This document shows, one piece after another, positions 1-64,000 of a DNA stretch of 64,000 bases. Under the pieces are notes generated by a model that made no database searches, was not told the DNA's origin, and saw nothing but the letters and a program-made list of their open reading frames with translations. The stretch lies in the IMG/VR virus record IMGVR_UViG_3300044798_000325, positions 1-64,000 of that record, one strand, 5' to 3'. The stretch comes from a virus. A program made the position numbers and the translations under genes. Each line of letters opens with the position of its first letter. Position 1 is the first letter of the stretch.

Positions 1-1
1 C

Positions 2-178
2 GCCTTCGGCTCCAAGGGCAACGGTCTCCGCTTCGGCTGGTACGAAGAGGAGAGAGACAGCGGAAACCAGGTCGTGATCAGCACGCACTCGATCTTCGGA
101 ATCTCCAAGGTGCAGTTCAACGCCAAGGACTTCGGGATCATGGCAATCGACACGGCGGCCAAGCAGCCGGTCGGGTAA
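2..178 (+). CDS. Probable phage major capsid protein, C-terminal end (partial)
   Basis: The reading frame enters from the left edge and ends in TAA at 176-178, giving 58 residues. They include FGWYEEERDSGNQ, STHSIFGISKVQFN and a terminal FGIMAIDTAAKQPVG, the kind of beta-rich tail seen at the end of HK97- or P22-like capsid proteins whose final lines read 'V(G/I)..DTAA'. Its place directly before a decoration-like gene and a connector/adaptor gene supports a capsid role. The assignment rests on this resemblance and gene order; the catalytic or fold-defining N-terminal part is outside the window. Confidence 0.5.
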   Translation, partial: AFGSKGNGLRFGWYEEERDSGNQVVISTHSIFGISKVQFNAKDFGIMAIDTAAKQPVG

Positions 179-201
179 CAGGGGATCACAGGCATGACAA
201 C

Positions 202-221
202 GGGGGAGACGGATCTCCCCC
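202..221 (+). terminator. GC-rich hairpin after the capsid gene
   Basis: GGGGGAGA (202-209) pairs perfectly with TCTCCCCC (214-221) across a CGGA tetraloop. Only a short TT follows, so it is at best a weak terminator; a partial terminator or RNA-stabilising hairpin after the most expressed late gene is a common arrangement. Confidence 0.45.
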
Positions 222-248
222 TTCAGTAAAGGAAAAGGAGACACGACT

Positions 249-692
249 ATGTTGAAATCGGCAAATGTAGCAGGCGCCCGTCCTGCGGTTTACCCGGACG
301 AGGCTGGCAAGGTTCTGGTGAGCGACGGCTCGTATGAAATCACCGCAGCTCTGAACGTGGACGAGCAGACCATCGCACTGTGCTCGCTCCCGGCAGGGTG
401 CATCCCTCTGGACTTCACCCTGATTGTGGACGACCTCGATTCCGGTAGCGCTGCAATCGTCGTGGATGGCGGCGGAATCAATGCGGCGGAGGACGCGGTT
501 GATCAGATCATGATCTCCGCGTCCTCCGTGGCACAGGCGGGCGGGGTTGCCCGTTCGACGCTGTTTCCGATGGTGGCCCCCGTCGAGACGGAGACCTTGT
601 TTGGGATGCACATCACCACGGCAGCGGGAACAGCCGCAGCAGGGACCATCCGTGGGATTCTGACGTACCGCGCCGCGGAGTACGGCGGCTAA
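249..692 (+). CDS. Probable head decoration protein
   Basis: 147 residues. The start is set by an AGGAG sequence eight bases upstream of ATG 249. The protein is small, Ala/Gly/Val-rich and beta-strand-like (AGKVLVSDGSYEITAAL, LDFTLIVDDLDSGSAA), ending IRGILTYRAAEYGG, with no signal peptide or membrane segment. A protein of this size and composition immediately after the capsid gene is usually a capsid-stabilising or decoration protein. I recognise no enzymatic motif, so the role comes mainly from position. Confidence 0.5.
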   Translation: MLKSANVAGARPAVYPDEAGKVLVSDGSYEITAALNVDEQTIALCSLPAGCIPLDFTLIVDDLDSGSAAIVVDGGGINAAEDAVDQIMISASSVAQAGGVARSTLFPMVAPVETETLFGMHITTAAGTAAAGTIRGILTYRAAEYGG

Positions 693-695
693 AAA

Positions 696-764
696 GGGTC
701 CACACGACCCCGTAGGCGTGGCGGTAGGGGTGCCCCCTCTTCTCGCTCCACCGTCACGGCCTAC
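696..764 (+). other. Structured intergenic segment with two hairpins
   Basis: GGGTC (696-700) pairs with GACCC (706-710). A larger stem pairs 712-725 with 750-764 (GTAGGC...GCGGT against ACCGT...GCCTAC, one bulge and one mismatch) with a further G/C-rich helix possible inside its loop. No U-run follows. The second stem ends just before the GGAGG ribosome site of the 781 gene and could influence its translation. Confidence 0.35.
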
Positions 765-780
765 AAACATTGGAGGAGTT

Positions 781-1197
781 ATGCAGGTTCAATTGTTGGT
801 CGAGAGAGACCAGAACGAGTGCATCGTCAACCTGGCGGGGACGGCCTATAAGTTCAAGCGAAACGATTATGGGCACCTTGTCAGTGATATCACGGACCAG
901 GAGCACATCAAAAGGATCTCGGACCCGTTCCACAACACCGCGTTCAAGGAATACAACGTCCTGAAGAAGATCACCGATGAAGTGGCGCCTGTTGCGGACT
1001 CACCCGAAGCTGTCCCGGAGACTGCCGAGAGCCGCATGTCGGCACATTTCGGGAACGAGATGCCCGTGCATGAGCAGGTCGGTAAGGACGCCTTTGCACC
1101 CCACACCGGACAGGTGGACAAATCTCTCGAAGCCAAAAAGTCTCTTCCCCCCTATCCCAAAAAGGGATCAAAGAGACCGCAGAAGAGGAAAAACTGA
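781..1197 (+). CDS. Phage protein of unknown function, charged C-terminus
   Basis: 138 residues. ATG 781 is chosen over an in-frame upstream extension because TGGAGGAG lies just before it. The N-terminal 60 residues look folded (VQLLVERDQNE, VNLAGTAYKFKRNDYGH); the rest is a charged, probably disordered tail ending in a basic cluster (KKGSKRPQKRKN). The stop codon shares a base with the next start (TGATG), indicating translational coupling to the adaptor gene. Position between decoration and connector genes suggests a small head-associated or assembly protein; the function is not recognisable from sequence. Confidence 0.6.
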   Translation: MQVQLLVERDQNECIVNLAGTAYKFKRNDYGHLVSDITDQEHIKRISDPFHNTAFKEYNVLKKITDEVAPVADSPEAVPETAESRMSAHFGNEMPVHEQVGKDAFAPHTGQVDKSLEAKKSLPPYPKKGSKRPQKRKN

Positions 1198-1835
1198 TGG
1201 AAGTAGATGTAATCGTGACAGAGGTTGAGAAAATAGTCCAGGACGCGACTTACGACGAGACCTGGATCATCGGAAAGTTCAACGAGGCCCTGCTCCTACT
1301 GGCTACGATGTGCCGAATCCCTGGCCTTCAGACGACCGCGGTGGTAGAGGCGGCAGCAGCGGCAATGACAGCGGCTCTTCCGAAGACCTACCTGCATGAC
1401 CTCTTCCTCGTGACGACACCGACGTACCCACAGGGCATTCTGATTGCCCCGAACATTAAGGAATTGAAGGCGAATTCCAATGACACACGGACCGGCCCCG
1501 TGCAGATCATCTGCCTTGATGGGAAGATCCTGAACTTCAGACCCATCCCGGAAGATGCCGAGAATATGACGCTTCATTTCTACGGAAAACCGAGGGAGTT
1601 GGCAGCCGGGGACGTGTTTCCCGACTACATCCCGGAGATTCTTCACAAGGAGATCTTCCAGAATTACGCTCTTAAGGAAGCCTACCTTCAGATCGAGGAC
1701 GGGCTCGACGGAGTGATGCCGAACACGCAGAAATACAGCGGTCTGGCCGCAAACGGAATTGCCTCTCTGGTCGCTTTCTACCCGAACGCGCCCAAGGCAA
1801 GAGCGGATGTCCAACGGACAAGGCTGGATTTCTGA
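1197..1835 (+). CDS. Probable head-to-tail adaptor (connector) protein
   Basis: 212 residues. The N-terminal half is helical (IVTEVEKIVQDATYDETWIIGKFNEALLLLA, short stretches of which resemble adaptor proteins that begin with helices counting 'FNEAL..La'), followed by a beta-rich middle (YLHDLFLVTTPT, LDGKILNFRPIP, MTLHFYGKPREL) and a helical end. This architecture and the location two genes after the capsid fit the adaptor ring that sits under the portal of short-tailed phages. It overlaps its neighbours by one base at each end (TGATG), so the run 781-3076 is one coupled unit. Assignment is by architecture and order, not by a diagnostic motif. Confidence 0.5.
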   Translation: MEVDVIVTEVEKIVQDATYDETWIIGKFNEALLLLATMCRIPGLQTTAVVEAAAAAMTAALPKTYLHDLFLVTTPTYPQGILIAPNIKELKANSNDTRTGPVQIICLDGKILNFRPIPEDAENMTLHFYGKPRELAAGDVFPDYIPEILHKEIFQNYALKEAYLQIEDGLDGVMPNTQKYSGLAANGIASLVAFYPNAPKARADVQRTRLDF

Positions 1836-3076
1836 TGAAACCTTTAACGATCAGGGGATTCAAAGGCATGAATAACATACTCGAAGAGGGCGGATTTTCG
1901 GGCCATGAGGATGGGACGATGACAGCGATCCCGAAGGTCATTCTGAACGCCGATGTCACGGCAGAGGAAAGGCTGAAGAAGCGGGGCGGTTTTCGGCTCC
2001 TGGCCAGTCTTCCCAACGCACATAGCGCCTGGGGCACCAGGCATGTCTTGCTTGCTGCAGCGGAAGGCCGACTCTACCGATTCTATCCTGATGGGTCAAA
2101 AGTCAACCTTTGTGCCCTGTCCGGCCCCTTCGAGGAGAAACTCTTCTATGCCGCGGTGGACGACAAGATCTACATTTCAAGCCGCCACTGGATGGGAATC
2201 TTCGATCCGGCACAAAACACGGTGAGTTCATGGGGGATCCCGATCCCGGAGCAGCCGGTCCTTCTTCAATACAGCGGGACCGGGGCGCTGACTGCTGGGC
2301 GGTATCAGGTCTGCTACACGAACGTCGTCAACGGGCAGGTCGGCGGCAACGGAATGATCGCCGAGATCGACGTTCTGGCCGACAACTCAATGATTTCAAT
2401 TCTCAACAAACCATCCGACGCCATAGCATGGGCGACCGACCCGGACGGGAGCACCTTCTACCGGGCCGCGTATGAGAAGGCAGAGATCACAGAAATCGAC
2501 ACGATGGAGCCTCTACCAACCTTTCTGTGTAGTCCTCCCAACCCCATGAGGTTCATTCGTCGAGCGTTCGGTCGCCTGTGGGGCGCGGTGGACAGCACCC
2601 TACGTTACAGCGAACCCTATCGGTACGACCTCTATAAATCCACGAACATGTTCTCATTCCCCAATGAGATCCTTCTCGTTGCGTTTGTGGACGGTGGAAT
2701 CTTCGTCGGGTTCGATGACAGGACTATCTTCCTTCCCGGAACAGAGCCAAGCGGGATGCGAGAGGCCCATGTCGGGGCAGGGGTGGCGCGAAATATCCTC
2801 GCCTACTGCAACAACGTGCCGGATATGGGCAACAACGTCCCGGTCTGGGTATCAAAAGACGGCCTGATGGCGGGCGGGCATAGCGGTGCGCTCGCCAAGT
2901 TCACAAAGGACCGGGTCCAGTTCCCAGCCGGCCAGGAAGGGGCCGCGGTGTCCAGGACTGTCAACGGGCGGGAGCAGTTTTTGACCAGCTTCAAGCAGGA
3001 ACGCCCTCGCGGGAGTGGGGTCGGCTTTGGTGACTCCGCAACATGCGAGGTCGTGCGAAATGGGAAAGTTCTTTAG
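1835..3076 (+). CDS. Probable tail hub/nozzle protein with propeller-like repeats
   Basis: 413 residues, starting within the stop of the previous gene (TGATG). It opens with KPLTIRGFKGMNN, a start typical of podovirus tail proteins placed after the adaptor, and then runs through repeated beta blades (HVLLAAAEGRLYRFYPDG, KLFYAAVDDKIYISSRH, NEILLVAFVDGGIFVGFDD, NNVPVWVSKDGLMAGGHS). Four or more such blades suggest a beta-propeller or nozzle, comparable in position to T7 gp12 or P22 gp10. No catalytic motif is visible. Followed by a strong terminator at 3136-3186, which closes the head-tail transcription unit. Confidence 0.5.
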   Translation: MKPLTIRGFKGMNNILEEGGFSGHEDGTMTAIPKVILNADVTAEERLKKRGGFRLLASLPNAHSAWGTRHVLLAAAEGRLYRFYPDGSKVNLCALSGPFEEKLFYAAVDDKIYISSRHWMGIFDPAQNTVSSWGIPIPEQPVLLQYSGTGALTAGRYQVCYTNVVNGQVGGNGMIAEIDVLADNSMISILNKPSDAIAWATDPDGSTFYRAAYEKAEITEIDTMEPLPTFLCSPPNPMRFIRRAFGRLWGAVDSTLRYSEPYRYDLYKSTNMFSFPNEILLVAFVDGGIFVGFDDRTIFLPGTEPSGMREAHVGAGVARNILAYCNNVPDMGNNVPVWVSKDGLMAGGHSGALAKFTKDRVQFPAGQEGAAVSRTVNGREQFLTSFKQERPRGSGVGFGDSATCEVVRNGKVL

Positions 3077-3135
3077 TCTTTAGTAATTGGGGTTTCCCTG
3101 AAGGGTGGCCACCCGGACGGGAACGCAAGAAAGAC

Positions 3136-3186
3136 AAAAGGCGCACGGTAAGGTGCTTACCCACTTTACTTTGCGCCTTTTTCTTT
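3136..3186 (+). terminator. Rho-independent terminator with nested hairpin
   Basis: AAAAGGCGCA (3136-3145) pairs with TGCGCCTTTT (3172-3181), and an inner stem GGTAAG (3147-3152) pairs with CTTACC (3156-3161). A T-rich tract (TTTTTCTTT) follows. It separates the head-tail genes from the next unit. Confidence 0.75.
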
Positions 3187-3221
3187 GCCCCGAGCAACCA
3201 CACAACAAGGAGGATCACACG

Positions 3222-3878
3222 ATGAAAAGGATCAACGGTATTTTGGTGGCGGTGTGGACGATGTTCTTGGCCATGTTTGTCTCGGCGAGGCAGTATCTGT
3301 GGCCACAGTTCCACGAAGGGCAGGTAATAGCGACCCTTGAGGATCTCAAGGAGGCGATCAAGTCGGGCTGGAAGTTCACGGGCACCGTGACGATGGAACA
3401 CTGGAGGTCGGGGAAGCTGCTCTACACAGAGACGGGCACAAATACCTTCACGACGGAGGGTATGGCCAAACTCCTGAACATCATATTCCATGACATCTCC
3501 AAGGCCGCATCGCACATCTGGTACGTCGGTATCTTCAAAAACAACATCACCCCGGCCCTGGCCGACACGGGAGCGAAGCTGGGCTCCGGCAACGCCTACG
3601 GCGAGTGCCAGGATGCGGACTATGACAACCCGCTGACCAACCGGCCCGCGTACACCACGGAAGATACGACCACCGCGGTCATCACGAACGTCAACGCCAA
3701 GGCGCACTTCGTCATGAATGCGTCGATTACCGTCTACGGGGCCTTCCTCGTTGACACGACGGCAAAGACCAGCGCAGCGGGCACCCTGATGTGCGCCAAA
3801 CGGTTCGGGACTCCCCGTGCCGTCATCGCCGATGATGAAATCTATGTAACGTACCAGATCACCTGCACCACGAGCTAA
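3222..3878 (+). CDS. Virion-associated protein with N-terminal hydrophobic segment
   Basis: 218 residues. ATG 3222 is preceded by AAGGAGGATCAC, a near-consensus ribosome site, so the upstream in-frame extension through the terminator is rejected. Residues 6-22 (GILVAVWTMFLAMFVSA) are hydrophobic and could be a signal or anchor. The rest (FTTEGMAKLLN, HIWYVGIFKNN, DDEIYVTYQITCTTS) resembles a family of small phage structural proteins in tail regions that begin with a short 'G.tn.ft.eGm..LL' motif. A tail or neck role is likely but the hydrophobic N-terminus is odd for a virion protein. Confidence 0.6.
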   Translation: MKRINGILVAVWTMFLAMFVSARQYLWPQFHEGQVIATLEDLKEAIKSGWKFTGTVTMEHWRSGKLLYTETGTNTFTTEGMAKLLNIIFHDISKAASHIWYVGIFKNNITPALADTGAKLGSGNAYGECQDADYDNPLTNRPAYTTEDTTTAVITNVNAKAHFVMNASITVYGAFLVDTTAKTSAAGTLMCAKRFGTPRAVIADDEIYVTYQITCTTS

Positions 3879-3898
3879 TTTGCTCATAAGGTTCTTCT

Positions 3899-3927
3899 CC
3901 CGTGGGGTGCTTGGCTGACCCCACGGG
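3899..3927 (+). terminator. Strong GC-rich hairpin before the lipoprotein gene
   Basis: CCCGTGGGG (3899-3907) pairs perfectly with CCCCACGGG (3919-3927) around an 11-nt loop. There is no T-run after it, so it may reduce read-through or protect RNA ends instead of terminating fully. Confidence 0.4.
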
Positions 3928-3948
3928 AATAAGGAGGGAGAAAACAAG

Positions 3949-4557
3949 ATGAGACGATATCTGTCCGGTATTGGATGTCTTTTGATCGCGGTCTACGGGG
4001 TAACGCTCCTCGGCTGCGGCCCATCGAAAAACCAGTTATTGGCCGAACAATCGTTCTACGCGGCCAAGATCGCCGTCTCGAAGCAGGCAGCTTCACAGCC
4101 GATCTTTGAAATGGTCGCGGGGGACAACACCAAGCCTATCATCCTGCAAAACGTCAGTGCCTTGCGAGTCTTTCAGCTCCCGGCGAGCAGTGGGAATGAC
4201 GGGCTGAACCAGTACATTCAAAAGGACTATTCCGCGCCCTGGTTGAATCTCCTCGGGACGACAATCGGCGTAGCCCTCCCGTGGTACGGGGCTTATAAGA
4301 TGGTCGGTGCCATCGCTGATGTGATTCCCAAAACCGGCAACACGACCATGATCAGTAACGCAATCACCGGGGACGGGAACACCCAGACGAACAAAACGCA
4401 GATCGCGGGCGATATGAGCATCACCGCAAGCAACAACGCCGGGGCGGTTTCTCTGGGGAACCCGACGCTCATTCAGGACAACACGAGCACGCCGACGGTC
4501 GTCGATCAGCCGCCACCCGTGATCGTTGAACCGAGTTATCCACCTGCGACCGAATAG
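3949..4557 (+). CDS. Phage-encoded lipoprotein
   Basis: 202 residues with AAGGAGGGAG upstream. The N-terminus has two Arg residues, a hydrophobic core and a lipobox LLGC at residues 20-23, so signal peptidase II would release a protein lipidated on Cys23. The mature part has a second hydrophobic patch (LNLLGTTIGVALPWYGAYKMVGAIADVIP, about residues 98-126), then a Thr/Asn-rich beta section and a Pro-rich end (VVDQPPPVIVEPSYPP). It sits among virion genes but should end in the host envelope. Superinfection exclusion, a spanin-like or a DNA-entry role are all possible; none is shown by a motif. Confidence 0.7.
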   Translation: MRRYLSGIGCLLIAVYGVTLLGCGPSKNQLLAEQSFYAAKIAVSKQAASQPIFEMVAGDNTKPIILQNVSALRVFQLPASSGNDGLNQYIQKDYSAPWLNLLGTTIGVALPWYGAYKMVGAIADVIPKTGNTTMISNAITGDGNTQTNKTQIAGDMSITASNNAGAVSLGNPTLIQDNTSTPTVVDQPPPVIVEPSYPPATE

Positions 4558-4581
4558 GCGACTACGCCGTAGGAGAACACC

Positions 4582-4968
4582 ATGTTCAGCTCACATGCCG
4601 TAATCAACCTGGAGGGGTGGGAAGGCGCGACCTTCTATCAGGAATTCACCTGGGAGACGGGAGACCCGGCTGAACCCGTGGACCTGACTGACGTGACTGC
4701 CAGGATGCAGGTAAGGGCGGATGTTGCGGACGATGATCCTGTCTTCGATCTCACGACCGAAAACGGCGGGATCATCATTCTGTCTCCAGCGACCGATGGA
4801 AAGTACGCCATATTTCTCACCCCCGCGCAGACTTTGGGAATATGCCCGGACCACGAAAAGCGATCCCTCGTCTACGATCTATTCTTTGACCACGGGATCG
4901 ACAACGATACGGGCATGCAGCAAAGAGGAAAATTCACGTTCAACCCCGCAGTCACGAGGGCCGATTGA
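4582..4968 (+). CDS. Small beta-sandwich phage structural protein
   Basis: 128 residues with TAGGAG nine bases before ATG 4582. The pattern FYQEFTWETGDPAEPVDLTDVTARMQVR...KYAIFLTPAQT...YDLFFDH (quoted here in short pieces: FTWETG, VDLTDVTARMQVR, VYDLFFDH) matches the widespread small phage proteins with a BppU-N-like immunoglobulin or beta-sandwich fold, found with baseplate or fibre genes. Stop and next start overlap (TGATG). The fold inference is moderate; no specific partner can be named. Confidence 0.55.
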   Translation: MFSSHAVINLEGWEGATFYQEFTWETGDPAEPVDLTDVTARMQVRADVADDDPVFDLTTENGGIIILSPATDGKYAIFLTPAQTLGICPDHEKRSLVYDLFFDHGIDNDTGMQQRGKFTFNPAVTRAD

Positions 4969-5258
4969 TGAGAACAACGATCGTCACGACCATCCAGGTT
5001 CCAACCGTTGTAAGGGGAGCGCCAGTGCCGACCGTTGTTACAAACGCCTCGGCTTCGGTAACGGGAGCAGCGGTTGCGACAACCACCCCAGTTCCTACCG
5101 TTGTCAAAGGGGCGCCCGTGCCGGTCGTTATTCGCGACCCTGGCCCCCCTGATGCGATAAGGAGCGTATCCCCGCCTGGTGGGTACAAGATAACGAACAT
5201 CCGGATGGGTTCGGACAAAAAAGTAATAATAACATACAATTCAACCCCAGTGCCATAA
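4968..5258 (+). CDS. Small Val/Pro/Thr-rich repeat protein
   Basis: 96 residues from ATG 4968, which overlaps the preceding stop. The first 55 residues are low-complexity with a duplicated unit: VPTVVRGAPVPTVV near the start and VPTVVKGAPVPVVI after a Thr/Ala spacer. The C-terminal 40 residues are a short basic beta segment (YKITNIRMGSDKKVIITYN). It has the look of a linker, adhesin tip or fibre-associated protein. Not recognised as a known family. Confidence 0.55.
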   Translation: MRTTIVTTIQVPTVVRGAPVPTVVTNASASVTGAAVATTTPVPTVVKGAPVPVVIRDPGPPDAIRSVSPPGGYKITNIRMGSDKKVIITYNSTPVP

Positions 5259-5267
5259 GGAGACGAC

Positions 5268-5819
5268 ATGGAACTCTGGAACCGACTTCGATATGTGTTG
5301 AGCCCTCAATTTGACCTTTACGAGCAGGTAGCCAAGGTTGTTCGGGGCAATGTCGCCGACGTGGGCTTTGGGACAGGGTTCGGGGCGCACCTATTGACCA
5401 TGAACGCGCAGGCCGTGACTGGATATGAATTAGACGAGTGCGGCATAAGGTTTGCGCAAAAGGTCTTCCCCATTCCGAAACTTCGCTTCAAATACGGAGA
5501 TATCTCAAAGGGGATCGATGAAGGCCCTTACGATTTCATCGTTATGATTGACATCATTGAACACATCAAACACGACAAACAGGCCCTTTTGAATGCCAAG
5601 AGGATGATGGCCAAGAACGGTTCTCTGATCCTTTCTACACCCAACCGGCTGAGCAGGTATCGGAAGGCGGATACCCATGTCCGAGAGTACGCCCCAAAAG
5701 AGTTTGAGGGAATACTCAAGACCGCTTTTGTAAGTGTCAGCCTGCGAACATATACACTGGAACCGCTGGTTTCAGGCTACGAAAACCCTATGGTAGCCGT
5801 CTGCCGGAATGACGAATAG
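5268..5819 (+). CDS. Class I SAM-dependent methyltransferase
   Basis: 183 residues, AAGGAG ribosome site. Motif I is VADVGFGTGFG (about residues 31-41), the acidic residue ending beta-2 is in GYELDE (about 53-58), the next motif is YDFIVMIDIIEH (about 88-99) and the beta-5 region is NGSLILSTPN (about 121-130). This is the UbiG/type-11/12 methyltransferase layout and it lacks an NPPY-type DNA-methylase motif, so a small-molecule, sugar or protein acceptor is more likely than DNA. With the glycosyltransferase 0.5 kb downstream it may act in glycan or fibre modification; that link is inference. Confidence 0.8.
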   Translation: MELWNRLRYVLSPQFDLYEQVAKVVRGNVADVGFGTGFGAHLLTMNAQAVTGYELDECGIRFAQKVFPIPKLRFKYGDISKGIDEGPYDFIVMIDIIEHIKHDKQALLNAKRMMAKNGSLILSTPNRLSRYRKADTHVREYAPKEFEGILKTAFVSVSLRTYTLEPLVSGYENPMVAVCRNDE

Positions 5820-5857
5820 ACCGTAGGTGCCCGACTCTAAGAGAGGAGGACAAGAAA

Positions 5858-6313
5858 ATGGCTGGATTTCTAAGTGTGAGTTTCGATCCCGCGCAGATCA
5901 GCGATGCCCACAGCGCTGCGACGGCAGCTCTTGCAGCGGCAAGTGATGCCCATAGCGACGCGGCGGCAGCGGCTCTTGCCGCGGCGAGTGCCGTTAGCGC
6001 GGTAGCGGCACATTCCTCGGCGTGGGGTGTTGGCGCGTCCAAAGCGGCAGTGGCTTCGGCTGCTGCGGTCCACGCGCATTCCGTGGCCAATGCGGCGGCT
6101 TCTCAGGTCGTTATTGCTCAGTCTGCGGCAAGCGATGCTCAGAGTGCGGCAGCGGCGCTAGCTGCCGGAGCGTCGGCAGGGTTGGCGGCGAAGGGCCGTC
6201 TGTCGAGCGCGGTCTTCACAGATCCCGGTGTCAATTCGAGGGCTGTCAAGAACATCGTTTACACGTCGGCAGGGCTCATCAAACTGCGGTACAGCTCGCT
6301 CGCTCAGGCGTAG
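5858..6313 (+). CDS. Ala/Ser-rich fibre protein sharing a module with the 7584 gene
   Basis: 151 residues, AGAGGAGG upstream. It starts MAGFLSVSFDPAQ and contains about 100 residues of Ala/Ser/His repeats ending in AAHSSAWG and further Ala stretches, then a short C-terminal domain (LSSAVFTDPGVNSRAVKNIVY). The 7584 gene starts MPGYLSTSFDPNE and also has an Ala/Ser tract ending AAHSSAWG, so both carry the same N-terminal attachment module with different ends. Ala-rich heptads of this kind form trimeric coiled coils in phage fibres. A short fibre, collar or adaptor role is inferred. Confidence 0.65.
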   Translation: MAGFLSVSFDPAQISDAHSAATAALAAASDAHSDAAAAALAAASAVSAVAAHSSAWGVGASKAAVASAAAVHAHSVANAAASQVVIAQSAASDAQSAAAALAAGASAGLAAKGRLSSAVFTDPGVNSRAVKNIVYTSAGLIKLRYSSLAQA

Positions 6314-6327
6314 CAGTATCATCACCC

Positions 6328-6355
6328 GGAGAGGGGGGCGAAGGCTCCCTTCTCC
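6328..6355 (+). terminator. Hairpin between fibre and glycosyltransferase genes
   Basis: GGAGA (6328-6332) pairs with TCTCC (6351-6355), with a further GGG/CCC helix inside after a mismatch. No T-run follows. It may be a weak terminator or a structured leader of the next gene. Confidence 0.3.
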
Positions 6356-6375
6356 ATCCAAAAAGGGATGGCATA

Positions 6376-7410
6376 ATGTTCGTAGTTCACTGGAGCAACT
6401 GGGGTCCGCGGATCAGCGGGATGTACGAATCCTGTAAGAATCAGTGCAAATATGAGACCCGCGCCGGCATTCGATCGGAGCTTGCCATTTCCTACGAAGC
6501 CATCCCAACGGCAGAGAGGAACGACAAGGGTTTCCTCCCGATCACTTGGGAAGAGGCGAAAAAAGCCGACGTTTGGGTCCTCCATTCTGCCTTTCCCGAT
6601 GATGCGGAAATGAAGAAGGAGCAGGCGAAGAAGGTCACGGTGGCAGTGCTGCACGGGCCGACTGAGCACATGGTGTTCAAAGAGTGGGAGAAGGTGAGCG
6701 ACTCGTTCAACCTGCATGTGAACCTTCTCTGGAAGATGGACGCCACGGTCTGCATCAACACCCACGAGTACGATGTCATGAAGCTGTACGACGAGAAAGT
6801 GGGGCGCTGCCGGTATATTCCGAACAGCATTGACCTGGAAGACCTGGAGGGGACGGTGGCGTGGCAATATGAGGACCATCCGGCGATTCTCTCCTGCGAT
6901 ACTCCGAGGGTGGAAAAGCTGCCCCTTCATATCATCTGGGCAATGCCATACGTGATGGAGAAGATCCCGGAAGCAAGACTGAACGTATTTTCCCTGCTGC
7001 TTGAGCCGATCGGGATGTGGAGAAACGTCTTTGTCCGGAGCCACAAAAGAGCCCTGGAAACAGCCTGCGAGAACATCCAACTGGCAAACAACAACCTGAA
7101 ACCGTTCCAGGCAGGGGCGGACATCGGGTTCAACAACAACTATTCCGGCATTGCCAGCAGGGTGACGATGGAGATGATGGCCTTCGGCGTCCCTGTCGTC
7201 AGCTACAACGGGGAATATACGAAGTATCACGCAAGGCCGTTTGATCTTCATTCCATCGCAGAACAGATCGAGAGATGCTGGAATGACCTGAAGGCCCCTG
7301 GGAGTACGCTGAGGGAAGAAACTATGCAGTACGCCAGGGAGAACTTCGATAGGGGGAAACATGTTGAAACGTATATTGAGCTTTATAATGAGCTACTTGC
7401 CAAGAAGTAG
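6376..7410 (+). CDS. Glycosyltransferase (GT-B fold, GT4-like)
   Basis: 344 residues from ATG 6376; the longer in-frame extension would run back through the fibre gene in another frame and lacks a ribosome site, whereas AAAAAGGGATGG precedes 6376. Features of a GT-B enzyme are visible: a first half with alternating strands (KKVTVAVLHGPTEHMVF, ATVCINTHEYDVM), a junction YIPNSID (about 152-158), and a C-terminal nucleotide-sugar half with NNNYSGIASRVTMEMMAFGVPVVSYNG-like segments (the E of MEMMAFGVPVV is the usual donor-binding acidic region, about 265-280). It lies between two Ser/Ala-rich fibre genes, suggesting virion glycosylation, though a host-envelope target is possible. Confidence 0.75.
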   Translation: MFVVHWSNWGPRISGMYESCKNQCKYETRAGIRSELAISYEAIPTAERNDKGFLPITWEEAKKADVWVLHSAFPDDAEMKKEQAKKVTVAVLHGPTEHMVFKEWEKVSDSFNLHVNLLWKMDATVCINTHEYDVMKLYDEKVGRCRYIPNSIDLEDLEGTVAWQYEDHPAILSCDTPRVEKLPLHIIWAMPYVMEKIPEARLNVFSLLLEPIGMWRNVFVRSHKRALETACENIQLANNNLKPFQAGADIGFNNNYSGIASRVTMEMMAFGVPVVSYNGEYTKYHARPFDLHSIAEQIERCWNDLKAPGSTLREETMQYARENFDRGKHVETYIELYNELLAKK

Positions 7411-7420
7411 GAGCGCGAAC

Positions 7421-7582
7421 ATGGATACGAAATCGATCACTTTTGTAGTCACCACTGCCGTGTCCTTCGGAGACGGTGGAGACTGGCGCAGGAAGGTGAG
7501 GGCAGTCAGATCCACGATCAAAGAGGCGATAAAAAAAGACCCGGACTTCAAGGTCCTGAAGGTGGAAAGCAAGGAAGAGTAA
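7421..7582 (+). CDS. Small hypothetical protein
   Basis: 53 residues. ATG 7421 follows TAGGAGCGCGAAC; an upstream in-frame ATG at 7361 would overlap the glycosyltransferase by 50 bases and has no ribosome site. The protein has a beta start (ITFVVTTAVSF) and a basic helix (WRRKVRAVRSTIKEAIKKD). Function unknown; it stands between the glycosyltransferase and the second fibre gene. Confidence 0.5.
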   Translation: MDTKSITFVVTTAVSFGDGGDWRRKVRAVRSTIKEAIKKDPDFKVLKVESKEE

Positions 7583-7583
7583 G

Positions 7584-8369
7584 ATGCCCGGCTATCTCAG
7601 CACGAGCTTTGACCCGAACGAGGCCGCGGCAGCAAGCGACCTTGCTTCAAGTGCGTCTGATGCTGCGTCAAGGGCCATCGGGTATGCTTCCGGAGCGAGT
7701 GATGCCGCATCTGCTGCATCGGTAAAGGCCGCGGCGGCTTCAAGCAAGATCGCAGCGCACTCTTCCGCATGGGGTGGGGGCACCGTCCCCGATGCTTCCG
7801 AAACAGCCAAAGGGAAAATCGAGATCGCGACGCTCAGCGAGGCTTTGCTCGGAATAGATACGGTCAGGTCACTCACTCCGGCTGGCCTGAAACACGTCCT
7901 TGATAACAGGGTTCCCACCCCGTGGCCTGCGTATCATGTCCATAGCACTTGGCAATATACCGATAAGCTGGGCGCGTCTGTAACCTGGAAGGTCGAGCCC
8001 AATTCGGTTCTGGTCAACAATGGGGGCTGTTACTCGCTGGATACGGGGCTGTTTACGGCGCCTGTGAAGGGGCTGTATGACTTTGCAATCACCGTGCAGC
8101 TCCTCGGAATTTTGGCGACGCACGTTGGGTTCTATTTGTACCTCATGACAACCAAAAAAAATTACATCCACGATACCGTTCTTGCCAGTTCGCAACATCG
8201 GCGCACGTATGCACTGCATGAAAACGTGCTGAGCGTGCCGATGGACGCCGGAGATACGGCGTACTGGCTGTGCAAAGTTTCCCCCAGCACTCAAGTTGTT
8301 GATGTGTATGGAGAGGCGGTGAATATCTACACAAGGATCATGGGGCATCTTGTCTGCAAGGTGGATTAG
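7584..8369 (+). CDS. Tail fibre protein with C1q-like C-terminal domain
   Basis: 261 residues. Three parts: an Ala/Ser-rich N-terminal module (residues 1-70, MPGYLSTSFDP...AAHSSAWG) shared with the 5858 protein; a short fibre repeat ASETAKGKIEIATLSEALLG...TDVRSLTPAGL-like unit (about 72-105; sequence reads GIDTVRSLTPAGLKHVL), the 'ATE..kGiv.lAt..E...G.D...avTP..L' repeat of phage tail fibres; and a C-terminal jelly-roll (about 115-261) with YSLDTGLFTAPVKGLYDF, the C1q/TNF-like signature in which a strand 'TG.FTAPv.G.Y.F' is diagnostic. It probably trimerises and binds the host surface. Confidence 0.75.
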   Translation: MPGYLSTSFDPNEAAAASDLASSASDAASRAIGYASGASDAASAASVKAAAASSKIAAHSSAWGGGTVPDASETAKGKIEIATLSEALLGIDTVRSLTPAGLKHVLDNRVPTPWPAYHVHSTWQYTDKLGASVTWKVEPNSVLVNNGGCYSLDTGLFTAPVKGLYDFAITVQLLGILATHVGFYLYLMTTKKNYIHDTVLASSQHRRTYALHENVLSVPMDAGDTAYWLCKVSPSTQVVDVYGEAVNIYTRIMGHLVCKVD

Positions 8370-8378
8370 GAGTGACGG

Positions 8379-8597
8379 ATGGAACTATCTGAAGAAGACC
8401 GAGCTGTGCTTGCCCATGTTGTTGTCAGCGTGGACGAATGGGTTGCAAACGCGATTGCGGTGGTAGGCGAGACAGCAGTGACTGAGAAAATTGATGCGTA
8501 CCGTGCCGAGTACCTGCAGGCTGTTCAGTCGCCAGATTACAAGGTGCGAGCAGACCGTGACGAAGGAATAACAGAGCGGTCAGAGGACATCGAGTGA
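8379..8597 (+). CDS. Small acidic hypothetical protein
   Basis: 72 residues with TAGGAGTGACGG before ATG 8379. Mostly helical and acidic (MELSEEDRAVLAHVV, KIDAYRAEYLQAV). Small helical proteins of this kind next to fibre genes can be fibre-assembly chaperones, but nothing here proves that. Confidence 0.55.
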   Translation: MELSEEDRAVLAHVVVSVDEWVANAIAVVGETAVTEKIDAYRAEYLQAVQSPDYKVRADRDEGITERSEDIE

Positions 8598-8598
8598 A

Positions 8599-8817
8599 AT
8601 GGGCAAACCCCTCATAATCCACGAAGAAGATGACAGCGTCGTTACCGTTCGCGAGGCGGACGATGTCACGATCATCACCAGCCCAGGCGGGGCGGGAGAT
8701 GGTCGTCAGTACCGAAGCATCATCAACTACGACGGGGGACACGCGAACACGCACTACGGAGACCTGATTCACCTTGATGGCGGAGGAGCAGCCGATGGCA
8801 GTCGTTATTCAATTTAG
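8599..8817 (+). CDS. Small hypothetical protein before the collagen-like fibre
   Basis: 72 residues, starting one base after the previous stop, which implies coupling. It is beta-rich and Gly/Asp-rich (PLIIHEEDDSVVTVREADDV, LIHLDGGGAADGSRYSI). Its last 23 bases overlap the start of the next gene in another frame. Function unknown. Confidence 0.5.
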   Translation: MGKPLIIHEEDDSVVTVREADDVTIITSPGGAGDGRQYRSIINYDGGHANTHYGDLIHLDGGGAADGSRYSI

Positions 8818-9994
8818 GCGGGACAATGCCGCTGACTGGACAGCCGAGAACCCTATCCTTGCGGAAGGCGAAATCGGGGCTGAACTCGACTCCGATCTGT
8901 TCAAGATAGGCAACGGGATAACTTCCTGGAATGCTCTGCCGTATGCCCAGCGTGGCCTGAAGGGTGATAAGGGCGATAAAGGCGACACAGGCGCGACTGG
9001 CGCTGTCTCGACCGTCCCAGGGCCGAAAGGCGACAAGGGCGACAAGGGGGACCAAGGCGATATCGGTTTCACCGGGAACACCGGGGCGCCCGGAACCGAC
9101 GGGTACACACCAGTCAAGGGGATTGACTACCTTGACGGCGCTCCGGGCCTCCCCGGTGAAGATGGCGCAGACGGAAGGACCGTTCTCAATGGGGTCGGTG
9201 CCCCTGCCAGCGATCTCGGATTGACTGGCGATTTCTACTTGGACACAGCCGTTACCAGGATTTATGGCCCCAAGAACGGCGCGGACTGGGGGGCAGGAGT
9301 ATCGCTGATTGGCCTAACGGGGACTGACGGGAAAACCGTCCTGAACGGAAGCGGAGCTCCCGGAGCAGGACTTGGCGTCAATGGCGACTTCTATATCGAC
9401 ACCAGCAATTCCGATATCTACGGCCCGAAGACGGGAGGGGCCTGGGGATCTCCGACGAGTCTGGTCGGTCCTGCGGGCGCGGATTCGACTGTCCCTGGGC
9501 CAAAGGGCGACAAGGGCGATACCGGTCCCCCGGGGGCAGATTCGATCGTTCCTGGACCGCAGGGTGAAGTCGGTCCGACTGGGGCGGACTCGACCGTTCC
9601 CGGACCACAAGGGGACAAGGGAGACAAAGGCGATACGGGCAGCGTCGCCGGCAGTTTCGGGGTTTCGATAGACGGAGCAGGACAGTTGATTACCGTAGGG
9701 GTCAAGCAATACCTGATCATGCCTTTCGCCTGCACGATTACCGGATGGCATCTTGTCGGCAGTCCGCAAGGAACCGTCGTCCTGGACGTTTGGAAAAAGG
9801 CCGGCGCTGTTCCCACGGTAGTCGACTCCATTACTGGAACGGAAAAGCCGTCTCTTTCCGCAGCGGAGATGAATAGCGACACCACCCTGTCTACGTGGAC
9901 AACGAGTGTCGCGGCTGGTGACGTTATCGCTTTCAATGTCGATTCGTGCGCGGGTTGCCAGAAACTTACCCTGACGATAGCGGCGACAAAATAG
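8795..9994 (+). CDS. Collagen-like tail fibre with Mtd-like N-terminal domain
   Basis: 399 residues. ATG 8795 is chosen because GCGGAGGAG precedes it. Residues 1-52 (VVIQFRRDNAADWTAENPIL...EIGAELDSDLFKIGNG..SWN-LPY) match the attachment domain at the start of Bordetella-phage Mtd-like and many other fibre proteins. Two Gly-X-Y stretches rich in GDKGDKGD follow (DNA about 8958-9110 and 9467-9645), separated by two copies of a ~58-residue module (TVLNGVGAP...GDFYLDT...YGPK and TVLNGSGAP...GDFYIDT...YGPK). The last ~110 residues form a globular beta tip. Collagen-like segments make rigid trimeric shafts. Confidence 0.8.
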   Translation: MAVVIQFRRDNAADWTAENPILAEGEIGAELDSDLFKIGNGITSWNALPYAQRGLKGDKGDKGDTGATGAVSTVPGPKGDKGDKGDQGDIGFTGNTGAPGTDGYTPVKGIDYLDGAPGLPGEDGADGRTVLNGVGAPASDLGLTGDFYLDTAVTRIYGPKNGADWGAGVSLIGLTGTDGKTVLNGSGAPGAGLGVNGDFYIDTSNSDIYGPKTGGAWGSPTSLVGPAGADSTVPGPKGDKGDTGPPGADSIVPGPQGEVGPTGADSTVPGPQGDKGDKGDTGSVAGSFGVSIDGAGQLITVGVKQYLIMPFACTITGWHLVGSPQGTVVLDVWKKAGAVPTVVDSITGTEKPSLSAAEMNSDTTLSTWTTSVAAGDVIAFNVDSCAGCQKLTLTIAATK

Positions 9995-10004
9995 AGGAAT
10001 TATC

Positions 10005-11621
10005 ATGGCAGAGTGGAAAGCCTATCATTTCAGGTGCCCATCGTTAAACGGCAGCGTCTCGGCCCAGTTCTATAAGTATCTCAAAGCGTTTTTGCTGGCC
10101 CAGGGGTGGGAACTCCACGATTCGTGGGGCGCACAAACGGCGCAATACTCTTTGGGGGGGAGCAACTATTGGCAAAATAACGAAACCGTCACGATAGAAG
10201 GGAAGGTGTACACATTCAAAACCACCCTTACCCCAGCAGAGGGCGAAGTCCTGATAGGCGCAAATCTTGCTGCCTCTTACGACAATTTCAAGTTGGCAAT
10301 CAACCGCACAGATCCCGGAACAAATGATGGGGTGAAATATAAGATCGCTGAAGCCAACCCAAACTGGGAAGCTACCACAAACACTGACACAGGCCAAACG
10401 ATTGTTTGGAGGGGTGGTCCTGGCAATAGCGCAGGGAATGTCGCCGTGCTGTCCAAGGTGGCGAACTGGCAAGGCTGGTCCGCGCTCACATGGGGAGTGG
10501 ACGAAATCTCTGTCTGGAAATCGAGGGGGGAATCCGGGCTGGAACCATACGGCTATGTCTGCATAACCCCAGACGCAACTGCTTCCACCTTGAGGATAAA
10601 GGCTTATCAGTATTGGGACGCAGGCTCTCACACCGGCACAAGAAAAAACTATGAACCGGCTGACAGTTTCTATCTGAATGCCTTCAGCTCCACTTACGAT
10701 TGCATTATTGCGGGCGACAAAGATCTCATCTATTTGAACAACAGGGCTCAGGCTGGCGATGTCTGGGCGGGTTGGTTTCAAATGTTTGGACACATGCCCA
10801 GGAGATTCTGTCCTGATCTTATCACAACAACCGGTGATATCGTTGCGGGGAGCAATGTAAGTATTCCCGTAACTGACTCATCGAAAGTTCCGGGGATAGG
10901 GGGGTATTTCCAGATCCTTGGGTTGTCCGAAGGGTGCGACAGATTACAGGTCGCCTCTATTCCCGACTCTACGCATGTTGTCGTCGTAAGCCTCCCGAGA
11001 AACTATGCTTCAGGGGCGACGATAGGACTACCGGCATCCACTTTCTTTATAAACAACTCCTTATTGAATTCTGGCTATCAAACTCCCTTCCCTGTTTCCT
11101 ATTTCTCAGATGCCGGGCTGACTGTTGGTACGGGCCGCTTCACCATGAGCGCCATCGACATGCGTTCACTCAACTTGTTTTACGGGAAATATGTCATGAC
11201 GCCCTTTTACTGCTGCAGCAATACTTTGGCGGCTATCGGGTGGCTCGACAAGGGGATGTTTTACTACGCGGGGGCCGCACTCTGGGACGTAGCCTGCGAG
11301 AACGACGACGGGTCGATTATCACAACAAATATATTGGCGACAAGCGCGACCAACCTGACCCTCGTAGACAGCACAAAGAGCTGGACCCCCGACGAGTTCA
11401 TCGGGAAGTTCATTGTTTTGGTGGGCGGAACGGGTATCGGGCAGGTCAGGAAGATCACGGATAACGACGGGACGACGCTCACTATTGGGTATGCGTGGTA
11501 CATCAACCCGGATGCCACTACGACATTCCGGATATATGACACTGTTTATCGGTATCTTAACCAATCACCGTGGACCACTACGGCGCTTTTGGTCACGGAC
11601 ACGGAGACGCCACCGGTATAA
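10005..11621 (+). CDS. Large phage tail/baseplate-associated structural protein
   Basis: 538 residues, start after GAGGAATTATC. After a helical N-terminus (AQFYKYLKAFLLAQGWELHDSW) comes a module VTIEGKVYTFKTTLT...GEVLIGANLAASYDNFKLAIN that recurs in phage tail and decoration proteins ('v.i.g.tYtf...l....g.v.iG..aa.s..nl..AIN'). The centre and end are beta-rich (DVWAGWFQMFGHM, NLTLVDSTKSWTPDEFIGKFIVL, TTTFRIYDTVYRY). No signal peptide or enzyme motif. A baseplate, fibre or large tail-surface role is inferred from the module and the position. Confidence 0.6.
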   Translation: MAEWKAYHFRCPSLNGSVSAQFYKYLKAFLLAQGWELHDSWGAQTAQYSLGGSNYWQNNETVTIEGKVYTFKTTLTPAEGEVLIGANLAASYDNFKLAINRTDPGTNDGVKYKIAEANPNWEATTNTDTGQTIVWRGGPGNSAGNVAVLSKVANWQGWSALTWGVDEISVWKSRGESGLEPYGYVCITPDATASTLRIKAYQYWDAGSHTGTRKNYEPADSFYLNAFSSTYDCIIAGDKDLIYLNNRAQAGDVWAGWFQMFGHMPRRFCPDLITTTGDIVAGSNVSIPVTDSSKVPGIGGYFQILGLSEGCDRLQVASIPDSTHVVVVSLPRNYASGATIGLPASTFFINNSLLNSGYQTPFPVSYFSDAGLTVGTGRFTMSAIDMRSLNLFYGKYVMTPFYCCSNTLAAIGWLDKGMFYYAGAALWDVACENDDGSIITTNILATSATNLTLVDSTKSWTPDEFIGKFIVLVGGTGIGQVRKITDNDGTTLTIGYAWYINPDATTTFRIYDTVYRYLNQSPWTTTALLVTDTETPPV

Positions 11622-11630
11622 GGGGGAGGT

Positions 11631-11831
11631 ATGGCTTTTGCTGTCACGGTGTCTATGAAATTCGATAATGCTGTTTGGGAGGATCTCTTTGTGCCCCCCG
11701 ATCATTATTTGCTGATCCGCAACTGGGCTACTGACGCAATAAATTATACCCACTCCCAGAAATTGGATCTGTTTGACAAGGGCGGGAAAGCGGGCGGCGC
11801 TCCCGGTGTCGCGGCGGCATGGGTGTCTTGA
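11631..11831 (+). CDS. Small hypothetical structural protein
   Basis: 66 residues, AGGGGGAGGT before ATG 11631. Contains a short beta segment (AVTVSMKFDNAVWEDLFV) and a Gly-rich tail. It sits between two large structural genes and is likely a minor virion component or assembly factor; not recognised. Confidence 0.5.
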   Translation: MAFAVTVSMKFDNAVWEDLFVPPDHYLLIRNWATDAINYTHSQKLDLFDKGGKAGGAPGVAAAWVS

Positions 11832-11847
11832 TGTTTAAGGAAAAGGA

Positions 11848-14301
11848 ATGGGTCTCTTCAATCACATAAATATTGGCGATATCCAAAGCTACGTTTACCT
11901 TGAGGGGACGATCAAGGCTGTCTATCTTGAAACCACCGGGGTTATCGCGGCGAATTGGGACACGGCGGACGTGGAGTATGAGAACAAGAAGATCTTCTAT
12001 AACGCGCCTGTCCGGTATCACTGCCAGAAGACCGGTATCGATCGTTCCAATGGAGCAATCGTCGATGGGGCCAAGGGGTTCGGCGTGGGCGACAAGGTGA
12101 TCCTTATGGCGAAGATCGGGACGACTCCAGGCAAAGGCGAGGAGTACGAGAAGGTGTACGTCATCGCTCACCGCGACGGCATTGTCCCGTGCGCTTACAA
12201 CTACCTCTTCATCCGGATTGGGGCTGCCGCCCTGGTGCCTCTCGCTCCACCATTCGGCAGATGGCTTGAAGGGGGGCTGTACCAAATCAATGAAGTGAAT
12301 GATCATCCGGGCGAATACTGCACCGTCTGGGACACGGCGAAGGGAACCGCGGCCACCGTCTATAATCCTATATCAGGTGCGCCCTACGTCTTTCCTGTGT
12401 CCATAGAAGACTTCAAACCGGCCCTCGATTACTACAAATTTGCGGACGAAGAACTCTTCACCCTTGGCTCGCAGGGCGATGACCAGAGCCAGGAGGCGGG
12501 GTTTACGCCGGACTGGCTCTCTGATTTCCAGGGCAACAAGATCCGGGACGGGGCGCAGCCGAGCGCGTGGTGGACCTCTTATGACATCTATGCGAACCCC
12601 ATCTTCAACTTGCTGGCGAAGACATCGCTGGCCCTTTTCACCGACAGCGCCGGGGCGAGCGATGGGACCTTTGCGAAGACGATGGAGCAGTTTAACGCTG
12701 GGCAGGAAAACATCCTGAAGTGGAAGGCTGCAAGCCCCCTGGCCTTCAACGACGACACCCGCAGCTTTGACGTGAAGGGATCTGATTCGACGGAGGAGAT
12801 GCCTCCCGAACTTCAGGCCCGGCTGCAAGAACTCCAAACGAAGATCGGCCAGATGAATGATCTGATCGGGACTCTTGACTCTACTAAGATTTCCAGGTGG
12901 GAAGAGCTGTCTGTGATGATCCCCCTGACAGACCCCGCCCTTCAAGCCGAATTCGTTGCGCTTTCAGCAGGCCAGGTAATCGTCAAATACCGGGCCTATA
13001 AGAGCATACGGGATACCGCGCAGGCGGAGGTAGACAGCATCCTCGGGACGAGTGCCTTTACCCCCTGGGAGATCGCTAACGACAAGAACGGGAACCCCCT
13101 GAAGGGAAGTTCCTATCACATGCAGAACGCCTACGGAGAAGACGAAATATGGGTGTGCGCAAAGAACGTCTATGGCGGGCTCGTTGTAGACGCCTGCGAT
13201 GCGATGTGGAAATTCGTGCGGCTTATCAATCTCCCCCCGGTTATTCCCATTGGGAATACAGCGGCAGAACGCCTGGCCGGGACCTCCTGGTTTGGAGTAG
13301 GGGGACAAGCCTTGGTGGGGGCGCTATCCATGAGCGACATCTCCCTTATGGTTGCCTCTGACATCACGCAAGCGGGCGACAACAATATCTTCAGTTACGG
13401 CACCTTGAAACGGATCAACGATGGTGGATTCCATCGGACAACTCACCCGGCACTGAAGATGGCTGGCATCGGTTCGTTTCGGATGACGCAAAAGCCGATC
13501 CCTTTATCTCCATTGGAGCCGACATTCATTACTGCGATGAACTCCCGCTTAGAGCACATCGACGTTTGGCACAGGTACGACAACTGGATGAACAGCTTCC
13601 AATACTCATGCGCCACGTGGGGCGTGGACAGGACATGGTGGTTCAAGAGCAACGCCGAGCAGTGGAGGATAAGGGCCACCTTCATTGACACGCCTATCGG
13701 CAGCATGTGGCACACAGCTCCGGGATGGGAAGCAGCGATTTGGTATATGAGCGGGCTCAGTTTCAGCCCAGGCAATATAACGGCAAGAAGAGACCTTCCC
13801 GTAAACACTCACTTTACCAGGCAGACAAAGCACACCCGGCGTGTAATCAGCCAGATTTACATCGTGCAGAGACAGGCTGTGACTATGTTTGAGAACCCTG
13901 CATTGACCTCTGTAAGGCAAGAAACAAACAAGGGGATCTATGATCACCTTGACCCGGCATCGATCAAATACGTGGGCGGAGTCGATTATGACGCCATGGC
14001 GCCGGAACAGAAAAAGGCCGCGGTCTCAGACAGGGTCTATCTCCGGTCCATGTATCCCGGAGAGGTTGGGTATAATCCGCCCTCCGCCCTGCGGGCAAAC
14101 CGCAACGAAGTGGAGATCATGGCGTCCTGTGATCTGTATTCGACACTGAAGACAACCTTCGGGCAGTGTAACCCGAGCAAGCAGACCCGGAATGGTCTCC
14201 TTGAATACGAGATCCAGAAGCTCATTGCTCGTCATTACAGCGCGTCCGGTCTCGGCCTGAAGGATTTCTCAACGTTCACCTTTGAAGCGAGGATCGCGTA
14301 A
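11848..14301 (+). CDS. Large phage structural protein, 817 residues
   Basis: Start after TAAGGAAAAGGA. No signal peptide, membrane segment or enzyme motif. The N-terminal ~180 residues are beta-rich (YLEGTIKAVYLETTGVIAAN, GDKVILMAKIG, EKVYVIAHRDG), the centre (about 320-420) is helical with a coiled-coil-like stretch (PPELQARLQELQTKIGQMNDLIG), and the C-terminal half is mixed with many aromatic residues. It overlaps the next gene by one base (TAATG). The size and setting suggest a baseplate, tail-spike or hub component. Family not recognised. Confidence 0.6.
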   Translation: MGLFNHINIGDIQSYVYLEGTIKAVYLETTGVIAANWDTADVEYENKKIFYNAPVRYHCQKTGIDRSNGAIVDGAKGFGVGDKVILMAKIGTTPGKGEEYEKVYVIAHRDGIVPCAYNYLFIRIGAAALVPLAPPFGRWLEGGLYQINEVNDHPGEYCTVWDTAKGTAATVYNPISGAPYVFPVSIEDFKPALDYYKFADEELFTLGSQGDDQSQEAGFTPDWLSDFQGNKIRDGAQPSAWWTSYDIYANPIFNLLAKTSLALFTDSAGASDGTFAKTMEQFNAGQENILKWKAASPLAFNDDTRSFDVKGSDSTEEMPPELQARLQELQTKIGQMNDLIGTLDSTKISRWEELSVMIPLTDPALQAEFVALSAGQVIVKYRAYKSIRDTAQAEVDSILGTSAFTPWEIANDKNGNPLKGSSYHMQNAYGEDEIWVCAKNVYGGLVVDACDAMWKFVRLINLPPVIPIGNTAAERLAGTSWFGVGGQALVGALSMSDISLMVASDITQAGDNNIFSYGTLKRINDGGFHRTTHPALKMAGIGSFRMTQKPIPLSPLEPTFITAMNSRLEHIDVWHRYDNWMNSFQYSCATWGVDRTWWFKSNAEQWRIRATFIDTPIGSMWHTAPGWEAAIWYMSGLSFSPGNITARRDLPVNTHFTRQTKHTRRVISQIYIVQRQAVTMFENPALTSVRQETNKGIYDHLDPASIKYVGGVDYDAMAPEQKKAAVSDRVYLRSMYPGEVGYNPPSALRANRNEVEIMASCDLYSTLKTTFGQCNPSKQTRNGLLEYEIQKLIARHYSASGLGLKDFSTFTFEARIA

Positions 14302-16424
14302 TGCTGCTATTTGCAGACGGATTTGAAACATTCGGTCCTTACGACATCTGGCGGAAATGGGGTGGGATCATCTGGTCTTCAGAATGGAGTCAGATCCCAC
14401 CACAAATCGTGCATGGGAGCGATACCACGTATTCCCCGGCTAAACTATACGCTACAAGACCGGACGGAAGGGCGATGCAGGGAACAACGTGGTGGCTCTG
14501 GACTTATATCAAACCCTCCAGGACGGTTTTTGTCGGACTTGCGGCGAGGTCGGCGAGAGCTGGCGCAGATGCATATAACTCGACTTATGGAATCAAAATA
14601 GATTTTATGAAGGGTTGTCCGTACAACAAGACGGCTAACCCAACACCGCAGGTAGTATGGTACTACCCAGGCGTTCCGCATACCCTGATTGCTTCCTGCC
14701 AGCTTGTCATTGCCCCATCATATATTGATGTCACGTGGACTTTCGTAGGGACCGGCACAGTAACGAAAACGGGCCGGATCAATACGAGCGCGAACTTGAC
14801 CAACGGGGACTTCAGGTATTTTCAGGTCGGAATGACGCTCATGGGGAATGTTGCCGCGCAGCCGCAGGCGTGGGCGGAGGTTCGGCTGGGGGGGCGGGGC
14901 ACGGAGAATTTAGTGTTCAGCAACATCATGACGGCTGCTGAAACAGGTGGAGATGCGTCATTTCTTATCAGCGGCGTAAGGCTGGGACTCGGCTATCAGG
15001 GGTCAAGGCCACAAGTAGGCATTGACGATGTCTACATCTGCAACGACGAGGGCGAGCACAACAACATCTTTCTTGGAAACGTGAAGGTCAGGCGTGTGTC
15101 GGTTTCCGGTGACGGGTCAGAAAACAACAGCGTCCCCTTCGGAGAAACTTACAGATTCCGTACAGTCGACGAAGACTACATCGACACCGTCAACAACCTT
15201 CCCGTACCGCTTCCCGATCCTGAAGCAGCCCCGTTGTTTATCCCGTGGGAACTATTCGCCGGTAACTATCTCACGATAGAAGAATACGGCGACCGGCAGT
15301 TGATGCGTTTCAATTCCCTGAGCGATGAGGGTAGTTACTCTAAGATCCACGGCGCCGTCCTTCATGCCCTGATGCAACCACTATATCTGGATACCCCTGC
15401 AACCATCAAGGCCGTAAGGAAATTAGGAATTGAGGCGTTGATCGAAAGCAACCCTATGGATGCCCCTCTTGTCCAGAGGGCGCAGTATGAGGCCCGGCAG
15501 TTTGTTTGGGAAAACGATGAGACGATAGAGCCGGGCGGACAATATGCCCGGTGGACACCTGCCACCATTGACGGATCCGAATGGGGCTTTGAACTGGTCC
15601 CGGTAGAAATCGCACCAGAAGCATACGACCCGGCCATTGCTCGCATAAATATCGCCATTTACGACACGGTGGCCGAGGAAATTGATTTTTCGGAAATGAT
15701 GCACAGGTACTTTGAGGAGTTTGTCGATGATCGGTTTGATGCCGCAGGCGACCCCACCTTGGAATATGTATGGGCGTTCTATGATGCCCTGGTGCTTGAG
15801 TCGTTTACCGAGGGGAACCGTGGCGGAAATCGCTTCTTGAATGAGACCCTCGAATTCTCCGAATATCTGCCATACGCCATCCTGTATGCGGGTGAGTTTA
15901 TCGATTTTGTTGAAGATGTATTCTTCCAGTATATCGACACGATTGCCGAAACCTTGGATACCGCAGATTGGGCAGACGGGTACTGGGAGGAGTTGTTTAC
16001 GGATACCCTTGAGGCAACAGATGATTCTGCCATCGCTTTCCTCGCGACCCTGGAAGAGATGTTTGGCCTCGAAGAGCCCTACCTGTGGGACAACCATGAA
16101 CTGATTGAAGATGAAATCGCCATCGACGCAGACGAGCCGTGGGACAACCACGAACTGCTTGAAGAGTATTTATATCCGGATGATTTTACCCAAAACGGCG
16201 TCGGTTTGATCGCCGAAGACGTGATGGGGATCGCCGAAGACCATCACGACGGTTACTGGGTTGAGTTGAGTATGGGTAGCACCACGATCGTAGACAGTGT
16301 TCTCACCCAACATTGGCGGTACGAAACCATGTTCGGGATGGTCATAAATAGCTGGCAGGTAGCGCCGATTGAACAGACGGGGAGTGACGGAGACCATACC
16401 GGCGATAACCCCTGGGGAGCTTAA
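14301..16424 (+). CDS. Structural protein: lectin-like module plus acidic repeats
   Basis: 707 residues, coupled to the previous gene (TAATG). Residues 1-250 form a concanavalin-like beta module beginning FADGFETFGPYDIWRKW and ending GIDDVYICNDEGEHNNIFLGNVKV, a segment typical of phage surface proteins ('DDvYi.d..G...N.fLGdv.V'). Residues ~270-440 match the equivalent part of the 16427 protein. The C-terminal ~260 residues are acidic and repetitive, with units such as EEIDFSEMMHRYFEE, ETLEFSEYLPY, EFIDFVEDVFFQYIDT and PWDNHELLEEY, spaced about 30 residues. The repeats continue in spirit in the 17638 protein. Confidence 0.65.
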   Translation: MLLFADGFETFGPYDIWRKWGGIIWSSEWSQIPPQIVHGSDTTYSPAKLYATRPDGRAMQGTTWWLWTYIKPSRTVFVGLAARSARAGADAYNSTYGIKIDFMKGCPYNKTANPTPQVVWYYPGVPHTLIASCQLVIAPSYIDVTWTFVGTGTVTKTGRINTSANLTNGDFRYFQVGMTLMGNVAAQPQAWAEVRLGGRGTENLVFSNIMTAAETGGDASFLISGVRLGLGYQGSRPQVGIDDVYICNDEGEHNNIFLGNVKVRRVSVSGDGSENNSVPFGETYRFRTVDEDYIDTVNNLPVPLPDPEAAPLFIPWELFAGNYLTIEEYGDRQLMRFNSLSDEGSYSKIHGAVLHALMQPLYLDTPATIKAVRKLGIEALIESNPMDAPLVQRAQYEARQFVWENDETIEPGGQYARWTPATIDGSEWGFELVPVEIAPEAYDPAIARINIAIYDTVAEEIDFSEMMHRYFEEFVDDRFDAAGDPTLEYVWAFYDALVLESFTEGNRGGNRFLNETLEFSEYLPYAILYAGEFIDFVEDVFFQYIDTIAETLDTADWADGYWEELFTDTLEATDDSAIAFLATLEEMFGLEEPYLWDNHELIEDEIAIDADEPWDNHELLEEYLYPDDFTQNGVGLIAEDVMGIAEDHHDGYWVELSMGSTTIVDSVLTQHWRYETMFGMVINSWQVAPIEQTGSDGDHTGDNPWGA

Positions 16425-16426
16425 CC

Positions 16427-17638
16427 ATGCTAAAATACTTTGATTCATTTGATCATGTAACAATAGAACCCTTGGATGCTCTCGGCTGGTGGGGACGGGA
16501 CTGGTGGAACGGACGCACCCTGGCAATCAATACCGGGACGGGGCGCTGGGGAACGAACCGGTTGGAATTTAACCAGGGAGGCGGAGGTGGCGTCGCCCAG
16601 TATTTCCAGCTTACGAGGTCTGCTACCAGGCTTGTCGTCGGTCTCGCTTTCTCGGAAAGCACTTCGTACCAAAACGGTTTCTCAGTAGGATTTAACTATG
16701 GGTCTTATGAAAACTTCTTGGTTTCCGTAAATGTATCCGCCAGCGGGCTAACTTTCGGTTTCAGGACTGGCGCCAGTGGATACCCGGCGATCCCGAGTTC
16801 AGCTTACGTGTCGGTCCCGTTCATAAAGACCTCCGGTGCGTACACCTTTATCGAGATCCTGGTTGATGTCACGGATTACGTGAATGGCCGAGTGAAGTGC
16901 GCCGTAAACGGGAGAGTGGTTCATGATGTCACGGGAATCAAGACAGCGGCAGGAGATGGATTCGGAAACAATCCCTTCGATCCTCGGGCCAAACTAAACA
17001 GGGTTTACTTTGGCAACCCCGGTGGCAACAATGTCCAATCGATGTACATGGATTGCCTTTATATTTGCGACGACGAAGGCGGCTACCACAATGATTTTCT
17101 TGGCGACATCTTTGTCAAAGCGCTCTACCCCACAAACGATGGCGACCAGTCGGCATGGGAACCCTACCTCAATGGCCTTCCCGCCCCTGAAGGCACGGAG
17201 CATGTATCGCTGATTGACGACCAGGTGTTCGACCCGGCGATTGAAGCGGACTACATCCAGTCCTCTCAGGACCTTTCCCAGGAAACCATGTGGTATGCCG
17301 ATGCAGATATCCCTGTGGATTCCACACTCATTGCCGTCAATCACCGAATCGCTGCGCGGAGCATTGCCTCTCAGGGGACACCGCCGCCAAACACGTTGAT
17401 ACCGCTATACAAATCATCAGGGAACGACATCATTGTAACAAACTCGCTGGCAAAGAAGTTCACCGGATGGACATACCAGTTTCTTGATGTCTATTACAAT
17501 TTAGTCCCCGGCCTGGCTGTGGACTGGACCAACCTGCTGCTGGAAGGGTCCCAATTCGGCTTCATGCTGAGGGAGCCTATCTGGACTGGTGTGGGTTTGG
17601 AAGAGGCCAGTTTTGCCGATGAGGTCGTAGACGAATAA
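16427..17638 (+). CDS. Paralogue of the 14301 protein lacking the acidic repeat region
   Basis: 403 residues. It starts LKYFDSFDHVTIE and carries the same signature (MDCLYICDDEGGYHNDFLGDIFVKALYPTNDGD, quoted as DCLYICDDEGG and NDFLGDIFVKALYP) near residues 205-235, followed by a related second module (ADYIQSSQDLSQETMWYAD against VPFGETYRFRTV in the paralogue is only weakly alike, but IHG/NHRI..AR segments align in order). It ends after GVGLEEASFADEVVDE, one short acidic repeat unit, and overlaps the next start by one base. Probably a receptor-binding or tail-surface protein duplicated from the neighbour. Confidence 0.65.
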   Translation: MLKYFDSFDHVTIEPLDALGWWGRDWWNGRTLAINTGTGRWGTNRLEFNQGGGGGVAQYFQLTRSATRLVVGLAFSESTSYQNGFSVGFNYGSYENFLVSVNVSASGLTFGFRTGASGYPAIPSSAYVSVPFIKTSGAYTFIEILVDVTDYVNGRVKCAVNGRVVHDVTGIKTAAGDGFGNNPFDPRAKLNRVYFGNPGGNNVQSMYMDCLYICDDEGGYHNDFLGDIFVKALYPTNDGDQSAWEPYLNGLPAPEGTEHVSLIDDQVFDPAIEADYIQSSQDLSQETMWYADADIPVDSTLIAVNHRIAARSIASQGTPPPNTLIPLYKSSGNDIIVTNSLAKKFTGWTYQFLDVYYNLVPGLAVDWTNLLLEGSQFGFMLREPIWTGVGLEEASFADEVVDE

Positions 17639-18876
17639 TGGCAAACGCATACTTAGAAATTGAAGAGTACCTTTGGTTTACCGAATATCAGCAGGGCAAT
17701 GTGAATGTCGCTGGTTTGGTGTTCGATGACCTGATTGAGGAGTCTTTCGACCTTGGGCATGAGGCTTATGTCGTCTGGAACGACCAGATCGAGGAGACTT
17801 TCGCTATAGCCGAAGCCTTTACGCCATACCACCTGCCGGTTGTCGGCGACGCCCTGGCTTTCGCCGATTTGATCGGTGGATCTCAGGCGCGGGTAAAACA
17901 ATCGGTTCTGAATATCATTTACACAAAGCCCGTCCTGCCCATCAAGATCGCGCACATGCACCTGGACGTGGTTATGAGTGGATCTGACACGTTCATGGAA
18001 GAGGTCTCCAGCGAACTCCAGATTCACTCCTCTTACGCGAACGCAGTCCCGTATTACTGGGATCAACTCTTTGAATCCTTTAACATCGCGATGGAGGAGC
18101 CGCAGCCATATCTGCCGGTTTACCTGAAACTCTTGCTCTCTGCCTCTGATCTCGTAAACATGCGGCATGACGTTGCCCAGGAATACCTCTTCAACTCCTA
18201 CTGCCGTGAGGAATTTTTTGTATGGGACGGCATTCTACGTGGATGGGACCACCTGATTGCCGACTCCTTGGCCAATACCGACACCATCGAAGAGATCATC
18301 GGGAAGATTGCCGACGACTATCTCTTTCTGGAAGACACCCCGGCGCCTCGGATCATAGTCCTGCATATCATTGCCGACAAGATGTTCGTCTTTGATTCAG
18401 CGGGGCATGAGAGATATTTCCTGCTCACGGCAGCAGACATTTTCGACTTCAACGATGCCGTTTCGGAGTTCTTGGGGCACCTTATCCATGAGTTCTTGAT
18501 ACTCCAGGAGGCACAGGTGAGCGGGGTCTCCCGGTATTGTTCCTCCGAGGACTCTTTTAATGCAGGCGATATTTCAGAATCTGAGCGCTATTACATTTGT
18601 CTCGCAGACGACACGGTGGAGATGACGGACGGCCAGACAACATTCCTGTCACTCAACAATACGGCTCTGGAGACATTCAACGCCAGCGCTACGGCGGTCC
18701 CGGTGGGGACTTTCGTAGGGCTCGCCAGCGAGTCCCTGATATTCAGGGATATCGACTCGTACATCCAAGGGATCATCATCCAGGAAGGTCTCGCACTGGG
18801 GGATGTAGAGCTGACGCGATGGGCGTTCAACGTACTGGTCGAAAGTGGCTGCGACATTGCAGACATCATAGCGTAG
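17638..18876 (+). CDS. Acidic repeat protein of the tail region
   Basis: 412 residues made almost wholly of ~30-residue units in which acidic and hydrophobic residues alternate, for example GLVFDDLIEESFDLG, VVWNDQIEETFAIAEAF, YWDQLFESFNIAM, DDYLFLEDT and DIFDFNDAVSEF. The same pattern fills the C-terminus of the 14301 protein. Such repeats are usual in long beta-structured fibres of phages in which many genes read 'L.D.l.esf.l'. There is no signal peptide. The start overlaps the preceding stop (TAATG), so the three genes 14301-18876 are a coupled set. Confidence 0.6.
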   Translation: MANAYLEIEEYLWFTEYQQGNVNVAGLVFDDLIEESFDLGHEAYVVWNDQIEETFAIAEAFTPYHLPVVGDALAFADLIGGSQARVKQSVLNIIYTKPVLPIKIAHMHLDVVMSGSDTFMEEVSSELQIHSSYANAVPYYWDQLFESFNIAMEEPQPYLPVYLKLLLSASDLVNMRHDVAQEYLFNSYCREEFFVWDGILRGWDHLIADSLANTDTIEEIIGKIADDYLFLEDTPAPRIIVLHIIADKMFVFDSAGHERYFLLTAADIFDFNDAVSEFLGHLIHEFLILQEAQVSGVSRYCSSEDSFNAGDISESERYYICLADDTVEMTDGQTTFLSLNNTALETFNASATAVPVGTFVGLASESLIFRDIDSYIQGIIIQEGLALGDVELTRWAFNVLVESGCDIADIIA

Positions 18877-18883
18877 GTGACGT

Positions 18884-19429
18884 ATGGCTTTAGTAATCAA
18901 CGAAACCCTGGTCTCTTTCTTGACTCCCGCAGACGAGGCGATTCTGAAGAGCCTTCTTTATTCCATGCTCCCAGATGTCCTGGCCCTGGATGATCTGAGT
19001 GCAGTCAGCGGGGACATGTGGGAGGCGTGGGCGTTCAACGGGCAGACCTTCGAGCCGTCCGTTTACAGCGGCTTTGCGTTCAATTCCTATGCCGTTGAGG
19101 ACGGGGTGACTTATGCGGCACGGGAAGAGGGGATCTATGTCCTGGATGGGACAATGGACGCCGGGGCGGCGATTCACAGCGGCGTTATTCTTTCCCCGTC
19201 CATGTTCGGGACGAATAACCGGAAACGCTTCCGGGCGGGATTCTTCGATGTTGAGGGGGCCGCGCCGGTAGTCCGGGGCGAGGTCGGTGGAGTAGGGACC
19301 AGCATCCCTATCCTGCATTCCAAGGTGATATTTCCCCGGACATTGGTAGGGAATAAATGGACTTTCCTGGTGGCCGATTTTGACGAGTTGGGGCAGGTGG
19401 AACTCTTCCCGGTCGTATTGACGAGGTAA
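18884..19429 (+). CDS. Phage structural protein, 181 residues
   Basis: Starts seven bases after the previous stop with GTAGGTGACGT upstream. Begins with a helical/acidic stretch (DEAILKSLLYSMLPDVLALDDL), then WAFNGQTFEPSVYSGFAFNSYAV, DGVTYAAREEGIYVLDG and a C-terminal beta region (WTFLVADFDELGQVELFPVVLT). Aromatic and Gly-rich repeats of 'tYaa.e.GIY.ldG' type occur in tail-tip proteins of phages with the preceding acidic repeats. Likely the tip or partner of that fibre; unproven. Confidence 0.55.
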   Translation: MALVINETLVSFLTPADEAILKSLLYSMLPDVLALDDLSAVSGDMWEAWAFNGQTFEPSVYSGFAFNSYAVEDGVTYAAREEGIYVLDGTMDAGAAIHSGVILSPSMFGTNNRKRFRAGFFDVEGAAPVVRGEVGGVGTSIPILHSKVIFPRTLVGNKWTFLVADFDELGQVELFPVVLTR

Positions 19430-19433
19430 GAAT

Positions 19434-21083
19434 ATGGGAACCACGACGGAAAACAGCCTTTGGTACAAGGGGAAGGGCGAGGTCTTCCGGGAATTCAAAA
19501 AGAACACTGCGGCGATCCTGTCCGCCGTCGCCTCCCGGAATTTCTCGTCACTGCCGGGTTTTGCAATCGAGGCTTTCACGGATGTCGAGATCGAGAGCAA
19601 GATCAAGCTGACGGAGTACAACCAGAAGATCATGAGTGACGCGATCGACCGCGAGCTGAAGGCCCTTGGTCTGGAAAATGACATCGCCCTGAAACAGGCT
19701 ACGATGGCGTGGGAACTCGAAAAGATGCAGCTCTTCTCGGCCCTTCAGGCGGAGTTTGCGGACAAGGAGTTGATCCGGTCGCTCCGGGGAGAAGAAATCG
19801 ACGGACTGATGATCGATCAGGAGTTCCGGGAAATAGCGGTGCTCGTGTCCAAGGTCGCTATCGAGGTTCAGATCGAAGACATAAAGAGGCAGAAGGAAGA
19901 GGTCGAGCTTCTTCCTCTCCCGCTGGAAGAGCAGTTGGCGACGGCAAAACTGACGGCGGCTCGTCGGAAACTTGATGTGATCCCCTACATCCTGGCAGCC
20001 CTGGCAGCGCAAAGTGCCGCACTCGACACAGAAGAAGTGATCATCATGCCCGCACGGGAAGAGAAGGCGAATTATGACAAGCAGGTCTCGGATCTGACCA
20101 CTGCCGAGATCCTTCCCCTGATGGAGGCCAAGGCCACGGCCACGGCGGCCCTCACCATGGAACAGACCGAACTGCTGGACCCCACGATCGAGAAGGCAGA
20201 GAAGACCCTTGCCCTGACAGAGAAGCGGGCCGAGTTGCTGCCACCGATGGCTGACAAGGCCGCAGCGATGACCGCATTGACAACCAAACAGCGCGAACTT
20301 CTCGATCCAATGAGCCAGAAGGTCGCCGCGACGGAAACCCTGACTGCAAAGGAGTACGAACTGCTCGACCCGATGACCAGAAAGGCCAACAAGACTTCTG
20401 AACTTACGGCGAAACAGACTGAATTGCTGGAGCCCATGACCCGCAGAGCAGACAAGACCATGTTGCTGACAAACAAGCAGACCGAACTCCTGGACCCCAT
20501 GACCCGCAAGTCCGCCGCGATCGAAGCCCTGACAGGGGAACTAAGCACCCTCTTCAACCCTCTGCTTCTCAAGGCGCAGGCCAATATCGAACTTGCCGCG
20601 GAGATGACGGCACAACTCGAAAATCACCGACTTCTTGCTGTCGAGAAGGTGAAACTGGCCGAAGAGAAGGTGATCAGGCTTAACGAAGAACTCGCGCTCA
20701 TGGGCAAGGAATTAACCCTGGAAGGGCAGAAGATCATCATTGAGAGAGATCGAGCAGCTCTGGAGCTTAGAAGAGCAGAGGCGAGGCTGGCTGTTGTCGA
20801 TGCTCTCCGTCCCCAGCTCGGAGAGATCCAGACGGCGATGACTGCCGAGTCGGCAGCGGAGATTGTCTATATCACCACCCAAGGGTCAAATGAAGTGGCT
20901 CTCAAAAAGTCACAACTTGAGGTTGTTGAGGCAGCCAGGTATGCCGCTCAGGCGAGCGAATTGGCCAGCCAGACATCCGCAGTAAGAAGGATGGCTGCTG
21001 CCGACAGGGAACATAGCATTGCGATGGCGAATGCGATGGCAAGCGCGGAAATAACCGAGAAGCTGATCCACTTGCTTGCGTAA
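19434..21083 (+). CDS. Coiled-coil virion protein with 21-residue repeats (A)
   Basis: 549 residues. Almost entirely helical after residue 60. Residues 225-392 are eight tandem 21-residue units with consensus ELLDPMTRKAxKTxxLTxKQT; 21 residues equal three heptads, as for a continuous coiled coil. The remaining C-terminal part is Ala/Glu-rich helix (KVKLAEEKVIRLNEELALMGKEL). No membrane segment. With the next gene it forms a pair placed just before the giant gene, the position of internal core/ejection proteins in short-tailed phages. A long fibre rod or tape-measure-like part is an alternative. Confidence 0.6.
   Translation: MGTTTENSLWYKGKGEVFREFKKNTAAILSAVASRNFSSLPGFAIEAFTDVEIESKIKLTEYNQKIMSDAIDRELKALGLENDIALKQATMAWELEKMQLFSALQAEFADKELIRSLRGEEIDGLMIDQEFREIAVLVSKVAIEVQIEDIKRQKEEVELLPLPLEEQLATAKLTAARRKLDVIPYILAALAAQSAALDTEEVIIMPAREEKANYDKQVSDLTTAEILPLMEAKATATAALTMEQTELLDPTIEKAEKTLALTEKRAELLPPMADKAAAMTALTTKQRELLDPMSQKVAATETLTAKEYELLDPMTRKANKTSELTAKQTELLEPMTRRADKTMLLTNKQTELLDPMTRKSAAIEALTGELSTLFNPLLLKAQANIELAAEMTAQLENHRLLAVEKVKLAEEKVIRLNEELALMGKELTLEGQKIIIERDRAALELRRAEARLAVVDALRPQLGEIQTAMTAESAAEIVYITTQGSNEVALKKSQLEVVEAARYAAQASELASQTSAVRRMAAADREHSIAMANAMASAEITEKLIHLLA
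20106..20609 (+). repeat. Eight tandem 63-bp repeats (21 residues each)
   Basis: Successive units begin EILPLM, ELLDPT, ELLPPM, ELLDPM, ELLDPM, ELLEPM, ELLDPM and TLFNPL at exact 63-bp steps in frame. DNA copies have diverged more than the protein, which argues for selection on the period rather than recent expansion. Confidence 0.9.
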
Positions 21084-21095
21084 AGGAGAATCGAG

Positions 21096-22700
21096 ATGAC
21101 GGTACAGGCTGTGCTGGATAGAGAGTTGATTCGGGGTCGGTCGATATGGCCTGCCTTTCAATATCAAGTCCCTGGGTTGCTGGCCGTGCATATTTCAGAC
21201 CGGGCAGTCGTCTTTGGGGTCTATTCCGGGGCATACCTTCACGGGTACAACTACCTAAAAGAGATTACTTACGAGACCCTCGCGCAGATGGTTGTTGCCT
21301 ACGATCAGGCCATGGCGGAATTGACTGCCGACGAACAGCGCTCGGTTATCGATATCACAGCGAAACGATACATCGAAGATCAGAATCTTGCCGCGAAGGA
21401 CGCGGCTTTGGCCAACCAAGAACGGAAGGTTACGCAGAAAGCATCTGAAGTCGATGCGAAGATTGAGGCCCTGGAGTCTGATCGGCAGGCACTCGCAACC
21501 AAGATCACGGAACTTGAAGTGGCCCAGAGCAAGGCCAACACCCTTATCAAGGAGCTGGAGGCAAAGATAGAGGAGCAGACGCTGGACAGTGCCCATGTCG
21601 AAGCCGAGATCACCCGGCAGCAGTTGATCACGCAGAAGGCTGAACTCGATGTCATTGAGACCGGCATCCGGGCGCTGGAGATCCAGGCGCAGATTGCAGA
21701 TGCTGCCTACAGACTGGCCGCTGTTGGCGTCCGGAAAACAGAACTGGAAGCTGATATTGGCCGGATTACCCTGGACACCGCGGAGGTAGAGGCCCGGAAG
21801 GCTACACTCCAGTCAGACATTGGACGCATTGAATTCGATACCGCAGAAGTGGACGTTCAGTTGGCGGGGTTGGATTCAGACATTGACCGCCTTGAGCTGG
21901 AAACGGCGGAAGTTGAAATCAAAAAGGCGGGTTTGAATTCGGATATCAGCCGGCTCGGTTTGGACACTGCGGAAGTCGATGTCAAAAAGATCCTGCTTGA
22001 ATCTGACATCGTTCGTACCGACTTCGATATCAGCGAGGTTGAAGTCAAGAAGACCATGCTGGAATCCGATATTGGCCGCCTCGATTTCGACTACCAGGAG
22101 GTTGATGTCCGCAAGACGGGCCTGGAGGCAGACATCGGTAGGATTGCCCTGGATACTGCGGAGGTTCCAATAAGGGTGGCGCAGACAGAAGCGGACACCG
22201 CCAGGCTGAAGGCCCAAAAAGAAGCCGAGTCCCTTGTCGAGTCGGAGCTTGCGGTCGCCCAGGCCGAGACCACCGCCTATGCCCAGGAAACAGAACTCCT
22301 GAAAGAGAAAGGCCCCCTTATCGATCAGCGGATTGAAGCCGCCGAAGTCGAGATTACCGATACAATCCCGAAACTCGCACAGGCCATCGAGGGTGAGAAG
22401 AACGCCGATCTCGCAAGCCAGGAGATGAGAAATCAGCACGCTGTTGCCGAGTACGAAAACCGTCACCTGAGTTACGACGAAAAGGCTAAAACGTCGGACG
22501 CCATCACGGCCCTGGAAACGGCCAACCATATCATTGAAGCGAATATGATCGAGAAGAATGCAACCAACAGGGCGGCCTACGACGAGGCCCGTGTGTGGGC
22601 AAATGCGGAGAAGATTGCTGGAGCGGAAAAGGCGGCAGAGATCATGAGAAAGGCGAATATCGTGAATACCCTGACGCACCAGATTGGGGAAGCCAAGTAA
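21096..22700 (+). CDS. Coiled-coil virion protein with 21-residue repeats (B)
   Basis: 534 residues, AAGGAG upstream. A folded N-terminal ~60 residues (AVLDRELIRGRSIWPAFQYQVPG, quoted in part) precede a long helical region. Residues 217-363 contain seven 21-residue units with consensus LESDIGRLxLDTAEVEVKKxG. The period equals that of the neighbouring protein although the unit sequence is unrelated. The C-terminus is a charged Ala-rich helix. Ends overlapping the next start (TAATG). Likely another internal or rod-forming virion protein. Confidence 0.6.
   Translation: MTVQAVLDRELIRGRSIWPAFQYQVPGLLAVHISDRAVVFGVYSGAYLHGYNYLKEITYETLAQMVVAYDQAMAELTADEQRSVIDITAKRYIEDQNLAAKDAALANQERKVTQKASEVDAKIEALESDRQALATKITELEVAQSKANTLIKELEAKIEEQTLDSAHVEAEITRQQLITQKAELDVIETGIRALEIQAQIADAAYRLAAVGVRKTELEADIGRITLDTAEVEARKATLQSDIGRIEFDTAEVDVQLAGLDSDIDRLELETAEVEIKKAGLNSDISRLGLDTAEVDVKKILLESDIVRTDFDISEVEVKKTMLESDIGRLDFDYQEVDVRKTGLEADIGRIALDTAEVPIRVAQTEADTARLKAQKEAESLVESELAVAQAETTAYAQETELLKEKGPLIDQRIEAAEVEITDTIPKLAQAIEGEKNADLASQEMRNQHAVAEYENRHLSYDEKAKTSDAITALETANHIIEANMIEKNATNRAAYDEARVWANAEKIAGAEKAAEIMRKANIVNTLTHQIGEAK
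21744..22184 (+). repeat. Seven tandem 63-bp repeats (21 residues each)
   Basis: Units start LEADIGRI, LQSDIGRI, LDSDIDRL, LNSDISRL, LESDIVRT, LESDIGRL and LEADIGRI at 63-bp spacing, followed by a decaying partial unit. Sequence unrelated to the repeats in the preceding gene but identical in length. Confidence 0.9.
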
Positions 22701-24082
22701 TGGATTTAACTGAAGCCCAGGACCGAATACAGGAATTCGCAAAACGATCTATCCGTGAGCGAACAGTTTCGGCAAACCAGGTCGGCTCCGCGGTGGGATC
22801 TCCCGGCCAAGGGATGCAGAAGCGCCTCCAGGATATGTTCGCTGCGGTCTTGCCCGACTATGATCTCAGCCGGCTGTTGGTCATGGATGTCGGGGACCGT
22901 ATCCGAACCGGCCCGGATACCGGGTATGACATAAAACTCTCCCTCCCGGTTGCGTCCGACATCTGGTATCTGACCGTCGGGGCGTCGATTCTCCCGTTCA
23001 GGGGGGAGAGCTTCCAGGAGAACGCGGAGAAGATCCTTGCCTTCCTTGAAAAGTATCTGGCCCGGCTCGACAACATCAAGCCCTTGAAGAGTCTTCAAAG
23101 CTATAAAGATTTCCACACTTATTGGAACTGGCAGGAGGGGAGAACGACCTTCGATGGAGACCATGCTCCCCCTGTCATCCGGGAGATGCGTTTTGAGACG
23201 TGGATGCTCAACCGCAGCACGGAGTTCCCGTCGAAGGGTCCGAAAGCATCGATCGAGGAAGGCGTCAAAAGTAAATCGGAGGCAAGTCTGGGACAGCTTT
23301 ATAGCGGGCTTTTGTCGTTTCCCGTGGGGCCGCTGGGTGTCATGGAGGTCCTGTCCGTCTTCTCTGAAAGCATGGACGACATGCTGACGAACGAGGTCCC
23401 TTTCACCCCGGACGGAACAGTAAGGATTGAGAACCCGGAAGGGTGGAAATGCGTTACGGACCAACCTCTCGACGGGCTCATGTCCCCCATGACGGACGTA
23501 AAAGGAGATTGTCCGGGGGTGCATCTTGTCAATAAGGGCTATCTAATAGAGAGCCGTGACGCCGAATACCCCGCGGAGCCGTTTGCGGGGTACGACAAGA
23601 TCCTCCCGTTCAATTCGTTTCGATACTACTTGCGCCGGGACGCAAAGTGGCCGCTGCCAGGCGAGTTCATCGGATTGCTGGTAAAGCCGTGGCCAGCTCA
23701 TGTGTGGTGGTTCCAGAAAACATCCCCCCTCCTCTACTCGGGCAACTGGTTCGAGACCAACCACTATACATCCGGCGTCGTCACGGAGATCCTACAACCC
23801 CCCGAAGGTTCGTTCGGACTGGCATATAGGTGCGTCGTAAGGGGGGTGGAGGTCTGCGTCTCAGCCTCTGATTTTTACGAGTACCGTGTGGGGGACCGCG
23901 TGTCGATCTTGCGGATCAACGACCTTGACCGATTCCTGGATCAGACGAAGGGGAGCTTCAAGTGGAAAGAGATGGAAGACCTTATCGCCCGCGAGAAGAT
24001 GGAGAAGGAGACCCCTTCCAATTTGCCGTACATAGTCAATCCGAACATGATGATTTTACCGATGTCGTTCTACAAACCGTAA
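22700..24082 (+). CDS. Phage protein of unknown function (internal virion region)
   Basis: 460 residues from ATG 22700, which overlaps the previous stop; an upstream in-frame start inside the previous gene has no ribosome site advantage. Mixed alpha/beta with many aromatic residues (FHTYWNWQEGRTTFDGD, KPWPAHVWWFQKTSPLLYSGNWFETNHY, quoted in part). A C-terminal segment (YRVGDRVSILRI) resembles a small SH3-like barrel. No catalytic motif found. Flanked by coiled-coil and cargo genes, so a virion-interior or portal-proximal role is plausible. Confidence 0.55.
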   Translation: MDLTEAQDRIQEFAKRSIRERTVSANQVGSAVGSPGQGMQKRLQDMFAAVLPDYDLSRLLVMDVGDRIRTGPDTGYDIKLSLPVASDIWYLTVGASILPFRGESFQENAEKILAFLEKYLARLDNIKPLKSLQSYKDFHTYWNWQEGRTTFDGDHAPPVIREMRFETWMLNRSTEFPSKGPKASIEEGVKSKSEASLGQLYSGLLSFPVGPLGVMEVLSVFSESMDDMLTNEVPFTPDGTVRIENPEGWKCVTDQPLDGLMSPMTDVKGDCPGVHLVNKGYLIESRDAEYPAEPFAGYDKILPFNSFRYYLRRDAKWPLPGEFIGLLVKPWPAHVWWFQKTSPLLYSGNWFETNHYTSGVVTEILQPPEGSFGLAYRCVVRGVEVCVSASDFYEYRVGDRVSILRINDLDRFLDQTKGSFKWKEMEDLIAREKMEKETPSNLPYIVNPNMMILPMSFYKP

Positions 24083-24100
24083 CCGATAGGAGGCGTGACC

Positions 24101-25213
24101 ATGAACTTCGATGACATTTTAGGGAAACTGATGCCGCTGTTCGAGCAGAAGATGGCCTTCAACATGGAGATGAGCAAACGGGCCATGTCGCTCGAAGAAA
24201 AGAAAGAGGCGAGCAAGACGGATCTTGAGTACCGGAAACTCGAAGCTCAGATCACGGGAGACAAGGACAAACTGAAATGGGAGAAGGAAAAACTGACGAC
24301 CGCGATCAAGGGCGATTATGATCTTCAGACGCTCAAGAATAGCGGGATGCTTGATCAGAAGCGCCTTGAAGGGCTCGACGCGAAAGACAAACAGAAGATC
24401 ATGGAAGAAGGCGCGAATGCCAGGGCGAAACTCAGCGCCGACACCGAGACGAACAAGACGAAACTAAATGCCGAGACCGAGACGACCAAGGCATACTTGA
24501 CAACCCTGGGCACGATCCTCGGGCACGCACAAGAGGTCAGCCAAACGGGCGTTGACGGGGTCACGAAGACGAGTAAGCCGACAGCAGAGGTGGGGAACGC
24601 GGCAAGGTCACTCATGGAGCAAACCGGGCTCGCGAAGCCAGCCGCCACGCCCCAGGCCAGGAATGTGGCTGGAGAAGCTGAGTTCGCGGCGGGCGTTCTC
24701 AGGGAACACGAAAAGGCAGGGACACCTGACAGCGCACGGAACTATTTGAATGCCCTTCCCGCCGACACCAGACAGGCGGCACTGGCGCTCCTGAACCCAG
24801 GGGCCGCCGCTACCCTGGCGACGGGAGTAGCGCCCGTCACTCCGGCCCCCGGCGTAAGACCGCTCGTCTCGCCGGTTCAGCCCGCCGCCCAGGCTCCACC
24901 AGTAAGGCCAGAAATGGAAGTTGTGGACCGGCATAACCGTGACAACCCTCTGGGTGGACCGAATCCATTCCCTGGTGCCCCGATCGTGGGGGCTCCGGTC
25001 GCCGAGCGAGGACCCCTGACATCAAGCCTGATGTCCCCGAGTGCGATGGGCCAAAGAGCATTGGGGGTTTTCAATACCCCAGCGCAGGTAACGCAGGCGA
25101 ATGATCCGGCAAGGGCCGCCGCGATCCAGAAGCAAGCCGATGCCGACGAGGAGGCACGGAAACGTCGCGTCGCAGTCCGGCAAGCAAGGGGGCTTACTTC
25201 CATAGGGTTTTAA
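24101..25213 (+). CDS. Coiled-coil/Pro-Ala-rich virion protein next to the giant gene
   Basis: 370 residues from ATG 24101 (GATAGGAGGCGTG upstream). Residues 1-140 are charged helix (LEEKKEASKTDLEYRKLEAQ), residues 160-230 are Ala-rich, and residues 230-310 are Pro/Ala-rich and probably flexible (GVAPVTPAPGVRPLVSPVQPA). The C-terminus is a basic helix (EEARKRRVAVRQARGL). Such partly disordered proteins accompany ejection proteins and may help load or escort the giant protein encoded 31 bases downstream. Family not recognised. Confidence 0.5.
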   Translation: MNFDDILGKLMPLFEQKMAFNMEMSKRAMSLEEKKEASKTDLEYRKLEAQITGDKDKLKWEKEKLTTAIKGDYDLQTLKNSGMLDQKRLEGLDAKDKQKIMEEGANARAKLSADTETNKTKLNAETETTKAYLTTLGTILGHAQEVSQTGVDGVTKTSKPTAEVGNAARSLMEQTGLAKPAATPQARNVAGEAEFAAGVLREHEKAGTPDSARNYLNALPADTRQAALALLNPGAAATLATGVAPVTPAPGVRPLVSPVQPAAQAPPVRPEMEVVDRHNRDNPLGGPNPFPGAPIVGAPVAERGPLTSSLMSPSAMGQRALGVFNTPAQVTQANDPARAAAIQKQADADEEARKRRVAVRQARGLTSIGF

Positions 25214-25243
25214 CGCCAATTAACATCCGCAAGAGGTCGTATA

Positions 25244-28200
25244 ATGGATCTGAATTCGTCCGCAAGAAGTCCACTATCGCTGTCCAAGTCCTTTTATGAT
25301 GACATCACGAAGGACATTCCCTCTCCTGTCTCGAAGGATTTCTATGACGCTGTCTCAAAACCAGTAGAGGCAAAACAGGTCCCTGTTACCCCGGCCCGCT
25401 ACGAGATGGCGTCGCCGGGAGAGATCGCCGAGACTGTCGGCGCGATCGGCGAGGCGGTGATCAGGATCCCCCTGCAGGTTGCCGGTGCAACCGCGAGTGC
25501 GATCCGGGGTGGATCACGAGAAGCCATAGCTGACAAAAACTCCTTCCTGACCAGGATCATCGACACCGCCAACAAAGACGCAGAGGATTTCCAGAAGAAA
25601 TACGCCGACAACAAGGTGGTCATCGCACCGCTTACGAAACTCGGCCTTCCCGCCGATTTGGACACGCAAACGATCACACGAGCCCCCCAACAGGCGGCAT
25701 TCTCGGCGGTGAGCGCTGGTGCCGGTCTCGCAGCGGGCCTCGGCACGGCGGCAATCTCCGGTCCCGCGGCACCCATTGCCGGACGTGCGGCTGGTATGGC
25801 CGCATCCGGTGCGGCAGGATACCGGATTCAAAAAGATATGTCAGCCCAGCAGTTATACGCGAAACTCAACGAAACCAGTATGAAGGCGGTGGGGAGAGAA
25901 CTGACCCCGGAAGAATGGAAAACGGCCTACGATCGGAACGAGGGGCTCCTGGTCGAACAGGGTATTTCTGAAGCCATCCCCGAAGCCATCGGGAACTTGG
26001 TCGGGTTTGAGCTGTTTTTTGGAGCGGCTAAAAACATATTCGGCAAGCAGCTCGCGAAGACGGTTATCGGGAAGACCCTCGGCAAATATGGGGCGGGAGC
26101 TGTCGGCAAGCTCCTGGCAGAACAAGCGACGGAGCAGGCCACGGAAACAGTGTCGCAGCAGTGGCAGCATAACCTTGATCTGGAAATGGGGCTTTCTCCT
26201 GGCGCGACGAAGCGTTCATGGACCAGTTTTGACGATCTGAGACAGTCCAACAAGGAGATCTTCTCTGACATCCTTCTTCTCACCGCGGGAATGGGCGGCG
26301 CCGGACTCGTGGGTGGACACATCCAAGCCAAGATGGACACGAAGGCATCGGCTCAGCTCGTGAAGAACGTTGTCGCCGAGAACAAGTTCGGGTCGATCCC
26401 CAATGAATTTCTCCCGGCCATGTACGAGCACGCGCAAGAACTATCAGATAAGCGTCCACAGGATAAGGGCCTGACCACTGCAAGAGACGCCTTCGCGACC
26501 GAGATGGACAAGCGCGGCATAGACTTCGACATGACGAGCAAGTTCAAGGAATACCTTGCTCTGGACGCGGAGATAAAGACGGAGGATGCCACAGGCGAGG
26601 ATGTGGCAAGATGGGTCTCTCTACGGGATGAATTCAATGAAAAAAACATCAGCCCGGATCTCTACCAGCAGTATTTGACCTACCAGTCGGACATCAACAA
26701 AGCCGTTGGACTGCAAAAACTCATCGCGACGGGCAAGGCGACGGATCCCCAGCGGAAAGAATTCAACCGGCTGGCCGGCGCGGTTGCCTCCAAGGCCACG
26801 ATGTTCGGGTTCCCCGAGGAAGTTCTCGACTCTACCGGTGTTGAAAAGGGCGGCGTGGTCAGAAAGCCCCTGGGGCCAGCCAAGGGGGCGGCGAGGGATA
26901 TTCTCCTGGCAGACGAACCGGCAGCCAAGCGGAAGAACCTCACGGCGAAGGACATCTTAACGGAAGGGGATGTCGACATCCAGTCCGAAGATGATCTGAC
27001 CCCCGAGGCCCTGGCTGACATCGACAAGAAATTGAAGATCGCGGGCACGGGCGGCGCGAGAACGCCGCTGAATGTAGCTGGGGAAACTCCGGCAAAGGTT
27101 CTGGACATCACGAAAGAGGTCAAGACCCAGGATAAAAAGACGTTCGATCTCTGGGACACCCAGGAGACCGGGACCCCGCCTTTCGTTCGGACGAAGGTGG
27201 AGAGCCTATTCGCGGAAGGCGGCACGGCGGCGGTCCTTGATGAATACCGGGGCGAAGATACTGTCAGTGCATATGCCCGGTATCGGCTCGGGATGTTGGA
27301 GAAAACCGCCGTGGATAAGAAGACCGCCGAAGCGCCCGCAGCCCAAGGTGCCGCACAAGAAACGGGTTTAGCGAACCAGATCGCAACCGGCAATTTGGTG
27401 GAAGACTTTACGTTTCCGGAACATTATTCTCCTATGGACCTGAATGGACTTTGGGATGAACTTTATATGGCCAGCGATGATATTGCGGCCAAGAATAAAC
27501 CAACCATCGATGCCCTTGCCCAGGAACGGGACGCACTGAAATCGGACCGCGGTAAAGAAGCGGTTGCACGGAAGAAGCAGATCGATGAAGAGATCGGGAA
27601 CCTTCGGGCGGAATCGCAGATTGTCACCCGCCATGCGGAAATTGCCTGGCAGTATGCCCAGGAGGACCTGGCCCGAAAGGTCGTAGCAAAGTTGAAAGCA
27701 GAAGGAATTGAGGCCGACAACGATACGGTCTATGACGCCATCGCTACCCTGGCGGACGGACGTATGAATGAACAGGGTTGGAAGCAGCCTTTACTGCAGC
27801 AAGTGATTGATTCGGTAAAGGGAGGGGAAGCACCCACACCAAAGTCGGCCCGAGAGAAATCGGATGAAGAGGTCAAACAATACCGGGATGCAGGACATAA
27901 TATCAACGATAACGGCGTCTATAATGAACCAGAAAAGATCTCCATCCCATTCAGCAAGTCATCCGGAAGGGAGGGCAGCATCCGCATAGCGGAAGGCCCT
28001 GACGGGAAATTCCGCATTGGCGTCAATATCTCGAAAAAATATGGCGACTACGAGGGGAGCGGAAATGCCCCAGGTATCGACGGCACGCCATACGATACGC
28101 GAGCCGAGGCGATCAAAGCCGGCATTGACATAATAAGGAGCCGTACAAAAGACGACGACTCCAAAGGGAAAGCCGCCTTGGTAGAATTGGCAAAGTTCGA

Positions 28201-31200
28201 GAAAGAGCAAGCCACTGAGACCAAGGCCGCAGGCACGGGCGGCGCGAGAGGACCCGTGGATGCCGTTGAATCCGCACCTAGGAAGATCGTGACGGTCATC
28301 AGAACGGAGCACGTCGATAGAAGCAAAGCCAGCGCAGCGGACCTGGCAGCAGACTACAAGGCCCGTGGACTCGATAGGCATCTGGCATGGGATGAGTTCA
28401 TCAAGGACCGAATACTGAAACCGGAGATTGATGCTAAAGTTTTCTATGCCCTTTTCGACAAGACATCCCCTATCCCCCTGGTCGGAAAGAGAACGTCAGA
28501 AGAAGTATCCTTTGTTCCCACGCATCGCAGGATTTCAAGCGGTGAGCTTGTCCAGGCAGAACCCCCAAACGAGAGCGGTATTGCAAAAGTCATCACGGAA
28601 TCCGGGAAGGCGGAATCCGACCACATCAGCAACTTAGCTTCGCTGGGAAAGAAGGCCCCGGAGAAGATCGGCCGGCAGACCAAAGAACCGTGGCAGATGA
28701 CGAGGGGAGAGTTTAGGAATCAGCCAAATGTCTTTTCCGATGCTCAGGCGTATGCTCAACACTATACGGAAGTTAAACAAGCCCTCTCCGAAGGCAAGCC
28801 CGTCCCCACCGAAGTCCTGAAAGACTACCCGGAACTTGAAAAAACGGAAGAACCCACGGAGATTAAGGCCGCGGGCACCGGCGGCGCGAGAGGCCCGAAG
28901 GCGGGGACCGTCAAGGCCCCTGAAGCAGCGAAGACAGAAAAACCTGTTCCTACCGCGGCAGAATTAAAATCAAAGGAGGAAGAGGGTAAATCAAGGGGCG
29001 TCAAGAAGTATCTGCTCGAACATCTTGATGAAGCCATCGCCGCCCGGACAGCTTATGAGAACAATAAGACCGAGGACGCCGGACCCCTCCACGTCCTCAT
29101 CGACGTTCCCATGGACGGAAAGTTCCGGATATTGAACACGAAAGAGAACCTGGAGAAGTTCAAAAGGAAAGTGTCGGGGATGAAGGTGACGGCGGCGCTG
29201 AACAAGCTCCCGCAGCACTCCGACAAACCCACAGGCAAGTCCACGGATCTGATCACAAAAGAAGCGGAAGCGGAAGTCTCCGATTACTGGACGAAAAGGA
29301 GTGAGTGGAAGGCCAGATACGAAGCAATCCCGACAGAGGTTGAAGCTGCCAAGGCTCGCCTCGACCGTTACAACGAGATCAAACGCAAGGTTGACGCCAA
29401 GGAGATCACCCTGAAGCAGCTCGGAGAGGATGCGAAGGCCGCATCGAATGAAGAAAATGCGGGTCCTGAAGCATGGAGAGATTCATGGTTCGGGAAGACC
29501 CCGACGTACAAAGACCTCACGGACCGGATCAAGGAAATAGAAAAGGAAATCAGCGATCTGGAAGCGTCAAGGCCGGAGATAGAGACCACCATCAAATCGT
29601 ATTATCCCGGCCTCGCGAAAGAGATGTTTGAGGGGAAGGCAGTAGGGAAAGCGGGAGAGGAGAAGGCCCCGGCCGGGGCAACGGCGGAAGTCAAAGAACC
29701 GTGGCAGATGACGAAGGAGGAATACCGGAACGGCGATGTAAAACTCGTCGCTGCCCAGAAAGATCTGGATGCGGCCAATGCCGGACTTGGAACGGGAAAG
29801 TGGGAACACGCCGGGGTCAGGTTAAAAAGAGTTGAAGCGGCAAAAAAGCGATGGTCCAAGGCATGGGATGGCGCAGACAAGACTCACGGGGAGGCTGTCC
29901 GCCAAGCCCTCGCTGAAGGAAAACCCGTTCCCGAATCCGTCCTGAAGGATTACCCGGAGTTTCAGAAGGCCCCCGAAGAGATCAAGGCCGCCGGTACGGG
30001 CGGTAAAAGAGGCCCGAAGGAGGAAAAAGAGAGCGCCGCCTCTGGCAACGAACAGGCCGAAATAAGAGACCGGCTCAGGGCGCAGAATGCGCGAGAAGCC
30101 GAATTTGAATACCAGAAAAGGCGCATAGCCCTTTTGGAGGATGCGGACAAGGTTTCGCAGGCGGAGAAATTTTCGCAGGAGGATGCCAAGAGATTTCTCT
30201 CTGATCTCGATGCTTCCCCCGGCGATGATCCTGCGGCAAGGGAGGCTCTCTATGCAAAGTATCCTGAGATCGCCCCCCCGAAGGGAGAGGCACAACCGGT
30301 CGCGGCGGAAAAGAAAGAAGCCCCTTACGCGGCAGCCGTGGGGAAAATAGCGGGCAAGGCAGACCGGGCTAAGGAGCGCGGATATGAGTTTGCTTACGGA
30401 GAGACAGCGAAAGGGTCCGAGCTTTATTGGGACATGGTTGGCATCTTCTCTGGCGCAAGCGCGGATAAGTTGGTTGAGGCCGGGATTATCATCAGGAAAA
30501 TACAGGCGGAAGCGCCCCAGGCCGACATCCTGAAGGAGATCGCCGAGATTTCAGATGAGGACCTTGATGCCCTGCTCGACGTGCCGGAAAAGAAAGAAGC
30601 CGCACCGATCATATTCCAGATCGACGACATGGTCAGACCAAAGGCCGGGAGTGGAATATCGGAAAAGAACGCTGGCCGGGTCCTTCATATCTTTACCGCG
30701 GCGGATGGCGTACAATCCATACGGACGGAAGGAAGCGGGAAGATTCACTTTTTTGCCAAGCACTTTGAACTCGCTTCCAAAGAAGCAACGCCCTCTGACG
30801 AAGCAGTCAAACGGCGTTCAGAACAGTTGACTGAATTGTCGAAGGACCTGACGCCGTTTTCCAAGACCATGCCCGCGAAGCCTACCCCGTCAGAAATGGG
30901 GGTACGGAAAGAGAGTCCGACCATGAGACAGGCGACGCTCATGGGCCGCACCGTTTGGACAAATGGGAGCTATATTGAAAACTCAGAACTTGACCCTTAC
31001 CCGAAGATGCAAGGCCGGACACTGGAAACGGGAGGGCTGGCTAACGGCAATATCATCTGGAATCAAGCGAAAGACTACGATGTCATAGTTGAAGGGCCGT
31101 TGGCGCTCCTGACGCGAGACAGAGAAACGATAGAAAAAGAGATATATCTTTTTGACCTCGGTGCGGATCATCCCCTTTTTGTAGCCAAAAGGCTCTATGA

Positions 31201-34200
31201 CCATTTCTACATGAGATACGGAAATCTCATCCTGAAGTGGTCTGGCGACAGCAAAGACAAACTCCCGATGCTGTCCGTTTATGATGGCGATGAAATGGTC
31301 GGGGCGATGATGCCGATCGCGGATAACTCCATTGAATCCGTGAAGGCCATCAAGGAAGCCCTGGCATTGAAAAAGGGGAAGCATCCCCTTTTGGAAGGGC
31401 GCGGGTCGATACTCCCTTCAGCGAAACCGGCCAAGGCCCTCGACGATATCCTGGCCGATGTTGCCAAGGAGGGGGTCGAGGGTGCAGGAGAAGCCCTGAA
31501 AGGTCTCTATGAACTATTCGGCGGGGCATCCCTGAAGTCTTTCCCCGGTGGGTTTGATGAGGACACCTACCTGAAAGCAAAGCCCCACTTCGAGGCGGCT
31601 CTGGATCACTTCATTAAGGTGGGGAAGGGCCTCCGGGAATTCGCCGCGTCCATCGTACAGCAATTCGGCGATGCGATCCGACCGTACCTGAAACAATTCA
31701 TAAAGGATAGGAGGGATGGGGTTACAGAAGAAAATGCCGAAGAAGAGGGCGAAGTAATCAACCTTGACGAGAACACCGGGAATGGGGAGGGGGGAGCCCG
31801 GACCCGTCGGAAGTTGACCGATCAGGAGAAGGCTGAGAAAAAGGCCAAGGAAGTAGCCGCCGAAGAGAAAAAGGCTCGGAAGGCCGCGATGGGCGAATTC
31901 AAAAACGTCGGCTATGTCTATGATCCGGAGAAACTGAATCAGAAGATAAAGGATAAGCCGCCCAAGTCTGCGGCGAAGATCATTCTCGACGAAATGGTCC
32001 CTGGGAAATTATGGGCGATTGATTTCCCCGAAGGGGCGACGCCGGGTGTCGTGCGGGTAAAGGATCAAATACAAAAGCACTTCCTGACGTTCAAGGAATA
32101 TCTTACCGAAAACCGGGACCGGTTGCGCTATATGTCCGGTAAAACCATAGACGATAAGATCGAGCACTGGCTTAATTTTCGTGAGGGTTCTATCGACAAA
32201 CTCAAGGAATGGGCGAACGAGTACGGAAAGACCATGCAGCCCGTCATTGATGCCTTTAATGGGCAGGCCAGTATCATAAACGTCATCGGTCGGTTACAGG
32301 ATACCGTACTGGTTGGAGCCCGACAAGAAGATGGAAGGTTCCCGCCATACACAGAAGTGCAACACAGTTTCGTCGGTCTTATGAGTACCCGTGATTACGT
32401 TCAGAGACCCCACAGCCTTTATGCTTTCCTGACCGATTCCTGGCAGCGGTTGCTTGAGGACGAGAACGATATCCTGCTGTCGGAGATCGACATCAACAAG
32501 CGCGGGCGCAACAAGATGGTGGTTCGCTCCGGCCTGCCCGATTACCGGGAGGATGTCGAACTGAAAAAGACCGAGGACTTTCAGGCTCCGTTCGGATTCA
32601 AGGGTGTCGGCTTCGGAGAAGAGGGGTGGATCAACCAGGAGGAGCGTAACCGCGTCATCCCGGCAGCGTATGATGCCTTCAAGGATCTGGCCGCGACCAT
32701 CGGCGCACCCGACAACGGCATGAGCTTGGGCGGGGAACTGGCCGTACAGTTTGCCAACCTGGGACACAAGGCGAAGGGCGCGGCGGCGGCATACTTCCCC
32801 ACTGTCCAAACGATCAATTTCACCCGTGATAATGGCGACGGGACCATGGCCCACGAATGGGGTCATGGATTGCAGGACCTGGCCGCTGATGATGCAAAAA
32901 CCGAAATAGAAAAAGTTGTCAATACATTCCACCATGTCTATGACTTCGAGGCTGGAACCCGCCTGGTTGACGACCTGCTTGCGAAGGATTCCATGTTTCT
33001 CAAACGAATGGTGTCGTCAAAAAAGCAGCAGCGGATCGAGGCAGTAAAGAACGAAGTTACCAGCAGATTTGAGGATACGGTCAGGAAGGACACGGATTAT
33101 TACAGCACCGCGCAGCAGATGGACCCTGACTATACCGCACGGGCGCAAGAGATGTGGGCAAGGGCGTTCGAGGCATACATCTACGATACATTGCAAGGCA
33201 AGAACAACTACCTGGTCAACGATTTCGTCGCCGCCGGCAGGGTAGGCGGCAAGGCCGGCGTCGGGACAAGGCTGGTATATCCCTCGGGGAAGGAACGCGA
33301 GACGTTCAATGCGACCATCAAGCATCTCCTGGACGGTCTTGTGTGGGATGAATCCGGGAAGCCGTCCCTCAAGGGTGATTACGTCTCCATTGAAAAAGCC
33401 AATGAATTGATGCTTCAGCTCCAGTTGAGATACCTTTTAGAACAGGTAGAGGCTCGATATACCGCGATCTGGGCGTCCGAACCATCCAAGGACGGGTATT
33501 TCTGGTATCGTTATGACGATACATCTTTCGGCCCGATGATGCAGCCGGATGGGTATGACGGATATGACAAGGTGCATACGTCGGAAGGACAGAACGGTAC
33601 GGGCGCGGTTGCCTACTTGACGCAGCTCCATCCCGATGCTATATTAGACTATAAGCTGTCAAATATCCAGTATGAGGGCGAAAACCCGACTTACATCTCC
33701 AAGGAAAGGGGTGGTATTGATGTTACACTTCAAGATGATGGCACAGAAGCACTGGAAGAAGTACCTCCCAAGCCTGACGGCAGCCCTGATGAAGAAGGGG
33801 ACGTTCGATCAGGAGACCGAGGAAGCGGCGACAGCGGCGTGCCGGGAACTTTCGAGCATGGTAAACAGAGGGGCACAACTGGAAGCAGCGAAGGAGATAG
33901 TGCTGAAGGAGTACATCCTTCTCCCGCCGGAAACTACCGAATAACCGATCTCACCTTAAACGATCCGAAATCAGTCCCCGTTCGGTTCGGTCTCAATTTA
34001 TCTGCTGTCAAAGTCCTTAATCTTGTAGAATCCGAGAATCGCATTCCAACGGATGCCGAAAAGGACATCATGGCTCAGTATAGCGGCTGGGGCGGAATGT
34101 CTGAGCTGTTTGCCTACGAACCCACTGCTGCATGGGCGGGCAAGGCCGAACTGCTAAAGGCCGAACTCACTGAAAACGAAATTCGGGACGCAGCGTCGTC

Positions 34201-37200
34201 GTCAACATCTTCCTATTATACCCCCGTTGTCGTAGGTCAATTCATGTGGAAGCTAGCGCAGCGCCTTGGCTTTGAGAAGGGCGTCGTGTTGGACCCTGCC
34301 GTCGGTGCCAACGGCCTCTTCCTGGGTACCATTCCGGCGGACCTTTCCCAAGGAACGGCGTTGCAGGGGATCGAAATGGACACCCTGAGCGCCCGCATTG
34401 CCTCGAAACTGTATGGGCTTGCATCCATTGAGAACAAAGCATTCCAGGACGTGAAAAAGCCGAATAACCGGTTTGATCTGACCATCACCAATGTCCCGTT
34501 CGAGAGAATCACGCCGACTGATCTGAAGCACAACAAGGGCGGGCATACGCTCCACAACTATTTCATCAATAAGATGCTTAACCTGACCGCACCGGGAGCG
34601 TTGAGCATGATGATCACCACGTCAAACACGCTTGATACCGTCGGCGCCCACCTGACAGAATATGCGGAGAAGGCTCACTTTGTGGGTGCAATCCGGTTGC
34701 CTTCGGGCATTTATAGTGCCACGAAGGTGGCGACCGACATCCTGGTGTTCCGCAAGAAAATCGAGGGCGGAAAGTTCACGGGCATCCCCACCGAGGAATG
34801 GACGACCGCGGGAGAGGATGAATCGACTGGGCTGACCATCAATAATTATTTCCTCAAGCACCCGGAGATGGTTGCCGGGAAACTGGAAAAAATCACCGGC
34901 AGATACGGCAACGAGGGACTACGGGTAGTCGGTGATGGCGATTTGCAGGCCAACCTGGAGAGGATCGCCGCCGCATTCCCGGACAAGATCGTCGAACGCG
35001 AGGCAGTCAGAGAAGCAAAGTCGATTGATGATATTATTTCAGCGCCCGGAACCATCAAAGAGGGTGGCCTTTATATCAATGATAAAGATGAGGTTTGTCT
35101 GAAGGAAGATGGCGAGGAGATGAAACTACCTGTCGCGACGGCCAGCGAACAGAAAAAGGCTGCGATTGCCCGCGGGTATGTTCATATTCTGGATCAAGTT
35201 AGGACGGTCCTCCGGGCGCAAAAGACCGAGACGGACGATGCGGTCGTCAAGGCAGAACAGACCAAACTCAAAAAGTTTTACGATCAGTTTGTCAAGAAAT
35301 TCGGCCCGATCAACGATCCAAAGAACCATGATGTGTATGTTGATTATACCGATTCCGCCTGGGTTATCGCGCTGGAAGAGTACGATCCGGATACCGGCAA
35401 AGTCACCAAGATCGCGGACATCTTCACCAAAAATATCACCGGCATAGCCTCTCGCCCGGACAGGGCGGACACCGACCATGACGCCCTGGCCATGGCCCTC
35501 GACGAATTCGGGTATCCTAATCTCGAATATATGGCAAGGCTGCGAAATTCAGATGTCGCGTCCGTAATGGCAGGGGTCGGCGACAAGATCATTGAGAACC
35601 CAGAAACCGGATTCCTTGAGACGATGGACGAGTACCTGTCTGGCAACGTGAAACGGAAGCTGGCCGTCGCAAGTGAAATGGCGCAGTCCAACCCCGAATA
35701 TGCCCGCAATGTGTCCCTGCTTGAGGCGGCGCAACCGGCGGAGATCCCCCAGCACAGAATTACCGCCCGCATCGGCGCGTCGTGGATCAGCCCCGAGCAC
35801 CTGGCGGAGTTTGTAAGAGATAAGATGGGACTGAGGCATGGCCTCCACGCGGTCTTTAATTTCAGCCCGGTTAGCAACGAGTGGTCCATGTCGTTTCATG
35901 GGGAGGAGCATTACAGGGGGCGCGGCAAGGGAGTTTCGGAAAACAAAGCCGAAGTGCAGCGGCAGATAGCCGCGGCAAAGGGAAGCGTCGAAGCAACGAC
36001 CCTCTGGGGCACCCAACGCATGGACTTCTTTGAACTCATGAAGTGTGCCCTGCAAGGGAAACGCCCGCAAGTCACAGTTTACGTCGAGGGAAAACAATAT
36101 CTTGACGAGGTTGCAACCCAAGCTGCCGAAGTAAAACTCCAGGACATCCAGTTGGAATTTGGTCGCTGGTTGTTTGCTGATACATTTCGGTCGGATCAGG
36201 CCGTCAAGCGCTTCAACGATCTCATCAATACATCCGTTCCGATGAATGCAGATGGGTCTCATCTTACCTTTCCCGGCAAAAGCATGTGGATGGTGACGCC
36301 GAAGGAAAAAGCAACCCTGGGCGTCGGCGACGCGCTGGTGTTTTACCCGCATCAGATGAACGCAGCATGGAAATACTTGAAAAACGGGAACCTGTACCTC
36401 GGCCATGAAGTCGGGACAGGTAAAACGGTGACGATGGGCCTGATCGCAATGGAAGCGAAAAGGCTGCGCGGCAAGAAAAAGGTTCTTTACGTCACCCTGA
36501 ATGATTCAACTATGGGGCAGGCGGTCGCAGAGATCAAGAATCTCTATCCGATGGCAAACATCTTGCCGGTGCGCGTCTCGACCAATGAGCAGCGCAAGCA
36601 GCGGTCGCTTCAGAAAATCGCCCTGAACGATTTCGACATAGCGATCATGAGGCAGCAGGACTATGACCGGATCGGCCTGTCGCCGGAATCGGAACGGGTG
36701 TTTATCGAAGAGGAGATCCTGGAGCTGCGGGAAATCCTCGAAGAGGCCAAAAGGGATGGGGCGCGGATTCTGGAGCAGGACATTCAGGTCCAGCTTCACG
36801 CATTGGAGGAAAAGCTGAAGGCCCCGAGTGTCTATGACGAAGCGAAGAAGAAGAACCTTTTCTTCGACGATCTTGGCATTGATCTCCTGATTGTGGACGA
36901 GGCCCATAAATACAAAAACGTCCCGTATGCCACCCGGCTTACCCGCATTACCGGACTCAACCCGGCGGGTAGCCCGACGGCAAAAGACTTCTTCCGCAAG
37001 ACACAATATCTTAACGCGCAGTTCCCCAAAAAGGACGGGATCGTCCTGGCGTCCGGAACGGCTTTGTCGAACTCCATCGCAGAACTTTACAACATACAGA
37101 GGATGCTTCAGCCCCTGGAGGTAAAGCGGCAAGGGGTGTGGTCGTTCGACCGCTGGATTGCCAACCACGGCGATATGGGATCGCAGTTAGAATGGGACGG

Positions 37201-40200
37201 AGCCCGCGGGCAGTACAAGGTCATCACCACAAACCGCCGGATCGTCAATGCTGGTCGGCTACTGGCTACGGCGTATCAGAATATCGATAGCGTCCGGGCA
37301 GACGATACGCCTGTCAAAAGGCCGATTATCCGGGGAGGGGAGCCGCAACGGGTAAAGGTGGCCCCCAACCAATATGTCGAGGATTACAAACGGATCATCC
37401 TGGAGCGATGCGCCGGAATAGAAGCGGACCCGAAAAATGCAGAATATGAGGGTGTCCCCGACAACATGCTCCGAATCATCTCCAACATGAGCAAGGTGGC
37501 TATCGACCAGCGCCTTGATCACCACTATGCCAACACCGAGATGCAGCAGGATTCAAAGATCGCCACAGCATCTAAAATCATGTATCGGCGATGGAAAGAA
37601 GAGGCGGCGCATAAGGGCGTTCAGCTTGTCTTTGCAGACCTGGGTATCCCCGGCAAATACGCAGATAAATTCAAGTATAAGACCGAAGATGAAATTTCCA
37701 AATTAAACCCCGAAGATCTGACTCTTTACAATGAAGAAATGTTTGAACACGAAAGCGCGTCTGCCGGGTTTGATACATACGAGGGGTTAAAAAAGGAGCT
37801 GGTAAAGTTAGGGATTCCTGAAAATCAGGTTGCATTCATTCACGACGCTGACCATACCAACAAGGAAAAGAAGGCAGCAAACCTTCGCACACTATTCAAG
37901 AAAATCAACGCTGGAGATATTCGTGTCCTGATCGGATCTACCAGTAAGGCGGGTACGGGGGTCAACATTCAGGGCCGCGTGTCGGACATCCATCACCTTG
38001 ATGTGTGGTGGAATTTCTCTGCATGGGAACAGCGCAACGGGCGTGGCATCCGGGCCGGGAATCTGTATGCCAACGAGGGAATGCCGGGAACCTACATCTG
38101 GAATTATGTCACCGAAACAACGGTGGATGCTACCCGGTGGGACAAAGTCTTCGCCAAGGGGAAGGTCCTCAATGCCGTTTTGGGTGGAGACATCAACCTT
38201 GATGTGATCGAGGACATCAGCGACGAGACCATGAGCGCGAAGATGATGGCGGCTGAAGCATCCGGCGATCCGCTCATGTCTACCCAGGCGACACTTCTCC
38301 AGAAGGTGCAGGGGCTTCGGTTCGAGCAGGCCGCTCATCTCGACGTTGTCCGACGGTCGAGAATGGATCTGGCTGCCATTCCCGGTCGGATTGAAGCTAT
38401 GGAGAAAAGCATAGTCGATTACCAGCACAGCCGTGGCATTATGAGCAAGGTAACGGCGGTGCGGTTTATGGGTGACGACCGGACTCTGGTACTTGAGAAG
38501 CACGGGAAGGAGATCGCCGAGGCGCTTGAAAAGGCAGTCATGGCGGACACCGGTTCATGGACGGAGAATAAAAAGGCTACGCTGTTGGTGTTCGGCAGCC
38601 ACACAGAGACAGAAGTTGTTGAAACAGTAGAGGGAAAGGACGGCGAGCAAAAGGAAAAGAAGACGAAGAAATACGCCTTTGTCCCTCTTCCCGCGAAAGC
38701 CGATATCACGGGAAAATCAGCAGACCCCTATGGGCGGCGGCTCTTGATGTCCGGGGATATCATCAGCAGCGACCGGAATTTGGCCGACATAAAGGCTTCT
38801 TTGGGGAAAAAAGGAATCGAAGCCACCGTGGATATCAAGGCCAATGTGTCCAGGACGGTTACGGAATTCCTGTCATGGCTGAACAGCAGCGAAAAAAGCG
38901 CGAAGGAGAGGATCGAGGAACTCAAAGACAATACACCGAAATTGCGGAAGGTTATCGACACCCCTTGGGTGAAAGTAGACGAGCTTGCGACGAATGACAA
39001 AGAGCTGCGTGAAGTAGAGGCGAAAATGGCCGCAAGAGGGATTGCCGCCGGAGATCCCATCGCCGGAATTCCAATAGATAAATACAAGGGTGTTATCCCC
39101 GTTCTTGAAGATGTGGCGGACAAAGACGGGTGGTCGTTTCACGATGGGATTGTTTACCCGCACCAGAACACAACAATCGGCGTTCGCGGCAAGCAAGACC
39201 TCAGCCGTTTTCTTAAAAGCGGTAAGCTCAAGCCCCACATAGCGTCCAGTTACAGCGCTCCCGACACCCTGAATGCTCTGGACGGAGGCAAACCCCAGTC
39301 TCCCGCAACGAAGCCGATAGCCTACACCACGATCAATAACGAAACCCGGCTCTGGGTGCCTGCCGGGGGGTCCTATGTAACCGTTGATCCGGTTGAGTGG
39401 AATCTCCTTCAAAGAATAATCGGGAAAGAGGGGACATGGCATTACGAGTCACGAAGCATGGGCGAGAGGTTCCTGGTCCACGTTTCCGAGAAGAGTGAGA
39501 GGGACGCATTTATCTTGGCGAAGCAAGCCAGTTATGTACCACAGGGGGTGAGGGATATCGACGACAAGGCCATGAAGGGCGCAGCCCCGCCGGCAGGGAA
39601 AGTACAATACTCCGCCGCCCAGGACCAGACCCCAGCGCCGACCCTGGCCGACGTTCAGGAGATCTTCAAAGGGCAGGAGGTTTGGGAAGGTCCTGACGGA
39701 ACGATATTCATAAAAACCCGTAGCGGTGCCGCTCTTTCCGTTATCGGCGTTGACAATATATCCGTAAGTGAAATCAATTTCCGAATGGGTTATAGCCGAA
39801 AAATCGGCTCTGGTGAACGTGTTGTCGGCGGTTATGGAAGGAATGAAGAGGGATGGATGGGGGTTATCAAGCTCATCAAGGATGCAGCAGGAAAGGTCAC
39901 TCTCGCCCACGAATCCGCTCATTTTATGGAGGATTTTGGTATCATCAACGCCGAGGATGCGTCGATCCTTCGCGGGCATATCAAGGACCTCGTTCGCTCG
40001 GGCAAGCGGAAGACCGCCAACGAGGACGACATTGGGGGGGCTGAGGACCGGGCAAACTTCCTGGCCGATGCCTTGACTCAGGCGAAGCCTCCGGGCGGCC
40101 TGGTCGGGTTGATCGTCGCCAGGGTTCGGAAATTCCTCGATCGGCTCATGGAGGCGTTCGGTATCAGGACGGCGGGGGCCGTGACGAGGGACGTGAAGAG

Positions 40201-43200
40201 TGGGCGGATCTTCGAGCGGGAAGGGCAGGGCTCGTCGTTTGCTGATGAGGCTTATTCTTTGGCCCCGGCTACCATAAAGGCGTATGACGAGGCACTTTCC
40301 GTCCACGCATACATCTCTCCGCGGGTGAAGCCATCACTCAGCGCCCAAGAAAAGACCATCCGGGACAATGCCTATGGAGTCAAAGGAATGGACCCGGTCG
40401 TGTTGGATGGTGTCGCCAAGGAAATGGCGGCACTCATCCCCAAGGAGGCGGGAAAGTCGGCGATACTGGTCCCGATACCCGGACATACCGGGGATACGGC
40501 AGCGAACGTCGCCCTCGCGGAACGGATTGCAGCGATCACGGGCAGCAGGGTGGCAGACGTACTCAAGCGGCAGGCTGGACAAAGTCAGCGGGATGCTCGC
40601 GTAGCCGGGCGGCGTACCATGAAACCCGTCGAGTTCGGTATGGTCAGTACGGAAACACTCGACGGAGATAACGTCTTTTTCGTTGATAATGTGATTTCTT
40701 CGGGAGCAACGATCCGGGCAGCGCGTGATGCGGTAGGCGGCGGCAAGGGGCTGGTCTACGCAAAATCTAATCCGAAAGGTGAAAAGTACACCATTGGAAC
40801 CATGGACCTGGAATTACCAAAGTGGCTCGGCGACAAGGTCAAGCAGGCGTTGAAGAAGGATGCGGTCGCCTCGATTCTCATCGATGCCGGACCTATCCAG
40901 TCCGGTCCGCTCGACGGCGGCTGCAGGGTTCTGGCCAGGGCCTTAAAGAGAATCGAGCCGAGCGGCAAGATAATCACCATCGAAGGGCAGCTCAAAGACG
41001 GGACCTGGCAGGCAGAGCACTACGGCTTTGAACTGGACGGAGGGATGATCGACGGTGATGGGTATGCGGCATCTCGCGAGGCATGGGCGAAACGCTTCGC
41101 AAAGAACGAGAGTCTCGACAGTCCGTATCGGATTACCGAGGGGGAGGTCCAGAGTGAAGACATTCCGCAGGATGCTCCAACCGAAAAGAAGCTGGCAGCC
41201 GCCTTAGAGAAGGAGCTGGCTCCTGACGAAGCATACAGGGAACCCCGCGCGGAGCAAGGAATTGCCGTCTACGAACATCTCCCAGTTTTCGCAATTACGG
41301 AAAAGGGGTTGACAAGAAAGCCCCGTAGAGCTCTTAATAATAATCAAGAGGTATCCAATGGACAAGAAGTATCCGGAACCACGTTGGTGCGGGCTGACAA
41401 TGCCCTTGCCGCCGGACAGGGGACCGATGATAAACGGAAAATACCCGCCCCTGGAGGAAGGGTGCTTCCCTATGTTCCCGAACGGGGTACCCTCCCCACC
41501 GTCAAAAGCGAACCCATCGGAACCTGGAAATCCTCCCGCAGAAAAATAACCAGCCTGGAAGACGCCGCCGTTATTGCCCGCGACAACCTGTTCCGTGATG
41601 CACAGGAAGTCTTTGTTACAATCGTTACCGACAAATCTGGAAAGATCCTTGCGGTCAACCAACACGCCACCGGAGCCCCTAACCAGAGTCAAGTCTACGC
41701 TTATTTTGCTGCCGGACAGATATTGAATATCGAGGGCGCGTCCAAGGTATGGACTGTCCATAATCACCCTTCCGGACAAGCAAAATTGTCCGAGGCCGAC
41801 CTGAGCGTAAGCTCAAACATAGGCGATCTTATCGCGGACGCCGGGATCGAAAGTATGCCGATCATTGCGATCACGCCGTCCAGATATTCCGATAACATGT
41901 GGTCGAGCGAACCCCTTCCACCAAAAGAACCCGCAATTTACAAACTGCCCGTACTTGGGAGAAAATTTGACCAGTCCCCGGAAGGTCTTGAAAGCATAGG
42001 AAGCCAGAATGAATTTGAGGAGTTTGGCCGGTTATATATGAAAGAGGGCGGGATGGTTCTGGTTTCCGCTCAGCGTCAGCCCGTTGCTTTAATCGCTATC
42101 GATGACTACTCAAAACTCCGCCCCCTTCATACGGAAATCCTTCGTGAAGCGGAAAAGAGAAATGCCGTAGACTTCATGATCTATAGCCCTGAAAAGACAT
42201 TAACGAAGGCTGATATTGACAATCTGCTTTCCTTCGCGAAAAACACACAGCTTGAGTTCACGACTGTCCGAGACAGGGCTGGAGACCACTACGAAAAGAT
42301 TAAGGAACTTTGGGGGGCTGTAAGAAATAGTAAGGAGAGAAAGGTTTTTTATTCCGTCCAGAAGGACGCCATCGACAACACTTCCATTTTCCCCGAAGCG
42401 AATGAGCGTCTGAATCTTCCTGCTGATGTCATTGAGCTTGCGGAAGCAAGCGGAGTCAATCCGAAGGACATTAAAATTATAAAACTTGAAGACCGAACGG
42501 AGTATTTCAGTCGTTACGGCGTCCCGAACTCGATCAACGAAGGGTACGGGTATTTCGGCGGCAGATCCGGAAGTTTGTTCATAGACGACGATACCGGGAA
42601 ACCGGTGGCATATTTGCCAGCAGCAAAGACAGGAGCAGAGGGAAAACTCCAATACTCCGTCCAGAGGGACACGATCGACAGCTCCTCGATCTTCCCCGAC
42701 GTCAACGAACGCATAAAGATGGCCAAGGGTGTCAAGTACGCCTCTCTGAAGGACAGGGCGAAGGATGCCCTCGTCACCGGTTGGGAGCATTTCACCCGGC
42801 ATTTCCAGCACCTTGAACCGGAAACAAACGGCGCGGTCATCGATGTCTTCCGCAAGTTCCAGGATGTTCCCGCGTGGGCGAAGGATGAAACCGTTCGGCA
42901 GCTCTCCGGCTTCATCGGAAGGCTCTCTCCCCAGGGCCGGGACGTGTTCATGATGAACATTCTTTTACCGGACATGATCCGGGACATCGAAGATGGCACC
43001 CTGGTCGTTGAAGATGAGGTCGGACTTCCGTTCGGTTACAAAAACAGGGATCAGGTACAGCAGGATTACGACCACTTCCGGGCCATCGCCGAGGGGAGTA
43101 CCGCGATAATGGAAGCCCTCGACAGGCGGAACACCTTCATGGCCTCGTTGACGGACCAACTCATCCAGCACAAGCTCCTGAAAAAGGAGGTCGCCAACGA

Positions 43201-45685
43201 CCCGACAGCCTACTTCCATCACCAGGTCCTCGCCTACATGAATTACAAGGAGAACCCGAATTGGGGGATGTCTTCACAGGACGTTCGTACCCACCGAAAG
43301 GGCTGGCAGGTCGGGCGGAAGGGCTCCCAACTTGATTACAACACCGAGTATGTCGAATCCGAGTTCGAGATTATTTCCCAGGCATTGACTCAGATCGAGA
43401 CGGTCAAGTCTCTGAAAGAGATCGAGCGCCTGGCTGACATCAAGCCGGAACTGGAGGCCGAGGCCAAGGACCAGAATATGGCGACCTTCAGGCGAAAGGC
43501 TTTCACGAACCCCTTGGATGACCCGCTTCTGCCTTACCGGGTGAAGATTGCGATGGGATTCCAGAAACTCGCGAAACTGTTCACGACCGAGAACGACATG
43601 GGCTCCCTGCCGATGGAGTTTGACGATGTCATCGAGCACATCGTTGACCAGGAGGAGCAACGCCGGGCGGCCAAAGAGGACGAGATCGAGTTCGACCCCG
43701 TGCCTCACCCCCGGATGTTCGCCCTGCTAAACTACCTGATCAACCACGAGGGGCCGGGATCTATGCCGGCGGCCATGATTTTCAAGGCGATCGCAGCGAG
43801 GAACGCCTTCATTAAGCAGGTCGTCGGCAAGGATTGGGTAACTTACCGCGACCTAATCCCCGAGGGGTACGTTGCCCATAAACCGGAAACCGGGAGCACG
43901 TTTTATTTCACAAACAGCATTGCAGACCAGGCGCTCGCCCAGGTATTGGCCGGGCACAAGAATCTCCCGGACGCCGTGCGGCAAGTCATGGCGCGGGGCC
44001 GGGATGAAGAGTGGGTCGTGAAGGAGGGGATCTCCAAGACCCTGAACGAATTCCGGCCGGCCATGTCGGACTCGCTCCCGGCGAAGATGTCGAAAAGTAT
44101 GCTGACGGCCTGGAAACAGTGGATTCTTATGAACCCTTTCCGGGTCATCAAATACAACATCAACAATATGTCGGGCGACCTCGACATCGCCCTCGCCTAC
44201 GACCCGAAGATCATCACGGATTATTTCACACAAGCCTTCAAGGACCTATGGGCGGCATCCAGGGGGAACGCATCCGAGACCCTGATGGACGAATTGTCCG
44301 GGCTGACTAAGCGCGGCGTTGTCGGGTCCGGCATGACGGCGATGGATATCCCCGAACTGGGAGATGTCAAATCTGTCAAGGGCCTCGTGGACTTCTTCGA
44401 CGGCAAGAGCAAGAACGCCCTGTCCCGTTGGTGGACGATGAGCAAGAAACTCTCGACCTTACGGGAAAACATCCTGCGGCTGGCGGCGAATCGGTATTTC
44501 CTGGACCGACTGGCGAAAGGAGATATCGTCTATGGAGCCTCGCGCAAGGAAGAGGTTGACGCCATTGAAAACCGAGACGACAAGGCCGCAAAGCTGGCGC
44601 GAGAACTGATCGGCGACTACGGCAATATCAGCCATGCCGGACAGTATATCCGGGAGCGGATGATCCCCTTCTACTCTTGGCTTGAGATAAACGCGCCCCG
44701 GTACGTCCGGTTATTCAGAAACCTGAAGGATGAAGGCGGCGGTGGTATCGGCGCCATGGGCGGCGTCCTGGCCTGGAAGACGACAAAACTTGCCGTCAAA
44801 GCCTCCGCCCTCATGGGGCTGGTCATGTTGTGGAACGCGGCGTTCTTCCCCGATGAAGAGGATGAGCTGCAAGAGGCCGGGCGAGAACAGCTTCACATGA
44901 TCCTGGGGCGCCGGGCTGACGGCTCCATCATCACCCTCAGATTCCAGGGCGCCCTATCGGATGCCCTCTCGTGGTTCGGGATGGGCAACCCCGTTGAGCA
45001 GGCCAAGAAGGTTGTCAGCGGGACAAAGGGCGCCGGCGACCTGGCGAAGGAAGTAGTCAAAGCCGCGCCTCTAAAGCTCTTCCAGGGATTCAGGCCGGAG
45101 CCGAAGCTGCTATATGAGACCCTGTCCGGGCAGAGTTTCTTCCCGGATCCGATGCACCCGCGACCGATCCGCGACACGACGGAGCATATCCTCCGGACGT
45201 TCTCCCTGGACCGGATCTACAATCAGGCGTCGGGGAAGCCAAAGCAGGGCGGCACCTGGGCGACCCAGATGTACCGGGACATCCAAAGTCTGGCCCTCAC
45301 CGAGGCAGATCCGGGCGAACAGGCATACTACACCAGCCGGAAATATATCTTTGACTGGCTGGATAAGCAGGGGAAGGAAAAGCCCGCGGCCATGCCGACA
45401 AACAGGAGCAATTCCCTCTACTATTACAAGCAGGCGTTGAAATTCGGTGATTTTGACGCAGCGGAGAAGTATCTCAAGAAGTACCAAGACATGGGCGGGA
45501 AGTTGCACGATGTCATGGGGAGCATCAGGCGGGTTCACCCGCTGGCGTCTTTGAGGCTGGCCGACCGGTACAAGTTCAAAGTGTCCCTGTCACCAGAGCA
45601 GCAGGAGACGCTATCCGTGGCGACCGCATGGTACAAAAAGCATTATGTCGATACTTACCAGGAACAAAGAAAAAGGGGGATGTGA
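25244..45685 (+). CDS. Giant polyvalent protein (protease, methylase, helicase and other modules), 6,813 residues
   Basis: One open frame of 20.4 kb, about 750 kDa. In order: a start with SFYDDITKDIP/DFYDAVSKP repeats (16-41); Ala/Gly-rich hydrophobic stretches (~152-193, 348-363); four KAAGTGGARGP-type linkers (600, 995, 1210, 1582) with two KEPWQMT units (1147, 1484); zincin motif HEWGH (2537-2541) followed by WARAFEAY (2638); adenine methylase with LDPAVGANG (3016) and NVPF (3083-3086); SF2 helicase with GHEVGTGKT (3720-3728), DEAH (3885-3888) and QRNGRGIRAG (4263); second HESAH (4889-4893); PRTase-like VDNVISSGAT (5147-5156); Cys5227/His5259/Asp5270 as possible papain-like centre; RadC/JAB HNHPSG (5506); LPD38-like C-terminus with a hydrophobic helix (~6500-6534). 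The methylase-helicase part belongs with N12-class/DarB-like proteins. Probably packaged and injected; antirestriction role is inference. Confidence 0.85.
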   Translation: MDLNSSARSPLSLSKSFYDDITKDIPSPVSKDFYDAVSKPVEAKQVPVTPARYEMASPGEIAETVGAIGEAVIRIPLQVAGATASAIRGGSREAIADKNSFLTRIIDTANKDAEDFQKKYADNKVVIAPLTKLGLPADLDTQTITRAPQQAAFSAVSAGAGLAAGLGTAAISGPAAPIAGRAAGMAASGAAGYRIQKDMSAQQLYAKLNETSMKAVGRELTPEEWKTAYDRNEGLLVEQGISEAIPEAIGNLVGFELFFGAAKNIFGKQLAKTVIGKTLGKYGAGAVGKLLAEQATEQATETVSQQWQHNLDLEMGLSPGATKRSWTSFDDLRQSNKEIFSDILLLTAGMGGAGLVGGHIQAKMDTKASAQLVKNVVAENKFGSIPNEFLPAMYEHAQELSDKRPQDKGLTTARDAFATEMDKRGIDFDMTSKFKEYLALDAEIKTEDATGEDVARWVSLRDEFNEKNISPDLYQQYLTYQSDINKAVGLQKLIATGKATDPQRKEFNRLAGAVASKATMFGFPEEVLDSTGVEKGGVVRKPLGPAKGAARDILLADEPAAKRKNLTAKDILTEGDVDIQSEDDLTPEALADIDKKLKIAGTGGARTPLNVAGETPAKVLDITKEVKTQDKKTFDLWDTQETGTPPFVRTKVESLFAEGGTAAVLDEYRGEDTVSAYARYRLGMLEKTAVDKKTAEAPAAQGAAQETGLANQIATGNLVEDFTFPEHYSPMDLNGLWDELYMASDDIAAKNKPTIDALAQERDALKSDRGKEAVARKKQIDEEIGNLRAESQIVTRHAEIAWQYAQEDLARKVVAKLKAEGIEADNDTVYDAIATLADGRMNEQGWKQPLLQQVIDSVKGGEAPTPKSAREKSDEEVKQYRDAGHNINDNGVYNEPEKISIPFSKSSGREGSIRIAEGPDGKFRIGVNISKKYGDYEGSGNAPGIDGTPYDTRAEAIKAGIDIIRSRTKDDDSKGKAALVELAKFEKEQATETKAAGTGGARGPVDAVESAPRKIVTVIRTEHVDRSKASAADLAADYKARGLDRHLAWDEFIKDRILKPEIDAKVFYALFDKTSPIPLVGKRTSEEVSFVPTHRRISSGELVQAEPPNESGIAKVITESGKAESDHISNLASLGKKAPEKIGRQTKEPWQMTRGEFRNQPNVFSDAQAYAQHYTEVKQALSEGKPVPTEVLKDYPELEKTEEPTEIKAAGTGGARGPKAGTVKAPEAAKTEKPVPTAAELKSKEEEGKSRGVKKYLLEHLDEAIAARTAYENNKTEDAGPLHVLIDVPMDGKFRILNTKENLEKFKRKVSGMKVTAALNKLPQHSDKPTGKSTDLITKEAEAEVSDYWTKRSEWKARYEAIPTEVEAAKARLDRYNEIKRKVDAKEITLKQLGEDAKAASNEENAGPEAWRDSWFGKTPTYKDLTDRIKEIEKEISDLEASRPEIETTIKSYYPGLAKEMFEGKAVGKAGEEKAPAGATAEVKEPWQMTKEEYRNGDVKLVAAQKDLDAANAGLGTGKWEHAGVRLKRVEAAKKRWSKAWDGADKTHGEAVRQALAEGKPVPESVLKDYPEFQKAPEEIKAAGTGGKRGPKEEKESAASGNEQAEIRDRLRAQNAREAEFEYQKRRIALLEDADKVSQAEKFSQEDAKRFLSDLDASPGDDPAAREALYAKYPEIAPPKGEAQPVAAEKKEAPYAAAVGKIAGKADRAKERGYEFAYGETAKGSELYWDMVGIFSGASADKLVEAGIIIRKIQAEAPQADILKEIAEISDEDLDALLDVPEKKEAAPIIFQIDDMVRPKAGSGISEKNAGRVLHIFTAADGVQSIRTEGSGKIHFFAKHFELASKEATPSDEAVKRRSEQLTELSKDLTPFSKTMPAKPTPSEMGVRKESPTMRQATLMGRTVWTNGSYIENSELDPYPKMQGRTLETGGLANGNIIWNQAKDYDVIVEGPLALLTRDRETIEKEIYLFDLGADHPLFVAKRLYDHFYMRYGNLILKWSGDSKDKLPMLSVYDGDEMVGAMMPIADNSIESVKAIKEALALKKGKHPLLEGRGSILPSAKPAKALDDILADVAKEGVEGAGEALKGLYELFGGASLKSFPGGFDEDTYLKAKPHFEAALDHFIKVGKGLREFAASIVQQFGDAIRPYLKQFIKDRRDGVTEENAEEEGEVINLDENTGNGEGGARTRRKLTDQEKAEKKAKEVAAEEKKARKAAMGEFKNVGYVYDPEKLNQKIKDKPPKSAAKIILDEMVPGKLWAIDFPEGATPGVVRVKDQIQKHFLTFKEYLTENRDRLRYMSGKTIDDKIEHWLNFREGSIDKLKEWANEYGKTMQPVIDAFNGQASIINVIGRLQDTVLVGARQEDGRFPPYTEVQHSFVGLMSTRDYVQRPHSLYAFLTDSWQRLLEDENDILLSEIDINKRGRNKMVVRSGLPDYREDVELKKTEDFQAPFGFKGVGFGEEGWINQEERNRVIPAAYDAFKDLAATIGAPDNGMSLGGELAVQFANLGHKAKGAAAAYFPTVQTINFTRDNGDGTMAHEWGHGLQDLAADDAKTEIEKVVNTFHHVYDFEAGTRLVDDLLAKDSMFLKRMVSSKKQQRIEAVKNEVTSRFEDTVRKDTDYYSTAQQMDPDYTARAQEMWARAFEAYIYDTLQGKNNYLVNDFVAAGRVGGKAGVGTRLVYPSGKERETFNATIKHLLDGLVWDESGKPSLKGDYVSIEKANELMLQLQLRYLLEQVEARYTAIWASEPSKDGYFWYRYDDTSFGPMMQPDGYDGYDKVHTSEGQNGTGAVAYLTQLHPDAILDYKLSNIQYEGENPTYISKERGGIDVTLQDDGTEALEEVPPKPDGSPDEEGDVRSGDRGSGDSGVPGTFEHGKQRGTTGSSEGDSAEGVHPSPAGNYRITDLTLNDPKSVPVRFGLNLSAVKVLNLVESENRIPTDAEKDIMAQYSGWGGMSELFAYEPTAAWAGKAELLKAELTENEIRDAASSSTSSYYTPVVVGQFMWKLAQRLGFEKGVVLDPAVGANGLFLGTIPADLSQGTALQGIEMDTLSARIASKLYGLASIENKAFQDVKKPNNRFDLTITNVPFERITPTDLKHNKGGHTLHNYFINKMLNLTAPGALSMMITTSNTLDTVGAHLTEYAEKAHFVGAIRLPSGIYSATKVATDILVFRKKIEGGKFTGIPTEEWTTAGEDESTGLTINNYFLKHPEMVAGKLEKITGRYGNEGLRVVGDGDLQANLERIAAAFPDKIVEREAVREAKSIDDIISAPGTIKEGGLYINDKDEVCLKEDGEEMKLPVATASEQKKAAIARGYVHILDQVRTVLRAQKTETDDAVVKAEQTKLKKFYDQFVKKFGPINDPKNHDVYVDYTDSAWVIALEEYDPDTGKVTKIADIFTKNITGIASRPDRADTDHDALAMALDEFGYPNLEYMARLRNSDVASVMAGVGDKIIENPETGFLETMDEYLSGNVKRKLAVASEMAQSNPEYARNVSLLEAAQPAEIPQHRITARIGASWISPEHLAEFVRDKMGLRHGLHAVFNFSPVSNEWSMSFHGEEHYRGRGKGVSENKAEVQRQIAAAKGSVEATTLWGTQRMDFFELMKCALQGKRPQVTVYVEGKQYLDEVATQAAEVKLQDIQLEFGRWLFADTFRSDQAVKRFNDLINTSVPMNADGSHLTFPGKSMWMVTPKEKATLGVGDALVFYPHQMNAAWKYLKNGNLYLGHEVGTGKTVTMGLIAMEAKRLRGKKKVLYVTLNDSTMGQAVAEIKNLYPMANILPVRVSTNEQRKQRSLQKIALNDFDIAIMRQQDYDRIGLSPESERVFIEEEILELREILEEAKRDGARILEQDIQVQLHALEEKLKAPSVYDEAKKKNLFFDDLGIDLLIVDEAHKYKNVPYATRLTRITGLNPAGSPTAKDFFRKTQYLNAQFPKKDGIVLASGTALSNSIAELYNIQRMLQPLEVKRQGVWSFDRWIANHGDMGSQLEWDGARGQYKVITTNRRIVNAGRLLATAYQNIDSVRADDTPVKRPIIRGGEPQRVKVAPNQYVEDYKRIILERCAGIEADPKNAEYEGVPDNMLRIISNMSKVAIDQRLDHHYANTEMQQDSKIATASKIMYRRWKEEAAHKGVQLVFADLGIPGKYADKFKYKTEDEISKLNPEDLTLYNEEMFEHESASAGFDTYEGLKKELVKLGIPENQVAFIHDADHTNKEKKAANLRTLFKKINAGDIRVLIGSTSKAGTGVNIQGRVSDIHHLDVWWNFSAWEQRNGRGIRAGNLYANEGMPGTYIWNYVTETTVDATRWDKVFAKGKVLNAVLGGDINLDVIEDISDETMSAKMMAAEASGDPLMSTQATLLQKVQGLRFEQAAHLDVVRRSRMDLAAIPGRIEAMEKSIVDYQHSRGIMSKVTAVRFMGDDRTLVLEKHGKEIAEALEKAVMADTGSWTENKKATLLVFGSHTETEVVETVEGKDGEQKEKKTKKYAFVPLPAKADITGKSADPYGRRLLMSGDIISSDRNLADIKASLGKKGIEATVDIKANVSRTVTEFLSWLNSSEKSAKERIEELKDNTPKLRKVIDTPWVKVDELATNDKELREVEAKMAARGIAAGDPIAGIPIDKYKGVIPVLEDVADKDGWSFHDGIVYPHQNTTIGVRGKQDLSRFLKSGKLKPHIASSYSAPDTLNALDGGKPQSPATKPIAYTTINNETRLWVPAGGSYVTVDPVEWNLLQRIIGKEGTWHYESRSMGERFLVHVSEKSERDAFILAKQASYVPQGVRDIDDKAMKGAAPPAGKVQYSAAQDQTPAPTLADVQEIFKGQEVWEGPDGTIFIKTRSGAALSVIGVDNISVSEINFRMGYSRKIGSGERVVGGYGRNEEGWMGVIKLIKDAAGKVTLAHESAHFMEDFGIINAEDASILRGHIKDLVRSGKRKTANEDDIGGAEDRANFLADALTQAKPPGGLVGLIVARVRKFLDRLMEAFGIRTAGAVTRDVKSGRIFEREGQGSSFADEAYSLAPATIKAYDEALSVHAYISPRVKPSLSAQEKTIRDNAYGVKGMDPVVLDGVAKEMAALIPKEAGKSAILVPIPGHTGDTAANVALAERIAAITGSRVADVLKRQAGQSQRDARVAGRRTMKPVEFGMVSTETLDGDNVFFVDNVISSGATIRAARDAVGGGKGLVYAKSNPKGEKYTIGTMDLELPKWLGDKVKQALKKDAVASILIDAGPIQSGPLDGGCRVLARALKRIEPSGKIITIEGQLKDGTWQAEHYGFELDGGMIDGDGYAASREAWAKRFAKNESLDSPYRITEGEVQSEDIPQDAPTEKKLAAALEKELAPDEAYREPRAEQGIAVYEHLPVFAITEKGLTRKPRRALNNNQEVSNGQEVSGTTLVRADNALAAGQGTDDKRKIPAPGGRVLPYVPERGTLPTVKSEPIGTWKSSRRKITSLEDAAVIARDNLFRDAQEVFVTIVTDKSGKILAVNQHATGAPNQSQVYAYFAAGQILNIEGASKVWTVHNHPSGQAKLSEADLSVSSNIGDLIADAGIESMPIIAITPSRYSDNMWSSEPLPPKEPAIYKLPVLGRKFDQSPEGLESIGSQNEFEEFGRLYMKEGGMVLVSAQRQPVALIAIDDYSKLRPLHTEILREAEKRNAVDFMIYSPEKTLTKADIDNLLSFAKNTQLEFTTVRDRAGDHYEKIKELWGAVRNSKERKVFYSVQKDAIDNTSIFPEANERLNLPADVIELAEASGVNPKDIKIIKLEDRTEYFSRYGVPNSINEGYGYFGGRSGSLFIDDDTGKPVAYLPAAKTGAEGKLQYSVQRDTIDSSSIFPDVNERIKMAKGVKYASLKDRAKDALVTGWEHFTRHFQHLEPETNGAVIDVFRKFQDVPAWAKDETVRQLSGFIGRLSPQGRDVFMMNILLPDMIRDIEDGTLVVEDEVGLPFGYKNRDQVQQDYDHFRAIAEGSTAIMEALDRRNTFMASLTDQLIQHKLLKKEVANDPTAYFHHQVLAYMNYKENPNWGMSSQDVRTHRKGWQVGRKGSQLDYNTEYVESEFEIISQALTQIETVKSLKEIERLADIKPELEAEAKDQNMATFRRKAFTNPLDDPLLPYRVKIAMGFQKLAKLFTTENDMGSLPMEFDDVIEHIVDQEEQRRAAKEDEIEFDPVPHPRMFALLNYLINHEGPGSMPAAMIFKAIAARNAFIKQVVGKDWVTYRDLIPEGYVAHKPETGSTFYFTNSIADQALAQVLAGHKNLPDAVRQVMARGRDEEWVVKEGISKTLNEFRPAMSDSLPAKMSKSMLTAWKQWILMNPFRVIKYNINNMSGDLDIALAYDPKIITDYFTQAFKDLWAASRGNASETLMDELSGLTKRGVVGSGMTAMDIPELGDVKSVKGLVDFFDGKSKNALSRWWTMSKKLSTLRENILRLAANRYFLDRLAKGDIVYGASRKEEVDAIENRDDKAAKLARELIGDYGNISHAGQYIRERMIPFYSWLEINAPRYVRLFRNLKDEGGGGIGAMGGVLAWKTTKLAVKASALMGLVMLWNAAFFPDEEDELQEAGREQLHMILGRRADGSIITLRFQGALSDALSWFGMGNPVEQAKKVVSGTKGAGDLAKEVVKAAPLKLFQGFRPEPKLLYETLSGQSFFPDPMHPRPIRDTTEHILRTFSLDRIYNQASGKPKQGGTWATQMYRDIQSLALTEADPGEQAYYTSRKYIFDWLDKQGKEKPAAMPTNRSNSLYYYKQALKFGDFDAAEKYLKKYQDMGGKLHDVMGSIRRVHPLASLRLADRYKFKVSLSPEQQETLSVATAWYKKHYVDTYQEQRKRGM

Positions 45686-45996
45686 TGGCGGCGATTAGAA
45701 TGAGGATACTAAGCGGATTAGTTCTTTGCACCACAGTGCTTGTCTGGGCGGTCATTGCTTTAGCCGCCGTGACTCAGGCGTCATCCGATTCCGTGCCGTC
45801 ATGGTATGAGCATGTCGATTTGATGCAAGCCGTCATCGCCGGACTTTTTCTACTGACCCTATGGTTACTGGTACGCACCCTGACAAAGATCGACACGAAT
45901 CAAAGCCTGCTGTTCAAAAAAGTGGATGAACTCTGTAAGGATTTTTACACCTTACAGGGGGAGCATCAAGCCTTGAATAATAAATGTCATCAATAA
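45685..45996 (+). CDS. Small two-helix membrane protein of the lysis cassette
   Basis: 103 residues. ATG 45685 overlaps the stop of the giant gene (TGATG), so it is coupled to it; longer in-frame starts inside the giant gene are rejected. Two hydrophobic helices (about residues 9-29 and 48-64) precede a charged helical tail (KKVDELCKDFYTLQGEHQAL). It could be an antiholin, a second holin or an anchor protein. No known family recognised. Confidence 0.6.
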   Translation: MAAIRMRILSGLVLCTTVLVWAVIALAAVTQASSDSVPSWYEHVDLMQAVIAGLFLLTLWLLVRTLTKIDTNQSLLFKKVDELCKDFYTLQGEHQALNNKCHQ

Positions 45997-46005
45997 GGAG
46001 GGTGT

Positions 46006-46299
46006 ATGACGACTTTTTTTGGAAAGGTCAAGCGGATCAGGACAGAGCTGACCTTGCTTTTGGTGCTGGCAATCGCGATTGCGTTCATCCCCCCCGAGGC
46101 CCGGCTGGGGCTCTTGGGGCTCTTCATAACGAAGGGGATGTTTGTGACGATGGGCGTTCTTTATGCTCATGCCTCCCGGAAGTTCCTGTTCCCCTATCTC
46201 GACATGGAGGACCTCATCACAGAACATCACTGGGGGGGCGTGGCGTTCTTGACTGCCTATTACGGGGTGGTGATATGGGCGTTCGCTGTTGGTGGCTGA
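46006..46299 (+). CDS. Probable holin
   Basis: 97 residues, AAGGAGGGTGT before ATG 46006. Three hydrophobic helices are visible (about residues 16-28, 33-53 and 77-93) with charged N-terminus (VKRIRTELT). Size, topology and the lytic transglycosylase start inside its 3' end (46275) fit a class I or phage-holin family protein that permits endolysin activity by opening the inner membrane. Confidence 0.65.
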   Translation: MTTFFGKVKRIRTELTLLLVLAIAIAFIPPEARLGLLGLFITKGMFVTMGVLYAHASRKFLFPYLDMEDLITEHHWGGVAFLTAYYGVVIWAFAVGG

Positions 46300-46859
46300 T
46301 CCTTCTCCTTGTCGCCGTACCTGCGCACGCCCTTGATCGGTGCGAGGCGCACGTCAAGGATGTCCGGGTCGAGCACACGAAGTATTTCGGGATTCAGTTC
46401 CCTTACTGGTACGGCATCGCGCAGCTCAAGACGGAGTCGGCATGTCGGACAAACATCACCGCGTTCGATGCGGGGCAAGGGATCGCTCAGTTTATGCCGA
46501 AGACATCTCAGTACATCCAGTCCCTTATGGGAGAGGCCCTGGACCCCTATAGCCCGCGCCAGGCGATCCGGATGCAGGCGTTCTACATGAACCGGATTCA
46601 CCGTCTGGAGAACTGGACGGACCGGCTCTGGATCTCGTACCAGATTTACAACGGGGGAAGGGGGACCCTCTACAAAGAGTACCAGCGGGCCGGGCTGGCG
46701 GATTGGGAGCTGATGAAGCTGTCATGCCAACGGAAGAAGACCCAGATGAAATGGGGCGTACTTGACCTTTGCGAAGTGAACTATGACTACAGCAAGAAGG
46801 TCGAAAAATACGGGAATCAATATCGAAGAGGTTCAGACGGAATGAGGTACTGGCAATGA
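46275..46859 (+). CDS. Exported lytic transglycosylase (endolysin)
   Basis: 194 residues from ATG 46275, inside the end of the holin gene, with GGGGTGGTG before it. Residues 1-18 form a signal sequence ending at AHA (LILLLVAVPAHA). The body is a goose-type/SLT fold: QLKTESACRTNI carries the catalytic Glu (about 53), GQGIAQFMPKT is the SLT motif, and SYQIYNGGRG and YC-like basic segments follow. It would cleave peptidoglycan after export through Sec, so it may not depend on the holin for access. Ends overlapping the next start (ATGA). Confidence 0.75.
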   Translation: MGVRCWWLILLLVAVPAHALDRCEAHVKDVRVEHTKYFGIQFPYWYGIAQLKTESACRTNITAFDAGQGIAQFMPKTSQYIQSLMGEALDPYSPRQAIRMQAFYMNRIHRLENWTDRLWISYQIYNGGRGTLYKEYQRAGLADWELMKLSCQRKKTQMKWGVLDLCEVNYDYSKKVEKYGNQYRRGSDGMRYWQ

Positions 46860-47416
46860 AAAGTCGAATCCTTGTCATTGCGCTGGCGGTCGTTACTCTC
46901 ATCGCACTTGTCTCTGCGGTCGTGGCGTGGTACCGGTTGCAGCACCAAGTGCCTGTAAGCCGGACGGAGTTCATCAAGGTTCCTGAAGTCAAAACTGTTA
47001 CGAAAATTAAGCGGGTCGAGGTTCCCGGTCCTACGAAAATCGTGACGGTGGAAAAAGAAGTGGTCGTTGAAAAATTGAAACTCCCCGATTGGGTTAAGAC
47101 CGACGAGAACAAACAGGTCGTAGCGACCGCGGAGATACAGCCCTATGAAGGGAAGACTGACGCCGTGGCGATACTCGACACAAAAACAGGCGAAAGCGTG
47201 ATCGTGGCAAAGCAAATCCCTCTGCCCCTATTCGGCTTCGAGAATAGCAAGGAGATCGGCCTCCGGGCCGGGGTAACCATCAAAGGGGAGGCGGAAACAG
47301 GGATTTATGGACGTTGGTCTTTTTTGCGCGTGGGGAACCTTCATGTAGGCGCATACGGTGAAGCTAATAGCCGGGGAGATGCCAAGGCGCAACTTGAGAT
47401 AGGGTACAGGTTCTGA
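46856..47416 (+). CDS. Membrane-anchored periplasmic protein, spanin-like
   Basis: 186 residues, start overlapping the endolysin stop (ATGA). A single N-terminal membrane helix (residues 5-24), a Val/Lys/Glu-rich extended stalk with repeats VPEVKTVTKIKRVEVPGPTK and VTVEKEVVVEKL (quoted within limits), then a beta domain (GLRAGVTIKGEAETGIYGRW, GAYGEANSRG) ending in an aromatic C-terminus (EIGYRF) like an outer-membrane beta protein. Position in the lysis cassette suggests an inner-membrane or unimolecular spanin, but the beta end is unusual for that class. Confidence 0.5.
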   Translation: MKSRILVIALAVVTLIALVSAVVAWYRLQHQVPVSRTEFIKVPEVKTVTKIKRVEVPGPTKIVTVEKEVVVEKLKLPDWVKTDENKQVVATAEIQPYEGKTDAVAILDTKTGESVIVAKQIPLPLFGFENSKEIGLRAGVTIKGEAETGIYGRWSFLRVGNLHVGAYGEANSRGDAKAQLEIGYRF

Positions 47417-47417
47417 T

Positions 47418-47483
47418 ATGGCCAATGTGCTCGCCGGTGGGGTAGGGGCCGTTCTGGCGGTCGTGGCGATCCTTTTGCTATGA
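47418..47483 (+). CDS. Possible 21-residue single-helix membrane peptide
   Basis: ATG 47418 lies two bases after the previous stop and is followed by 20 codons for a Gly/Val/Leu helix (GGVGAVLAVVAILLL) and TGA. Size and hydrophobicity resemble tiny lysis-cassette peptides, but it lacks a clear ribosome site and may be chance. Confidence 0.3.
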   Translation: MANVLAGGVGAVLAVVAILLL

Positions 47484-48098
47484 GCCGTATCGTTGAAAAG
47501 ATTGTTACGGCTGATGCTTGTGGAAGAAAATACCTGCCACGCTGAGGACCATTTTAAAGCTGCGAAAGCGAATGGTAGATGGTCACGCGCACCACGGCGG
47601 GTTTTTGGTTCATCCGGTTCTTGCGTACTTCTCTCTCGTTCACCTTATCAACGCCCTTGACTGTACCGAGAGATTACCCATTATTTATCGTAGTCAACGA
47701 CTGAGGCCGATGCGTTTTTGTACCAGCTTTCTTTCTGAAATGAGCGAGCGTGATCAAGAGGGAAATGAAATGTGCCGGCAATTGTCATCATCGACATCCT
47801 ATGCAGCGGTGGGTAAGTAGACTCATAAAATGATATTTTAAGAAAATTGACTTTTTCTTAAAAATATCGTTTTGAAGGTGTCGATTGTTACGTTAGCAGG
47901 AAGGCAGTTGGATTCCGCACGAACAGAAAATATATTGTCAAGCCCTCGCATGTTACAACCCGTAATAAACAGGTGTGATCAATGAAAAAATGAAATGTGC
48001 TGGACATTGGCTTCACCTACAACTGCGCAACATCAGTCATTCCTTAAAACTGAGGATTGCGGATAGAAACAAAGCAACGATGCATGTCTTGCGATCTG
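47484..48098. other. Convergent junction, no supported gene
   Basis: 615 bases between the last phage gene (+) and the first defence gene (-). Short open frames are present but have poor ribosome sites or run antisense into the PIN gene. Base composition falls from GC-rich to AT-rich across this stretch. It holds the palindrome at 47827-47873 and two imperfect direct repeats, 47751-47784 and 47976-48009, sharing AAATGAAATGTGC. No tRNA or attachment-site core was recognised. Confidence 0.6.
47827..47873. terminator. Long AT-rich inverted repeat at the convergent junction
   Basis: Arms 47827-47846 and 47852-47873 pair as AAAAxGATATTTT(T)AAGAAAA with one mismatch (G-U possible) and one bulge around a 5-nt loop. 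T-rich sequence is present on both strands, so it could terminate the phage unit and the PIN unit from opposite sides. Its core TTTTAAGAA recurs in the palindromes at 53375 and 57123. Confidence 0.55.
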
Positions 48099-50069
48099 TC
48101 AAGCGTCACCCGGACGTGTTTCGGTGCTCTTGTCTACCGATGCACCTTGATCCATACCCGCAAACCGAAGAAACCAATCGGCCAACTTTTCCATAGTCCT
48201 ATGCTCCAATCTGTCAAGTATGGACGTCAGGGTCACGCCCCACGTGAGGTTGGCGAATGATAGAAGTAGCAAGAGCAGCAGGATACTGGAGAGTGAATAC
48301 CTTCCCCAAGCTGTCATTGGCCGTGGCAGTGCCCATGGGAATGTGTAGCCGATGCTCACGATAATTGCCATGGCACCGACGACAAGTACTGCACGTCGAA
48401 CTTGTCTTGCCAAGTTGGCTGCTTTGCAACGTAGATTCACGCGACGAACAATATTATCCTCTTCATACTTCTGGATCTTGCTTTCAGAAACACGCCGCCT
48501 CTCCTGTTCTCTAATCACGGTATCTTTGAGGTCGGCACGAAGCATTTCCGTAGCTATTTTGAGCACTTCTTGAACAGTGCCTTCTGAGAAAGCAGTTTCG
48601 TCACCCCGCGTAAGGTCCATAAGGGCACTCTTCGCTGCTAAAGAATGCCTAAGAATGTAGTATTCATCAGCCGAAATTATGTCTTTGTCCTGCAATCGTG
48701 CTACTTCAGCGAGATACTTCTTCCATAGGTAGTCCGGCGGTTGCATGGCCGCAAATACTTGCGCAAGGAGCTGTTTGCGCGGAAGATCGGGTGCCTTTGT
48801 TGGATTCTTGAGCCACAATAGATTCCCTAAAGCATAATCAGTCATGCACAGTGCGACGACACCCGGTGACGCCTCGTGCTGAAAAAACTGCCTCGTCACT
48901 CTTGCCAAGGGAGAATTACTTGTGACAAAGAGCGCCCATGACAACTCCGGCGAGAAAGACTCCCTGCCTCTGCGCAGTCTGGCAATTGCGGAAATGGAGT
49001 CGACATCGTTTACACGGGCCTTGGGACTGATATAGTGAATCTCAGCGTCGATGGCCTTTTCAAACCCTTTTTCATCCACCAGGAAAATGGCTTCGTATGG
49101 AGGCTTCTCATCAACAGTGATTTCCAAGGAACGTAACTTTTCGTTCAGGCGGGCGATCATCAATTCAACATCTGATGCCGTCCGTCCGGTTTCGATGAAA
49201 TACTCCATGCTCGGCCCAAACGAGTCGCGGAAGCGACCATAGCGGAGACGTTCTGCACAAGCGTCAAGAATCCCGCGGAGTTCGTTTATCGTGTGCTGAA
49301 AACAATAAAGTTCGGCTCCATGTTCTTTTAACAGACTGATGAGCTCAAGACTGGGGGCCGCACATATGGGTCCTGCGTAGCCCGCAGCGAAGACTATGAT
49401 TTTTGTATCGAGGTAAACTCGCGTGTTTTTGAAGCGTTGTTGCACCCTACCTGGATCTGGCAAGTAGAGAGCGTTTGTAAGCAAGTTACCCTGAACAAGG
49501 GCGACGATGTCCTCAAAAACCTGTCTGTCCTTCGACTGCGCTTCCGCGATGAACGAGCCTACGATGAACCCGCGCCCTGACCGGTCATATGTACCTGAAA
49601 AACTGCTTCTCTCAGCGAACGTGAAGAGCAAGGACAATGAGTTGTCACGAAGGAAGCTATGCAAAGCAGCACCGGCGTCTTCCTCCGTCCAATCGACTGA
49701 GTGTGCACTTTTCGAATATTCCGAAAGTTTCCTCAAGATGATATCGTGAATCGCTTCGACCTTCAATTGTCTTTCGCGGAATCCAGTTTCGGAACACTTC
49801 GCGGCGATGCGATAGAAAACGCCATACTCTCTTCGTAGATAGCCACGTTTTGTGGCGCGCACAAGGATCATTTTAAGTGGGTTGAATGGAATGTCCAGGC
49901 CAAACTCTGTTTTGAGCTGCATCTGGAGAGATGGGAGAGAAACGGCATCGTCTGCGGATTTCCGAACGCACTCAATAGCGAAGGGAACAAAACTTTCGAC
50001 ATAGTCCTTGCCGCAAACATCCCAGTTTACTTTTAGAATCGCGAGACTCACCAGACTTGATTCATGCAT
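48099..50069 (-). CDS. PIN-like nuclease with C-terminal membrane anchor
   Basis: 656 residues from ATG 50069; GGGGAG seven bases upstream supports this start over one 22 codons earlier that would lie across a terminator-like hairpin. N-terminal ~190 residues are helical, with winged-helix-like parts (ILVRATKRGYLRREYGV). A PIN-like core follows: RVYLDTKIIVFA (first Asp), HTINELRGIL (Glu), NDVDSISAI (Asp) and LFVTSNSPLARV (strand with Ser/Asn), about residues 215-410. A charged helix (EQERRRVSESKIQKYEED) and two membrane helices (about 565-585 and 598-615) end the protein. PIN proteins cut RNA; membrane tethering and location suggest a defence effector. Family not identified. Confidence 0.6.
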   Translation of the reverse strand: MHESSLVSLAILKVNWDVCGKDYVESFVPFAIECVRKSADDAVSLPSLQMQLKTEFGLDIPFNPLKMILVRATKRGYLRREYGVFYRIAAKCSETGFRERQLKVEAIHDIILRKLSEYSKSAHSVDWTEEDAGAALHSFLRDNSLSLLFTFAERSSFSGTYDRSGRGFIVGSFIAEAQSKDRQVFEDIVALVQGNLLTNALYLPDPGRVQQRFKNTRVYLDTKIIVFAAGYAGPICAAPSLELISLLKEHGAELYCFQHTINELRGILDACAERLRYGRFRDSFGPSMEYFIETGRTASDVELMIARLNEKLRSLEITVDEKPPYEAIFLVDEKGFEKAIDAEIHYISPKARVNDVDSISAIARLRRGRESFSPELSWALFVTSNSPLARVTRQFFQHEASPGVVALCMTDYALGNLLWLKNPTKAPDLPRKQLLAQVFAAMQPPDYLWKKYLAEVARLQDKDIISADEYYILRHSLAAKSALMDLTRGDETAFSEGTVQEVLKIATEMLRADLKDTVIREQERRRVSESKIQKYEEDNIVRRVNLRCKAANLARQVRRAVLVVGAMAIIVSIGYTFPWALPRPMTAWGRYSLSSILLLLLLLSFANLTWGVTLTSILDRLEHRTMEKLADWFLRFAGMDQGASVDKSTETRPGDA

Positions 50070-50106
50070 GACGACTCCCCTGCTGTGGCACCGGATAATT
50101 TGTAAT

Positions 50107-50131
50107 AAAAAACCCGTTCTTAAAAAACGGG
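50107..50131 (-). terminator. Terminator-like hairpin in the leader of the PIN gene
   Basis: Read on -, CCCGTT (50131-50126) pairs with AACGGG (50118-50113) around TTTTAAG, followed directly by six T (50112-50107). It lies 38-62 bases upstream of ATG 50069. No gene ends just upstream on -, so it is either an attenuator of the PIN gene or an orphan terminator left after the insertion element arrived. Confidence 0.6.
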
Positions 50132-50380
50132 GCATCTGTAAGCCAATATATATTTCCCTCCAGCATTACTATACGGGATGGAACTAAACACAGATTTCCA
50201 TATCTTAGTTCATAGATATCACGATTTTCATTTCAAATCTACTATATGATGAAAAATTATATGCCGCGGGACTTCAGGAAGTTACAAATACCCACGCTTA
50301 TCCGAAAAAGCGCCATCCAAAAAATGCATGTTACGAATGGAAATACTCGGAATATCCCCACAAGTCAATTGAATATTTTT

Positions 50381-50388
50381 ATTTTTAA
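50381..50388. repeat. Left target-site duplication (ATTTTTAA)
   Basis: Identical to 53141-53148 and immediately outside the left inverted repeat. Confidence 0.93.
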
Positions 50389-50411
50389 CGGAATGTCCCA
50401 TTTTAAGGTAG
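50389..50411 (+). repeat. Left terminal inverted repeat of the IS
   Basis: Begins CGGAATGTCCCA and ends AAGGTAG; pairs with 53118-53140 with three mismatches in the centre. Confidence 0.93.
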
Positions 50412-50418
50412 TGTCTTT

Positions 50419-50850
50419 TTATAAATATTTTAGGAGTCCAAATGCACCTAATGATAAAATTGATAGCCAAACAAATATTGAGAAAAGGGTCCAAAAAATA
50501 TTCTGATGCCAGGGGGATTTTACAAAAGTTGGGAGATCGTCTATCCGTTTTCCAGTCTCAACCCATTCTTTTATATCGGCCACGGCTTGAGAATGTCCTC
50601 TTGATTCACCAAGGAGAAGCCATAGACCTATTAGTATCGATAAAGTCATCAATGATATTGAAATCAAAAGAAGGATGCTCAGTAACTTTTCGCAGGGTAG
50701 GGGCTTGTCTTGTAATCCAATCAGAAGGACTAAAGATGGTGTCAAAATAGTTATCGCAACACGAACCCACTCAAGCCTTTTCTGGTAACCACCAATACGG
50801 TGATCTTGAATAAGCGGGAGAGCTTTTATTTTTTCTTCTTTGTGGTTCAT
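50419..50850 (-). CDS. IS passenger: small three-helix membrane protein
   Basis: 143 residues; its stop lies 8 bases inside the left inverted repeat, so the whole gene is IS cargo. A charged N-terminus (NHKEEKIKALPLIQDHR) precedes membrane helices at about residues 29-47, 57-80 and 118-140. The ATG at 50850 has no good ribosome site, so expression is uncertain. The layout (cytoplasmic linker plus paired helices) recalls small membrane effectors of defence systems, but no family is recognised. The terminator at 50902-50927 separates it from the other IS genes. Confidence 0.55.
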   Translation of the reverse strand: MNHKEEKIKALPLIQDHRIGGYQKRLEWVRVAITILTPSLVLLIGLQDKPLPCEKLLSILLLISISLMTLSILIGLWLLLGESRGHSQAVADIKEWVETGKRIDDLPTFVKSPWHQNIFWTLFSIFVWLSILSLGAFGLLKYL

Positions 50851-50901
50851 AATTTGGAGCGTTACTTTATAAGGGAAACGTAGAAATATTCAAGGAAAAA
50901 G

Positions 50902-50927
50902 AAAGGCGGGGAAACGTCCCCGCCTTT
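50902..50927 (-). terminator. Rho-independent terminator inside the IS
   Basis: AAAGGCGGGG (50902-50911) pairs perfectly with CCCCGCCTTT (50918-50927) around a 6-nt loop. On - a T-rich tract (CTTTTTCC) follows. It ends the transposase/P63C/51207 transcription unit. Confidence 0.75.
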
Positions 50928-50961
50928 TGTGTGCTTAAAGGAAGGGTTAGGATAATATTAC

Positions 50962-51207
50962 TCAGGCTGGAATCCCATTATTGGGGTTAGGAATTTTATA
51001 TGTACCTTTCCGTAAATTAGCCGCTTGCCTTGTTGACGAAATAGACTGAAACGCTTTTAACAAACATAAAGCCGCCGGAAGTAACGCCCACCATGCCCAT
51101 AAATAGCCAACCCCAACGGAAATAATTATCCAGAGCCAAAATCCATTCGCGTGTCTGTGTGCGGCGGCATCAAAATCTCTTGCGGTAGCGGTCCGCGCAT
51201 TAAGCAT
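50962..51207 (-). CDS. IS passenger: small membrane protein
   Basis: 81 residues. AAAAGGGGGTAGAGA precedes ATG 51207. A basic N-terminus (NARTATARDFDAAAHRHANG) leads into one long or two short hydrophobic helices (FWLWIIISVGVGYLWAWWAL and LLPAALCLLKAF, about 23-54), then a polar tail. It follows the P63C gene in the same direction and is closed by the 50902 terminator, so it is probably co-transcribed with the transposase. Confidence 0.55.
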   Translation of the reverse strand: MLNARTATARDFDAAAHRHANGFWLWIIISVGVGYLWAWWALLPAALCLLKAFQSISSTRQAANLRKGTYKIPNPNNGIPA

Positions 51208-51273
51208 TCTCTACCCCCTTTTGCAAAGTGTGTGCTGATTATTCGTCGTGCTCCTCCATAAATGGCATTTTTG

Positions 51274-52179
51274 TTAATCCACATCAGGATCATCAATATC
51301 AAGCGGAACCGTTTTCCCATAACGAGGCAAGGCCCTCTCGATAGCACGTTTGAATTGTCCCCAATTGGTTGTTGCCTTCATCAATGCGATTACAGCCGCC
51401 AAATGCTCTCTCAGGCGAGGATGACCAACATCTTCGGTTAGTCTTTGAAAATAGCGGTGCCTCCGCCTCCCTTTATCGTCCTTTGGGGTTATCCGCTTAA
51501 GTTCATCAAGTACGCCTGGGGCGATCCGTTCATAAACCAAATCGTTTGTTAATGTTCCGATATATTGCGGCCGTTTTACGGAAAATGGTTGATATTGCCA
51601 ACCTTTTAATCTAAACAGGCGCTCATAAAACTCGTCCGGGAATGTCTTAGCCCATTTTCGCAGTTCTTTTGCGATAAACTTTTCAAGGATTTCTTCTAAT
51701 GCTTGCCGTGAACGTATTTCCTGATAACCCGTTGCTTCATCAACGAGCGCAATGATCCCAACCCGAGCAAATCCCCTCAGCAATATTTCACACTGATCAG
51801 CAATATGCGTTTGCTGATAATTTAGCTTTCCCTTCTTTCTTGCAGTTAGCACGGCATCACAAAGGTCAGCCAAAACAGTGGCCTCATATCCATAAGCCAC
51901 ATTACCGCCGGCAATTTGAAACTTAATGGGGTTAGTGATCACATCTATTAACTCACCGGAAGCAAAAGGTTTAATTGATTTTGTTGATATGAATTTAGCC
52001 AAACGATCACCACCCCCTCTTCCCGCCGTTCCTTGTTTCATGTCGAGTGCTGTCATCATACCCCGTTGAACAAGCACCCTTTTTTCATCCTCCAAAACAT
52101 AACAGGGTATCTCAATGTTGCCAAAGCGAAGGGGTCTATCTGGAGAACCACAGATACTTTTGGGAATGTCTTTTGTCAT
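51274..52179 (-). CDS. IS passenger: P63C-domain protein
   Basis: 301 residues. ATG 52179 overlaps the transposase stop (ATGA) and a perfect GGAGGTGA ribosome site lies inside the transposase end, so the two are translated together. The protein shows the P63C pattern: IPCYVLEDEKRVLVQRGMM, GGGDRLAKFISTKSIKPF, YGYEATVLADLCDAVL, YQQTHIADQCEILLRGFA, GIIALVDEATGYQ and the C-terminal KWAKTFPDEFYERLFRLKGW (quoted in short parts). P63C proteins occur on phages and mobile elements; their function is not established. Possible roles are DNA-binding regulation or accessory transposition. Confidence 0.75.
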   Translation of the reverse strand: MTKDIPKSICGSPDRPLRFGNIEIPCYVLEDEKRVLVQRGMMTALDMKQGTAGRGGGDRLAKFISTKSIKPFASGELIDVITNPIKFQIAGGNVAYGYEATVLADLCDAVLTARKKGKLNYQQTHIADQCEILLRGFARVGIIALVDEATGYQEIRSRQALEEILEKFIAKELRKWAKTFPDEFYERLFRLKGWQYQPFSVKRPQYIGTLTNDLVYERIAPGVLDELKRITPKDDKGRRRHRYFQRLTEDVGHPRLREHLAAVIALMKATTNWGQFKRAIERALPRYGKTVPLDIDDPDVD

Positions 52180-53054
52180 TGAATCACCTCCACAGCTCTT
52201 CGTAAGGTTAATCCAAACAGATCGTCAGTCTTCCGGTAATTGTGGCGGTAGCAGAATTCATCGATATACTTCGGAAGGTAACGCAAGCTGACTTTGTGAT
52301 ATTGGCCGACGATCCCCCGTTTCAATAACGCCCAAAACGATTCAATATTGTTGGTGTGCTTGTTTCCATCAACATACCATAAGGTATGATTGGTTACTTG
52401 GTGAGCAACGATCTTCTGTATCCCTAAATAGCCCTTGTATTCATCCGTGATAAGTGTTGCGTTTACCGTATCGATATGGTTACGGACAAGGGCCTTAAGA
52501 TTCTTGCCGTTTAGCTTTTCCTTCTTCATAACCTTTGCCCGTACCGATCCGTTACGTTCAATCATTCCAACAACCGGAGTCTTTTTAGTTCCCCGGCCTC
52601 GTTTAAGAGGTTCGCCATTCCCACCGCCCTTGCGCGGTTTACCTCCAATATAGGTTTCGTCCATTTCAACGATACCCGTTAATAATGCCCTTTGGTGCTG
52701 TTGTGTCATGGCTTGCCGTACCTTCATGCCCATGCGCCATGCCGTGTCTTTGTTTACTTGAAGATCACGGCCAAGTTGACGCGCGGAAATCCCCTTCTTT
52801 GCATTCAGCACTAAAGAGATAGCGAGAAACCATTTCTGTAAAGGTAAGTGGGTATGGTGAAAGATGGTGCCTACTGTAACGCTAAAGGTCGTGTTACAGT
52901 TATTGCAATGATAGCGCATTTCTTGCGTCATCGGTGTTTGATTATCCGATCCGCAGTAGGTACATTTTGGAGTGCCAGACCATCTAACGCCCTCTAAATG
53001 ATTGATGCAATCTTTTTCTGTGGGGAATTTCTCGTAAACTTCGATGATGTTCAT
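52176..53054 (-). CDS. IS1595-family transposase (zinc ribbon plus DDE)
   Basis: 292 residues. ATG 53054 is chosen for its AGGAGG ribosome site eight bases upstream; a GTG eight codons earlier lacks one. N-terminal zinc ribbon CTYCGSDN...YHCNNCN (about residues 29-54). The DDE catalytic residues are visible in IVEMDETYIGG (D about 139), LITDEYKGY (D about 207) and HTNNIESFWALLKRG (E about 248), the ISXO2/IS1595 arrangement. A charged central insertion (KPRKGGGNGEPLKRGRG) is usual. The gene is intact and probably active. Confidence 0.95.
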   Translation of the reverse strand: MNIIEVYEKFPTEKDCINHLEGVRWSGTPKCTYCGSDNQTPMTQEMRYHCNNCNTTFSVTVGTIFHHTHLPLQKWFLAISLVLNAKKGISARQLGRDLQVNKDTAWRMGMKVRQAMTQQHQRALLTGIVEMDETYIGGKPRKGGGNGEPLKRGRGTKKTPVVGMIERNGSVRAKVMKKEKLNGKNLKALVRNHIDTVNATLITDEYKGYLGIQKIVAHQVTNHTLWYVDGNKHTNNIESFWALLKRGIVGQYHKVSLRYLPKYIDEFCYRHNYRKTDDLFGLTLRRAVEVIQ

Positions 53055-53117
53055 GGTCGCTACCTCCTGTTGGGACACACGGTAGCACTATGTTTCGTGG
53101 ATGTCAAGAGAATTCTT

Positions 53118-53140
53118 CTACCTTATTCTGGGACATTCCG
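53118..53140 (-). repeat. Right terminal inverted repeat of the IS
   Basis: On - it reads CGGAATGTCCCA...AAGGTAG, the mirror of the left end. The transposase start lies 64 bases inside. Confidence 0.93.
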
Positions 53141-53148
53141 ATTTTTAA
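53141..53148. repeat. Right target-site duplication (ATTTTTAA)
   Basis: Identical to 50381-50388 and immediately outside the right inverted repeat. Confidence 0.93.
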
Positions 53149-53213
53149 TATCGGTCCACAACCCGGACAATTTATTATCTCGCGGGCCAGAACTTCCTGG
53201 TTTCCTTTTTTGT

Positions 53214-53321
53214 TTATTTTTTCTTCACCGAACGGTCGGGCTTAGTTTTCTTGGTCTTTTTCTGATCCCTCAGCAATCGGGAAATGTCTTTCTGCCGGTT
53301 AGTGGTCCGTGCCTTGGCCAT
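53214..53321 (-). CDS. Possible small basic protein, maybe 5' part of a broken gene
   Basis: 35 residues from ATG 53321 with AAAGGAAA upstream; 14 Lys/Arg (for example RQKDISRLLRDQKKTKKTK). The frame stops in an A-run; one extra A would extend it into a stretch with CPGC that ends at the IS insertion. It could be a small nucleic-acid-binding protein or the 5' remnant of a gene broken by a frameshift and the IS. Confidence 0.35.
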   Translation of the reverse strand: MAKARTTNRQKDISRLLRDQKKTKKTKPDRSVKKK

Positions 53322-53374
53322 GAAAATTTCCTTTCTGGAGACTGAGTTACCGAAAAATATTAATCTGTGGAAAA

Positions 53375-53406
53375 TATATTTAAGAATACACGTATTCTTA
53401 AATATA
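53375..53406. repeat. Perfect 15-bp-arm palindrome downstream of gajB
   Basis: TATATTTAAGAATAC (53375-53389) and its exact complement (53392-53406) are separated by AC. The two-base centre is too tight for a stable RNA hairpin, so a protein-binding site or cruciform is as likely as a terminator. Shares the ATTTAAGAA core with 57123-57152. Confidence 0.7.
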
Positions 53407-53552
53407 ATCGTCTTTCATGGACATTTGATTCTGTGCGTTACACCTACGAAGGCGGAGAAGCAACTATCTGCTGAGAGTTGAAGATTGCCATAAGAAACCC
53501 CGCAGACAAGTCCGGCTTGGTGGATCCGTCTAATGGTCGTGTTCTATTACAT

Positions 53553-55259
53553 CTATATTGTCCAAGTATCGCTCATCAGCTTATTTTCCCAAGCCGATTT
53601 GTTTTCCAGATCGGGTACGGCAAGCATCAACAGTTTTCGAGGCCGGGTGATTCCAACATAGACGATCCTCAATTCCTCGCTGTCCTGAATGCTAACCTTT
53701 TGTTTCAGCAATGTATTATAAGACGGCCCCAAACCTTTCGTTCTTAATATCACCAGAACAGCCTCGAAAGTTTCGCCTTTGACGGAGTGAATGGTACCTA
53801 ATCGATATTCTGTTGTCTGCTTTTTGTCCCTCCCAAAAAGATCATGAAGAAGAAGATGACCGTGACTGACTTTTACCTTGAATTCAATTTCGATATGCTC
53901 CCGTCCTAAGCCTTCGTTGGCAGTTTCTACCCAAACCCCGATAGAACGATCTGTCTTTGGCAAAATACTCATAAGCTGAAATACGTATTTCCGAACTTCA
54001 ATGAAGCCATGCTTCTGAACAAAGCTTTCGACATCCTCGGCCGAACAATACTGAGAGTTGTTGGTTCTCTTGATAACCGCTTTTAAGACCAAATGAAAGC
54101 CATGCTTGAAGTCACCGTTGTCAAATAGATGTTTTCCCTTTGCAAAGTCTTTGCAAAAAGGATCACTATCATGCCACGGATATTCATTTGCCGCAATCGC
54201 CTTGATTCCAGTTATCGCATCGAAAATGCTATTGCTTCTGTAAATAATTGCAACATTCTCCGGAACCATTTCTATCTCGTATTTAGCACAACGTGATTTA
54301 AAATCCTCGATTAGCTTAGGCATGTTGGTCGGGTCATAGATCGTCACTATAGGCGTACAATCACAATCCCTGACGTCATCATCGATAGCAATCGACGTCT
54401 CACCTAACGAGGAAAGTCTACATGTGCAGTTGCATATATTTTGCGAGCTACGCCTGTTTTCGTTCAGAATGATAGAATTGTCTGACCATTGTTCTGTTTT
54501 TTTGATAAACAGATGCGGTCTAGCATTATTCCACTCAAAAATAGCTTGGTCCGGATCGCCAACCAACATGACCTCGTTCAAGCCATTGGCAATGAGTTGA
54601 TTGATTATTCTCATCTGAATTTCTGAGGTATCTTGTGCCTCATCCACGATCAGCATAGGGAACCGGAGAGCGAGTGCTCTTGACACTTGGGGATATTTTT
54701 CAAGGATTTGCATAGCAAAATAATTCGCGTCTTCTTGATTCGCATAACCTGCTTTTATCAGCCTATTCTTTGCATCCAAAATAGACTGATTGCTCTGCCA
54801 GTTCTTTGGCATGATATGTATCTTCATAGCGTAAGGCTCTCCACTCGCAGAAAAGCTTATGCTGTCAAAGAACTTTTCAGAGAAGTATCTGCCTGTCCAT
54901 GCTCCATGTGGTTCGCCTACAAGCACTGGCCTTGATTTACATTTCATTACGAGGTGACCGAATGGAAGGAAGATGAATCGGTTTATAAAGCTATCGATAG
55001 TCCCAAGAAAATGTGGGTGAGAAATGGGTGCCTCGATATCAGAGTGCTTAACGATTTGATTCTCTATTGTTTGCCATGCAATATTTGTAAAGGAGATCGT
55101 CGCTATCCCTTGATGCTCCAATCTCCAGTTGGAAATATTGTGAGCCAATCGGGCGGCAACTGAGTATGTTTTGCCGCTACCAGGACAGGCCCGTACTACG
55201 AATTTGCCTTTCTTCTCAAAAACGATTTGTCTTTGGATTTTAGAAAGCGTTTCAAACAA
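53553..55259 (-). CDS. gajB: Gabija-like helicase GajB (UvrD/SF1)
   Basis: 568 residues, starting three bases after the gajA stop. SF1A helicase motifs are clear: Walker A ACPGSGKT (about 28-35), motif Ia ATISFTN, motif II LIVDEAQDTS (about 205-214), motif III VGDPDQAIFEWN, motif IV ILNENRRSS, motif V TIHSVKGETF and motif VI IVYVGITRPRK (about 530-540). GajB helicases are shorter than housekeeping UvrD, as here. Paired with an OLD-family nuclease in one operon, this is the Gabija defence layout, in which GajB senses unwound DNA ends and cooperates with GajA to cut phage DNA. Confidence 0.75.
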   Translation of the reverse strand: MFETLSKIQRQIVFEKKGKFVVRACPGSGKTYSVAARLAHNISNWRLEHQGIATISFTNIAWQTIENQIVKHSDIEAPISHPHFLGTIDSFINRFIFLPFGHLVMKCKSRPVLVGEPHGAWTGRYFSEKFFDSISFSASGEPYAMKIHIMPKNWQSNQSILDAKNRLIKAGYANQEDANYFAMQILEKYPQVSRALALRFPMLIVDEAQDTSEIQMRIINQLIANGLNEVMLVGDPDQAIFEWNNARPHLFIKKTEQWSDNSIILNENRRSSQNICNCTCRLSSLGETSIAIDDDVRDCDCTPIVTIYDPTNMPKLIEDFKSRCAKYEIEMVPENVAIIYRSNSIFDAITGIKAIAANEYPWHDSDPFCKDFAKGKHLFDNGDFKHGFHLVLKAVIKRTNNSQYCSAEDVESFVQKHGFIEVRKYVFQLMSILPKTDRSIGVWVETANEGLGREHIEIEFKVKVSHGHLLLHDLFGRDKKQTTEYRLGTIHSVKGETFEAVLVILRTKGLGPSYNTLLKQKVSIQDSEELRIVYVGITRPRKLLMLAVPDLENKSAWENKLMSDTWTI

Positions 55260-55262
55260 GGA

Positions 55263-57017
55263 TCATTCACCCTTCGACACCCACTTGATTGCCGCCTTGA
55301 TATATTCTGGTACTGTAAAGCTCTTGCGCACCTCGGCATCTTCTGCCAATTTTACAGCAAGGTTATGTGACAGTTCTGACTTTGCCTTATTTGCTGTTAG
55401 CTTTTCAAGAAAACTATCTACCTGTTCTTCAATCAAAGCATCAGAATCAATCTTTTTCGCTGCAATTGGGTGCATCTCTTGAAATATTTTCAGAAGTGTC
55501 TTGCTGTTTGTCCCTGCTTTAAAAAGCTCATATTCGAAGGTCTTCTCCGCCAGATATACCTTAAGCAAACCCTTTTCGAGGCCCGTGGCCTTGTTTGCTC
55601 GCGAAGAAATCTCTTCATTGCCAGTGCGATCATCGTCAGTCAATATTGCGCATCTACAGGATAGGCGGTTAGAAGGGTTATCTGAATTGAACAACTTACC
55701 GAAATGTTCGAAGGCAACTCCATTGAGATTAACTATTTCAACCCCTTTCTTTTCAATATCGTATTCGTCACCCATAATTTGCGAAAAAACAGGGAGCAGC
55801 AATGCTTCGGATATACCTTCAACTAAAATCACTCCGTTCGAAAAGAATAGCTGACTTTTTGTCACGTCTAAAAACTTCCCCAAGTACTTCTTGTTGGGTT
55901 CGCCTAAGTCGGATTTTTTTATGGATAATGAAGTTATCTCGCCGTCTTGTTCTTGTAGAACAACCAGAGAATCCAAAGCGGCCTTGGCTGTTATCGTTGG
56001 AGAATGTGATGTCACGAATATTTGAAAGCCTATTTTATTCAGCTTGTTGAGGTAGTTAAAGAATATGGTCTGGAGTTGAGGATGCAGGTGAGCTTCCGGT
56101 TCTTCTATCAACAAGGACACGTAGGCATCGCCGTCAAGTTCCTTCCTGCGTTTTAAATCTCCGAGAACTGTCGCGATATATATTAGGTTATTGTATCCGA
56201 GTCCATTCTGATAGAGCTCGAAATACTTTTGGCTTTCTTTATTGTCCAGAGTAGTGTCGCTGTATACCGGTGTCTGGATTCTAAGGTTGTCGACAATCCT
56301 CCGAAACTCGAAGGGTAAGAAATCAATTTCGACCGTCTGCTCTTTGCCGCGTATCGTCGTTTCCTTCAAATGCTCATTAACTTTCTCCTTCCCTTTTTTA
56401 ATAAGCTCGATCCAATCCTTGTCCTCCCCCAAGGTTGACCTGACCCTCTTTGCAAGGGTATCCTGCTCTTTATCATCCGTAACGATTTGGGCATACAGTT
56501 CGCCAAGCCTATTTCCCTTTACAGGTCGCAGGTGTTGCACCGCATCCCTTAGTGCGTCTAAATAGACGAAATATATCAGGTCAAGAACATCAGGTGTAAT
56601 GGATTGACCTTCTTTATCTCCACCCCATACCTTGTATTTGAGTCTTCTAGTTCCTTTACGTTCCTCTATGAAATATCGAAAATGGAGTTGAAGCTCCTTC
56701 TTCCCTTTATCATCCACGACGCTCAGTAGTTCGTTATAAATTCCGGCCTCTTCTTCTCTCTGTACTTCAAAATACAAATGAAATTCTATGTCTCCTATTT
56801 TGGCATTCGGATCATTTTTATCAATATGAAAATCGCCCAGAGAAACATAGATATCCCTCCACTGTTTCCCATAGCTCAAACTAATCCGCAGAGCATCTAA
56901 TAACGCGGTTTTGCCCGAATTGTTTTCTCCAATCAGGATGTTTACGCCTTCGTTCAGATCAATAGTTGCGTCTTTTATACATCTGAAATTCTTTACCCAG
57001 AGCTTCTTGAGATACAT
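55263..57017 (-). CDS. gajA: Gabija-like OLD-family ATPase/TOPRIM nuclease GajA
   Basis: 584 residues, AAGGGGG ribosome site seven bases before ATG 57017. ABC-type ATPase motifs: LIGENNSGKT (about 28-37), signature-like YQNGLGYNNL, Walker B LLIEEPEAHLHP (about 306-317) and His switch VTSHSP. The TOPRIM half has ILVEGISEALLLP (catalytic Glu, about 401-413) and AILTDDDRTG (Asp-rich, about 458-467). Length and order match GajA (about 580 residues). GajA is a sequence-specific DNA nicking nuclease held off by nucleotide levels in normal cells; loss of NTPs during infection activates it. That regulation is family knowledge, not visible here. Confidence 0.78.
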   Translation of the reverse strand: MYLKKLWVKNFRCIKDATIDLNEGVNILIGENNSGKTALLDALRISLSYGKQWRDIYVSLGDFHIDKNDPNAKIGDIEFHLYFEVQREEEAGIYNELLSVVDDKGKKELQLHFRYFIEERKGTRRLKYKVWGGDKEGQSITPDVLDLIYFVYLDALRDAVQHLRPVKGNRLGELYAQIVTDDKEQDTLAKRVRSTLGEDKDWIELIKKGKEKVNEHLKETTIRGKEQTVEIDFLPFEFRRIVDNLRIQTPVYSDTTLDNKESQKYFELYQNGLGYNNLIYIATVLGDLKRRKELDGDAYVSLLIEEPEAHLHPQLQTIFFNYLNKLNKIGFQIFVTSHSPTITAKAALDSLVVLQEQDGEITSLSIKKSDLGEPNKKYLGKFLDVTKSQLFFSNGVILVEGISEALLLPVFSQIMGDEYDIEKKGVEIVNLNGVAFEHFGKLFNSDNPSNRLSCRCAILTDDDRTGNEEISSRANKATGLEKGLLKVYLAEKTFEYELFKAGTNSKTLLKIFQEMHPIAAKKIDSDALIEEQVDSFLEKLTANKAKSELSHNLAVKLAEDAEVRKSFTVPEYIKAAIKWVSKGE

Positions 57018-57069
57018 AATGGAACCCCCTTGATTTCAGTTAATTATCGATTACCACCGATACTTCTGT

Positions 57070-57091
57070 ATTTCAAAAAATATTTTGAAAT
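57070..57091. repeat. Short palindrome upstream of gajA
   Basis: ATTTCAAAA (57070-57078) and TTTTGAAAT (57083-57091) flank AATA. It lies 53-74 bases before ATG 57017 on -, within the likely promoter zone, and could be an operator. Confidence 0.5.
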
Positions 57092-57122
57092 GCACATTTT
57101 AGGAAGAATTCTGTTAATCGGT

Positions 57123-57152
57123 TATTTAAGAAAATATGCATTTTCTTAAATA
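57123..57152. repeat. Palindrome between hsdM and gajA
   Basis: TATTTAAGAAAAT (57123-57135) and ATTTTCTTAAATA (57140-57152) flank ATGC. It begins 24 bases past the hsdM stop on -, so it may terminate the hsd operon, though no separate T-run follows. Same core as 53375-53406. Confidence 0.7.
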
Positions 57153-57175
57153 TATTCCAGTTAACGTTACCGTAT

Positions 57176-58654
57176 CTAAATCTGCTGCGCAATCTCCTTG
57201 AAACTCGCTACAGCTGCTTCAAGGTTTTCGATGATATCGTTTGCCAGTTCATCCGGATTCGGTAGATTATCCAGATCAGCCAAGCTTTTATCTCTCAGCC
57301 AGAAAATATCCAGGCTAGTCTTATCGCGGTTAATGATCTCGCCATAGGTAAACGTACGCCAGCGGCCTTCAGGGTTTGTTTCGGAATGCCATGTTTCTTT
57401 TCGGGTATGGCGGTTTTCAGGCTGGTAACATTGGATAAAATCTCTTAAATCCTCAAGTTTCAAGGGATTCTTTTTCAAGGTGTGGTGGATGTTGGTTCGG
57501 TAATCGTAATACCAGATTTCCTTTGTCCAGGGCTCCTTTGCGGCGGGTTTGGCATCGAAGAACAGGACATTGGCCTTGACCCCTTGAGCATAAAAAATAC
57601 CTGTCGGTAATCGCAAAATTGTATGGAGGTCCACAGTTTCCAGAAGTTTTTTCCTTACTGTTTCGCCGGCACCACCTTCAAACAGTACATTGTCCGGGAC
57701 GATCACGGCGGCCTTGCCCGTTGTTTTAAGCAGAGTACAGATATGCTGGACAAAGTTAAGTTGCTTGTTGCTCGTCGTTGCCCAGAAGTCCTGCCGGTTG
57801 TAAGTGAGGTCTTCTTTCTCCTGCTCTCCTTCCTCATTGGTGAAGGTCATGCTGCTTTTCTTCCCGAAAGGCGGATTGGTGAGGACATAATCGACACGCA
57901 GGCCAGAATCGGCAACAAGGGAATCAGTCGGCGAGATCAAGGTTTCCGAGCTAATGTCTCCGATGTTGTGGAGAAACATATTCATCAGAGCCAGCCTACG
58001 AGCGCCTGCCACGATCTCATTGCCGTAAAAGGTCTTGTATTTCAGGAATTCTTTCTCTTCTTTGTTGAGCCCGTAATGATCCACGATATAATCGTAAGAG
58101 GCTAGAAAGAATCCACCGGTGCCACAGGCCGGATCATCGATCGTTTTCAGGGGTTCGGGCCGGAGGCATTCGACCATGGCCTTGATCAGGGGCCTAAGCG
58201 TGAAGTATTGTCCGGCCCCGCTTTTTGTATCTTCAGCGTTTTTTTCCAGGAGACCTTCGTAAATCTTTCCCTTGACGTCAGCCCCCATGGTGCTCCACTG
58301 CTCTTTGTCGATCATGTCGATGAGCCGGGACAGCTTGGCCGGGTCTTGGATCTTGTTCTGGGATTTCGTGAAGATCTGTCCGAGGATGCCTTTCTGCTTC
58401 CCCAACTCACGAAGGAGGGTACTGTAATGCAGTTCCAGTTCTGCACCCCTTCTTGATGTTAGACTTTCCCAGTCGTAAACCTTTGGCATCAGCAAAGGAC
58501 GGTTATAGGGCGGCCGGGAAAACTCATCGGCCAGCTTCAGAAAGAGGAGATAGGTAAGCTGTTCCAGGTAGTCACCGTATCCGACACCGTCATCACGCAG
58601 TGTATTGCAGAAACTCCAGACCTTGGAAATGATACTCGATGTATTGTCGTTCAT
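57176..58654 (-). CDS. hsdM: Type I restriction-modification methyltransferase subunit HsdM
   Basis: 492 residues, start overlapping the hsdS stop by four bases (ATGA). N-terminal HsdM_N helices (NTLRDDGVGYGDYLEQLTYLLFLKLADEF, given in part) lead to the N6-adenine methylase core: GAGQYFTLRPLIKAM, SAM motif DDPACGTGGFFLASYDYI (about 173-190) and catalytic NPPFG (about 257-261). Further conserved parts are GKAAVIVPDNVLFEGGAGE and LPTGIFYAQGVKANVLFF. It methylates adenine in the target chosen by HsdS and is needed by both modification and restriction complexes. Confidence 0.95.
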   Translation of the reverse strand: MNDNTSSIISKVWSFCNTLRDDGVGYGDYLEQLTYLLFLKLADEFSRPPYNRPLLMPKVYDWESLTSRRGAELELHYSTLLRELGKQKGILGQIFTKSQNKIQDPAKLSRLIDMIDKEQWSTMGADVKGKIYEGLLEKNAEDTKSGAGQYFTLRPLIKAMVECLRPEPLKTIDDPACGTGGFFLASYDYIVDHYGLNKEEKEFLKYKTFYGNEIVAGARRLALMNMFLHNIGDISSETLISPTDSLVADSGLRVDYVLTNPPFGKKSSMTFTNEEGEQEKEDLTYNRQDFWATTSNKQLNFVQHICTLLKTTGKAAVIVPDNVLFEGGAGETVRKKLLETVDLHTILRLPTGIFYAQGVKANVLFFDAKPAAKEPWTKEIWYYDYRTNIHHTLKKNPLKLEDLRDFIQCYQPENRHTRKETWHSETNPEGRWRTFTYGEIINRDKTSLDIFWLRDKSLADLDNLPNPDELANDIIENLEAAVASFKEIAQQI

Positions 58655-60126
58655 TGGGTTGCCTTCTTTTTACGTGTTTTCTTTACTGGTGTTTGCGCGG
58701 ATCTTTCTGTCTTGATACGTTCCAGGAGCTTTGACGCCGGTTCGTCCGTTGGGTCTTGAGGGACCAGCTTGCCTTCAAATGTTTTCTTCAGAATACTTTG
58801 CCGCAGGGCTTCAGCCTGCTGGAGGCTGAGGGTGATGGTTTCTTCGACCTTGTCGGCGACGGACAGGCGGGATTCGATTTGTTGGATTATAATGTTCTGC
58901 TCATCAATACATAAGAATGGAAATGGCAGCGCCTTTATCATCCCCATGTTCAATATATCCATGGTTGTTCCTTGGCTTTCAGTGCTATATTTCCTTTTCA
59001 AAAAACTACTTTCAAAATAAAACTTAAAAAACTTCTCTAAATACAATTTGGTATCAAGTGTTATTTTTATAAGACGTGGATTAATAATACCTGGTTGGGC
59101 ATCTTCAGGCAGAATTAAAACTTTGCCGATTGTCCCAACTAAGCTGATGAGAATGTCTCCGGGTCTTGCTTCGTTGGAAATTAGCGTTTTATACTTTTCC
59201 TCTGAAATGAAGTAATTCCCATAATATGGATCTTCGGCGATAACCTGTTCTTGACCATAGATTTTGTAACCTTTTTCAACATAATATTCTTTCTTAAGCG
59301 AAGACCCGAAAGGTCCTGCTTTAATCGCATTCGGTTCATTTTTCGATAAGATTTCTATCTTCACCCAACCCCACCCGTTTGGCAATACTGGTAGTTCGGC
59401 GATTTCCTCTTTAGTCAGAGGTATATAGGGCTTCAGCTTTTTGCCTGTCGCTTTTGCCTGCTTTTCCCGCTCGGCCTTGATCTTCTCCAGGAGCTGCGAA
59501 GCAGTGGGCAGGTCTTTCTGCTGCTTCCTCCATTCCTCTGTCAGCTTGCCTTCAAAGGCCCATTTGAGCACCCCCTGGCGATAAACTTTCAGTTGCTGCT
59601 GGGCGGTCTTGAGGGCTTCGACGCCTTTGTCCAAATCGCTGAAAAGTTCTTCTATCTTGGCGACGATACGATGCTGTTCGCGGAGGGGCGGGATTGGGAA
59701 ATTATAGCTCCATAGTAGCGCTGGATCAACGTGCGGAATACCAACGCCCTTGGCTCTTTTATTTATTTCTAAATATTTTGACTGCAAAAAGTAGTACGCA
59801 TAATCAAGATAAATACCCGGAAATTTTATCCTGACCAATGTGCTGCCCAATGCACCTTTTATCGCCTTGCCCACATAACCAGAACGCGATCCATCCCAGA
59901 CCATTACAAAATCGCCTTCTTCACACAAAACACAACCCAAGCCATCAGTGAATTCATCAATAATATTTTTTTCGAATACTTTAATATTCACATAGGGCAA
60001 ATGACAAATATCATTATATTTATTGGAAATATTTTTTGGTTTTTTACCCTTTTCTGTTATAACAAAATCACCAAGTCGTTCGACTTCCCAATATTTTGGA
60101 TGAATATTTTTCAAATTCTCCCTCAT
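58651..60126 (-). CDS. hsdS: Type I restriction-modification specificity subunit HsdS
   Basis: 491 residues, ATG 60126 one base after the hsdR stop. Two target-recognition domains (about 1-150 and 235-390) are each followed by a conserved helical region: PLREQHRIVAKIEELFSDLDKGVEAL (about 149-175, in part) and IDEQNIIIQQIESRLSVADKVEE (about 400-425, in part), ending in LKKTFEGKLVPQ, the usual HsdS pattern. The two domains read the two halves of a bipartite recognition site; the specificity cannot be read off here. Both halves look intact. Confidence 0.93.
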   Translation of the reverse strand: MRENLKNIHPKYWEVERLGDFVITEKGKKPKNISNKYNDICHLPYVNIKVFEKNIIDEFTDGLGCVLCEEGDFVMVWDGSRSGYVGKAIKGALGSTLVRIKFPGIYLDYAYYFLQSKYLEINKRAKGVGIPHVDPALLWSYNFPIPPLREQHRIVAKIEELFSDLDKGVEALKTAQQQLKVYRQGVLKWAFEGKLTEEWRKQQKDLPTASQLLEKIKAEREKQAKATGKKLKPYIPLTKEEIAELPVLPNGWGWVKIEILSKNEPNAIKAGPFGSSLKKEYYVEKGYKIYGQEQVIAEDPYYGNYFISEEKYKTLISNEARPGDILISLVGTIGKVLILPEDAQPGIINPRLIKITLDTKLYLEKFFKFYFESSFLKRKYSTESQGTTMDILNMGMIKALPFPFLCIDEQNIIIQQIESRLSVADKVEETITLSLQQAEALRQSILKKTFEGKLVPQDPTDEPASKLLERIKTERSAQTPVKKTRKKKATQ

Positions 60127-60127
60127 C

Positions 60128-62881
60128 CTACGCCGCCAATGCCTCGTTGATCTCGTTAATCATTTCATCTGTCTTATCCCCAAAGAGCTGCCACATTCTG
60201 CCCAATCCACCGCTGGCATCAAAGGGTGCAAGGTCCAGATCGTCCTTGCCTATGTGAATTGACGCCGCAATATGCTCTTTCATCATACGTAACCACGCCA
60301 TTTGCTCTGCCGTGAATTTGAGTGGTCCGGCCTGCTTCTTGAAGACCCATGCCTGAAAATTTCTGTCCACGGTCTTATCATATGGTGTCAGGGCCTCGTC
60401 AATCCCTGTGATCCTACGGATGAGTGAGACGAGGGCCACGAGTTCGTTGATAGGGCTCTCTCCACTGACCGCCTCTATCCGTTCATAAGCCTTCCAGATG
60501 CGCAAAGGTGCCAGGGCTGGCTTATCGCCCTTCATACGTTCCAGGAGTTCCTTGATCATAGCGTAAGTCAGTTCCTTGCGCCGGTATGGCTGATTGTAGA
60601 ATATCTGGAGGGCTGTGATTTCATCCTTATGGGTCTCAATATAGGACTTGAAATCCTGCACCAGTTCCGCTGCCTTGTCCTTGGCCTGCCCATCCCATCC
60701 AGCAAATTTCACGGTATCGGGATTGATGGTGTCAATGATCTGCTCGTGAACCTTGCGGACATTTTCGATGAACGTATTCAGTTCGCCCGTAAAGGTGCTC
60801 GCTGCCTTTGTGATCAGCTTATCCTGGGCGTCATCCAATTGCTTCTGGGTCGGTATATCATCGGCTGTCAGGTTGAAATGCGTCCTGGCAACCGATTCAA
60901 TCCTGTCGGGATCGTAGGAATGGAGGAGATCCTTTACAACCTCGCCAATGAGCTTGCCTTTTGATTTTTCCTTGAATTGCCCCGCTTCTTTCTTCGTCAT
61001 GATCTTCGATAGACGGCCAAGACGTCCTGCAAGAGTGGTGAAGAGATCCTCATCTCTCGCGCCAACAGCAACGGCAGCCAGCAGATCTTTGAGGGCAACG
61101 GTTGGTTTACGCTCCAGTGGTCGGCTATCCGTCTTCAAGGACTTCGTGACGCCTACAGCATCGACGATAACGTAATGGTCTTTCGTGTATATGGCCGATG
61201 GCGTGACTTTGCGCAGATCATCAAGATCAATTGTCCTGGTTCCTCTTCCTTTCATTTGCTCGAAGTAGTTGCGGCTTTTCACATCACGCATGAATATGAG
61301 GCATTCCAGTGGTTTTACATCAGTGCCCGTGGCGATCATATCTACGGTGACAGCAACCCGCGGATTGTAGGCATTGCGGAACTGGGAAAGCACCGACTTC
61401 GGATCTTCATCGGCCAGATATGTCACCTTTTTGCAGAATGCGTTTCCTTCCGCGAATTCCTCCCGGACGATCTGGATGATGTCATCGGCATGGCTATCGG
61501 TCTTGGCAAAGATGAGCGTTTTCGGCAATTCTTCTCGCTGCGGGAAGATCTGTGGCCACCGCTCTTTGTAAGTTTTAATGATGGCACGGATCTGATTGGG
61601 GTTCACCACATCTTCGTCAAGTGTTTTGGCGGAATAGGCGTGGTCCTCGTCCAACTGTTGCCAACGCTTCTTCCTGGAAAGCTTCTCACGGACATCGACG
61701 TATTCACCCTTCCAGACTACGGAGCCTTTTTTCGTGATTTCCGTTTCGATCAGGTAGACGTTATAGCCAACATTTACCCCGTCGGCCACGGCCTCTTCAT
61801 GGGTATATTCGCTCACGATGTTCTGGTTGAAAAAGCCAAAAGTCCGCTGATCCGGCGTCGCAGTCAATCCGATAAGAAAGCCGTCGAAATATTCCAAGAC
61901 CTGTTTCCACAGATTGTAAATGCTGCGGTGGCACTCATCGATCACGATGAAGTCGAAAAACTCGATGGGGATTTTCTCGTTATAGACAACGGGTAGCGGG
62001 TCGCGTTTGCCCCACTGAATTTCGCCAGGGTTGGTCTCTTCGGCCTTATCGTCCAGCTCTTCGCCTTTCAGAATGGAATAGAGGCGTTGGATCGTGCTGA
62101 TGCAGACCTGACTGTCGGTGGCGACATAGCTCGATTTCAGGCGCTGGACGTTGTAGAGTTCGGTGAATTTACGGTTATCGTCATTGGGCAGATAGGACAT
62201 GAATTCCTGTTCTGCTTGTTCACCCAAGTTACGGGTATCCACCAGAAAAAGGACCCGTTTGGCGTCGGCAAATTTCAGCAGGCGGTAGATGAAAGTGATG
62301 GCGGCAAAAGTCTTTCCCGAACCGGTTGCCATCTGGATGAGAGCGCGGGGTCTGTTGGCTTTAAAAGAGACTTCAAGGTTATTTGTCGCGTTGATCTGGC
62401 AATCTCTTAGCCCTTGTATGGGGAGATCAGGTAGATCAAGCAACCTACCCCTTAAGGATTTTGGCTTTTTCAGCCATTCTCCAAAAGTCTCTGGCCGGTG
62501 AAATGTGAAAACCGGTCGTGATCTTGGTTTCGGATCGCCATAATCCGTGAAGCGGGTTAACGTCCCGGTGCTTTCGTAGACAAACGGCAAAGGCTCGTTG
62601 TTGAGGTGCTTCAATTTGCTCTTGGCGTATTCGGTGGACTGCTCTTCAACATTCGTTAGGCGCACCCCTTCGTCTTCTTTCTTGGCCTCGATGACGCCAA
62701 CGGGTTTTCGGTCAACAAAAAGGATATAATCAGCAGGTCCTATGTCGGTGTAGTATTCCCGGACAGCTATGCCAATGCCCGCGCTAAGGTTGATATGCTT
62801 TTTGTTTTGGATGATCCAGCCGGATGATTCAAGAAGTTTGTCGATTTTGTCCCGGGCTATCTCTTCTGGCGTTTGATTCAT
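60128..62881 (-). CDS. hsdR: Type I restriction endonuclease subunit HsdR (EcoEI-like)
   Basis: 917 residues from ATG 62881, which has TGAGG six bases before it; a TTG eight codons earlier has a badly spaced site. The N-terminal PD-(D/E)XK nuclease core is IGPADYILF...PVGVIEAKKED (about residues 50-75). The translocase has Walker A MATGSGKTFAA (about 185), DECH box FIVIDECHRSIYN (about 320), GLTATPDQR and the motif VI region QMKGRGTRTID. A C-terminal helical region (LRIWKAYERIEAV, RRITGIDEALTPY) is the EcoEI_R_C type. It cuts unmodified DNA after ATP-driven translocation. First gene of the operon hsdR-hsdS-hsdM. Confidence 0.95.
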   Translation of the reverse strand: MNQTPEEIARDKIDKLLESSGWIIQNKKHINLSAGIGIAVREYYTDIGPADYILFVDRKPVGVIEAKKEDEGVRLTNVEEQSTEYAKSKLKHLNNEPLPFVYESTGTLTRFTDYGDPKPRSRPVFTFHRPETFGEWLKKPKSLRGRLLDLPDLPIQGLRDCQINATNNLEVSFKANRPRALIQMATGSGKTFAAITFIYRLLKFADAKRVLFLVDTRNLGEQAEQEFMSYLPNDDNRKFTELYNVQRLKSSYVATDSQVCISTIQRLYSILKGEELDDKAEETNPGEIQWGKRDPLPVVYNEKIPIEFFDFIVIDECHRSIYNLWKQVLEYFDGFLIGLTATPDQRTFGFFNQNIVSEYTHEEAVADGVNVGYNVYLIETEITKKGSVVWKGEYVDVREKLSRKKRWQQLDEDHAYSAKTLDEDVVNPNQIRAIIKTYKERWPQIFPQREELPKTLIFAKTDSHADDIIQIVREEFAEGNAFCKKVTYLADEDPKSVLSQFRNAYNPRVAVTVDMIATGTDVKPLECLIFMRDVKSRNYFEQMKGRGTRTIDLDDLRKVTPSAIYTKDHYVIVDAVGVTKSLKTDSRPLERKPTVALKDLLAAVAVGARDEDLFTTLAGRLGRLSKIMTKKEAGQFKEKSKGKLIGEVVKDLLHSYDPDRIESVARTHFNLTADDIPTQKQLDDAQDKLITKAASTFTGELNTFIENVRKVHEQIIDTINPDTVKFAGWDGQAKDKAAELVQDFKSYIETHKDEITALQIFYNQPYRRKELTYAMIKELLERMKGDKPALAPLRIWKAYERIEAVSGESPINELVALVSLIRRITGIDEALTPYDKTVDRNFQAWVFKKQAGPLKFTAEQMAWLRMMKEHIAASIHIGKDDLDLAPFDASGGLGRMWQLFGDKTDEMINEINEALAA

Positions 62882-63108
62882 CTGAAACCTCAGGTTGTGA
62901 GACAAAATCCTTATGCGCCGGGTCTACGGTCCTCATTATGGAAGATAGTATGCACAATTTCTGAATAGTATCAACAAATTTGTGTTGATAGTCAGCAAAT
63001 TTCATTTCCTTTTTGATCATTTGCAGCTCGCCAGTCATAATCTAGTAAGCGACTTCATCGACCCAAGAGCTGTATTTCATACCGAAGTCAATGAATTCGC
63101 AGGGATGG
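62882..63108. other. hsdR leader and upstream spacer
   Basis: Contains the promoter/palindrome at 62945-62990 and the hsdR leader. A 69-codon open frame on - (62829-63038) runs through it and overlaps the hsdR start in another frame; it would be translated through the promoter and is not supported as a gene, although its start (MTGELQMIKKEMKFADYQHK) cannot be fully excluded. Confidence 0.5.
62945..62990 (-). promoter_or_regulatory. Candidate hsdR promoter overlapped by a palindrome
   Basis: On -, TTGATA (62974-62969) and TACTAT (62950-62945) form a sigma-70-like -35/-10 pair with an 18-bp spacer, 64 bases upstream of ATG 62881. The -35 element is the right half of an inverted repeat TATCAACA-AATTTG-TGTTGATA (62969-62976 and 62983-62990). 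A repressor bound there would block the promoter, a plausible control for restriction genes. Confidence 0.5.
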
Positions 63109-63304
63109 TTACGGCGTTGACTTGTATTTGAAGCCCAGATTTTCGACCGCTAAGGATTCAGCTATTCTCGACAGGTCAGTTAACAGAACAAAACACGCAC
63201 CAAGCTCAATGTTTCTTCTCTTTGTTCAACTTGCTGTAGAGGTTCTTGGCTTCAGAAACGAATCGACTATAATCGGCCAATGAAGACAGGGGGGAGGTAT
63301 CCAT
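63109..63304 (-). pseudogene. Broken second gene of a toxin-antitoxin-like pair
   Basis: ATG 63304 stands two bases after the stop of the upstream gene, as in coupled pairs. The frame (DTSPLSSLADYSRFVSEAKN...) stops after 32 codons at 63206; a neighbouring frame then continues to TAA at 63109 (ELGACFVLLTDLSRIAESL, ENLGFKYKSTP). The likely story is a frameshift or internal deletion in a short toxin-like gene. The identity of the original product is not clear. Confidence 0.45.
63121..63150. repeat. 30-bp direct repeat, copy 1
   Basis: Matches 63764-63793 at 27 of 30 positions (CTTGTATTTGAA...CGACC). Read on -, both copies encode NLGFKYK near a stop codon. Confidence 0.85.
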
Positions 63305-63306
63305 TA

Positions 63307-63576
63307 TCAATACGCTGGTTGCACACGTAGCGTGTCGGTGACATCACGCTTGCGAAGATCTTCTCTATAAGCCTGCTTGCGTCGTTGCCATGTCTCATAA
63401 ATACCTTTCCAACGGCTGAAATCGTTCCTCGATTCATCGTATTCGTCGTAACGCTCTAATTTGCCAGTCGTCAGCGCCTCATAAAAGTCTTCGCTGAGGA
63501 TGCCATATTTTTCCTCAAAAAGAGTCATTCGACGTTCGAGAAGTTTCATTTCAACCACAAGCTCATGAATTTCCAT
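63307..63576 (-). CDS. Antitoxin-like small protein
   Basis: 89 residues, GTGAGG eight bases before ATG 63576. Helical and charged: ELVVEMKLLERRMTLFEEKYG, LSEDFYEALTTGKL, NDFSRWKGIYETWQRRKQAY (quoted in short parts). The pattern 'E.r...fE.KYg..S.dFy....G.l....df..W...Y' is that of small proteins encoded beside DUF6516-type toxins, usually annotated as antitoxins. It is followed after two bases by a broken partner gene. If the toxin is dead, the antitoxin may persist as a neutral or anti-addictive relic. Confidence 0.55.
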   Translation of the reverse strand: MEIHELVVEMKLLERRMTLFEEKYGILSEDFYEALTTGKLERYDEYDESRNDFSRWKGIYETWQRRKQAYREDLRKRDVTDTLRVQPAY

Positions 63577-63839
63577 GATAACAACCTCACTTTAAGGATA
63601 TCTTGGATGCATTTATTTTGGGATGCATCTTCATTCCTATTCTTCAAAATATCACAGTCCATCGTGTTTATTCAATTGGTTTTTTCTTTTCAAATATCAA
63701 GATAAACTTCACAAGCCTTTCATCCCGTGTTCAATGACCTGGCCCGACGAGCCGTAGCGAAGCCTTGTATTTGAACCCCAGATTATCGACCACATAATTT
63801 TACATGCTTTTAAGGCCGTCTGATTGAGACGACCCTATG
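63577..63839. other. AT-rich spacer with a second copy of a gene 3' end
   Basis: Holds the second copy of the 30-bp repeat (63764-63793). On - it encodes YVVDNLGFKYKASL and then a stop, preceded by an in-frame stop, so only a gene fragment remains. An imperfect inverted repeat GATGCAT...ATGCATC is near 63608-63631. No complete gene found. Confidence 0.5.
63764..63793. repeat. 30-bp direct repeat, copy 2
   Basis: 27 of 30 positions match 63121-63150; the two copies bracket the toxin-antitoxin-like pair 643 bp apart. Confidence 0.85.
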
Positions 63840-64000
63840 CTATTTCTTCCGATAAACGTTCAGCCCGATCTTAGCCTCCTCATGCCCGTCAATGACGACA
63901 TTGCCTTCCGTTGAAGCAATGATGGTGGTCTTCCCGGATGATGACGGGCCAAATTCTTTCGATAGATCGACCTTTATGGTTAGGATGTTGCCTTCCACCT
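63840..64000 (-). CDS. Small conserved hypothetical protein (partial)
   Basis: The frame enters from the right edge and ends in TAG at 63840-63842, giving 52 full codons: VEGNILTIKVDLSKEFG, SSSGKTTIIASTEGN and EEAKIGLNVYRKK at the end. SSGKTTIIA looks like a P-loop but the protein is far too small for an NTPase, and this wording is common in short conserved hypothetical proteins. It may begin at or just beyond the window edge. Function unknown. Confidence 0.6.
   Translation of the reverse strand, partial: VEGNILTIKVDLSKEFGPSSSGKTTIIASTEGNVVIDGHEEAKIGLNVYRKK

What the first reader, a model, noticed from the sequence alone, without database searches (positions are those of the whole stretch)
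25244..45685. One 6,813-codon phage gene encoding a multi-enzyme polyvalent protein
The sequence shows a single open frame of 20.4 kb with separate protease, methylase, helicase, phosphoribosyltransferase-like and JAB modules. Polyvalent proteins are known from phages and conjugative elements, and P1 DarB is packaged and injected. This one is exceptionally long and sits at the end of the virion-protein run, directly before lysis. I infer an injected countermeasure against host DNA defence that may act in several steps.
Basis: partly seen in the sequence, partly recalled or inferred. Interest (0 to 1): 0.88.

Follow-up and report, generated by a model that had tools for sequence, protein, structure and literature searches.

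The report
Giant DarB-like phage polyvalent protein gene
An integrated virus of bacteria carries one unbroken 20.4-kb gene for a 6,813-residue chain of enzymes, a very large member of a known class (DarB-like "polyvalent" proteins) that other phages pack in the virus particle and inject to shield their DNA; its size, swappable parts and a repeated linker motif are of interest, but the kind is already described.

Summary
In detail: 25244-45685 is one open frame of 6,813 codons. Syntenic frames of 6,677, 6,506 and 5,581 aa occur in three IMG/VR contigs and the gene is under purifying selection, so it is no artefact. The named modules are there: two zincin-type protease motifs, an adenine methylase fused to a SNF2 translocase (the DarB dyad), PRTase-like and RadC/JAB segments. 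It is a DarB-like polyvalent protein, a class described in 2017; six annotated phage relatives measure 3,640-4,914 aa, and the one in podovirus JC1 is a proven virion protein. Injection and antirestriction here are supported by analogy, not shown. Added here: (i) a ~1,000-aa helical C-terminal module without a Pfam family, shared by some 40 phage frames with different cargo, with loose fold similarity to LPD38-type termini; (ii) separately exchanged modules (PRTase-RadC missing in one relative, zincin-2 replaced); (iii) a repeated IKAAGTGG(A/K)RGP peptide in the N-terminal linkers, kept while the linkers diverge; (iv) RadC in 14 further phage frames. The contig looks like a prophage edge beside host type I R-M and Gabija genes. 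New member of a known kind.

The parts
25244..45685 (+). giant polyvalent protein gene, 6,813 aa
   Evidence: conserved frames in G001, G003, G004
25244..27043 (+). N-terminal region (residues 1-600) with two hydrophobic stretches (153-171, 339-357); candidate capsid-targeting/ejection part (inferred)
   Evidence: no family; AlphaFold model uninformative (pLDDT 39.7)
27044..31345 (+). charged, fast-changing linker region (residues 601-2034) carrying the repeated IKAAGTGG(A/K)RGP motif
27032..27067 (+). linker motif copy 1 (LKIAGTGGARTP)
28226..28255 (+). linker motif copy 2 (AAGTGGARGP)
28868..28897 (+). linker motif copy 3 (AAGTGGARGP)
29987..30016 (+). linker motif copy 4 (AAGTGGKRGP)
31784..31801 (+). 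degenerate motif copy 5 (GEGGAR), shortly before the first zincin module
31934..33733 (+). zincin-1 / LPD1 module (residues 2231-2830); HEWGH at 32852-32866, LPD1 at 33113-33334
   Evidence: Pfam LPD1 4e-12; CLCA_X-like 8.8e-24 but below the NCBIfam cut-off; motif conserved in four relatives
33881..35143 (+). adenine-N6 methylase (residues 2880-3300), GWGG (LPD36-like) and TP motifs before the core, motif IV NVPF at 34490-34501
   Evidence: Pfam N6_Mtase 7e-8; motifs in the translation
36314..38113 (+). SWI2/SNF2-type translocase (residues 3691-4290): GTGKT 36413-36427, DEAH 36896-36907
   Evidence: lowest dN/dS of the protein (0.07)
38114..39613 (+). unassigned region after the translocase (residues 4291-4790)
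   Evidence: no Pfam, NCBIfam or PDB-sequence match; dN/dS 0.16
39614..40258 (+). zincin-2 module (residues 4791-5005), HESAH at 39908-39922; apparently replaced as a unit relative to G001/G003
   Evidence: dS about 1.9 against 0.1-0.8 in most other modules
40259..40843 (+). phosphoribosyltransferase-like segment (loop VDNVISSGAT; the usual DD pair reads DN)
   Evidence: NCBIfam PyrR-type E 1e-4, below cut-off; absent from G004
41546..41875 (+). RadC-type JAB domain (HNHPSG...D intact)
   Evidence: Pfam RadC 8.9e-12; absent from G004
42614..45682 (+). ~1,000-aa helical C-terminal module shared with other phage polyvalent frames; one hydrophobic helix (residues 6516-6535)
   Evidence: model pLDDT 73; fold search
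45984..46859 (+). SLT-domain lytic transglycosylase (endolysin), next to the giant gene in G001 and G003 as well

Best explanation
A late gene of a temperate, probably podovirus-like phage. The chain is made with the virion proteins, packed into the head and ejected with the DNA (inferred). Its methylase-SNF2 dyad then moves along the entering DNA and methylates or shields it against the host's restriction enzymes, as P1 DarB protects P1 DNA (inferred from the family). The C-terminal helical module and the N-terminus most likely serve packaging and passage (inferred). The middle is an exchangeable cargo rack: protease, PRTase-like and RadC modules are gained, lost and swapped between relatives (shown for PRTase-RadC and for zincin-2). 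The zincins most likely cut the chain itself, or a host protein (inferred).
For: Methylase-SNF2 core matches proteins annotated DarB-like antirestriction over about 1,500 aa. Same gene position as in JC1, PEp14, POI1126 and SopranoGao: after virion-structural genes, before lysis genes. JC1 gp69 (4,515 aa) is a virion protein, 51 unique peptides (PMC9144972). P1 DarB is packed in the head via an N-terminal signal (PMC9024508) and protects DNA in cis (PMC5512222). Catalytic motifs kept in all relatives that hold the module, purifying selection throughout. Among 32 records picked by the C-terminal module, frame lengths differ (1,384-5,409 aa) and only 6 hold the methylase-SNF2 core. G004 lacks PRTase-RadC; zincin-2 has dS about 1.9 against 0.1-0.8 in most other modules.
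Against: No direct evidence of packaging, injection or methylation. Methylase motif IV is NVPF where six annotated DarB-like proteins have NPPF, though frames in L051 and L093 show NVPF too. The N-terminal region has no relatives in the annotated phage or plasmid collections. The C-terminal module shows no profile-profile relation to known DarB-like C-termini.
Confidence: 0.75

Rival explanations
1. The chain is a polyprotein: the zincins (or another phage or host protease) cut it at the repeated IKAAGTGG(A/K)RGP linkers, and perhaps at (F/Y)S-type junctions further on, releasing separate effectors before or after injection.
For: Four GTGG(A/K)R copies in residues 1-2300 against a shuffled mean of 0.0005; DNA matches in the window 3, expected 0; synonymous codons differ between copies, so the peptide and not the DNA is kept; copies persist in all relatives, L030 included, while linkers diverge. 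Iyer et al. propose zincin self-processing for this class, and P1 DdrB is processed (PMC5512222).
Against: No motif copy lies between the enzyme modules after residue 2200, so cutting there would free only the N-terminal part. N4 vRNAP, a giant ejected protein with a zincin, is packed uncut (PMC5512222). A hinge or a docking site for another virion protein would give the same pattern.
Confidence: 0.25
2. It is chiefly a structural or ejection protein (a conduit across the envelope, like T7 gp16 or P22 gp16/gp20), and the enzyme modules are secondary or decayed.
For: Hydrophobic stretches at both ends; a helical C-terminus shared independently of cargo; it follows long coiled-coil-like late proteins.
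Against: Catalytic motifs intact, and the SNF2 module is the most constrained of all (dN/dS 0.07).
Confidence: 0.12
3. The enzymes act on the host or on rival phages rather than on the phage's own DNA, for example excluding other phages from the lysogen or altering nucleotide pools (PRTase, RadC).
For: Temperate setting: G004 has an integrase-like gene just downstream (by inspection) and G003 an integrase family match; PRTase and RadC have no known antirestriction role.
Against: Late-gene position and DarB homology argue for delivery with the virion; no sign of expression in the lysogen was found.
Confidence: 0.08

Closest known systems
DarB-like antirestriction proteins of Bcep22-type and similar phages (JC1 gp69, PEp14, POI1126, SopranoGao, Atu_ph08, VvAW1)
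   Same: Methylase-SNF2 core at 29-32% identity over about 1,500 aa; late-gene position; next to lysis genes in most; giant size; virion protein in JC1
   Different: 6,813 aa against 3,640-4,914; no SLT, LPD37, LPD38 or LPD39 match (compare PEp14 and VvAW1); motif IV NVPF not NPPF; PRTase and RadC segments; repeated linker motif; C-terminus unrelated at profile level
Phage P1 DarB
   Same: The archetype of the methylase-SNF2 arrangement described by Iyer et al. (PMC5512222)
   Different: About 250 kDa, and acts with five other Dar proteins (PMC9024508); those were not searched for here
Phage N4 virion RNA polymerase (ejected, 3,500 aa)
   Same: Giant chain with a membrane-type N-terminal region, an HExxH domain and a large helical C-terminal domain (PMC12633501)
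   Different: No RNA polymerase here; the C-terminal profile does not match N4's
Plasmid and conjugative-element polyvalent proteins (Iyer et al. 2017)
   Same: LPD1, zincin, methylase-SNF2 and RadC modules
   Different: Phage late-gene context, no ArdC-N or primase found; one passage there confines RadC to conjugative-element polyvalent proteins, another mentions prophages

Membership tests
DarB-like antirestriction (LPD36-methylase-SNF2) polyvalent protein | adenine methylase of the EcoKI/TaqI kind followed by a SWI2/SNF2 ATPase | tested here: met
DarB-like antirestriction (LPD36-methylase-SNF2) polyvalent protein | LPD36 with a GXG(G/A/S) motif before the methylase | tested here: inconclusive
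   GWGG is present at the expected place in the translation (by eye); no Pfam LPD36 hit here, nor in the two known relatives scanned
DarB-like antirestriction (LPD36-methylase-SNF2) polyvalent protein | NPP(Y/F) catalytic motif | tested here: not met
   NVPF in this protein and its three close relatives; six annotated DarB-like proteins have NPPF; NVPF also in L051 and L093. A one-residue variant of an otherwise intact site; activity cannot be judged from sequence, so the filing is as DarB-like rather than as a proven methylase
DarB-like antirestriction (LPD36-methylase-SNF2) polyvalent protein | carried in the virion and ejected | not testable with these tools
   homologue JC1 gp69 is in the virion (PMC9144972); here only gene position supports it
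DarB-like antirestriction (LPD36-methylase-SNF2) polyvalent protein | protects DNA in cis from type I restriction | not testable with these tools
   needs an infection assay
Phage polyvalent protein (Iyer et al. 2017) | several domains of unlike biochemical activity in one chain | tested here: met
Phage polyvalent protein (Iyer et al. 2017) | gene beside late virion genes | tested here: met
   portal and major head protein in syntenic G003
LPD38-type C-terminal module | Pfam LPD38 match | tested here: not met
   no match in any of 7 members; VvAW1 does match
LPD38-type C-terminal module | similar fold | tested here: inconclusive
   Foldseek hits to proteins named LPD38 or large polyvalent-associated at E 1.8e-17 to 8e-7, but TM-scores only about 0.3-0.45 and large rmsd

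The most novel reading that the evidence does not exclude
The giant chain is an ordered delivery string: a shared C-terminal packaging module, a conserved N-terminus and interchangeable enzyme cargo, with the repeated IKAAGTGG(A/K)RGP peptides acting as sites where the string is cut by its own zincins (or docked by a partner) during assembly or entry. That would be a phage polyprotein with a defined cleavage or docking code.
Probability: 0.15. Interest if true: 0.7.

Novelty: new member of a known kind. Interest (0 to 1): 0.42.

Why it matters
It extends a known but little tested class: a very long phage DarB-like chain, a widespread C-terminal module that Pfam does not hold, RadC as a common cargo in phages, and a repeated peptide that gives a concrete test of the old proposal that polyvalent proteins process themselves. 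The shared C-terminus also gives a search handle for such proteins in phages of environmental, largely anaerobic bacteria, where methylase-SNF2 is only one of many cargoes.

Tried and rejected
DNA-level search of annotated phages: no match. N-terminal protein search of phages and plasmids: none. Sequence searches of solved structures with the C-terminal profile and four regions: nothing significant. AlphaFold of residues 1-600 with five sequences: pLDDT 39.7, not used. Foldseek of the C-terminal model against the PDB: no match at E <= 0.001. hhalign of the C-terminal profile with six known DarB-like C-termini and with N4 vRNAP: none. Rejected: assembly artefact (intact frames in relatives); the idea that GTGG copies are recent DNA repeats (synonymous codons differ). 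The N-terminal alignment search added no loci beyond the known ones. A motif hit in L032 is a 69-aa chance frame. The (F/Y)S junction motif is enriched 2.6-fold before the C-terminal module (25 hits, 4.9 against 1.9 per 1,000 aa) but was chosen after looking, so it is only a lead.

Full report
Observation. The frame 25244-45685 is real: one ATG-started run of 6,813 codons, about 0.75 MDa at 110 Da per residue. The window is bases 1-64000 of a 69,164-base IMG/VR virus record classed linear. Three further IMG/VR contigs hold the same gene in the same gene order, with uninterrupted frames of 6,677 (G001), 6,506 (G003) and 5,581 aa (G004), and a fourth (G002) holds its first 1,518 codons up to the contig end. 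Nei-Gojobori dN/dS between the window protein and G003 is 0.07-0.40 in every segment, lowest in the SNF2 module. A sequencing or frame artefact is excluded for practical purposes.

Anatomy. Residues 1-600: two hydrophobic stretches, no family. Residues 601-2034: charged linker, very variable. 2231-2830: HEWGH zincin motif with LPD1. 2880-3300: adenine methylase, with GWGG and TP motifs before the core and NVPF as motif IV. 3691-4290: SNF2 translocase with GTGKT and DEAH. 4291-4790: unassigned. 4791-5005: second zincin (HESAH). 5006-5200: PRTase-like (weak, E 1e-4). 5435-5544: RadC-type JAB with HNHPSG intact. 5791-6813: helical C-terminal module. The catalytic motifs checked are kept in the relatives that hold the module; zincin-2 reads HESVH there.

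The C-terminal module. Pfam has no family for it. A profile-guided search found 46 viral loci and 9 bacterial contigs, among them Desulfobacula, Magnetominusculus, Denitrovibrio, Geobacteraceae and Desulfuromonadaceae bins. In the frames read it is the last part, and outside the close relatives the frames run from 1,384 to 5,409 aa. The methylase-SNF2 core was found in only 6 of 32 of those records, so among proteins with this terminus the enzymes vary. AlphaFold gives a mostly helical model (mean pLDDT 73). Foldseek against viral models ranks proteins named 'large polyvalent protein associated' and LPD38 among its significant hits, though with modest TM-scores; nothing in the PDB matches. I read it as a divergent branch of the LPD38-type terminus, most likely used for packaging or passage, as the C-terminal region of N4 vRNAP is needed for encapsidation (PMC5512222). 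That role is inferred.

Modularity. G004 lacks the PRTase and RadC segments. Against G001 and G003, zincin-2 is at dS about 1.9 while most other modules lie at 0.1-0.8 and the PRTase at 0.12. Modules have thus been exchanged separately. RadC lies in the same frame as the C-terminal module in 14 of 35 phage records, some of them near-duplicates. Iyer et al. list RadC as confined to conjugative-element polyvalent proteins in one passage and mention prophages in another.

Repeated linker motif. GTGG(A/K)R occurs four times in residues 1-2300, with a degenerate fifth copy (GEGGAR), against a shuffled mean of 0.0005. It recurs in G001, G002, G003 and G004, and in the more distant L030 frame, mostly as (D/E)IKAAGTGG(A/K)RGP, while the sequence between copies is not well conserved. 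Codons differ at third positions between copies, so the peptide rather than the DNA is kept. Cleavage site, hinge and docking site all remain possible.

How it most likely works. Shown: the gene, its modules, their conservation, their exchange, the late-gene place before an endolysin. From the literature on relatives: JC1 gp69 is a virion protein (PMC9144972); P1 DarB is packed through its N-terminus and protects DNA from type I restriction (PMC9024508; PMC5512222). Inferred: packaging and injection of this chain, methylation or shielding of entering DNA, self-processing.

Setting. Homology with the relatives ends near 46.8 kb, G+C falls from 0.55 to about 0.42, and beyond lie host-like genes: an IS1595-type transposase, a complete Gabija pair, HsdM, HsdS and HsdR. 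G004 has an integrase-like gene at the corresponding place (by inspection), and G003 an integrase family match elsewhere. The record is best read as a prophage with flanking host DNA; no attachment site was established because the left end is missing.

Verdict. As a kind it was described in 2017 and a member has been found in virions. What is new is the size among phage members, the C-terminal module outside Pfam, RadC as a common phage cargo and the repeated peptide. Interest 0.42; new member of a known kind.

Noticed in passing
window 53553-62905 (-): Complete Gabija pair, GajA (55263-57017, best E 4.7e-161) and GajB (53553-55259, 4.9e-182), next to a full type I R-M set, HsdM 57176-58654, HsdS 58651-60126, HsdR 60128-62905, in low-G+C DNA beyond the phage's right edge.
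   Followed up: partly
window about 46800-50000: Synteny with relatives ends and G+C drops from 0.55 to 0.42: likely prophage-host junction; no att site determined.
   Followed up: partly
L045 (contig G006), protein residues 2636-2949: An intein-like insert of about 314 aa (CVPEDTEI...MITGN|C, LAGLIDADG match) splits the C-terminal module at a conserved site between SW and EINAPRY.
   Followed up: partly
window 19434-22700: Two late proteins (549 and 534 aa) are built of long coiled-coil-like repeats (LLDPMTRKA..., LESDIGRLDFDTAEV...); function unknown.
   Followed up: no
protein junctions near residues 4788 and 5803, and upstream of the C-terminal module in relatives: Short (F/Y)S(V/R/I/A) motif enriched 2.6-fold at the junction before the C-terminal module; chosen after looking.
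   Followed up: partly
L098:15630-18498 (G003): Two DNA methyltransferase genes (phrog_67) sit beside the portal gene of the related phage.
   Followed up: no
window 52176-53078 (-): IS1595-family transposase with zinc ribbon in the flank.
   Followed up: no
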